Positions 1 to 27,116 of a stretch of DNA of 27,116 nt are shown in pieces. Each line of letters starts with the position of its first letter. Positions within the stretch are counted from its first letter, which is position 1. The translations under genes were made by a program, and so were the position numbers. Under the pieces are notes generated by a model. The model was given only the letters and a program-made list of their open reading frames with translations, had not been told where the DNA came from and did not search any database. Origin of the DNA: a virus; the IMG/VR virus record IMGVR_UViG_3300008122_000024, positions 1 through 27,116 of that record. One strand, given 5' to 3'.

Positions 1-476
1 ATTTCCTCAGTCAGATAATCGCCTGATGCCGTTTTGACAACGCAATAAACGCCAACTATCGCGCCACGCTGACCGAATGCCGGATATTGATGCAGTGGCG
101 CTTTATCAATACCCTGATTTGCATAAGTGTCAGCTTCATAAACAAGCTTTGCCTGACCCCATTCAATGGATCCAGTTGATTGAGCTAAGTGCATCAGTCC
201 CATATAGCTAATATCAAGGCAGATTGCGCCAGATCGCGGCACCAAGTAAGCATGCTTGTTTGCTGGGTTTAAACTGATGCCGATTGCTGAGGCATTACGC
301 AAAGCGTTTTGCACTGACACAGGGTTTTTAACTGCAATGCCTGCTGCATACTGGCTTGCTGTCAGCAGCTGGATCGCATAGTTCATTTCAGCTTGAATGC
401 TGACAGCGTTATGCGCTGATGCCAGCTGGATGCACTCAGGCTCAACACCCTTTACCCAAGAAATTAAATCACTCAT
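1..476 (-). CDS. recT: RecT-family single-strand annealing protein, C-terminus beyond the window edge
   Basis: I translated the open frame from the ATG at 476 to the left edge (about 158 residues, no stop). It begins MSDLISWVKGVEPE and contains NASAIGISLNPANKHAYLVP followed by CLDISYMGLMHLAQSTGSI and WGQAKLVYEAD, the conserved core of the RecT annealing family. RecT proteins anneal complementary single strands during phage recombination, usually with a partner exonuclease. That partner would lie to the left and is not visible. The gene is the second of a leftward unit behind the 506-769 gene (gap about 29 bases), probably driven by the leftward promoter at 803-830. The family call is firm; only the C-terminal part is missing. 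Confidence 0.9.
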   Translation of the reverse strand, partial: MSDLISWVKGVEPECIQLASAHNAVSIQAEMNYAIQLLTASQYAAGIAVKNPVSVQNALRNASAIGISLNPANKHAYLVPRSGAICLDISYMGLMHLAQSTGSIEWGQAKLVYEADTYANQGIDKAPLHQYPAFGQRGAIVGVYCVVKTASGDYLTEE

Positions 477-505
477 AAACACCTCAGCGCCCGAAGGCGC
501 ATTTG

Positions 506-769
506 TTAAGCCTGATCTGCCAGCAGCTTTTCTGCTTGCTGAATTACAATGAATTCTTTCGCTTCATCGCATAGCGCATTGAAGTGGCTAAAGTCGCCTT
601 TTAGGTATCGCATAAAACTATCATCAAACTCTTGACGCTGGGTGATCATTTCCAGCAATTCCGGATGATGTTGCCAGTTAATGCTTTGCCAAACGTGGTC
701 AATTGCGCATTGACGCTTGGCTTCCATATCTGCGGCTTTATCTGCGGCGGTATCAATTTCTAAGTTCAT
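506..769 (-). CDS. hypothetical acidic 87-residue early protein
   Basis: The frame encodes MNLEIDTAADKAADMEAKRQ and continues to LLADQA, acidic and probably all helical. I do not recognise a family. An in-frame GTG at 802 would add 11 residues, but it lies on the -10 hexamer of the proposed leftward promoter and has no ribosome site. The ATG at 769 has a modest GGA 6 bases upstream, so I prefer it. The gene is the first of the leftward unit leading into recT. Its place suggests a small recombination or early accessory protein, but no function can be given. Confidence 0.65.
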   Translation of the reverse strand: MNLEIDTAADKAADMEAKRQCAIDHVWQSINWQHHPELLEMITQRQEFDDSFMRYLKGDFSHFNALCDEAKEFIVIQQAEKLLADQA

Positions 770-802
770 TTCGATTCCAAGCTGTTTGTTAACTGCAAAC
801 AC

Positions 803-830
803 AGTTTAGCAAATAAAGCGAATCCGTCAA
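803..830 (-). promoter_or_regulatory. leftward promoter for the recT unit (PL-like)
   Basis: On the minus strand TTGACG (830-825) is followed after 16 bases by TAAACT (808-803), an acceptable sigma70 pair. The half-site CGCTTTA (minus strand, 820-814) lies inside the spacer, the same arrangement as in the divergent rightward promoter. Control by the adjacent Cro-like protein is inferred. Confidence 0.55.
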
Positions 831-891
831 CAGTAACCGCTTTAAATTATGAATAAATGCCGTTAATTGACTAAAGCGACGACCTGCTTTA
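814..891. promoter_or_regulatory. operator region with repeated TAAAGC/GCTTTA half-sites
   Basis: The hexamer TAAAGC or its complement GCTTTA occurs four times: 814-819, 839-844, 872-877 and 886-891. Three copies carry the extra G or C that makes TAAAGCG or CGCTTTA. The last two form a perfect 6-base inverted repeat with an 8-base centre, sitting between the -35 and -10 of the rightward promoter. The region lies between the divergent recT and cro-like units, so it is the likely binding region of the Cro-like protein. Binding is inferred from position and symmetry. Confidence 0.55.
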
Positions 892-895
892 GACT
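867..895 (+). promoter_or_regulatory. rightward promoter of the cro-like gene (PR-like)
   Basis: TTGACT (867-872) and TAGACT (890-895) are separated by exactly 17 bases, giving a start site near 902, about 22 bases before the cro-like ATG at 924. The inverted repeat 872-891 occupies the spacer, so a bound repressor would block polymerase. Confidence 0.65.
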
Positions 896-923
896 GTGAA
901 TAACTTATTAGTGAGGGTTTATT

Positions 924-1199
924 ATGTTGACAGAAACTGTTTTGAAGTTTTTTAGTGTCAATGGTGACGGCAAGGGCGGCAATCGGGCAACTGCCAGAAT
1001 GCTTGGTTTAGGCTGTGGTTCAGTGACCAACTGGGGTAAGACCGTGCCGCGTGGTGTGGCGTTTGAGTTGCAACATGTTACTGACGGTCTGTTGCAGGTT
1101 GATTTATCGGTCTACGAGCCGCACAAGCGCGATAGTCCGGAGCTACGCAAGGCAATGCAGGAGCACTGCAAAGCCAAGCGCAAGGCTAAAGCCGGTTAG
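924..1199 (+). CDS. cro: Cro-like transcriptional repressor (P22 Cro type)
   Basis: A 91-residue protein. Residues 1-65 read like P22 Cro: TVLKFFSVNG, then ATARMLGLGCGSVTNWGKTV as the helix-turn-helix, then VPRGVAFELQHVTDGLLQVD. The basic tail (KAKRKAKAG) would help DNA binding. Such proteins bind short operators and shut down early promoters, and the repeated half-sites at 814-891 just upstream are the obvious target. GAGGGT upstream of the ATG serves as ribosome site. No CI-type partner with a peptidase domain is present in the window. The gene faces the leftward operon head-on: its TAG (1197-1199) overlaps the stop of the 1196-1516 gene, and a short CCGG hairpin with a T-run at about 1193-1210 may end its transcript. 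Confidence 0.75.
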   Translation: MLTETVLKFFSVNGDGKGGNRATARMLGLGCGSVTNWGKTVPRGVAFELQHVTDGLLQVDLSVYEPHKRDSPELRKAMQEHCKAKRKAKAG

Positions 1200-1516
1200 T
1201 CCGGATTTTTTATTTGCTCAGTTGATTTTTCCATAAGATCGAAAAAATATAGCAATTCGTCAGTGATCTCTCGCCGATTCACATAAAAATAGCTGCCAAC
1301 TGAAATTGATTTCCTCGTGCTGCGAATGCAGGCTTCGGCAATAATGGGAACCTGCCCTTCCGTATTTTCGGCAGATTCTGGCGTGATAATGTAGTACAGC
1401 ATGCCAGCACTTTGCTTGAGTAACCTAACAGCAATGCACTTATCAAGCGCATTGCTGTAGAATTTTCCTTGCAGCACGGAAGATTCAACAGTATGCCCAC
1501 TTCTGGTTTTAATCAC
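1196..1516 (-). CDS. hypothetical protein, last gene of the leftward operon
   Basis: About 106 residues from the GTG at 1516 (VIKTRSGHTVESSVLQGKFY...). The GTG overlaps the stop of the preceding gene in the 8-base pattern GTGATTAA, and AAGGTGG lies upstream as ribosome site. An in-frame ATG at 1564 lies within the upstream gene and is less likely. The middle contains AVRLLKQSAGMLYYIITPES and the end YFYVNRREITDELLYFFDLM, a soluble mixed fold I do not recognise. It converges with the cro-like gene, and their stop codons overlap. Function unknown. Confidence 0.6.
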   Translation of the reverse strand: MIKTRSGHTVESSVLQGKFYSNALDKCIAVRLLKQSAGMLYYIITPESAENTEGQVPIIAEACIRSTRKSISVGSYFYVNRREITDELLYFFDLMEKSTEQIKNPD

Positions 1517-1670
1517 ATCTATTTTCCACCTTCTTAAACTCAGAACAAATAACAACGACCACACTGCCGGCCACCTCGTGCTTTCGCATCATAAAAAACG
1601 GCAATTTACTGCAATCGTCAGCTTTTTTGGTGCAGGCAGCGCACTGGCTGCCTTTTGGTTGGTAGTTCAT
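1509..1670 (-). CDS. small cysteine-rich phage protein, 53 residues
   Basis: The protein reads MNYQPKGSQCAACTKKADDC and continues SKLPFFMMRKHEVAG, VVVVICSEF and KKVENRCD. Cysteines at C-x-x-C spacing plus later ones suggest a small zinc-binding fold, a type common among short phage proteins. It starts on an ATGA overlap with the gene upstream and ends in a GTGATTAA overlap with the gene downstream, so it is translated as part of the leftward operon. Function unknown. Confidence 0.6.
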   Translation of the reverse strand: MNYQPKGSQCAACTKKADDCSKLPFFMMRKHEVAGSVVVVICSEFKKVENRCD

Positions 1671-2434
1671 TTTTGATCCGGAAGCCGGAGCAACCCGGCA
1701 TCGTAAAGCGCTAACAGCGTATCATTCCACACAACTAAGTGCGCGCTTGCTATGGCCTGCTGAGCCGCTTCAATCGCCTTTTCCTTGTCGGTTTTGATTG
1801 GCCTGAATCTTGTGGGCGTGTAATAACACCCGCAATCATGACTAGCTTGCCAGAAAGCAACCTTGCCATTATCCCGGCAGTTGCCATGAGCTTTAATTTC
1901 ACACTCTACCCAGCCTATTGAGGATAGGATTTCACAAACAGTCCCGACCGGCGGCAGCTCTCCAGCATCAAACCAGTTTTTGGCAACCGGCTCAGGCTTC
2001 TGCTCTGGCCGCCGCTCTAGCGTTTTGCGCCAATCACCTATAACCTTTCCGACTGCGGCCTTTTCATTTCCTCTGCAAGCTGGATTCACAAAAGAATCAC
2101 CATTATGCGTCACCTTGACCTCATAGAACCACCAGCTGCCATTGCCATCTTGTGCAAGCCACTTCGCCCATTCAGGCGCATCTTTCCAATCCGGCTTTCC
2201 GCGCATCCGGTCAGCCGTGGCGTTGAATTCTTCGCGGGTGCAAACCAGCTCCCAATACGGATCGGATTTAACCTTTCCATCCAGCGTAATCTGATCGGAA
2301 TGCGCGTAACAAAAATCACCCTTGCTAAATTCCTGAGCTTCTTTTCGACAAACCAATATTTGGTTTTTGCTTTCGTACTTCCATGAACCGCGCTGATCAA
2401 TAACAGCCTTTTCAATCAAACTTTGCTTATTCAT
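1667..2434 (-). CDS. hypothetical phage protein with tryptophan-rich central region, 255 residues
   Basis: The N-terminal half contains VCTREEFNATADRMRGKPDW, DAPEWAKWLAQDGNGSWWFY and later NWFDAGELPPVGTVCEI and WVECEIKAHG. The C-terminal end, LALYDAGLLRLPDQK, resembles the tail of several small phage proteins. The look is of a modular early protein built from domains shared among phages; I cannot assign a named family. It begins in an 8-base ATGAATAA overlap with the upstream gene and ends on ATGA with the downstream gene. No signal peptide or membrane segment is visible. Confidence 0.7.
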   Translation of the reverse strand: MNKQSLIEKAVIDQRGSWKYESKNQILVCRKEAQEFSKGDFCYAHSDQITLDGKVKSDPYWELVCTREEFNATADRMRGKPDWKDAPEWAKWLAQDGNGSWWFYEVKVTHNGDSFVNPACRGNEKAAVGKVIGDWRKTLERRPEQKPEPVAKNWFDAGELPPVGTVCEILSSIGWVECEIKAHGNCRDNGKVAFWQASHDCGCYYTPTRFRPIKTDKEKAIEAAQQAIASAHLVVWNDTLLALYDAGLLRLPDQK

Positions 2435-2582
2435 CGCCTTTCTCCATCATTTTTAATATTGCGTTATTCGACACATCAACCGCCACGCATACATCTTCAG
2501 GCTCTGTTTCTGCGCTATAAAAGTAAAAAACTAAATCATCTGGACGCCAAAGCTGCACGCCATCACTTGCTATTTGCTGCAT
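2427..2582 (-). CDS. hypothetical 51-residue protein
   Basis: From the ATG at 2582 the frame reads MQQIASDGVQLWRPDDLVFY and ends NAILKMMEKGDE. GGAG sits 7 bases upstream of this ATG inside the previous gene, and the genes overlap by 20 bases. A longer reading from 2741 would overlap the HTH gene almost completely and is rejected. It ends in an ATGAATAA overlap with the next gene. Not recognised. Confidence 0.5.
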   Translation of the reverse strand: MQQIASDGVQLWRPDDLVFYFYSAETEPEDVCVAVDVSNNAILKMMEKGDE

Positions 2583-2811
2583 GCTCTTTCTCCAATTTCC
2601 GCAACCCACCCAATGACCAGCCAAGGCGATTGCATTTAAAAACAGTCTTGGCGCTGGTTTGCTGGTCCGGCGCCGGGACCAATCCATCTTTAACGCGCTG
2701 ACTGATATTGCAGCGGTCGCTATAGCCAAAAATAACTGCAACTTCTTTCGAGTTCAGAAAGGCGTTGTCCGGCATTTTCTTTGTCCAGTCTGGCATGGTG
2801 AAGGGTTTCAT
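2563..2811 (-). CDS. small putative helix-turn-helix DNA-binding protein
   Basis: An 82-residue protein. Residues 17-45 (AFLNSKEVAVIFGYSDRCNI, then SQRVKDGLVP) look like a winged-helix or excisionase/AlpA-type segment: a start into KEVA, a turn at GYSD and a recognition helix. The rest, GWSLGGLRKLEKEHAANSK, is a basic helical tail. GAGGT 5 bases before the ATG at 2811 supports this start, which overlaps the HNH stop by ATGA. A role in regulating the leftward operon is possible but inferred. No integrase partner for an excisionase is visible in the window. Confidence 0.5.
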   Translation of the reverse strand: MKPFTMPDWTKKMPDNAFLNSKEVAVIFGYSDRCNISQRVKDGLVPAPDQQTSAKTVFKCNRLGWSLGGLRKLEKEHAANSK

Positions 2812-3395
2812 TTGTACCTCACTAAAAGCGCTTGACGCACTCGAACATCCGCCTGTAATTCAGCCAACTGGCAAGACAGCTCATTCTTGCGCTTTCTCCA
2901 AGCAAGGTGCGCTGCAAGCTCAGTAGAAAAATAACCAATATGCTCATTTTTATTTGTAAATGGATTTTGTATCTGAGCCTTATAGCTAGAGTCCCTCTTA
3001 AAAATAGATACTCCAATAAGCAAGCCGTTTATATTTTTCTTGTCACCAAGAAATGAATTGGTCGCATTATCTACAAAAGCGCAAGTTTCTTGGCTGTAAA
3101 CTTTATTTCCGGCCACAAGCAAATCTTTATCAAGATCCTTTCCATTCCAGTCTTGATTTTCCATCCACGCCTTGAAGTTGCTAAAAGTCAACCACTCATC
3201 ACAAACTGAGCAGCCAATATAAGTTGGCCTTCTTTTTTGGAATGATAATGAGTAACATCTCTGCAGCATGTACAGCCATCTCGAATAAAACGGGCACTGC
3301 CAAACAACAATTCTTTTTCCGTTAATTTTTCTTGTGATTGACAAACTATCATCAGAATCATTAACCCCCACACCGCAAACAAGTTTTTTAACCAT
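2808..3395 (-). CDS. HNH-AP2 type homing endonuclease-like protein (copy 1)
   Basis: A 195-residue protein with the two-part build of phage HNH-AP2 endonucleases. The N-terminal cysteine/aspartate-rich half carries CSVCDEWLTFSNFKAWM and DLDKDLLVAGNKVYSQETC. The C-terminal AP2-like half carries GVSIFKRDSSYKAQIQNPF and HIGYFSTELAAHLAWRKRKN, the DNA-contact module. Such proteins are selfish genes that cut alleles lacking them. The ATG at 3395 is used rather than the TTG at 3413, because it forms an 8-base ATGGTTAA overlap with the upstream gene. It is a clear paralogue of the gene at 19512-20129 on the opposite strand, sharing the block EWLTFSNFKAWM. It is slotted neatly into a chain of overlapping small genes. 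Confidence 0.85.
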   Translation of the reverse strand: MVKKLVCGVGVNDSDDSLSITRKINGKRIVVWQCPFYSRWLYMLQRCYSLSFQKRRPTYIGCSVCDEWLTFSNFKAWMENQDWNGKDLDKDLLVAGNKVYSQETCAFVDNATNSFLGDKKNINGLLIGVSIFKRDSSYKAQIQNPFTNKNEHIGYFSTELAAHLAWRKRKNELSCQLAELQADVRVRQALLVRYK

Positions 3396-3642
3396 GATTA
3401 TTTTCTCTACCAAGCTCTACCAGTAATGCGTCAGCATGCGCCACAGCGTCAGCCGCCAATAGATGTCGATTTGTTGTACTTCCTTTATATGTTGCGCCAG
3501 AAGCCAACAACCCCTGCATAGCTGCCATTGCGAACTGCTCCCGCTTTGTTACGCCTGTTTGATCGCAATAAATTTCCCTTTGACCATTAGTTGCCATGTC
3601 AGCATAAATGGTTGGCATTGCCGGTAAGTCTCCGTTTTTCAT
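3388..3642 (-). CDS. small phage protein of the TKRE-FAMAAMQG type (copy 1)
   Basis: An 84-residue protein, MKNGDLPAMPTIY then GVTKREQFAMAAMQGLLASG and DAVAHADALLVELGREN. The pattern LPAMP...TKRE-x-FAMAAMQG...AD-x-LL-x-EL recurs in the gene at 9483-9722, so the window has two paralogues. This is a common small protein of phages with no known function. GAGG 5-6 bases before the ATG at 3642 fixes the start. The longer frame from 3714 has a proline-rich, low-complexity front and is unlikely. Its untranslated leader shares 14 bases with that of the next gene upstream (see findings). Confidence 0.7.
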   Translation of the reverse strand: MKNGDLPAMPTIYADMATNGQREIYCDQTGVTKREQFAMAAMQGLLASGATYKGSTTNRHLLAADAVAHADALLVELGRENNHG

Positions 3643-3717
3643 ATTTTCCTCGCCTTGTTGATTTGGTGGTTTTTGCGCCACTGGTGGTGGCGGGTTACTG
3701 ATATGCTTTGTCAATTA

Positions 3718-4062
3718 TCAATCCTCATAATAATCAGGAAAGAAAACCATAATCTGGTCAGTTTCAAAGCCTGCTGATTCTGCATATTCTTTCGGGCCAT
3801 AACCAGTGCAAAAACATTCACTGACATTGTTAGCTAAATCACCAAAGCCGATTGGCTCTTTATGCTCTGAAATGTAATGATCGCGAACGTCAGCACATGA
3901 AGCGCAAGTTTTAAAACTATCTGGCTGACCTTCCCAGATGCCGCTGCAATACTCGTATTCAGAACCAACTTTGATCACTTGCTTGCACTCGCAGCACTTG
4001 TGTTCTTTCCTTGAACGTCTGATTTTTTTGGTAAAAGCCTGCGGCATTTCTACATCACACAT
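3718..4062 (-). CDS. cysteine-rich probable zinc-binding protein, first gene of the leftward operon
   Basis: From the ATG at 4062 the protein has 114 residues, starting MCDVEMPQAFTKKIRRSRKE. It carries CCECKQVI, YEYCSGIW, CASCADVRDHYI and ECFCTGYG: several C-x-x-C pairs that should bind zinc, and a basic front (KKIRRSRKEHK). It may be a nucleic-acid-binding small protein, but the family is not recognised. GTGAGA 6 bases before this ATG supports the start. Longer starts at 4068 or 4119 would run into the promoter. It heads the leftward operon, expressed from the region 4091-4124. Confidence 0.65.
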   Translation of the reverse strand: MCDVEMPQAFTKKIRRSRKEHKCCECKQVIKVGSEYEYCSGIWEGQPDSFKTCASCADVRDHYISEHKEPIGFGDLANNVSECFCTGYGPKEYAESAGFETDQIMVFFPDYYED

Positions 4063-4090
4063 ATTCATTCTCACTTTGTTGATTTGGTGA

Positions 4091-4119
4091 TTGACAGTTT
4101 CGTATAAGACACATACCAT
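4091..4119 (+). promoter_or_regulatory. rightward early promoter before the HTH and replication genes
   Basis: A perfect -35 TTGACA (4091-4096) is followed after 17 bases by TACCAT (4114-4119), so the transcript would start near 4126, about 28 bases before the GTG at 4154. A 16-base imperfect palindrome (4097-4112, GTTTCGTATAAGACAC, 12 of 16 positions symmetric) fills the spacer and is a likely operator. Confidence 0.6.
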
Positions 4120-4124
4120 GTCAA
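4096..4124 (-). promoter_or_regulatory. leftward early promoter, face to face with the rightward one
   Basis: On the minus strand a perfect TTGACA (4124-4119) is followed after 17 bases by GAAACT (4101-4096), a weak -10. The two TTGACA boxes point towards each other and the promoters overlap almost fully, so the two polymerases and any repressor would compete for the same 34 bases. Strength of the leftward -10 is doubtful. Confidence 0.4.
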
Positions 4125-4153
4125 TACTTAAATGCGAAATAAGGAAAACTTAC

Positions 4154-4327
4154 GTGCTAACACTAGAGCAAATTAAAGACAGACTAAAACACAGCAACCT
4201 GCGCGCTGTATCTCAGGCATCAGGCGTTAACTACCACACACTGGTTAAGTTGATGAATGAAGAAGGTCGGGATCCGGCATATAGCACGGTAAAAGCTTTA
4301 TCTGATTACTTGCAGAGCTGGAAATAG
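4154..4327 (+). CDS. small helix-turn-helix regulator
   Basis: From the GTG at 4154 the protein is 57 residues: LTLEQIKDRLKHSN, then LRAVSQASGVNYHTLVKLMN as helix-turn-helix and YSTVKALSDYLQSWK. This is the compact one-domain type of phage regulator, with the turn at SGVNYHT. AAGGAA 8 bases upstream and the promoter at 4091-4119 favour this start over ATG 4118 or TTG 4091, which would lie on the promoter. It precedes the replication genes, the place of cII or a second cro in lambdoid phages. It probably binds the palindrome at 4097-4112. That role is inferred. Confidence 0.65.
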   Translation: MLTLEQIKDRLKHSNLRAVSQASGVNYHTLVKLMNEEGRDPAYSTVKALSDYLQSWK

Positions 4328-4380
4328 GATCGCGCAACTTTGCGCTGTCTTAATGGCACAGAAGTGTCCCTTTAAAAATA

Positions 4381-4404
4381 AAAAAGCCCCGCTGGCGGCG
4401 AGGC
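4381..4404 (-). terminator. leftward intrinsic terminator between the HTH and replication genes
   Basis: Read leftward, a 7-pair stem (GCCTCGC/GCGGGGC with one T-G pair, loop CGCCA, 4404-4386) is followed by TTTTTT-like sequence at 4385-4378. In the rightward direction one pair becomes C-A and no T-run follows. It would stop antisense transcripts coming from the replication genes. Confidence 0.5.
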
Positions 4405-4434
4405 AAATTTCAATAAGTCGAAAGGTAATTATAC

Positions 4435-5466
4435 ATGAAATGGTTTAAGCACGATAGCGACGCCAGCCAAGACAACAAGCTACAAAATGTTTTGTTGGAT
4501 TACGGACTGGAAGGTTACGGACTCTATTGGCACTGCTTAGAGTTGATAGCAGGGAAAGTTGATAGTGATAACGTAACTTTTGAACTTGAGCACGATGCAA
4601 GGGTAATTGCTCGCAACGTTGGCTGCACTCCGCAAAAAGTTGAGGAAATGATGCGGTACTTTGTAAATGTTGGCTTGTTTGAAAACGTCAATGGCGTGAT
4701 CACTTGCTTGAAGATGGCAAAGAGATTAGACAAATCCATGACGAGCAATATTGAAATGCGCAAGACTATTGGGCTTTTAAATTTAAACAATACCCGGCTT
4801 GACGGGTATGTTTATTTTATAGAAAAAAGAGATAGCACAAATAGCGTGATAGCTTTAAAGATTGGCAGGTCTAAAAACCCAGCGGCGCGACTTAGTGAAA
4901 TTTCAAAGCTTGATGAAAATGTCGGGTTTAACTTGCAAATGATACATAAGATTCAGTCAGAAAACTGCGTTGAATTGGAAACTGAATTGCACAGAAAATT
5001 CAATCACTTAAAAATTGTTAACGAATGGTTTAAGCCAGAAAAAGAGATTTACGACAGTATTTCACTTGATTACGTCATGATGACGTCAGGCTACGTCATG
5101 CAAGATAAGATAAGAATAGATAAGAAAAGAGAAAAAGATCTTGTCGATTCTGACGAATCTCCTAGTGAGCAAAAGACAGATTTTTTATCAGAATTGTTCG
5201 AGAAGTTCTGGAAGCACTACCCAACAAAACAAGGCAAGCAAAAAGCGTTAGCAAAGTTTAAATCATTCCTGAAAGGCAAGGCAGAAGGTCAGGCGCGATT
5301 TTGGATGAACTTGATGCTGGCTTACTATATGGACTGCCGAGAGCGTCAAGTGGTCGGATATGACGCGCTGCATGCAGCAACTTACATTCATAACAAACGC
5401 TGGGAAGATAACCCAGAATTTATGCAAAAATTTAAAGCAGAGTGGTTAGCTGAAAATGGTCAATAA
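4435..5466 (+). CDS. phage replication initiator with an embedded GIY-YIG-like (T5orf172) domain
   Basis: A 343-residue protein in three parts. Residues 1-105 are a DUF4373/Lin1244-type initiator N-terminal domain (MKWFKHDSDASQDNKLQNVL, YGLEGYGLYWHCLELIAG). Residues 124-208 form a GIY-YIG-superfamily T5orf172-like domain: GYVYFIE, IALKIGRSKNPAARLSEISK, ELETELHRKF and NEWFKP. Residues 252-343 form a replisome-organiser tail (FEKFWKHYPTKQGKQKALAK, then THE helical LHAATYIHNKRWEDNPEF). Lambda O-like proteins open the origin and bring in the helicase; the next gene is DnaB. AAGG precedes the ATG. The inserted nuclease-like domain is the odd point: the flanking domains make sense without it. The catalytic-type Arg, Glu and His residues appear kept, but activity is unproven. 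Confidence 0.8.
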   Translation: MKWFKHDSDASQDNKLQNVLLDYGLEGYGLYWHCLELIAGKVDSDNVTFELEHDARVIARNVGCTPQKVEEMMRYFVNVGLFENVNGVITCLKMAKRLDKSMTSNIEMRKTIGLLNLNNTRLDGYVYFIEKRDSTNSVIALKIGRSKNPAARLSEISKLDENVGFNLQMIHKIQSENCVELETELHRKFNHLKIVNEWFKPEKEIYDSISLDYVMMTSGYVMQDKIRIDKKREKDLVDSDESPSEQKTDFLSELFEKFWKHYPTKQGKQKALAKFKSFLKGKAEGQARFWMNLMLAYYMDCRERQVVGYDALHAATYIHNKRWEDNPEFMQKFKAEWLAENGQ

Positions 5467-6829
5467 CATGGAGACTCTAACAAATCTAATGGCTGAGCGT
5501 TCAGTAATAGGCGCTATCATGATTAACGGCGCAAGCGATGCAGCAACTTTTGCGCTCGATTTGCTGCAAGAAACTGATTTCTATTTCCGAGAAACGCGAA
5601 TTGCTTGGAAAGCAATTGCAGCGGTTAGCCAGTCAAGCAACCCGATAGATATAATCACGGTCACTGATCACATTGATTCTCACGGCCTAAACCTTGATTT
5701 TCACGCTGTTGCTTCGATGGGTAGTGAAACGCCAAGCCAAGCCAACTTGAAAAGGTATGCTGAGCTGGTTAAACAATCTTCAGTGTTGAGGGCGGCTTAC
5801 ACTGCATGCCTAAACACTGCTGAGCAAATCAATGACAGCGGAGACCCTGACGAAAGGCTTTCAAAAGCAATGCAGACACTTTCTGTCATTGGTCAAAGCT
5901 CTGCCACTGGCGCTGATGCCGTATGTGCTTCTGACGTCTTGAGCGAAGTTTTGGATGATATGAATAACGCCTTGATCAATGGCTGCAAAGTTAACGGATA
6001 TAAAACAGGCTTTGAAAACCTTGATCGGCTAATTCCTGCGCTTGAGCCTGGCGACTTCATGATTTTGGCTGCTCGCCCATCAATGGGGAAAACTACACTA
6101 GCAATGAACATCGCAGAAAACGTCGCTTACCTGAACGAAAAGCGCGGCAGGGTTTTATTTTTCTCGCTTGAAATGCCAAAAAAGCAGCTAATGCAGCGAT
6201 CAATGTCCCGTCTCGGTTCAGTTCCTGCCGCAGCTATTAGAAATGGTTCAGCGCTAACTGACGATAAGATGGCTGGCGGAATTTCGGAGGCTATGAGAAT
6301 AATCACTGCCAATGCTGGAAACTTTTTGATTGACGACCGCGGCGGTTTGCACATTTCGCAAATGAGAGCTAAGGCTAAACGGGTAAAAATGAAGCATGGC
6401 GAAATAGCTTTAATTTTGGTTGATTACATTCAAATTGCAAAAGGTGACGGGGAAAACCAAAACATCAAGGTTGGCTCAATATCCGCCGGACTAAAAGAGA
6501 TGGCCAAAGAAATAGGATGCGCGGTCATTGCATTGTCGCAACTAAAGCGGATCAAGGGCGCAAAGCCAACGCTGGAAGATTTACGCGACTCCGGAAGCTT
6601 GGAGCAGGATTGTGATATAGGCATGTTTTTGCATGACGAAGATTACGAGGGCGATCGAGGCGCGCATTCTCTGACAGAGGTTTTGATTGCCAAGCAGCGC
6701 AATGGTCCGATCGGCGAAACCCACTTGCAGCCTGAATTGCATTTGAACAGGTTTGCAGACACAACCAGATTGCCATCGCCAAAAGCAGAAGATCAACCAA
6801 AGAAAACTTACAAGAGGTTTGACCAATGA
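5456..6829 (+). CDS. dnaB: replicative DNA helicase, DnaB family
   Basis: A 457-residue DnaB-type helicase. The N-terminal domain (residues 5-120) starts METLTNLMAERSVIGAIMIN. The RecA-like domain holds Walker A ARPSMGKTT (206-214), FFSLEM (235-240), Walker B LVDYIQI (321-327), SQL (361-363), DLRDSGSLEQDCD and the arginine-finger stretch AKQRNGPIG. It unwinds the phage origin as a hexamer, loaded by the upstream initiator. The ATG at 5456 overlaps the initiator end by 11 bases; the in-frame ATG at 5468 is as likely. It replaces the lambda P-type helicase loader with a phage-borne helicase, as in P22 gene 12. Full length. Confidence 0.92.
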   Translation: MVNNMETLTNLMAERSVIGAIMINGASDAATFALDLLQETDFYFRETRIAWKAIAAVSQSSNPIDIITVTDHIDSHGLNLDFHAVASMGSETPSQANLKRYAELVKQSSVLRAAYTACLNTAEQINDSGDPDERLSKAMQTLSVIGQSSATGADAVCASDVLSEVLDDMNNALINGCKVNGYKTGFENLDRLIPALEPGDFMILAARPSMGKTTLAMNIAENVAYLNEKRGRVLFFSLEMPKKQLMQRSMSRLGSVPAAAIRNGSALTDDKMAGGISEAMRIITANAGNFLIDDRGGLHISQMRAKAKRVKMKHGEIALILVDYIQIAKGDGENQNIKVGSISAGLKEMAKEIGCAVIALSQLKRIKGAKPTLEDLRDSGSLEQDCDIGMFLHDEDYEGDRGAHSLTEVLIAKQRNGPIGETHLQPELHLNRFADTTRLPSPKAEDQPKKTYKRFDQ

Positions 6830-6984
6830 GCTTTACACCAGTAACCAACAACGAGATCCCAGAACCGCCGATGCAGCTTGTGCGGGTTATTCTGGCCAAC
6901 TATCGGCAATATACGATTTGCGCCAGATTTGCGAAAAACCTTAGTTCGCCGGTGAAGGCTTATAAAATTGTTAGGAGAGGATGA
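6826..6984 (+). CDS. hypothetical 52-residue protein
   Basis: ATGA overlap with dnaB; the frame reads MSFTPVTNNEIPEPPMQLVR, continues VILANYRQYTICARFAKNLS and ends AYKIVRRG. It is basic at the end, and the segment LANYRQYTICARFAK could be a small HTH. It overlaps the next start (6984) by one base. Not recognised; support comes mainly from its fit into the chain of genes. Confidence 0.5.
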   Translation: MSFTPVTNNEIPEPPMQLVRVILANYRQYTICARFAKNLSSPVKAYKIVRRG

Positions 6985-7169
6985 TGAAAAGATTTTTTGT
7001 TAGTTTAATTGTTGGGCTTGTTCCTGTTGCTGCAATCATGTTTCTTTACTGGATTGGCGGCCGTGAATTTGTCAGATCTGAATCACTTAAAACGGCCTGT
7101 TTGTCTTCAATGCTGTTATTTATCGGCACTTTTGTAATGGTATTTTTTAACCCAAAGTGGACTGACTAA
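6984..7169 (+). CDS. small inner-membrane protein, two membrane segments (copy 1)
   Basis: A 61-residue protein, MKRFFVSLIVGLVPVAAIMF then LYWIGGREFVRSESLK and a second hydrophobic stretch CLSSMLLFIGTFVMVFF. Two membrane helices with a polar loop suggest an inner-membrane hairpin. It is a diverged paralogue of the gene at 11428-11610 (shared WxGG..FVR-x-E-x-L loop). AGGAG 6 bases before the ATG at 6984 favours that over the ATG at 6981. It ends on a TAATG overlap with the DUF1367 gene. Function unknown. Confidence 0.6.
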   Translation: MKRFFVSLIVGLVPVAAIMFLYWIGGREFVRSESLKTACLSSMLLFIGTFVMVFFNPKWTD

Positions 7170-7738
7170 TGGCTGAAATAAACTTAGTAAAAGTCGGCAA
7201 CTCGCTCAGGCCCGCCTATGACGAAGACGGCGAGCGCCTGCGCAAGATGAAAGCCGGAACGGTTTACCGGGCAGAAGTTACCGCGCCGCGTGATCAGTTG
7301 AGGCATAGAAAGTTTTTCGCGCTGCTGAACCTGGCATTTTCGTACTGGGAGCCAGAAACGATGGTTAGCAACATCGAAAAAGAGACTGTTGATAAGCTGG
7401 CGGATTATCTAAAGCGCTCTGGCGTCGATTCTGAGGCTGTCAGCGTATTGGCTGGCAACTTTGTCGCGGAGTTAGAGCGAAAGCGCGCTGGCTTGTCGCT
7501 GGAGCGTGATTTTGACAGCTTCCGTCAACACATTACGGTAGCCGCTGGATTTTTTGAGCTGGTGTCGACTCCGGCGGGGCCAAAGAAGGTCGCCAAGTCA
7601 ATCAGCTTTGCCAACATGGACCAGGTTGCTTTCGATGATTTGTATCGGGCGGTTTTAGCGATCTGCTGGGACTTATGCTTATCGCGCTGCTTTGGCGATT
7701 TGAATGAATTGGCGCAAGAATTGTTGAGGTTTGAGTAA
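7169..7738 (+). CDS. DUF1367 family protein
   Basis: A 189-residue protein matching the DUF1367 pattern known from lambdoid phages: a front INLVKVGNSLRPAYDEDGE, then HRKFFALLNLAFSYWEP, then DFDSFRQHITVAAGFFELVS, AKSISFANMDQVAFDDLYRA and a C-terminal ELAQELLRF. The family sits in the nin-like region near ninG and HNH genes, as here. No biochemical role is established. It overlaps both neighbours by one base (TAATG). I first considered NinB, which occupies the same position, but the motifs fit DUF1367. Confidence 0.8.
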   Translation: MAEINLVKVGNSLRPAYDEDGERLRKMKAGTVYRAEVTAPRDQLRHRKFFALLNLAFSYWEPETMVSNIEKETVDKLADYLKRSGVDSEAVSVLAGNFVAELERKRAGLSLERDFDSFRQHITVAAGFFELVSTPAGPKKVAKSISFANMDQVAFDDLYRAVLAICWDLCLSRCFGDLNELAQELLRFE

Positions 7739-8127
7739 TGTCATTAAGCAAAAAACAAAGGGCAGAGTTAAAGCAAAAGTTTGGCGGAAGATGCGCTTAC
7801 TGCGGCTGCGAGCTTGGCGATAAATGGCATGCTGACCATGTGAAAGCGATTTACAGGAACAGTCAGGCAGATACCGGGATGGATAGGCCAGAAAATGAAC
7901 GAGAGGACAATTATTTTCCGGCATGCCCGCCATGCAACTTCCCGCCATGCAACTTGTTTAAAACCGTTTGGACGATTGAGCAATTCAGGTCTGAGATTCA
8001 AGCGCAAGTTTCTCGGGCGCGGGCGTACTCTGGAAATTTTCGTGTCGCTGAAAGGTTTGGGCTGATTGAAGAAGTTGCAAAGCCTGTTGTTTTTTGGTTT
8101 GAAATTTATGGCGGAAAAAATGACTAA
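7738..8127 (+). CDS. HNH endonuclease with a 5-residue tandem duplication in its zinc knuckle
   Basis: A 129-residue HNH protein: CAYCGCEL (first zinc pair), KWHADHVKAI (the H-x-DH catalytic stretch), then NYFPACPPCN (N-x-x-P-A-C-x-x-C-N), followed by FKTVWTIEQFRSEI. HNH proteins at this site next to ninG are common in phages and may nick DNA. Bases 7926-7940 and 7941-7955 are identical 15-base tandem copies, adding PPCNF at residues 64-68, so the second knuckle reads CPPCNFPPCN. The added cysteine may or may not disturb zinc binding; the rest is intact. It ends in an 8-base overlap (ATGACTAA) with ninG. Confidence 0.8.
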   Translation: MSLSKKQRAELKQKFGGRCAYCGCELGDKWHADHVKAIYRNSQADTGMDRPENEREDNYFPACPPCNFPPCNLFKTVWTIEQFRSEIQAQVSRARAYSGNFRVAERFGLIEEVAKPVVFWFEIYGGKND

Positions 8128-8671
8128 GTGCAAACAATGCCGAAAGTCAGCAAGTAACAGATTTGGCCTGCACACGTTTTGCGATACTGAGTGCGCTTAT
8201 CAGTTTGCGATTGTTGCAAAGGAAAAGTCGTCAGCAAAAAAGCAAAGGGAGTTTAACGCAGAGACTCGGCGGCGTAAGGTTGCGCTAAAGAGTCGCAGCG
8301 ATTGGCTGAAAGATTTGCAGGTTGTGTTTAATCGTTTTATCAGACTGCGCGATTCTGGCAAGCTATGCGTTAGTTGCGGGCGTCCTGATGGTGATGACCA
8401 CCAAAGACACGCTAGCCATTACAAAAGCCGTGGCGCGCATCCTGAGCTTGCGTTTAACGTGTTTAATTGCCATGCAAGCTGCGCCACCTGTAACAACTTT
8501 TTGTCAGGTAACTTGGTGCCATACCGCATTGAGCTAATAAACCGGATCGGGCTTGATAAGGTCGAATGGCTGGAAGGAAAACACGATCCGCTAAAGCTCA
8601 CCGTCGAGGAAATAAAAGAATTAATCGCAGAGTACAAATCGAAAATAAAATCACACTCCTCCGACCAGTAA
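8120..8671 (+). CDS. ninG: NinG/Rap recombination protein
   Basis: About 183 residues, NinG family of lambdoid phages. Seen: a zinc-type CKQCRKSASNRFGLHTFC, then C-terminal of it AKEKSSAKKQREFNAETRRR, DLQVVFNRFIRLRDSG, LCVSCGR, HASHYKSRGAHPEL, FNCHASCATCNNFLSGN and YRIELINRIG. NinG (Rap) is a Holliday-junction-type endonuclease that helps phage recombination, in line with recT at the left end. I start at ATG 8120, preceded by GGCGGA and giving the same 8-base overlap seen elsewhere in the window. ATG 8108 and TTG 8066 are alternatives. The end of the gene contains a copy of the TGGTCGGAG motif on the minus strand. Confidence 0.88.
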   Translation: MTKCKQCRKSASNRFGLHTFCDTECAYQFAIVAKEKSSAKKQREFNAETRRRKVALKSRSDWLKDLQVVFNRFIRLRDSGKLCVSCGRPDGDDHQRHASHYKSRGAHPELAFNVFNCHASCATCNNFLSGNLVPYRIELINRIGLDKVEWLEGKHDPLKLTVEEIKELIAEYKSKIKSHSSDQ

Positions 8672-8685
8672 AAAATAACTACACA

Positions 8686-8709
8686 AGCGCAATCAATTGC
8701 GCTTATACT
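8686..8709 (+). promoter_or_regulatory. promoter with palindromic operator before gene 8761
   Basis: A palindrome with 8-base arms AGCGCAAT/ATTGCGCT (8686-8703) directly precedes a -10-like TATACT (8704-8709). The -35 place (8681-8686) is poor, so an activator may be needed. The same palindrome with three changes lies in the promoter at 18641-18669. Confidence 0.45.
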
Positions 8710-8760
8710 TGGTTTATCGAATCGCGGCATGGTGCGGCGAGTAGCGGAAGGAATAGATAA

Positions 8761-9162
8761 GTGAAAAGAACAGATTTTTCAGAATTGGAATTAACCCTAT
8801 CAACTGGGTGGGTTGAGGCGGTGAAAAAAGAGCTTTGCAGCTTGATTTCAAGTCAAGTGGTTGCTGACGCCATAATTGATTTCATAATCAAAGGTGAGCT
8901 TTCAGGGCTTAACGGCATTGACTGTTGCATTTGCAGAAACCCGTATCGCAGGCATGTCTCACTGGATAGCGGAACATTTAACATTAAATTAGAAGGAAAG
9001 AGTTCCGGAAGCTTGCCTTTTCCTGACAATAGCTCAGGTGATTTAATTCTGACTGTAACCGACACTGACGGCGTGTGGCCTGAGATTTACCAGCGTTGGT
9101 GCAACAACTACCTTTTTGAGGCAAACATGACTTCAGAGTTAATGTATGTTGAAGCTGAATAA
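8761..9162 (+). CDS. hypothetical 133-residue protein
   Basis: Starts with GTG at 8761, with GGAAGG about 9 bases upstream. It reads MKRTDFSELELTLSTGWVEA, then AIIDFIIKGELSGLNGIDCC with an IC-R-N-P pair (two cysteines), then SGSLPFPDNSSGDLILTVTD and WCNNYLFEANMTSEL. The protein is acidic and soluble, and not recognised. It stands alone between ninG and the small-gene block, with its own promoter (8686-8709) upstream and a strong hairpin (9199-9223) downstream, so it may be a separately controlled unit. Confidence 0.65.
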   Translation: MKRTDFSELELTLSTGWVEAVKKELCSLISSQVVADAIIDFIIKGELSGLNGIDCCICRNPYRRHVSLDSGTFNIKLEGKSSGSLPFPDNSSGDLILTVTDTDGVWPEIYQRWCNNYLFEANMTSELMYVEAE

Positions 9163-9198
9163 CAACCACGCGCCGCCAGTCGCTAACTGGCTCATCAG

Positions 9199-9223
9199 AC
9201 CACTAGCGTTGTTTGCTGGTGGT
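9199..9223 (+). other. strong RNA hairpin between two genes
   Basis: A 9-pair stem (9199-9207 with 9215-9223, one T-G pair, 7-base loop) lies after gene 8761-9162. No T-run follows, so it is not a simple terminator; it may stabilise or mark the end of the upstream message. Confidence 0.4.
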
Positions 9224-9249
9224 AGTATTGGGTTTTATGGAGATGAAAT

Positions 9250-9486
9250 ATGAAAGCAATACTGAGACAACAACCTGTGGAAGTAACACCAACACCTAAA
9301 GAAATGGCAGAATTAATCTGGAGTATGAACTCAGGTGAGCAAGTTGAAATGCTGAACGAGCTAGCAGCGTTAGCTGGGCACTTAGATTGCCTTCAACTGC
9401 AGGCAATAACAGATGATAACAATTTGACTCAGGATGCACGTTTTTTAATGGCACAGATTGGAAACTACTCGGAGCGCAACCAATGA
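9250..9486 (+). CDS. hypothetical 78-residue protein
   Basis: MKAILRQQPVEVTPTPKEMA, then ELIWSMNSGEQVEMLNELAA and LDCLQLQAITDDNNLTQDAR. The stretch PKEMAELIWSMNSGEQ...L is common among small phage proteins that seem to be all-helical. GGAG 5-6 bases before the ATG is a good ribosome site. It overlaps the next gene by 4 bases and opens the block of small accessory genes. Function unknown. Confidence 0.65.
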   Translation: MKAILRQQPVEVTPTPKEMAELIWSMNSGEQVEMLNELAALAGHLDCLQLQAITDDNNLTQDARFLMAQIGNYSERNQ

Positions 9487-9722
9487 CCGCTAACGCAAAT
9501 TTGCCAGCAATGCCAGTAAGCTGCGTTGATGCAGATGGGTATATTACTGATACACAATCTATGGTTAGCGGCTTAACAAAGCGCGAGATGTTTGCTATGG
9601 CGGCTATGCAGGGGATTATGGCAAACGCCGCCACAATGCCAGAGCATGGAGGTCATTTTAAAAACATTGCGTCTGACGCAGTTACGGCGGCTGATGCCTT
9701 ACTTGCAGAGCTGGAGAAGTAG
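9483..9722 (+). CDS. small phage protein of the TKRE-FAMAAMQG type (copy 2)
   Basis: A 79-residue protein: ANLPAMPVSCVDADGY, then GLTKREMFAMAAMQGIMANA and DAVTAADALLAELEK. It is a paralogue of the gene at 3388-3642 on the other strand (same LPAMP, TKRE-x-FAMAAMQG and AD-x-LL blocks). ATGA overlap with the gene before. The pair may come from recombination between phages rather than recent duplication, since the rest differs. Function unknown. Confidence 0.7.
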   Translation: MTANANLPAMPVSCVDADGYITDTQSMVSGLTKREMFAMAAMQGIMANAATMPEHGGHFKNIASDAVTAADALLAELEK

Positions 9723-9724
9723 CA

Positions 9725-9991
9725 ATGAAAAAGATGAGTGAGATTTTTGATTTGCCAGTCAATGTTCCGGTTGGGAACGATGATGGGCTGCATGATGATT
9801 GTGGGGGGCTGATTGCTGAATTTCCATCAAGAATTGCTGCAAAACACACGGCCCACGCCATCAATCATGTCGATGCGCTTGCGAATGCTTTGGATGAATT
9901 GCTGTCAATGCTTGAGAGTGAAGGGCGGCAAGGTGAGAAAATATTCAAAGACTGTGAACAGGTTAGCAATGCGTACTGGGGGATAAAATGA
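9725..9991 (+). CDS. hypothetical 88-residue protein
   Basis: MKKMSEIFDLPVNVPVGNDD, then IAAKHTAHAINHVDALANAL and DELLSMLESEGRQGEK. The pattern IAAKHTAHAINHVDALANAL resembles helical repeats of other small phage proteins of the A-AINxxDxL type. GGAG lies 8 bases upstream of the ATG. It ends on an ATGA overlap with the next gene. Not recognised. Confidence 0.6.
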   Translation: MKKMSEIFDLPVNVPVGNDDGLHDDCGGLIAEFPSRIAAKHTAHAINHVDALANALDELLSMLESEGRQGEKIFKDCEQVSNAYWGIK

Positions 9992-10146
9992 GCGGCCTAC
10001 ACTATCAACTAAAACAACGCATAAAACACGGCTACGTCAAGCTGAGCGAGCTGCGACCGAACACCCGCGAGATAGCCAAGCGTCTGATTGCAGATGGTGT
10101 GTTTTATGTTGATGAGCGTGGTTATTTGAGGACTAATGAATTATGA
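9988..10146 (+). CDS. hypothetical 52-residue protein, possibly DNA-binding
   Basis: Reads MSGLHYQLKQRIKHGYVKLS, then ELRPNTREIAKRLIADGVFY and VDERGYLRTNEL. A basic helical protein whose YVKLSELRPNTREIAKRLIA segment could fold as a helix-turn-helix. It is joined to both neighbours by ATGA overlaps (9988-9991 and 10143-10146), which supports it as a real gene. Function unknown. Confidence 0.55.
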   Translation: MSGLHYQLKQRIKHGYVKLSELRPNTREIAKRLIADGVFYVDERGYLRTNEL

Positions 10147-10409
10147 GTGAAACGAAATTTACCAAGGGCGGCTGGAGAAGCAGTGGTCGTCTCGTTTATT
10201 GCGGAGAAAAATTTATTGCCACATCCAGCATAACAGACACTGAATACACTGAGAGCGAAAGCAACGCCAAGCTAATCGCAGCGGCTCCGAATATGTACGC
10301 TCTGCTTGATGAAATCTCAGATGGATTGCTGGAAGTTGGCGGCTTTGGAAACTGTGAGCTGGCAAAAAGAATAGAAGCGTTATTGGAAAAAGCACGAGGT
10401 GAAGCATGA
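10143..10409 (+). CDS. common small phage protein (NAKLIAAAPNMYALL type)
   Basis: An 88-residue protein: MSETKFTKGGWRSSGRLVYC, then TEYTESESNAKLIAAAPNMY and ALLDEISDGLLEVGGF with EALLEKARGEA. The NAKLIAAAPNMYALL stretch is found in a widespread family of small phage proteins, often annotated as hypothetical. ATGA overlaps with both neighbours. No function is established. Confidence 0.7.
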   Translation: MSETKFTKGGWRSSGRLVYCGEKFIATSSITDTEYTESESNAKLIAAAPNMYALLDEISDGLLEVGGFGNCELAKRIEALLEKARGEA

Positions 10410-10600
10410 GCGAGTGGATTAGTGTTGAAAAAGAAAGAGTCCCTGAGCGGCTTGTTCTTGTGTGGCTTGCTGGCGACTATGAATTTGGAATGAGAATTTC
10501 TGGTAAGGTAAATGTATATATTGGCGGGAAGTGGGTTATTGTCAGGCGCAAAATAACGCACTGGATGCAATTGCCACAACCACCGGAGACTGAAAAATGA
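10406..10600 (+). CDS. DUF551 family protein
   Basis: A 64-residue protein with the DUF551 pattern: SEWISVEKERVPERLVLVWL at the front, a glycine-rich centre and ITHWMQLPQPP at the end. The family is widespread in phages and has no known role; the conserved W-I-S and H-W-M-P-L-P-type ends are seen here. Joined by ATGA overlaps to neighbours on both sides. Confidence 0.8.
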   Translation: MSEWISVEKERVPERLVLVWLAGDYEFGMRISGKVNVYIGGKWVIVRRKITHWMQLPQPPETEK

Positions 10601-10866
10601 AATTTAATTTATACCGAATGAGCGCGATAATCACATCGGCATGGGCAACAAACCCTGACGATTTGCAAATTTACATAGAGATCAATTTGCATATCGGATT
10701 TGAACATGGGTTTTTCTTTTCTGTGAGCGTGGCGAATAAATCATTTACAAGTAGAAACCCATTTTCCGCCCTGCTTGCTGCTCTTGAGTCTGAAACAGTC
10801 GGGATGGCTAAGTATGACGCACTGAAAGAGCGAGTTAGAGATTTAGATTTATGGAGTAAGCTATGA
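10597..10866 (+). CDS. hypothetical 89-residue protein
   Basis: MKFNLYRMSAIITSAWATNP, then DLQIYIEINLHIGFEHGFFF and LLAALESETVGMAKYDALKE with a charged end. Mixed beta-helix look, no clear membrane segment despite the FFF. GGAG precedes the start and ATGA overlaps both sides. Not recognised. Confidence 0.6.
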   Translation: MKFNLYRMSAIITSAWATNPDDLQIYIEINLHIGFEHGFFFSVSVANKSFTSRNPFSALLAALESETVGMAKYDALKERVRDLDLWSKL

Positions 10867-11141
10867 AAGCCCCAACAAAAACCCTAGCCGCAGCGATGCG
10901 GCAACTGGCAAACGATATCGAGTCACCTGATGGAGTGGCGAATGCGGCTATTTTGGAGGCTGCCGAGCGGTTGGATGAGTTGGAAGAAAACGCCGAAATC
11001 CTGAGAAACGCATTAACTCAAGCGCAGCACACTGTAGGGTTCTTATCGCACCACTTGCGAGGAAAGCTTGCTGATGATGCGCTAATGAATCTTGCAGAAC
11101 AGGCTGACGCATTCAAGGTTATTCTAAAGGTGACAAAATGA
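10863..11141 (+). CDS. hypothetical helical 92-residue protein
   Basis: MKAPTKTLAAAMRQLANDIE, then DGVANAAILEAAERLDELEE and NAEILRNALTQAQHTVGF. Almost all helical, with a coiled-coil-like middle (ERLDELEENAEILRNAL). Similar short coiled-coil proteins fill such blocks in many phages. ATGA overlaps with both neighbours. Function unknown. Confidence 0.6.
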   Translation: MKAPTKTLAAAMRQLANDIESPDGVANAAILEAAERLDELEENAEILRNALTQAQHTVGFLSHHLRGKLADDALMNLAEQADAFKVILKVTK

Positions 11142-11431
11142 CCGCATACGACAACTGGCGCTGCCACGACCACTCTGCAGAACAGCAAGCCGCCTACGAA
11201 GCCAAGCACGCAGCATTGGCCTCACAAATACGCTCAGGATTGCGTATTTCTGATTATCAGCGGGAAATCGAGTGCGACGCAAGCCTAGACGAGAAAATCT
11301 GTCAGGCGATTACTGAAGCGTTTTTAACTGGGTCTGACTGCGGGGCAGTCTTGCACGCTTATGCTGAGCAGTGGTTGAGTGACCATGCTGACAAGTTGGC
11401 GCTGGCGCGATTGCAGGGGGTGGAGTTGTGA
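11138..11431 (+). CDS. hypothetical 97-residue protein
   Basis: MTAYDNWRCHDHSAEQQAAY, then ASQIRSGLRISDYQREIECD and a tail AYAEQWLSDHADKLALARLQ. Soluble, with several histidines at the front. The start overlaps the previous stop (ATGA) and the end overlaps the next GTG gene's reading by 4 bases. Not recognised. Confidence 0.6.
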   Translation: MTAYDNWRCHDHSAEQQAAYEAKHAALASQIRSGLRISDYQREIECDASLDEKICQAITEAFLTGSDCGAVLHAYAEQWLSDHADKLALARLQGVEL

Positions 11432-11610
11432 TTAAGTTAATGAATACGGCTTTTATCTGTATTTTGGTAGCAAGCTTACCATTTATCTTGACATGGCTAG
11501 GCGGTGCAGACCCATTTGTCAGGGGGGAAAAGTTGCAGCTTGATTTTTCAGTATCTGTGTTGCTTTTCGTTTGCTCGCTTGGCTGCTGGGCAGTGCAGGG
11601 CAGAAAATGA
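11428..11610 (+). CDS. small inner-membrane protein, two membrane segments (copy 2)
   Basis: A 60-residue protein starting with GTG at 11428: MIKLMNTAFICILVASLPFI, then LTWLGGADPFVRGEKLQLDF and SVSVLLFVCSLGCWAVQGRK. Two membrane helices with a polar loop. The loop W-x-GG..FVR-x-E-x-L and the spacing match the gene at 6984-7169, so this is its paralogue. AGGGGG-type sequence just upstream gives a ribosome site. It overlaps the next gene by 4 bases. Function unknown. Confidence 0.6.
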   Translation: MIKLMNTAFICILVASLPFILTWLGGADPFVRGEKLQLDFSVSVLLFVCSLGCWAVQGRK

Positions 11611-11798
11611 CCAGAAAGCGCCACAACCCAACCAAACGCCTAATCACGCAATCAGTCATTGCCCTCAAAGGCTTGGCGCTGCGAATGCGCCTATCCGAGC
11701 ATGAAAAAGGCATTGACACGCTTAACCTAAAAACAGGCAAGCACGAACCAATCACGCAGTCAGTTGCAGCAGCGCTTGACCGCACGGCGCTGAAATAG
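11607..11798 (+). CDS. N-terminal part of a gene split by an in-frame amber codon
   Basis: Starts at ATG 11607 (ATGA overlap with the previous gene) and reads MTRKRHNPTKRLITQSVIAL, then KGLALRMRLSEHEKGIDTLN and ITQSVAAALDRTALK, ending at TAG 11796-11798. The same frame stays open after this TAG to 12053. The helix AAALDRTALK leads smoothly into GVLLAVHALES, so the two parts look like one about 148-codon protein cut by a single base change (for instance CAG to TAG). It is basic at the front. Family not recognised. Confidence 0.55.
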   Translation: MTRKRHNPTKRLITQSVIALKGLALRMRLSEHEKGIDTLNLKTGKHEPITQSVAAALDRTALK

Positions 11799-11804
11799 GG
11801 TGTA

Positions 11805-12053
11805 TTGCTGGCTGTTCACGCGCTTGAGTCAAACGGCAAGGAAAAGACCGTTGTTGAATGGCACCGATTAGCAGCAGCTTATCGGCACAGCGACCTAACA
11901 GACTGGCTGCGCGTCAATCATCAGGCGATGATTGACAACTGTAAAGCGCAAGTGGTTGATGCGTCTTGGGTTGCGCTACCTGTTCCGCCGCAGTTTGCTG
12001 ATGATGAAAAAGAAGATGAACTGATTGGAAAACTAAAAGATTTATTGATATAA
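11805..12053 (+). CDS. C-terminal part of the amber-split gene
   Basis: The open frame continues from the TAG at 11796-11798. A new start could be TTG at 11805 (AGGG five bases before it). It reads LAVHALESNGKEKTVVEWHR, then LAAAYRHSDLTDWLRVNHQA and MIDNCKAQVVDASWVALPVP. The N-terminal break lies inside a helix, which is why I treat it as the back half of the 11607 gene. It may still be made by restart at TTG or by stop read-through. The promoter for the PAPS-reductase-like gene overlaps its end. Confidence 0.55.
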   Translation: MLAVHALESNGKEKTVVEWHRLAAAYRHSDLTDWLRVNHQAMIDNCKAQVVDASWVALPVPPQFADDEKEDELIGKLKDLLI

Positions 12054-12054
12054 T
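12025..12054 (+). promoter_or_regulatory. promoter for the PAPS-reductase-family gene
   Basis: TTGGAA (12025-12030) and a perfect TATAAT (12049-12054) are 18 bases apart, overlapping the end of the preceding gene. The transcript would start near 12061 and have a leader of about 57 bases containing the hairpin at 12093-12114. Confidence 0.55.
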
Positions 12055-12092
12055 TAAATTCCGCGCTAGAACCTTACTCGCCATAGAGATAT

Positions 12093-12114
12093 GGCTCCAT
12101 TTTTAATAGGAGCC
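12093..12114 (+). promoter_or_regulatory. leader hairpin that hides the ribosome site of gene 12118
   Basis: GGCTCC (12093-12098) pairs with GGAGCC (12109-12114) around a 10-base AT-rich loop. The AGGAG ribosome site (12108-12112) of the ATG at 12118 lies in the 3' arm, so folding would limit translation until opened. What would open it is unknown. Confidence 0.5.
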
Positions 12115-12117
12115 AAT

Positions 12118-13116
12118 ATGAACCACGTAGTTTCCTTTTCGGGCGGAAGAACGTCCGCCTATCTTGTTCACCTTATCGAATCAATGCGAAAGTCTGGCGA
12201 ATGGACTGAGCCAGTCGAATATATTTTCATGGATACAGGCGCTGAACATCCAAAAACATACGAATTTATCAAGAAGTGCGTTGAGCATTTTGGGGTTGAG
12301 CTTACTTGTTTGCAAGGCGATTTTAATCAACCTGTGGGCACCGGACACACTTACAAAGTTGCTTCAATCGAAGAGTGCAAGCACGATATGGTTAACGGGC
12401 CGTTTGCGCAACTGATGCGCAAATATGGCGCGCCAACAGTTATGTCAGCTTGGTGTACTAGTCGTATGAAAGAAGAAACCCATGATAAATACTGCGATGA
12501 TAAGTATGGCAAGGGTAATTACATAACTTGGCTAGGCATCCGCGCAGACGAGCCTCGCAGATTAAAGATTGGCAGAAACCCAAAAATACGATACATGGCA
12601 GAAATTACAGACTTTGAAAAAGATGATGTCCTGGATTTTTGGGTTAACTCTAAATTTAGAATGTCAAAAATACACACCAAAAATAAAAAAGTTAGATTCA
12701 AATTAAGTTCATGCAAGGTGCATTATTGGAGTCATTTTGATTTAGAAATCCAAGAGCATTTAGGTAACTGTGTTTTTTGCATCAAGAAATCAATCAATAA
12801 ATTAGCACTAGCCGCGCGCGATGAGCCAGAATTAGCGGCTGATTGGGTTGCAGCGATAGAGGCTGGAAGCGACAGATTAAGCCAGCCAAAAGAAAAGAAG
12901 ACGGATGGTTTATTCGTTGAGACATACACGCAACACATTAAGAAAGGCGTTATGTATCGCGGCAGCAATACGATAGAGTCAATCATTGCAAAATTCTCCC
13001 TGCACTCACGCGAAGAAATCTACGATTCAATACGCAGCATGAAACGCAAAGAATCGGGTGGCTGCACAGAGTCATGCGAGGCATTCGCAACAGACCAGCC
13101 AGACCTTTTTGACTAA
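12118..13116 (+). CDS. PAPS-reductase-family (PP-loop type) phage enzyme with a 29-residue insertion
   Basis: About 332 residues from ATG 12118. It has the adenine-nucleotide alpha-hydrolase signature SGGRTSAY near the N-terminus, followed by YIFMDTGAEHPKTYEFIKKC, SAWCTSRMK, WLGIRADEPRRLK, FEKDDVLDFW and LGNCVFCIKKS. Phages carry this family widely, but most members have no shown function; sulphur or nucleotide chemistry, including DNA modification, is a guess. Residues 176-204, between DFW and SHFDLEI, are an AT- and lysine-rich stretch that I do not recall in relatives, where the two sides are nearly adjacent. The CxxC pair downstream is kept. It has its own promoter and a hairpin over its ribosome site. 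An ATG at 12091 lies inside that hairpin and is rejected. Confidence 0.8.
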   Translation: MNHVVSFSGGRTSAYLVHLIESMRKSGEWTEPVEYIFMDTGAEHPKTYEFIKKCVEHFGVELTCLQGDFNQPVGTGHTYKVASIEECKHDMVNGPFAQLMRKYGAPTVMSAWCTSRMKEETHDKYCDDKYGKGNYITWLGIRADEPRRLKIGRNPKIRYMAEITDFEKDDVLDFWVNSKFRMSKIHTKNKKVRFKLSSCKVHYWSHFDLEIQEHLGNCVFCIKKSINKLALAARDEPELAADWVAAIEAGSDRLSQPKEKKTDGLFVETYTQHIKKGVMYRGSNTIESIIAKFSLHSREEIYDSIRSMKRKESGGCTESCEAFATDQPDLFD

Positions 13117-13117
13117 C

Positions 13118-13154
13118 TGGTCTAATCTGTAATCCGGCAAAGTAGTGGTATTGT
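13118..13154 (+). promoter_or_regulatory. motif promoter P-a (TGGTC plus -10)
   Basis: ACTGGTCTAATCTGT (from 13116) has its TGGTC box at 13118, with an extended -10 TGGTATTGT whose hexamer starts at 13149, 31 bases on. It lies just after the PAPS-reductase-like gene and about 25 bases before ATG 13179. It is one of four or five similar sites in the window. Confidence 0.5.
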
Positions 13155-13178
13155 GGCGTTTTTGGTAGAGGTATCAAT

Positions 13179-13358
13179 ATGAGCAACCAAGGCGCTTGGA
13201 AATTAACGCCACTAACGCCATGCAGCGTGGAACGAGTTGTGCGAGAGCTAGACGAAGCATTCAGTCGCGCCAATCCTGACCACAAGCGGGTTAAGTCGCC
13301 TGCTGAGCAGTTTGATGATGGCTATGCGGAGTGGGTAAAAAATGGGAGGGAGTCATGA
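13179..13358 (+). CDS. hypothetical 59-residue protein
   Basis: Reads MSNQGAWKLTPLTPCSVERV, then VRELDEAFSRANPDHKRVKS and FDDGYAEWVKNGRES. Helical and charged. GAGG lies 8 bases before the ATG, downstream of a proposed promoter (13118-13154). ATGA overlap with the next gene. First gene of the last early block. Not recognised. Confidence 0.6.
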   Translation: MSNQGAWKLTPLTPCSVERVVRELDEAFSRANPDHKRVKSPAEQFDDGYAEWVKNGRES

Positions 13359-13492
13359 AAATCCGCATATCAAGAGCAAACACAGCGCACCCACTGCTGC
13401 ATACACTTTTTAACATTCCGCCAGCACGCATTGACTTGCTTCTTGAATACTACGACGAACTTATTTGGCATTTTAAAAACGGGAGAGATTGA
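13355..13492 (+). CDS. hypothetical 45-residue protein
   Basis: Reads MKIRISRANTAHPLLHTLFN, then IPPARIDLLLEYYDELIWHF and KNGRD. A short basic-fronted helix protein. GGAGGGAG just upstream is a strong ribosome site, and the ATG overlaps the previous stop. The TGA directly abuts the ATG of the next gene. Not recognised. Confidence 0.55.
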   Translation: MKIRISRANTAHPLLHTLFNIPPARIDLLLEYYDELIWHFKNGRD

Positions 13493-14047
13493 ATGAGCAT
13501 CTATAACAACGGGGCTGCCACATTAACCGCTGGCGACATTGAGCGCATGCAGCAACGCATTGCAGAGCTTGAGCGCGAAAAAGCAGAGCTTTTGGTGCAG
13601 GTGGCTGATGCGTTTGGTGATGGTTATTACGATGGTTTTCTTGACGGTGCAAAACACCATGAAAAAACCGATTGCAACACTGATAAGAATTATCTTGGCG
13701 ATCACGCAATGTACTGCTCCGAGATTGCAGAAAATAAAAAATCAAAGCGGCTCGGGATTGTCAGTCGCCAAGAGCTGGCGGCTCAGGTTGAATACGTCAA
13801 ATCGCATTTTAACGAGTTAATACAAGTCGCGCAGCGCTGCGATTCTTGGGAATCATTTCCTCAAGAACCATTAGACAGAGCTGCTGAAGCGCTTGAGTCG
13901 CTGCCAGCCCAATGCCTAAACCAAATCAAGGCAGAGGTTATAGCAAAGTCTGCTGATTGGCTGCACTCTAATTACCCGCACCTTGCCAATCCGGCTTGCG
14001 GCTTATTGATGCACCACGCTGAGCGCGTTAAGGCTGGTGAGGTGTGA
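13493..14047 (+). CDS. hypothetical phage protein with N-terminal coiled coil, 184 residues
   Basis: Residues 15-40 (DIERMQQRIAELEREKAELL) form a clear coiled coil. A FGDGYYDGFLDGAKHH segment follows, of a type frequent in phage accessory proteins. The middle includes RQELAAQVEYVKSHFNELIQ and DRAAEALESLPAQCLNQIKA; the end carries SADWLHSNYPHLANPACGLL. GGGAGAG precedes the ATG, which directly follows the stop of the previous gene. Soluble; likely an oligomer. Function unknown. Confidence 0.7.
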   Translation: MSIYNNGAATLTAGDIERMQQRIAELEREKAELLVQVADAFGDGYYDGFLDGAKHHEKTDCNTDKNYLGDHAMYCSEIAENKKSKRLGIVSRQELAAQVEYVKSHFNELIQVAQRCDSWESFPQEPLDRAAEALESLPAQCLNQIKAEVIAKSADWLHSNYPHLANPACGLLMHHAERVKAGEV

Positions 14048-14199
14048 AATTCTTACTCTGGAAGTTCCGATTATGGCTTTACATTAAACGTCATTGCGAG
14101 TTCACAAATGGCTGGCAAGGCTGGGCAGATTGGCGAGAAATGTACGACTTTGATTTAAGTCCGGCAGAGGCGTTTGCTGAAGCTCATAGGGATGTTTAG
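14044..14199 (+). CDS. small phage protein of the WKFRLWLYIKRH type, 51 residues
   Basis: Starts with GTG at 14044 (overlapping the previous stop) and reads MKFLLWKFRLWLYIKRHCEF, then TNGWQGWADWREMYDFDLSP and AEAFAEAHRDV. The W-x-GW-x-DW-x-E-M-Y-DF-D-LSPAEA pattern recurs in short phage proteins. The front is hydrophobic and basic and could touch the membrane. Function unknown. Confidence 0.65.
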   Translation: MKFLLWKFRLWLYIKRHCEFTNGWQGWADWREMYDFDLSPAEAFAEAHRDV

Positions 14200-14200
14200 T

Positions 14201-14572
14201 ATGAACCAATCACAAAAAGAGTTTGAGGCGTGGGCCGCTGAAAATGAATGGGATGTCGCAAAATACGATGGTTCATATTTAAATTGCTACACTGCAGCAT
14301 CGTGGGCAGGCTGGCAAGCCTCACGCGCCGCGCTGGTTGTTGAGCTGCCAAATTATTATGAATTTGATACAGTTAGCGCATTTTGCAGCGATGTAGAAGA
14401 TAGGTTAGAAGCCGCAAATCTGCATCGTGTTTGTGTTGATAGTGATAGCGGTGATTGTTTTAGCGTTTCAATTTCCGCTCGCAGTCATCGCAATAATGCT
14501 GATATTATTAGCACTCAGAAACTAGCCGCTGTTGCGGCTTTTTTTATGCTTGACAATCGGCTATACTTTTAG
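14201..14572 (+). CDS. hypothetical 123-residue protein whose end contains the terminator
   Basis: From ATG 14201: MNQSQKEFEAWAAENEWDVA, then YLNCYTAASWAGWQASRAAL, a widespread phage pattern (FEAW...Y....TxxAWxGWQASRAA). The second half VVELPNYYEFDTVSAFCSDV...IISTQKLAAVAAFFMLDNRL is weaker. The hairpin and T-run of the terminator at 14524-14545 lie inside its last codons and encode KLAAVAAFFM. The protein may thus often be truncated at the message level, or the true message ends here. Last gene of the early region. Confidence 0.65.
   Translation: MNQSQKEFEAWAAENEWDVAKYDGSYLNCYTAASWAGWQASRAALVVELPNYYEFDTVSAFCSDVEDRLEAANLHRVCVDSDSGDCFSVSISARSHRNNADIISTQKLAAVAAFFMLDNRLYF
14524..14545 (+). terminator. 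intrinsic terminator ending the early region
   Basis: AGCCGC (14524-14529), loop TGTT, GCGGCT (14534-14539) and a seven-T run to 14545 make a strong hairpin terminator. It closes the early gene block, about 56 bases before terS, and lies inside the 3' end of gene 14201. Confidence 0.75.
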
Positions 14573-14601
14573 CTGTTTAATTGTCAAGAGATTGTGATTT
14601 T

Positions 14602-15210
14602 ATGCCTGCCCCAAGTGGTAATCAGTTTTGGAAAGCCAGAGCTTCGCATGGGCGAGATAGGATTATATCGTGCCCGAAAGTGCTCATGGATTCGTGCCAT
14701 GAGTATTTCGAGTGGGTTGATAATAACCCGCTCATGGAGGCTAAGCCGTTTGCATTTCAAGGCGCAAGCTGGGTTGAGAGCGTACCCAAAATGCGAGCTA
14801 TGACAATCAACGGGTTGTGCATATTTCTTGGTATCAGCATGGATACTTGGCGGAGATGGCGGGACTGCGAGGATAAAGATTTCTGCGCAGTCATACGCGA
14901 AGTGGAGTGCATTATACGCGAACAGAAGTTCACCGGAGCCGCCGCCGACCTACTCAACCCAAACATCATAGCGCGCGATTTGGGGCTGAATGACAAACCA
15001 TCTTCCGAGCTTGTCTCATTTAAATTTGATGAAAAATTATCATCAGTCGAAAATGCCAACAACCTAATCAAGTTAATAGCCAGCGGGGTGCTACCTGCTG
15101 ATATTGGCGCAACGCTTATTTCAACATTAAAAGACACGCTCCAAATCCAAGAATCCACAGAACTAATCCAGCGCTTAGAAGCTATCGAAGCTGCGCTAAA
15201 GGGGAAATAA
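14602..15210 (+). CDS. terS: terminase small subunit, P22 gp3 type
   Basis: About 202 residues from ATG 14602. It follows P22 gp3 closely: MPAPSGNQFWKARASHGRDR at the front, then CHEYFEWVDNNPLMEAKPF, PKMRAMTINGLCIFLGISMD, TWRRWRDC, EQKFTGAAADLLNPNIIARD and LGLNDKPSS. Gp3 recognises the packaging site and feeds DNA to the large subunit. The earlier frame start at 14581 has no ribosome site, and the family start fits ATG 14602. It begins the late structural region, but the large subunit lies more than 5 kb downstream, which is unusual. AAGAGA about 10 bases upstream is a weak ribosome site. Confidence 0.9.
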   Translation: MPAPSGNQFWKARASHGRDRIISCPKVLMDSCHEYFEWVDNNPLMEAKPFAFQGASWVESVPKMRAMTINGLCIFLGISMDTWRRWRDCEDKDFCAVIREVECIIREQKFTGAAADLLNPNIIARDLGLNDKPSSELVSFKFDEKLSSVENANNLIKLIASGVLPADIGATLISTLKDTLQIQESTELIQRLEAIEAALKGK

Positions 15211-15211
15211 T

Positions 15212-15454
15212 ATGTCATTAGTAACTTCAGCACAGCCGTACGAGTTTGGGCAGTCATTTCGCAACGACACGAAAATCCTGATTGGCGTAACTCTAAACGG
15301 GGGTACGGTTGTCATCCAGCAGCTTGTTAACGGCACATGGCAGAACACTAGCGATTCACTTGCTACAAATGACACCTACCGGTTAGAAGTTGGTGGCGGC
15401 GGCGTATCATTACGCATCGTGTGCACCGGCGCGGCAGTTGTGGAAGTGCCGTAA
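15212..15454 (+). CDS. small phage protein next to the fibre gene, 80 residues
   Basis: Reads MSLVTSAQPYEFGQSFRNDT, then KILIGVTLNGGTVVIQQLVN and RLEVGGGGVSLRIVCTGAAV. A beta-rich small protein with no cysteine pairs. Its stop forms TAATG with the fibre gene's start, so the two are co-translated. The type is common next to phage tail genes and may be a virion decoration or fibre helper; unproven. Confidence 0.65.
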   Translation: MSLVTSAQPYEFGQSFRNDTKILIGVTLNGGTVVIQQLVNGTWQNTSDSLATNDTYRLEVGGGGVSLRIVCTGAAVVEVP

Positions 15455-16584
15455 TGGCCATTGTAAAGCGGGGTATATCAACCGCTGGCATATCGCAGAC
15501 TGGCATAGCTACTCGTGGTATCTCTGTCGTTGATAGGGTTTGTTATGCTTATAACTTCGACGGCATCGACGATCGAGGCCAACTGGCTAATCGGGCGATT
15601 AATATTGAGGGTGATAACACTTTTGAGTTTTGGAGTCCTGCTGTTGTAATGACTGCTACCCAGGCTATCATCTCGCAGAACATCACATCAAATTCGGCAT
15701 CTATGGAGTTTCAGCTTTTCACAGCGTCTGGCGGTTTGGAAGTGATTTACGGCGGCGCGCCTAGGGTCGTTATTATGACGCAAGCGCAGGGTTTTAAATC
15801 TTCAACCCGATACGGCCTAACGCTAATAGGCTCCGAGGCTAAGCTTTATGAGGGCGGTCTAGGCGGTACACTGGTCCGCACATCTGGATTTACCCGTGGT
15901 ACAGCAAGAGAACCAACAGCGCCAACACTAATAGGTTGCCGGGGTAATGGTACAGGCGCTTATGCTAACTTCTTCTCCGGCCTACAATACGACATCAAAA
16001 TAAACGGCGTCCTGTGGGAAATGGGCGACAGGAATCAGTCTATTCAGCTTCCTACGCCGACGGGGTTGGGGGCTGAGTTGATTACGCAGAGCGTTCTTGA
16101 AAATCCTGCCAGCAAGGGTAGTCAGTGGGCTTATCTTGGTGGGGGGCGGTGGCAATACATAGGCGACGGGCAAGGCGGCTTGCAGTTCTTGCTGCCTGCA
16201 AACATCCCCGAGCAAGGATTTATTGAGTACGAAGTTGAGTCCTACCAGCAAGTGACTGGCGTTGGCCCTATGCGCGTCAGCCCTACCACCACTAACTTTT
16301 TTGGTGACAGGCTATTCAATACTCTTGGTAGAAAAAAAGCGTACTACACAGTTAAGCCTGCATCCATTGAGTTCACACGGAATAACTCCGGCGATCAAAT
16401 CAATTGTGTAATCAAAAACATCAGCTTTAAACCACTAGGCACCTGCAACCCGATGACCATATTCAACACAACAAACGACCGCTGGCAGCAAGTGCCTTGC
16501 CGCATCAACACAGAAGGCGTGCAAGTCCAAGGCGGCGCGTTTATAACTACTAGCGACAACAAGAAAGTTGAGGTACTAAAATGA
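15454..16584 (+). CDS. tail fibre-like protein with a LamG/concanavalin-like domain, 376 residues
   Basis: From ATG 15454 (TAATG). The first 24 residues are short repeats (RGIS/AGIS/TGIA/RGIS). A laminin-G/concanavalin-like domain follows: AYNFDGIDDRGQLANRAINI, NTFEFWSPAVVM, SNSASMEFQLF, LEVIYGG and STRYGLTLIGSEAKLYEG. The rest (residues 190-376) is beta-rich. Such domains bind sugars, so the protein is probably a receptor-binding fibre or spike part. It overlaps the next fibre gene by ATGA. Placed between terS and terL rather than at the end of the late genes. Confidence 0.65.
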   Translation: MAIVKRGISTAGISQTGIATRGISVVDRVCYAYNFDGIDDRGQLANRAINIEGDNTFEFWSPAVVMTATQAIISQNITSNSASMEFQLFTASGGLEVIYGGAPRVVIMTQAQGFKSSTRYGLTLIGSEAKLYEGGLGGTLVRTSGFTRGTAREPTAPTLIGCRGNGTGAYANFFSGLQYDIKINGVLWEMGDRNQSIQLPTPTGLGAELITQSVLENPASKGSQWAYLGGGRWQYIGDGQGGLQFLLPANIPEQGFIEYEVESYQQVTGVGPMRVSPTTTNFFGDRLFNTLGRKKAYYTVKPASIEFTRNNSGDQINCVIKNISFKPLGTCNPMTIFNTTNDRWQQVPCRINTEGVQVQGGAFITTSDNKKVEVLK

Positions 16585-18365
16585 CGGATAATGTAGTCCT
16601 ACCCATCACGGGCGAAGAGTTGCAAACCTTGATTGCCACTATCAAGAATGGCGGCATTCAAGGCACAGGCGTCAACGGCTATCGTTTTGCGATGAATTCG
16701 ACGAGCGGAAAGCTTGAGCTTTACAAAGAAGATACGCTGATTGCAGTACAGGACGATGACGGCTCATGGTTTAAGACTGCCGTGTCAACTGGCGTTGGAT
16801 CTTTGCACTTGGGTGGCGGCGTGTCCAGCACACCAAGCCATAGCGTATCATCGGCTGGTCAGAATGTTGTGTTCAAATCAGAGGCGTTCAACTCAGACCC
16901 GAACAAAGCTATCGTATGGTTCCCTGCGGGATGGCAAGGTATTACCGCGGATTTGACTGGATTAAACCCGCCAACATTCCTATCGTTTGGGTCAATTGAT
17001 AACGCTTTCGCACCAAACGGATCGGTACAATCGGCTGGCGTTGCATTCGACTTCGACACAACAATCGCTGCTAATATCTGCGTGGCGTCAATCACGTGCG
17101 TTGCGCACGAAGCATACTCTGGCGTCATCAAAAACATCATTCGAGCTACAGCGACAGGCTCGGAAACGCACGAGTCAAGTGCAACGATTAACGTAACTGC
17201 TGGGCAGTCTTTCACCGTGACTTATCCGGCATGCTATTTTGCCCGCCAAAACGACAGCCTTAATTTGCAGATGATTAAATCCGACGGTCAGCCTTTAATG
17301 GTTCGGGGCGGCACAACTAATGCCGCGCAGCCGTGGCGAGCGTTGCGGGTTCGGCCGTTTACTGATGTTTCTATCGCTCCGTTGGATGGTTGGGCGGCCA
17401 ATCGCATGATGCGCACCAATGCGTCTGGCGTCATGACAGCATCAACAATACTGCAACCAAGCCGAGCCATTGTTTCGGACGCTAACGGCATACTGACGCA
17501 ATCGGAAGTTACTTCAACAGAAGTATCTGTAATCGACGGCAGTACAGCTAGGGATAACTCAGTGATTATCGCCGACACTGACGGCTTTGTTTTTAACGAC
17601 AATGGCCAGATGATGCAGTTAGCGGCCAGCCGCGTTCTTGACTACATGCAAAGGAAATTCAAGGGTAATATTGCGCAAAACGGCGACATAAAAGAAGCTT
17701 ACAGAACCGACGATCACGATGGCTGGATCCTGATGAACGGTCGCTTTGTTAGCTCGCTAACAACCACCCAGCAACAGGTATGCACGCTTTTGGGGATTTC
17801 TAGCCAGATACCAACCAGCATGGATAGGTACGTTGTCGGTGCAGGATTAAGTCACTCTGTTGGCGCGCTGGTTGGCTCTGTTAAAATTGCTCGGTCTGCG
17901 CTCCCAAACGTGACGTTAGGTTTTAACGTAAACTCTGGGAATGCTAGTCAGGGGCATACGCACAGCATTGACCCGCCAGCCACGACCACCAGCGGAGGTA
18001 CGGCGCACAGTCACGGCGCTGGCAATCTTAATACAGTCCCCGGCACAGGAAACCATGAGCATAAATATGACCGCATGGGCGTGCGTGGCGCTTCTGGCAG
18101 TGATTTTAACGTTGGCAACGGCTCCAACAGCGAAACACAAACCACAGGCACTGGAGCGCACACTCACACAATCCAAGGTAGCACGTCTGACGAAAGCACG
18201 CACACCCATAGCGTAAATATTGCGGCGTTCATATCTGCCGGAGAGTCGCAGAGTCATACGCACAACGTCACTGGCAGCACGGACAGTATGAACGGAAATG
18301 TGCAGCAAACAGATTATCTGCCCAGCTCAATTGCGTTCGGCCGATTCATTTACTTGGGTTTATGA
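16581..18365 (+). CDS. tail collar/fibre protein with six H-x-H motifs near its C-terminus
   Basis: 594 residues. The front repeats the modular style (VVLPITGEELQTLIATIKNG, YRFAMNSTSGKLELYKEDTL). The middle is beta-rich. The C-terminal third starts GDIKEAYRTDDHDGWILMNG, a phage tail collar-type fold, then glycine/serine/threonine-rich loops with GHTHSIDP, AHSHGAG, NHEHKYD, AHTHTIQG, THTHSVNI and SHTHNVTG. Histidine triplets of this H-x-H kind bind iron in the T4 long-fibre tip. The final segment YLPSSIAFGRFIYLGL is the usual end of collar fibres. It is probably the receptor-binding tip of the tail. ATGA overlap with the preceding gene. Confidence 0.8.
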   Translation: MTDNVVLPITGEELQTLIATIKNGGIQGTGVNGYRFAMNSTSGKLELYKEDTLIAVQDDDGSWFKTAVSTGVGSLHLGGGVSSTPSHSVSSAGQNVVFKSEAFNSDPNKAIVWFPAGWQGITADLTGLNPPTFLSFGSIDNAFAPNGSVQSAGVAFDFDTTIAANICVASITCVAHEAYSGVIKNIIRATATGSETHESSATINVTAGQSFTVTYPACYFARQNDSLNLQMIKSDGQPLMVRGGTTNAAQPWRALRVRPFTDVSIAPLDGWAANRMMRTNASGVMTASTILQPSRAIVSDANGILTQSEVTSTEVSVIDGSTARDNSVIIADTDGFVFNDNGQMMQLAASRVLDYMQRKFKGNIAQNGDIKEAYRTDDHDGWILMNGRFVSSLTTTQQQVCTLLGISSQIPTSMDRYVVGAGLSHSVGALVGSVKIARSALPNVTLGFNVNSGNASQGHTHSIDPPATTTSGGTAHSHGAGNLNTVPGTGNHEHKYDRMGVRGASGSDFNVGNGSNSETQTTGTGAHTHTIQGSTSDESTHTHSVNIAAFISAGESQSHTHNVTGSTDSMNGNVQQTDYLPSSIAFGRFIYLGL

Positions 18366-18366
18366 T

Positions 18367-18630
18367 ATGAGTCAATACGCAGTAATAACAAAAGCCAGCT
18401 ACAACACGGACGCCGTAGCGCAGTCAATCAGCCAGTCGCCAAGGGTATTTACGTACCAAGGCGTTGAGCTGGTTATTTTGTCCATCGAGCCAAGCCAGTT
18501 GCAGCGGCTGATTGATTACGCTAATTCAATCGGAAGCGGAATTGAGCACGAGCTAACCATTGGCAGCGGTAAGGTCACGTTGTTGACTCATGCGCAAGCT
18601 GTGGCGTTGATGGCGCAAGTTGAAAGTTAA
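18367..18630 (+). CDS. hypothetical 87-residue protein after the fibre gene
   Basis: From ATG 18367, directly after the fibre stop: MSQYAVITKASYNTDAVAQS, then ISQSPRVFTYQGVELVILSI and SGIEHELTIGSGKVTLLTHA. A mixed alpha-beta small protein. It may be a fibre assembly helper by position, but that is a guess. Its end is followed at once by the motif promoter at 18632-18669, so the fibre unit probably ends here. Not recognised. Confidence 0.65.
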   Translation: MSQYAVITKASYNTDAVAQSISQSPRVFTYQGVELVILSIEPSQLQRLIDYANSIGSGIEHELTIGSGKVTLLTHAQAVALMAQVES

Positions 18631-18631
18631 C

Positions 18632-18669
18632 TGGTCGGACTTGTATAGCGCGATGGATTGCGCTAGTAT
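18632..18669 (+). promoter_or_regulatory. motif promoter P-b with palindromic operator
   Basis: ACTGGTCGGACTTGT (box at 18632) is followed by TTGTAT (18641-18646), a 17-base spacer and TAGTAT (18664-18669). The spacer is the palindrome AGCGC-GATGGATT-GCGCT (18647-18664), close to the one at 8686-8703. It should drive rightward transcription after the fibre block. Confidence 0.55.
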
Positions 18670-18698
18670 TTGGCTTGTCGGTTTAGGGTTGTGGGTTC

Positions 18699-18890
18699 AT
18701 GGCCGCCGACGAACCTCTTATCTTAATTGTTGGGATGTTCAAAAAAAGGTCAGTGCTTCCGCCAAGTTGCTTACTGACCTTATACAGATTAAGTTACCGC
18801 AGACGCGGTGCAGTTTATTGGTTTGGTGTTTCACGCGACCCCTGCGATACGTGGGTATCGGGAATTTTAACAGTAGACTTATGCAAGTGA
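18699..18890 (+). CDS. possible 63-residue protein (weak)
   Basis: ATG 18699 follows the promoter P-b; AGGGT is about 9-10 bases upstream. The frame reads MAADEPLILIVGMFKKRSVL, then PPSCLLTLYRLSYRRRGAVY and GVSRDPCDTWVSGILTVDLC. Basic middle, no known family. The minus-strand terminator at 18740-18781 lies inside it, and opposing frames overlap, so the coding orientation here is unsure. Confidence 0.35.
   Translation: MAADEPLILIVGMFKKRSVLPPSCLLTLYRLSYRRRGAVYWFGVSRDPCDTWVSGILTVDLCK
18740..18781 (-). terminator. leftward intrinsic terminator
   Basis: On the minus strand AAGGTCAGT (18781-18773) pairs perfectly with ACTGACCTT (18754-18746) across 18 bases, and a run of seven T follows (18747-18741). 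It would end leftward transcripts, such as one from the minus-strand gene at 18879-19055. Confidence 0.6.
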
Positions 18891-19055
18891 TCGAGGCAAT
18901 AGAGAGTTTGTGAAAACGTAACAATCTTCGCCCGCTAAAATATCGAAGCCCGCATAAGCAACTGAAACACCAAAGCCAATAAGCTGAATGCGCAAGTGGT
19001 GATTGCGCTTGTAGGATGGCCGAAAAAGAAAACCTACTATGGCAAAAAGCCTCAT
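18879..19055 (-). CDS. possible small minus-strand protein, 58 residues (weak)
   Basis: ATG 19055 reads MRLFAIVGFLFRPSYKRNHH, then LRIQLIGFGVSVAYAGFDIL and CYVFTNSLLPRSLA, a basic and partly hydrophobic protein. A longer form from 19094 (MVHVGNKLASGVF...) would start inside the tRNA-like sequence. Support: a leftward terminator about 100 bases downstream at 18740-18781. No clear ribosome site or relative is recognised. If real, it is an isolated leftward gene in a rightward region, like an accessory moron gene. Confidence 0.4.
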   Translation of the reverse strand: MRLFAIVGFLFRPSYKRNHHLRIQLIGFGVSVAYAGFDILAGEDCYVFTNSLLPRSLA

Positions 19056-19087
19056 AAACACACCAGAGGCCAGCTTATTACCAACAT

Positions 19088-19164
19088 GCACCATTAGCGC
19101 AATTGGATAGCGCAGCGTCGTTCTAAGTCGTAGGTTGCAGGTTCGAATCCAAGCACTTCGACCA
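19088..19164 (+). tRNA. tRNA-Arg(UCU)-like sequence with unpaired 3' end (chimaeric or dead)
   Basis: The 77 bases have full tRNA length and layout: D arm GCGC-AATTGGATA-GCGC, anticodon stem GCGTC/GTCGT (one T-T mismatch) with loop GTTCTAA holding anticodon TCT, T loop TTCGAAT, and encoded CCA at 19162-19164. The 5' acceptor strand GCACCAT and T-stem strand GCAGG cannot pair with the 3' strands CACTTCG and CCAAG. The 3' part would instead suit a tRNA-Pro-like gene (acceptor start CGAAGTG). Hence the likely fusion of two tRNA ends at the T loop. Charging as a real tRNA is doubtful. Confidence 0.45.
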
Positions 19165-19357
19165 CTTTCACGCTTGGCAACAAAGGCAGATTACAGAGAT
19201 TAGACTGGCACTCCTGAGCCGCATTGCTACTCTGTATGAATTTGTTGCAGCCGAGGGATTTTTTCGCACAGCCTCCGTGCGGGTTTTAACCTTTTCAGCC
19301 AGTGACTGCAACTGGTGGCGACGATGCAGACCAGAACAAGAGTTATGTTTTTATTTA

Positions 19358-19381
19358 CCCGCTTCGGCGGGTTTTTCTTTT
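19358..19381 (+). terminator. strong intrinsic terminator
   Basis: CCCGC (19358-19362), TTCG tetraloop, GCGGG (19367-19371) and TTTTTCTTTTTA make a textbook terminator. It separates the tRNA-like stretch from the late unit that follows. Confidence 0.85.
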
Positions 19382-19384
19382 TAG

Positions 19385-19421
19385 TGGTCGGAGCAGTTAA
19401 AATAGAATCTTATGCTAATAT
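19385..19421 (+). promoter_or_regulatory. motif promoter P-c before the HNH-AP2 gene and the terL-portal run
   Basis: TAGTGGTCGGAGCAGT starts at 19383 with its TGGTCG box at 19385; TAATAT lies at 19416-19421, 31 bases from the box. It directly follows the terminator at 19358-19381, so it would start a fresh transcript for the downstream late genes. Confidence 0.5.
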
Positions 19422-19425
19422 TGAA

Positions 19426-19479
19426 TTGCGGCTAGGTTAGCTCCCGAAAGCTGGTCACACCTGAAGCCAGTTGCCGCAA
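19426..19479 (+). ncRNA. structured leader before the HNH-AP2 gene
   Basis: TTGCGGC (19426-19432) pairs perfectly with GCCGCAA (19473-19479). Inside, AGCT..AGCT and AGGT..ACCT or the alternative CTGG..CCAG hairpins can form, so the element has two competing folds. It lies in the transcribed leader, 33 bases before ATG 19512. It may be a control element or a ribozyme remnant; I recognise no known riboswitch. Confidence 0.45.
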
Positions 19480-19511
19480 ATCTAATTCAGGAGTCTCAGA
19501 GGGTAGAGATT

Positions 19512-20129
19512 ATGGCTGGTTTTAACAAGATGTTATTCGGTGTCGGAATAAACGATGCAAGCTACGTAACAAAACACTTCAAGACAATTGAAGGAAAGAA
19601 AAAGCTTGTGTGGTACTGCTTAATTCATTCTACTTGGTACAGCATGCTTTCAAGATGCTACTCTGAGCAAGCAAAAACAAAATACAAGTCTTACGAAAAT
19701 TGCTCTGTATGCAATGAGTGGCTGACCTTTAGCAACTTCAAAGCGTGGATGGACACGCAAGACTGGCAAGGGAAGCAGCTTGATAAGGATCTCCTGCATA
19801 GAGGCAATAAGATATACAGCCCAGAATCATGTTTATTTGTAGAGCCGATTGTAAACTACTTTATAATTGAGCAGTCCAACCGGAGAGGAAATTACCCCAT
19901 TGGGGTATCTTGGCATAAAGGAATAGGTAAATTTGTTTCAAGCTGTTCAAACCCATTCAGTGGAAAAAAAGAGCATTTAGGAACTTTTTCATGCCAAAAA
20001 TTAGCGCACTCCGCATGGCTTAAGCGCAAGAGAGAATTGGCAATTCAATTAGCCGGCACGCAATCAGATAAACGAGTAGCTGAATCTTTGATGGTTAGGT
20101 ACTCCAACGAGAGTTACAAAAACACATGA
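19512..20129 (+). CDS. HNH-AP2 type homing endonuclease-like protein (copy 2)
   Basis: 205 residues, same build as the gene at 2808-3395: NCSVCNEWLTFSNFKAWMDT, LDKDLLHRGNKIYSPESCLF, then AP2-like PIGVSWHKGIGKFVSSCSNP and HLGTFSCQKLAHSAWLKRKR. The N-terminus MLFGVGINDASYVTKHFKTI also matches copy 1 (VCGVGVNDSD). GAGGG lies 9 bases upstream, and the leader is folded (19426-19479). It stands alone between the tRNA-like region and the lysis-type genes, a typical place for a self-moving gene. Complete; activity unknown. Confidence 0.85.
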   Translation: MAGFNKMLFGVGINDASYVTKHFKTIEGKKKLVWYCLIHSTWYSMLSRCYSEQAKTKYKSYENCSVCNEWLTFSNFKAWMDTQDWQGKQLDKDLLHRGNKIYSPESCLFVEPIVNYFIIEQSNRRGNYPIGVSWHKGIGKFVSSCSNPFSGKKEHLGTFSCQKLAHSAWLKRKRELAIQLAGTQSDKRVAESLMVRYSNESYKNT

Positions 20130-20196
20130 CGCAGGCTACTTGCGCCTACCGCCAGAAAAGAACTAAACTAGCGTTGCCAACATAGGAGCAAGCAAC

Positions 20197-20253
20197 ATGG
20201 CAGTAAAGCAAAAGAAGCCGCGCACTAACGGCACGAAGCCACCAAAAAAATGA
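20197..20253 (+). CDS. 18-residue basic leader peptide
   Basis: Reads MAVKQKKPRTNGTKPPKK. The ribosome site GGAG 9 bases before the ATG is strong, and the stop forms ATGA with the start of the membrane protein at 20250. It may only serve to couple translation of the next gene, or be a tiny basic peptide of its own. Found in a gap that otherwise has no gene. Confidence 0.5.
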   Translation: MAVKQKKPRTNGTKPPKK

Positions 20254-20672
20254 CAGCATTCAACGCTGACATACTGACGATGGCGGCATTCTGTGCCGCT
20301 GTTTTCATTAACAGGCAGGCAGTTTTGCTTGTTGCTACTCATTGCTTTTTGTGGCTTCTGTTTTTAACTCCGGTGTCAGACTTCTGGTTCAGCCTATCAT
20401 CAGCCATTATTTGCGCCACAGCCGCCACAGCATTCATCAAATTAAAATCACAGCTCCGTTATGCCATGCTATGTACGGCAGGGTTATACTATCTAGGCTC
20501 GATTGATGCGTTCTTGTTCCCAGCAACCGAAACACTGTATTACAATTCAATAGGCTGGTTCATTGGCGCGGTGGATTTGTACGCGCTTTTTATTGTCTGC
20601 TACGGAGGGCGCAAACGTGCTGGAGTTGGTCGCCCTTTTTATTGGTGGGTTTTTCGTCTACAATCGCATTAA
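20250..20672 (+). CDS. phage membrane protein with about four membrane segments
   Basis: 140 residues: MTAFNADILTMAAFCAAVFI, then LLVATHCFLWLLFLTPVSDF, FWFSLSSAIICATAATAFIK, and AMLCTAGLYYLGSIDAFLFP, ending with a basic tail GGRKRAGVGRP. Four hydrophobic stretches point to the inner membrane. Such proteins are common beside phage lysis genes. Start coupled to the 20197 peptide (ATGA). The C-terminal end overlaps the 20617 gene by 56 bases in another frame. A holin-like role is a guess. Confidence 0.65.
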   Translation: MTAFNADILTMAAFCAAVFINRQAVLLVATHCFLWLLFLTPVSDFWFSLSSAIICATAATAFIKLKSQLRYAMLCTAGLYYLGSIDAFLFPATETLYYNSIGWFIGAVDLYALFIVCYGGRKRAGVGRPFYWWVFRLQSH

Positions 20673-20769
20673 GGCAACAGTTAACATTTGCAAGCGAGAG
20701 CGATTACGTGAACTTAGGCACAAAAGACGGATGGCACGACTTAGCCAGCGCAATCAATCCAATACTTGA
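20617..20769 (+). CDS. small membrane protein with basic tail, 50 residues
   Basis: Starts with GTG at 20617: LELVALFIGGFFVYNRIKAT, then a strongly basic tail KRERLRELRHKRRMARLSQR. GGAGG 7-8 bases upstream is an excellent ribosome site. One membrane helix plus a charged tail is the layout of small holin or lysis-accessory proteins; in this window it lies between membrane genes just before terL. It overlaps both neighbours in other frames. Function unknown. Confidence 0.6.
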   Translation: MLELVALFIGGFFVYNRIKATVNICKRERLRELRHKRRMARLSQRNQSNT

Positions 20770-21028
20770 TTCTGTTCAGTACAAAATCTATACGTGGTTC
20801 GCTGGACTTTCGGTTGGCTACCAAATCAGCAGCAGTAAGCCGGATTGGCTGCCGGAGTGGGTTCAGCCAATCATGTTGCAGCTCCATCAGATATCCATCC
20901 TCGAATCAATCACCGCTTGGGGCGTCATCATGCTGGCGGTTGAAAGGACGTTCGCGGCAGTCATTAGATTTAACCAGTGGCGTCGAGAGCGGCAGCTGGC
21001 TAAGCGCCGAGAGTCCGCCAAGCAATGA
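20708..21028 (+). CDS. putative holin-like membrane protein, 106 residues
   Basis: From GTG 20708 (GAGAG 7 bases upstream): NLGTKDGWHDLASAINPILD, then YKIYTWFAGLSVGYQISSSK, then LESITAWGVIMLAVERTFAA and a basic tail NQWRRERQLAKRRESAKQ. Two hydrophobic segments with a charged tail fit a class II holin-like protein. It ends on an ATGA overlap with terL. The longer frame start at 20642 falls within the previous gene and lacks a site. No endolysin gene is visible in the window, so the lysis role is only by layout. Confidence 0.5.
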   Translation: MNLGTKDGWHDLASAINPILDSVQYKIYTWFAGLSVGYQISSSKPDWLPEWVQPIMLQLHQISILESITAWGVIMLAVERTFAAVIRFNQWRRERQLAKRRESAKQ

Positions 21029-22683
21029 AACGCCTAACTTCCGCCAAGCTTGCTGCTGTTGAGAGTCTTGTTTCTGCCGCCAATACTGAGGCGGTTGGAT
21101 TTATCTTCGGCTTGGTGCATCCTGAGCGCGGACTAACAAAAAACATCATGTTAGAGGATGGCAAGTGGATTGAGACTGAGCAGCCTGCAACTTGCTACAT
21201 AGCCGACTGTTTAGAGCCTGCACTAAAAACCAAGAAAAAATACATTGTGATTATCGGCGGTCGCGGCTCGTCAAAGTCGGTCGGTATTGCTGACATTATT
21301 CTGTTTCGAGTGGCACAGCTAAAACACAAGGCGTTTTGCATCCGCGAATACATGGCCAACATCAGCAAGTCGGTTCACGCCCTGATGAAAGAGGAAATAA
21401 AACGGCTTAACCTTGAAGGATTCCGCCCGCTGTTGACATCAATCCACCACAATCGCGGCGGTGAAATTCAATACTCAGGCATTGCAACCAACCCTGACGG
21501 TATAAAATCAGCGGCTGGATTTAATATTTTTGCATCTGAAGAAAGCCAATTTTACAGCCAGAAATCGCTGGATATACTGACACCGACAGCGCGTAACGCC
21601 GCTAAGTCAGGATTGCCAACGCGGTTTGACCCAGAAAAGCAAGCAGAAGCCGCCGAAGAAGATGTCACCGACAACGCGCAAATGTTTTTTATTGGCAACC
21701 CAGCATCAAGCGCCGACCCGTTCAGCAGGCGGTTTATAGTGCCGTTCAAAGATGTACTAGACCGTGACGGCATTTATGAAGATGATTTGCACCTCATAAT
21801 CAAGATGAACTACAACGATAACCCATGGTTTCACGACTCAGGATTAGAGGCTGACCGCCTGTTTTGCTATAACAACTTTTCACGGGCTATGTACGACCAC
21901 ATTTGGGAAGGAGAGTTCAACGACCATGTAGAAGATGCGATCATTCCGGCCGAGTGGTTTGATGCTTGCGTTGATGCTCATATCAAGCTCAAGTGGAAAG
22001 ATACTGGCGCCAACTTTGTGGCGCACGACCCAGCAGACAGCGGGGATAATAAAGCTTTTGCACACCGCCGCGGTTCGGTCATGGTTAAAGTGTGGGACAT
22101 GGCAGACGGTGACGCAAACAGCGCTTGCGACGTCGCCACGAGCTACGCAATCAACGCTGGTGCCAACGTATTTGTATTCGACGCTCAAGGCCTTGGTTTG
22201 TCACTGAGGCGTCAAATTAATGACAGCTTCACCGGTAAAAATATCGAGATTAAAGAATTTTTCGGCTCTGGCGGCGTAGAAAACCCCGACGAAGCTGCGG
22301 ATATGCAATCTGACGGCACAACAAACGCAGTGCTAAACGGTCAGCTATTTGCCAACATTAGAGCGCAGAGGTATTACGAATTGCGCCAGCGCTGCTACAA
22401 GACACACAGGGCGGTTATTCACGGAGACTACATCGACCCAGCGGAGATGATTAGTTTTGCAAGTGAAGGTATCAACATTCCGGCGCTACGCTCAGAGATG
22501 TGCCGCATACCACGCAAGCGCACTGGTAACGGCGTGTTTCAGGTGCTAAGCAAAGACGACATGAAAAAACTAGGTATGAAGTCACCCAACATGACCGACG
22601 CAGTAATAATGACTCTATGCGACTATAATCCAATAAAAATGGTAGACTATTCCAAATTCAACATTCCAAGCACTGGATGGTAA
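21025..22683 (+). CDS. terL: terminase large subunit
   Basis: 552 residues. ATPase half: Walker A GGRGSSKS (78-85), Walker B NIFASEES (167-174), coupling segment MFFIGNPASSADPFSRRF. Nuclease half: HDPADSGDNKA with Asp335, VFVFDAQGLG with Asp386 and NMTDAVIM with Asp525, the three acidic residues of the RNase H-like site. It pumps DNA into the prohead and cuts it at the end. It begins on ATGA with the membrane gene and is followed 3 bases later by the portal gene. Complete. Confidence 0.95.
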   Translation: MKRLTSAKLAAVESLVSAANTEAVGFIFGLVHPERGLTKNIMLEDGKWIETEQPATCYIADCLEPALKTKKKYIVIIGGRGSSKSVGIADIILFRVAQLKHKAFCIREYMANISKSVHALMKEEIKRLNLEGFRPLLTSIHHNRGGEIQYSGIATNPDGIKSAAGFNIFASEESQFYSQKSLDILTPTARNAAKSGLPTRFDPEKQAEAAEEDVTDNAQMFFIGNPASSADPFSRRFIVPFKDVLDRDGIYEDDLHLIIKMNYNDNPWFHDSGLEADRLFCYNNFSRAMYDHIWEGEFNDHVEDAIIPAEWFDACVDAHIKLKWKDTGANFVAHDPADSGDNKAFAHRRGSVMVKVWDMADGDANSACDVATSYAINAGANVFVFDAQGLGLSLRRQINDSFTGKNIEIKEFFGSGGVENPDEAADMQSDGTTNAVLNGQLFANIRAQRYYELRQRCYKTHRAVIHGDYIDPAEMISFASEGINIPALRSEMCRIPRKRTGNGVFQVLSKDDMKKLGMKSPNMTDAVIMTLCDYNPIKMVDYSKFNIPSTGW

Positions 22684-22686
22684 CAG

Positions 22687-24753
22687 ATGGCCAGATTTAG
22701 CAAAGAGCGCCTAGCAGATTGGCATGCAACGGCAAAGGACTTAATCAATAAAACAGTCAACAACGAAGCATTGCGACAACAGCGCGAAAAGATTATCGAG
22801 ACCAACCGTTTCGTGCGTGTTGTTGGTGCGCAGTGGGAAGGTCAGACGTTTAACGGTACCGACCTTCGCGAGCGGATGGACAAGTATCCGCGCTTTGAGG
22901 TCAATAAGCTGCTGAAAGAAATCCGCCGGATTAGCTCGGAGATGCGCAAGAACCGCATTAACGTGCAGTTCAAGCCAGCTACTGGCGAGGATAACCAGAA
23001 GCTAAGCGACAAAGCAAACCGCAAATTTCGCGCTGATTACGTCGAGTCTAACGGAGACTACGCCATTACCAACGCATACGAGGACGCGATTACAGGCGGC
23101 TTTGGTGCTTTCCGGTTGTGCGCTGAATACGAGGACGAGCTGGACCCAGGCAACGAGGACATGTGCATCAAGTTTAAAGCCGTCTTTGATGCTGCATCAT
23201 CTGTGTTTTTTGATGAAACCAGCCGCGAGATGGACAAGCAGGATGCCATGTGGGCGACTGACATCTTTGGCATGCCTGCCGCATCATTCCGAGAAGAGTA
23301 TAAGCGCGACGGCTATTCAATCAACATCATCAACAGTGGGCGCAATCAAGACTTTTGTGCGCCGGATTTGGTTTACATTGCGCGCTACTACGAAGTGAAA
23401 ATAGAACGTGACGAGCTGGTGACGTATACCAATCCGCTACTGGGCGAGACCGCTGTTTATTTTGAAAGCGAGCTAGACGACGAAACGTTGGAGCAGCTTG
23501 AAGTTGATGTGGTCTACTTCGAAACCGGACGCCGCAAAGTGAAGCGCCGCCGTGTCTATTGCGGAACGATGGACGGTGAAGGGTGGTTAGACAAACCGGA
23601 GTTATTGCCGTTTGAGTATATCCCGATCATCCCAGTTTATGGCCAACGCTGGTTTGTTGATGGTCAAGAGCGGGTGCAAGGTCACGCCACCTCAGCGCGT
23701 GATGTGCAGCGGCTGGATAATCTCATGGTTTCCATGCTGGCGGATGCGGCAACGCTTGGCACTGAAGGAACGCCGATTGTGCCAGTTGAAATGCTCAATG
23801 ATGCGTTTATGAAAACGTGGGGCGGTCGAAACAAGAACAGACCAGCATTTCTGCCGATTACTGCGCTGCGCGACAAAGCAGGCAATCCAGTGGCATACGC
23901 CGAGGCTATCGGCTACACGCAGCCAGCGCAGCTTAACCAAGGCATGGTTGGCCTGTTGCAGTATACTGGCCAGTCAATCCAAGACCTAACAGGTGCGATG
24001 GGTGATGGCGCTATCCCATCAAATATGGCTGAGGATACCGTCAACGCACTAATCAATCGCAGTGACGCACACGCTGGCGTCTATATGGACAACCTAAGCT
24101 TTTCCATGCAACACGCTGGGCGAGTGTGGTTGTCGGCAAGTAAAAACGTTTACTCAGGCAACAAAAAGCGCTCAATGATTAGCGAAGAAGGCGAAGAAGC
24201 GTTCGAAGAAATGGACGGCATCGACAAAGCCAAGCTGAAAGTCGTCGTCGATGTCGGCGCAGACTTTACGACACGCAGAGACCAAACCGTCAGTAAATTG
24301 ACGCCTATTTACTCAGCGACACCGCCAGATAACCCGAATCATCCTATCATTTTGTCGATGATCATCGACAACCTAGAGGGTGAAGGGCTGGACGACTTGC
24401 GCAAGTACAACCGCAAACAGCTGTTGTTACAAGGCGTTGTCGAGCCTAAAAACGATCAAGAACGGGGAATGCTGGAAGAGCAGGCGCAGGCTGAGGAAAA
24501 CCAGCAGCCTGACGCTAATACCATGCTTGCACAAGCGGAAATGGAAAAGGCCAATGTACAACGCGAGAAGGCTCAGCTAGACTATACAGTCGAAGTGGCA
24601 AGACTACAGATTGAAGCAGCAAGGCTTGAGCTGGAAGCGGCAAAGGTTGGCGCAGAGATTAACCTAAAACAAGTTCAGTCATTGAAAATCGAAAGCGAGG
24701 TATTCAAAAATGTACGTGAAGCTAGCAACGGAGCGGGTTTACAAGAAGGGTGA
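22687..24753 (+). CDS. P22-type portal protein
   Basis: 688 residues. The front NEALRQQREKIIETNRFVRV, the VGAQWEGQTFNG and KYPRFEVNKLLKEIRRISSE stretches, RFRADYVESNGDYAITNAYE, GGFGAFRLCAEYEDE, and the centre GHATSARDVQRLDNLMVSML with AEAIGYTQPAQLNQGMVGLL match portal proteins of P22-like phages. The C-terminal part (about 600-680) is a long coiled coil, QQPDANTMLAQAEMEKANVQ through QIEAARLELEAAKVG, probably the barrel of the portal. Twelve copies form the DNA gate. It starts 3 bases after terL and its end overlaps the 53-residue gene. Complete. Confidence 0.92.
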   Translation: MARFSKERLADWHATAKDLINKTVNNEALRQQREKIIETNRFVRVVGAQWEGQTFNGTDLRERMDKYPRFEVNKLLKEIRRISSEMRKNRINVQFKPATGEDNQKLSDKANRKFRADYVESNGDYAITNAYEDAITGGFGAFRLCAEYEDELDPGNEDMCIKFKAVFDAASSVFFDETSREMDKQDAMWATDIFGMPAASFREEYKRDGYSINIINSGRNQDFCAPDLVYIARYYEVKIERDELVTYTNPLLGETAVYFESELDDETLEQLEVDVVYFETGRRKVKRRRVYCGTMDGEGWLDKPELLPFEYIPIIPVYGQRWFVDGQERVQGHATSARDVQRLDNLMVSMLADAATLGTEGTPIVPVEMLNDAFMKTWGGRNKNRPAFLPITALRDKAGNPVAYAEAIGYTQPAQLNQGMVGLLQYTGQSIQDLTGAMGDGAIPSNMAEDTVNALINRSDAHAGVYMDNLSFSMQHAGRVWLSASKNVYSGNKKRSMISEEGEEAFEEMDGIDKAKLKVVVDVGADFTTRRDQTVSKLTPIYSATPPDNPNHPIILSMIIDNLEGEGLDDLRKYNRKQLLLQGVVEPKNDQERGMLEEQAQAEENQQPDANTMLAQAEMEKANVQREKAQLDYTVEVARLQIEAARLELEAAKVGAEINLKQVQSLKIESEVFKNVREASNGAGLQEG

Positions 24754-24871
24754 TGAAGGTTTTGCTCTAATCCACATCGAGCATGACCGCTGGGAAATTA
24801 CCGACACGCCGAATGATGCGCTAGATGGCGCAGAGTATAAAGAGCAAAAGCCTGAAAAGGCTAAAGCTTAG
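24710..24871 (+). CDS. 53-residue protein overlapping the portal end (intact copy of a duplicated gene)
   Basis: ATG 24710 lies inside the portal gene in another frame (44-base overlap). It reads MYVKLATERVYKKGDEGFAL, then IHIEHDRWEITDTPNDALDG and EYKEQKPEKAKA. Acidic-basic small protein, not recognised. It ends before the terminator at 24876-24895. Its 3' part from 24765 is repeated at 25529-25635 without the 5' part. Between the copies the four coding differences (24857-24868 region) all fall in third codon positions and keep the amino acids. Confidence 0.65.
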   Translation: MYVKLATERVYKKGDEGFALIHIEHDRWEITDTPNDALDGAEYKEQKPEKAKA

Positions 24872-24895
24872 TGATAAAGCCCCTTATGGGGCTTT
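24765..24895. repeat. duplicated 3' end plus terminator, copy 1
   Basis: Bases 24765-24895 match 25529-25660 almost exactly (offset 764): the last 107 bases of the 53-residue gene and its terminator. Four third-position substitutions and one small change near the stop separate them. Direct repeats about 0.76 kb apart. Confidence 0.9.
24876..24895 (+). terminator. intrinsic terminator after the portal unit
   Basis: AAAGCCCC-TTAT? stem pairs AAAGCCCC (24876-24883) with GGGGCTTT (24888-24895) around a 4-base loop, then an AT-rich tail. It stops rightward transcripts before the leftward genes of the island. Confidence 0.7.
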
Positions 24896-24897
24896 AT

Positions 24898-25236
24898 TTA
24901 TTTATCCATGCGGGACAAGATAAAGTATTTTAATTTATCGTATGTTGTTGCATAGCCGCCTTTTATACGAAGGTGTAAAGACAGCTCCAGAACGGCTCTT
25001 AGTCGATCCTCTTTATCTTTCTTGTCATACCAAATGAACTGCTCATCAAATGTAACTCTATGCAATCTAGGCGTTAGCCAGATGTTTTCGCGTTCAATGG
25101 ACTGCCTGAACGCAGCAAGAAAGCTGTCTGCGGCTAGAGATTTTAGAGTTGATACATAAACTGGCTTACCAAAAAGATATTGCTCTGGCTGTTCATTTTT
25201 CCGCCTGCACATATACACATCATAGGTTTTATTCAT
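24898..25236 (-). CDS. leftward accessory protein, MNKTYDVY family-like start, 112 residues
   Basis: From ATG 25236 (overlapping the upstream small gene as ATGAATAA): MNKTYDVYMCRRKNEQPEQY, then VSTLKSLAADSFLAAFRQSI, TPRLHRVTFDEQFIWYDKKD and a tail LKYFILSRMDK. Basic and soluble. Its first 11 residues and their DNA are almost identical to those of the gene at 25649-25840, while the rest differs. It faces the portal unit tail to tail. Accessory (moron-like) gene; function unknown. Confidence 0.6.
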   Translation of the reverse strand: MNKTYDVYMCRRKNEQPEQYLFGKPVYVSTLKSLAADSFLAAFRQSIERENIWLTPRLHRVTFDEQFIWYDKKDKEDRLRAVLELSLHLRIKGGYATTYDKLKYFILSRMDK

Positions 25237-25309
25237 TCCGAATCTCCATATTTTCAAGCTCTTTCAAAAATGCTTCTTTGAATACGCCATCTAAATTACC
25301 AAAAAACAT
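25229..25309 (-). CDS. 26-residue leftward small gene
   Basis: ATG 25309 with AAGGAAG just upstream reads MFFGNLDGVFKEAFLKELEN and ends MEIRNE. Its TAA overlaps the ATG of the 25236 gene (ATGAATAA). A TTG at 25348 would extend it. It may be a short functional peptide or only a coupling frame, remaining from a longer gene. The same frame continues upstream through a stop into the orphan fragment at 25358-25528. Confidence 0.4.
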   Translation of the reverse strand: MFFGNLDGVFKEAFLKELENMEIRNE

Positions 25310-25357
25310 TGCTTCCTTCGCCTTCCTGTCAATTTCAGACTTGACCAACCTTTCGCA

Positions 25358-25528
25358 TTATTTAACTGGCACAGGGTGCTCGACATTCATTTTATCTCGC
25401 AACTGTTCGGCGTACTGAACCAGTAGAGCTTTAACTTCAGGCGGTGCAACGCCATACATCGAATCTGTATAAATGAAAATCTTTCTGGCTGAAAACCAGC
25501 CATAGGATTGCAAGCCGTGAAACTCTGA
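25358..25528 (-). pseudogene. C-terminal fragment of a leftward gene cut by the repeat
   Basis: An open minus frame reads ESEFHGLQSYGWFSARKIFI, then YTDSMYGVAPPEVKALLVQY and AEQLRDKMNVEHPVPVK, stopping at 25358-25360. It has no start; upstream it runs into the repeat copy 2, where the frame stops. It looks like the end of a real protein whose front was removed when the second repeat copy joined here. Not recognised. Confidence 0.5.
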
Positions 25529-25635
25529 CTCTAATCCACATCGAGCATGACCGCTGGGAAATTACCGACACGCCGAATGATGCGCTAGATGGCGCAGAGT
25601 ATAAAGAGCAGAAGCCCGAGAAGGCGAAAGCTTAG
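25529..25635 (+). pseudogene. 3' remnant of the 53-residue gene (repeat copy 2)
   Basis: The frame LIHIEHDRWEITDTPNDALD and EYKEQKPEKAKA is identical in protein to the end of the 24710 gene, but no start or ribosome site precedes it; the frame opens after a TGA at 25474. All four substitutions are synonymous, which suggests selection on one of the two copies until recently. Confidence 0.75.
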
Positions 25636-25660
25636 TGATTGAAGCCCCTTATGGGGCTTT
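25529..25660. repeat. duplicated 3' end plus terminator, copy 2
   Basis: Second member of the direct repeat described at 24765-24895. It ends with a terminator that has a better T-run than copy 1. Confidence 0.9.
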
Positions 25661-25666
25661 TTTAAT
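25642..25666 (+). terminator. intrinsic terminator, repeat copy 2
   Basis: AAGCCCC (25642-25648) pairs with GGGGCTT (25653-25659) around TTAT? and is followed by a T-run (TTTTTT) to about 25663. The last codons of the leftward gene 25649-25840 are read from the same bases on the other strand. Confidence 0.8.
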
Positions 25667-25840
25667 ATATGGCTTCGGTCTACTTATCACAATTTTTCCG
25701 CCACAGGTTGTTAGCTCTTTACCCGATATAACACCAAGATGTATCGCCTCCCAGCGCGCTATTTCCTCATAAATCTGAAGAAGCACAGACTTTGGTTCGG
25801 TTGTGTTTCTGCACAAATACACATCATAGGTTTTATTCAT
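25649..25840 (-). CDS. leftward accessory protein with MNKTYDVY start, 63 residues (copy 2)
   Basis: From ATG 25840: MNKTYDVYLCRNTTEPKSVL, then LQIYEEIARWEAIHLGVISG and TTCGGKIVISRPKPYIKKAP. The first 11 residues repeat those of the 25236 gene; the rest does not. The C-terminal IKKAP is encoded by the repeat's terminator stem, so the present end was probably created by a join. The start overlaps the upstream gene as ATGAATAA, exactly as in copy 1. Function unknown. Confidence 0.55.
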   Translation of the reverse strand: MNKTYDVYLCRNTTEPKSVLLQIYEEIARWEAIHLGVISGKELTTCGGKIVISRPKPYIKKAP

Positions 25841-26045
25841 TTTTCCTACCGATCAAAATACCTGCCGCAACAAGCGAGATGTAAAACTTTGTGCTTGGCA
25901 GCTTGTTGTAATAATTCAGTATTTCATCAAATGTCATTTCGTTATCTTTGGCAATTTGAGTCATAGCCTCATTGATGGCAGATTGCAGCTCGTCTTGCGA
26001 ACAGTCTGGCAATATTTTAAAGTTTGCATTTAAGTTGTTTGACAC
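25833..26045 (-). CDS. leftward small protein with C-terminal membrane segment, 70 residues
   Basis: From GTG 26045 with a strong GGGAGG 6 bases upstream: SNNLNANFKILPDCSQDELQ, then SAINEAMTQIAKDNEMTFDE and LPSTKFYISLVAAGILIGRK. One hydrophobic stretch near the end (FYISLVAAGILIG). It starts the leftward unit of the island and is joined to the next gene by ATGAATAA. The longer frame from 26195 would cross the scaffold promoter and is rejected. Not recognised. Confidence 0.6.
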   Translation of the reverse strand: MSNNLNANFKILPDCSQDELQSAINEAMTQIAKDNEMTFDEILNYYNKLPSTKFYISLVAAGILIGRKNE

Positions 26046-26074
26046 TTTCAGCCTCCCATCATGGAATTTAGGAA

Positions 26075-26111
26075 ACAATAGCACACCCACTAAAAAACAC
26101 TGCTCCGACCA
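26075..26111 (-). promoter_or_regulatory. motif promoter P-d for the leftward island genes
   Basis: On the minus strand AGTGGTCGGAGCAGT has its TGGTCG box at 26111-26106 and the extended -10 TGCTATTGT with hexamer at 26080-26075, again 31 bases apart. It would drive gene 26045 leftward. It overlaps the upstream side of the scaffold promoter. Confidence 0.5.
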
Positions 26112-26126
26112 CTTAATGTCATTTAC

Positions 26127-26155
26127 TTGACGCCAAAACATTGGCGCGCCATAAT
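26127..26155 (+). promoter_or_regulatory. strong sigma70 promoter of the scaffold-capsid unit
   Basis: TTGACG (26127-26132), 17 bases, CATAAT (26150-26155): five of six in each box. The perfect 10-base palindrome TGGCGCGCCA (26142-26151) spans the spacer and the first -10 bases and may be an operator. The start site is near 26162, before the ATG at 26205. Confidence 0.7.
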
Positions 26156-26204
26156 ATTGACGGCCTCCGATAGCCTCATATCGAGTAACAAACAAGGGTT
26201 AAAA

Positions 26205-27056
26205 ATGTCAGACGTTGAAAATCAGGCTGTAGAAGCCGCAGATGATTGGGTTGTAGATTCGAGCGAAGCGCCGGAAGTAACTGAAACCACTGAAGAAGTT
26301 GAATCGGTTGAAGTCTCAGAAGAAGCGCCAAGCGAAGATTTAGAACTGGTCATTGACGGCGAAGCGGTGCCGCCTACCGCAGACGAAGACGAAATTGAGT
26401 TGCCAGAAGATGCGCCCAATTGGGCGCAACAGTTACGGCAACGACAAAAAGAATTAGCGCGTGAAAATAAAGCGCTCAAGCAGCAAGCGGCAGTTGCTGC
26501 GCCAGCAGTGCAACACGATGAACCGCAAGAGCTGCCAGAGCCAACGCTAGAGTCATGTGACTGGGACGAAGTAGAGTTTCGCAAGCAGACCAAATCTTGG
26601 GCGTTAAACCAAGCCAAGGTCGAGGCAGCGAAAGCTAAGCAACAGTCCGAAGAAGAAAGTTTTGCAGCCGAGTTGCAGAAAAAGCAACAAAGCTACGCAG
26701 TGCGAAAAGCGGAAGTGCTAAAGCAAGCGCCGGATTATACCGCCGCAGAAAGTGCAGTAACTTCAGTGCTTAGTCCTGCAACGCAAAACATGATTCTCGA
26801 CCTAGCAAAAGACCCGGCAGCAGTTGTTTTAGCGGCGGGTCGCAACAAAGCGCTATTGCAAGAATTAGCCAGCTTGCAGACTAACCCAATCAAGTTGGCC
26901 GCGAAAATTGGCGAGCTTAACCGCACAGCCAGTTTTGCACCAAAAGTTAAACAAGGCTTCGCCACCGAGCCAAAAGTTCGGGCACCAAGCACAAAACCAC
27001 AGTCGGCAGCGGATGCGGCGTTTAGCGCAGCTTTCCCTGACGCGAAATTTAGTTAA
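26205..27056 (+). CDS. phage scaffolding protein
   Basis: 283 residues from ATG 26205 (AAGGGTT upstream); the frame start at 26127 falls on the promoter and is rejected. The N-terminal 100 residues are very acidic (EAPEVTETTEEVESVEVSEE), then NWAQQLRQRQKELARENKAL, a coiled coil, and helices to the end, with a C-terminal basic-mixed end AAFSAAFPDAKFS. Acid front, long helices and place right before the capsid gene are those of scaffold proteins of the P22/podovirus type, which guide shell assembly and leave before DNA enters. Complete. Confidence 0.8.
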   Translation: MSDVENQAVEAADDWVVDSSEAPEVTETTEEVESVEVSEEAPSEDLELVIDGEAVPPTADEDEIELPEDAPNWAQQLRQRQKELARENKALKQQAAVAAPAVQHDEPQELPEPTLESCDWDEVEFRKQTKSWALNQAKVEAAKAKQQSEEESFAAELQKKQQSYAVRKAEVLKQAPDYTAAESAVTSVLSPATQNMILDLAKDPAAVVLAAGRNKALLQELASLQTNPIKLAAKIGELNRTASFAPKVKQGFATEPKVRAPSTKPQSAADAAFSAAFPDAKFS

Positions 27057-27080
27057 ACAATAGCTATCGGAGCTACTATT

Positions 27081-27116
27081 ATGCCAACGAATAATTTACA
27101 AGGTAACGTCTCTCAG
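27081..27116 (+). CDS. probable major capsid protein, start only
   Basis: ATG 27081 begins MPTNNLQGNVSQ and runs off the window. GGAG about 9 bases upstream is the ribosome site. The gene directly after a scaffold gene in P22-like phages is the coat protein, so this is the likely role; only 12 residues are visible. Confidence 0.6.
   Translation, partial: MPTNNLQGNVSQ

Follow-up and report, generated by a model that had tools for sequence, protein, structure and literature searches.

The question raised by this locus is which regulator acts at a TGGTCKRANNNGT box that recurs in a phage genome ahead of a -10-like hexamer, and whether that regulator belongs to the phage or to its host. The whole stretch of DNA analysed (the window) is part of the genome of a P22-like phage, 27.1 kb long, with genes including those for terminase, portal, scaffold, ninB and ninG. 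No close or near-identical named phage relatives of the window were found, bacterial genomes searched with the portal protein for its relatives gave no match, and tRNA and Rfam scans across the whole window returned nothing. The box is present five times in the 27 kb. Four of the five boxes have a -10-like hexamer 31–32 bases downstream, the distance being counted from the first T of the TGGTC box to the hexamer. The preliminary description had listed the five boxes and their hexamers at 13118, 18632 and 19385 on the + strand and at 26111 and 8667 on the - strand, and all were confirmed at these positions.

Site 13118 consists of a FadR-operator-like box, AACTGGTCTAATCTGTA (13115..13131, + strand), followed at distance 31 by an extended -10, TATTGT (TGGTATTGT; 13149..13154, +), and then by a ribosome-binding site. 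Its box (TCTAATCTGT) is the weakest of the window set, with a score of 13.9 on the matrix of phage sites described below. The first gene after it is a 59-aa ORF (13179..13358, +) whose ATG at 13179 lies 24 nt past the -10. The box at site 18632, AACTGGTCGGACTTGTA (18629..18645, +; score 23.4), precedes the -10 TAGTAT (18664..18669, +) at distance 32, equal to that of host fabA and fabB; just downstream, no ORF preceded by a ribosome site could be clearly recognised. At site 19385, an intrinsic terminator (19357-19372) stands directly before the box TAGTGGTCGGAGCAGTT (19382..19398, +; score 24.5). An extended -10, TAATAT (ATGCTAATAT; 19416..19421, +), follows at distance 31, and the first gene, with a ribosome site, encodes an HNH endonuclease (19512..20129, +). 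Site 26111 has the box AAGTGGTCGGAGCAGTG (26098..26114, -; score 26.9) and an extended -10, TATTGT (GTGCTATTGT; 26075..26080, -), at distance 31. Behind it, a reverse-strand cassette of two genes sits between the portal and scaffold genes: a 70-aa ORF with a GTG start 29 nt past the -10 (25833..26045, -) and a 63-aa ORF (MNKTYDVYLC...; 25649..25840, -), after which comes a GGGGC hairpin. Of the four intergenic sites, all earlier placed at starts of transcription units, 13118, 19385 and 26111 each precede an ORF with a ribosome site, and at 18632 no such ORF is clear. The fifth box, TACTGGTCGGAGGAGTG (8654..8670, -; score 23.6), lies inside the end of ninG. It was rejected as a promoter of the class because the hexamer at +31 is too poor (TGTACT at 8636); the box may serve a + strand promoter near 8704 (TATACT). 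Scanning 18–20 kb for standard sigma-70 promoters detected none of the class sites located there, as expected if a -35 box is absent.

The number of sites in the window is far above that in shuffled DNA. The pattern TGGTC[GT][AG]AnnnGT is found five times, against a mean of 0.09 and a maximum of two in 500 dinucleotide shuffles. The preliminary description had named shuffled sequence as a check on the bipartite arrangement; when this check was run, the box with TAnnnT at distance 31–32 occurred four times in the window against a shuffled mean of 0.002 and a maximum of one (500 dinucleotide shuffles). The reversed pattern has no match in the window. In IMG/VR, the strict bipartite pattern at distance 31 gave 22 matches on 20 contigs, and none at a spacing of 27 or 35. 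The same strict pattern has only two matches in 257 Gb of bacterial genomes (Alteribacillus and Pseudoruegeria, neither gammaproteobacterial). A relaxed pattern was present in all 20 viral records searched, at about 45 places, against 0 of 20 for the reversed control. Pooled spacing counts include chance matches and are inflated because the bipartite pattern itself had served to retrieve many of the contigs, and they are not used here as proof; detection of the class is likewise biased toward strict patterns, which affects estimates of prevalence. The exact 16-mer AAGTGGTCGGAGCAGT, which occurs in 28 IMG/VR stretches, was set aside, as many of these have no -10 at 31 and are probably due to chance or coding sequence.

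Searching beyond the window with the bipartite pattern, along the lines of another check named earlier, revealed the class in the Pseudoalteromonas phages HS2 and BS5 as well as in some 20 contigs of IMG/VR. Two metagenomic relatives of the window (L001 and L002; portal 96–97% identical) have kept the 26111 box, its spacing and its -10 with a different spacer, and both carry additional class sites. In HS2, seven of seven boxes have TAnnnT at 31, and six of the seven sites listed have a ribosome-binding site with a start codon within 25–31 nt. BS5 has five sites, a sixth box lacking a good hexamer and a near-match, TGGTCGGGGCAGT, at 33411. In both phages a single box is common to two divergent -10s (HS2 16413/16423; BS5 2636/2646), an arrangement that a palindromic dimer site would permit. 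Of 52 unique sites, 40 are followed within 90 nt by a ribosome-binding site and start codon, compared with 22% of random places, and where both are present the start codon is at a median of 28 nt past the -10. The downstream ORFs are mostly small accessory genes of unknown function. Each record holds one to seven sites, and the records represent several unrelated phages. The class was absent from the Pseudoalteromonas, Vibrio and Shewanella phages examined besides HS2 and BS5, and phages of likely FadR hosts that lack it include H105/1, PHS3, H103, TW1, P23, 230E39-1 and ZP9. In Vibrio phage 1.070.O, FadR-like boxes are present at about 43.7–43.8 kb with no -10 at 31. The distribution suggests that the class spans several phages whose hosts are gammaproteobacteria of marine and freshwater habitats, the hosts of metagenomic contigs being assigned only from distant nearest named relatives at 33–71% protein identity.

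The occurrence of the sites in unrelated phages with divergent spacers, together with the zero matches at shifted spacings, upholds the proposal of a recurring promoter class in which an activator box, set at a fixed spacing and in class II geometry, replaces the -35. It is highly improbable that these are merely extended -10 promoters of the ordinary kind, where the box is present by chance or hitchhiking, or pieces of a dispersed mobile cassette. Many sites do have TGn before the -10, and the reverse-strand cassette of the window carries such a promoter; however, the shuffles and shifted-spacing controls, the retention of the box while the spacer diverges and the sharing of one box by divergent promoters all argue against this explanation.

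The published consensus of the FadR operator is the 17-bp sequence aaCTGGTCnGACC(T/A)Gtt (PMC9329746). Its left half and centre are present at four of the window sites, with 13118 deviating in the centre, and its right half is relaxed at the window sites, as in fabA. In the phage consensus the right half differs from that of the ideal operator (GAGCAGT in place of GACCAGT), and perfect FadR palindromes, e.g., ACTGGTCGGACCAGT and AACTGGTCTGACCAGT, exist among the phage sites. A matrix was made from 44 non-redundant phage sites only and used to search 135 kb of E. coli K-12 regions. The sites were picked by the pattern of the preliminary description with no input from FadR, yet that pattern fixes part of the matrix. 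The matrix ranked the fabA operator first in its 30-kb region, the fadBA operator first in its region and the fadI-side site first in its 45-kb region, while in their own regions iclR was second, fabB third and the fadL sites fourth and sixth. The fabA and fabB operators scored 11.6–17.7 and FadR consensus forms 19–26. Other regulators of the FadR subfamily share a TGGTnnnACCA-like core, and on this general ground PdhR, LldR or a similar host protein might bind the box instead. This is very unlikely given the scores, since the PdhR operator AATTGGTAAGACCAATT reached only -1.4/1.1 and the best matches near lldPRD only about 4. In addition, the PdhR operator form ATTGGTnnnACCAAT is not followed by the phage sites, in which the base before TGGT is C or G and never T (44 sites). 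Judged by sequence, the box is probably the operator of the host regulator FadR, a member of the GntR family, and would be bound by it.

The position of the box points to the same regulator. The box-to-(-10) distance is 32 in E. coli fabA, and it is also 32 in E. coli fabB and Shewanella oneidensis fabA (oligonucleotides, PMC4537474), the latter being bound by FadR and activated by FadR in E. coli (PMC4537474). Of 249 genomes drawn evenly across the phylum, 25 had some FadR_C match, at least 20 of these full-length. A fab-like pattern at distance 32 was present in 12 of 20 FadR-positive genomes compared with 2 of 20 genomes without FadR_C. By tblastn, fabA or fabB directly follows every tested site from FadR genomes except one, and follows neither of the two sites from the genomes without FadR_C. 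One host fabA promoter from a FadR-positive genome (L113, GTGGTCGGACTTGT) contains the exact 13-mer TGGTCGGACTTGT of window site 18632. The phage promoters resemble FadR-activated fabA and fabB in operator sequence, in its upstream position (31–32 in phages, 32 in hosts) and, for fabB, in the -10 TATTGT. They differ in driving phage genes, in a spacing that is mostly 31 and so agrees with the host layout within one base, and in a spacer without the host form of the FabR palindrome; window site 18632 has a different palindrome there. The box centre would lie at about -38 if the start is 7 bases after the hexamer. The box is found at the fabA/fabB distance and in place of a -35, the class II layout. 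Activation had earlier been called phage-specific; a box that matches the host FadR operator and lies near its position in the fabA and fabB promoters does not support that view. The window sites are likely to be virus promoters activated by host FadR, judged from operator and layout, in class II fashion and often with an extended -10.

FadR bound at these boxes could in principle act in the opposite sense, keeping phage genes silent until acyl-CoA rises, or the boxes could titrate FadR and derange host lipid control. E. coli fad genes are indeed repressed by FadR (PMC9329746). However, FadR generally represses from sites overlapping the -10 or +1 and activates from sites upstream of the -35 (PMC9329746), and the phage boxes lie upstream. 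Moreover, the window sites show no recognisable -35, and an extended -10 is common. Titration by the few sites per genome would be slight and would have no need of a fixed spacing to the -10. Both forms of this explanation are improbable.

The phages may also be asked for an activator of their own. Contigs L010 and L012, which were found through their boxes, encode a stand-alone 77-aa protein resembling the DNA-binding domain of FadR. It aligns from residue 1 to the winged helix of E. coli FadR (33% identity over 72 residues), and the PDB entries that it matches best are FadR proteins (E about 1e-4). The residues of FadR that contact DNA are R35, T44, R45, T46, T47, R49, and H65 (PMC4259882). 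Counterparts of R45, R49 and H65 are kept in the phage protein, T47 is kept in one of the two copies, T44 is replaced by S, and T46 and R35 are lost. The single-sequence fold is of low confidence (pLDDT 61). Compared with FadR (PDB 1HW2, 1H9T, 4P96), the protein aligns with the winged helix, has lost the R35 counterpart and lacks the acyl-CoA-binding domain, as it ends at residue 77 and matches FadR residues 1–72 only. It may act without ligand control as an activator, or compete with host FadR at the same boxes. These two phages favour the idea that a phage-encoded activator evolved onto a FadR-like site, leaving host FadR irrelevant or a mere competitor. Against it, the 77-aa protein did not turn up in 19 further viral records, most of them bearing boxes (a search run without a positive control), and no GntR-family gene passed the cut-off in 11 viral records scanned, a scan that would miss an unrelated DNA-binding fold. 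The phages sharing the promoters are otherwise diverse, and the layout is that of host fabA and fabB. A phage activator as the general explanation is therefore unlikely, though somewhat less so than the other alternatives.

With activation by host FadR as the preferred explanation, unliganded FadR of the infected cell would bind the box at about -38 and recruit sigma-70 RNA polymerase to the extended -10 without a -35. Phage genes driven in this manner would fire soon after entry with no phage factor needed. A build-up of long-chain acyl-CoA would strip FadR from the box and silence the genes, which would be active when acyl-CoA is scarce. In the two phages with the 77-aa protein, the ligand-blind domain may compete with or replace host FadR. 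The host of HS2 has an annotated FadR (PMC11170926) and 67% of HS2 genes are expressed early (PMC7082346), which is compatible with host-driven promoters and is no proof of them. A broader proposal, offered tentatively and with somewhat less than even confidence, is that unrelated gammaproteobacterial phages have wired gene sets of their own into the FadR lipid regulon of the host, making them conditional on fatty-acid state, and that in some of them a FadR fragment blind to the ligand frees the phage promoters, or host fab and fad genes, from this signal.

Reports of FadR-driven phage promoters were not found in the open-licence literature. The class had been put forward as possibly undescribed; the literature searched suggests that this applies to its use by phages, which appears new, while the kind of promoter is already known from host genes. 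Zeng and Chisholm (2012, cited in PMC11170926) are said to have shown that cyanophages use host PhoB, which likewise wires virus genes to a host metabolic regulator. That system differs in sensing phosphate through PhoR/PhoB, in the regulator family and in serving phosphate-acquisition genes. The morons of lambdoid phages are small accessory genes with their own promoter, often set against the late operon, and the window cassette (25649-26114) is similar in having a probable promoter of its own and small genes. Unlike the present class, morons are not known to us to share one activator-dependent promoter type.

If FadR activation is true, fatty-acid sensing would join the host signals read by phages, and the firing of early and accessory phage genes without a phage activator would be explained. 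The bipartite signature would also serve to annotate promoters in phages of gammaproteobacteria. Transcriptomes and lipid measurements have been published for HS2 and its Pseudoalteromonas host, an established virocell model, and the link to lipid state is testable there.

Two palindromes adjoin -10 hexamers in the window, AGCGCGATGGATTGCGCT (~18647-18664) beside TAGTAT and AGCGCAATCAATTGCGCT (~8686-8703) beside TATACT, and each is possibly a second operator. The former, at the 18632 site, has the position that the FabR site has in host fabA and fabB. The records L044, L046 and L052 have one perfect palindrome, ACTGGTCGGACCAGT, around which divergent promoters overlap.

The reverse-strand cassette between the portal and scaffold genes (24750-26114) contains a repeated MNKTYDVY[LM]C ORF and a GGGGC hairpin, which look as if they had been duplicated. 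A degenerate tRNA-like remnant (GGTTCGAATCC ... CCA) lies at ~19090-19166, where no tRNA was found by ARAGORN.

Vibrio phage 1.070.O (L068), whose host is Enterovibrio norvegicus, contains two FadR-like boxes, one of them AACTGGTCGGAGCAGTT, at 43711-43795. No genes are annotated in this stretch, and neither box has a -10 at 31 bases. Contig L010 encodes a 77-aa stand-alone FadR-like DNA-binding domain (9309-9539, minus strand) without the acyl-CoA domain, with a homologue in contig L012, and both phages also have the promoter class.
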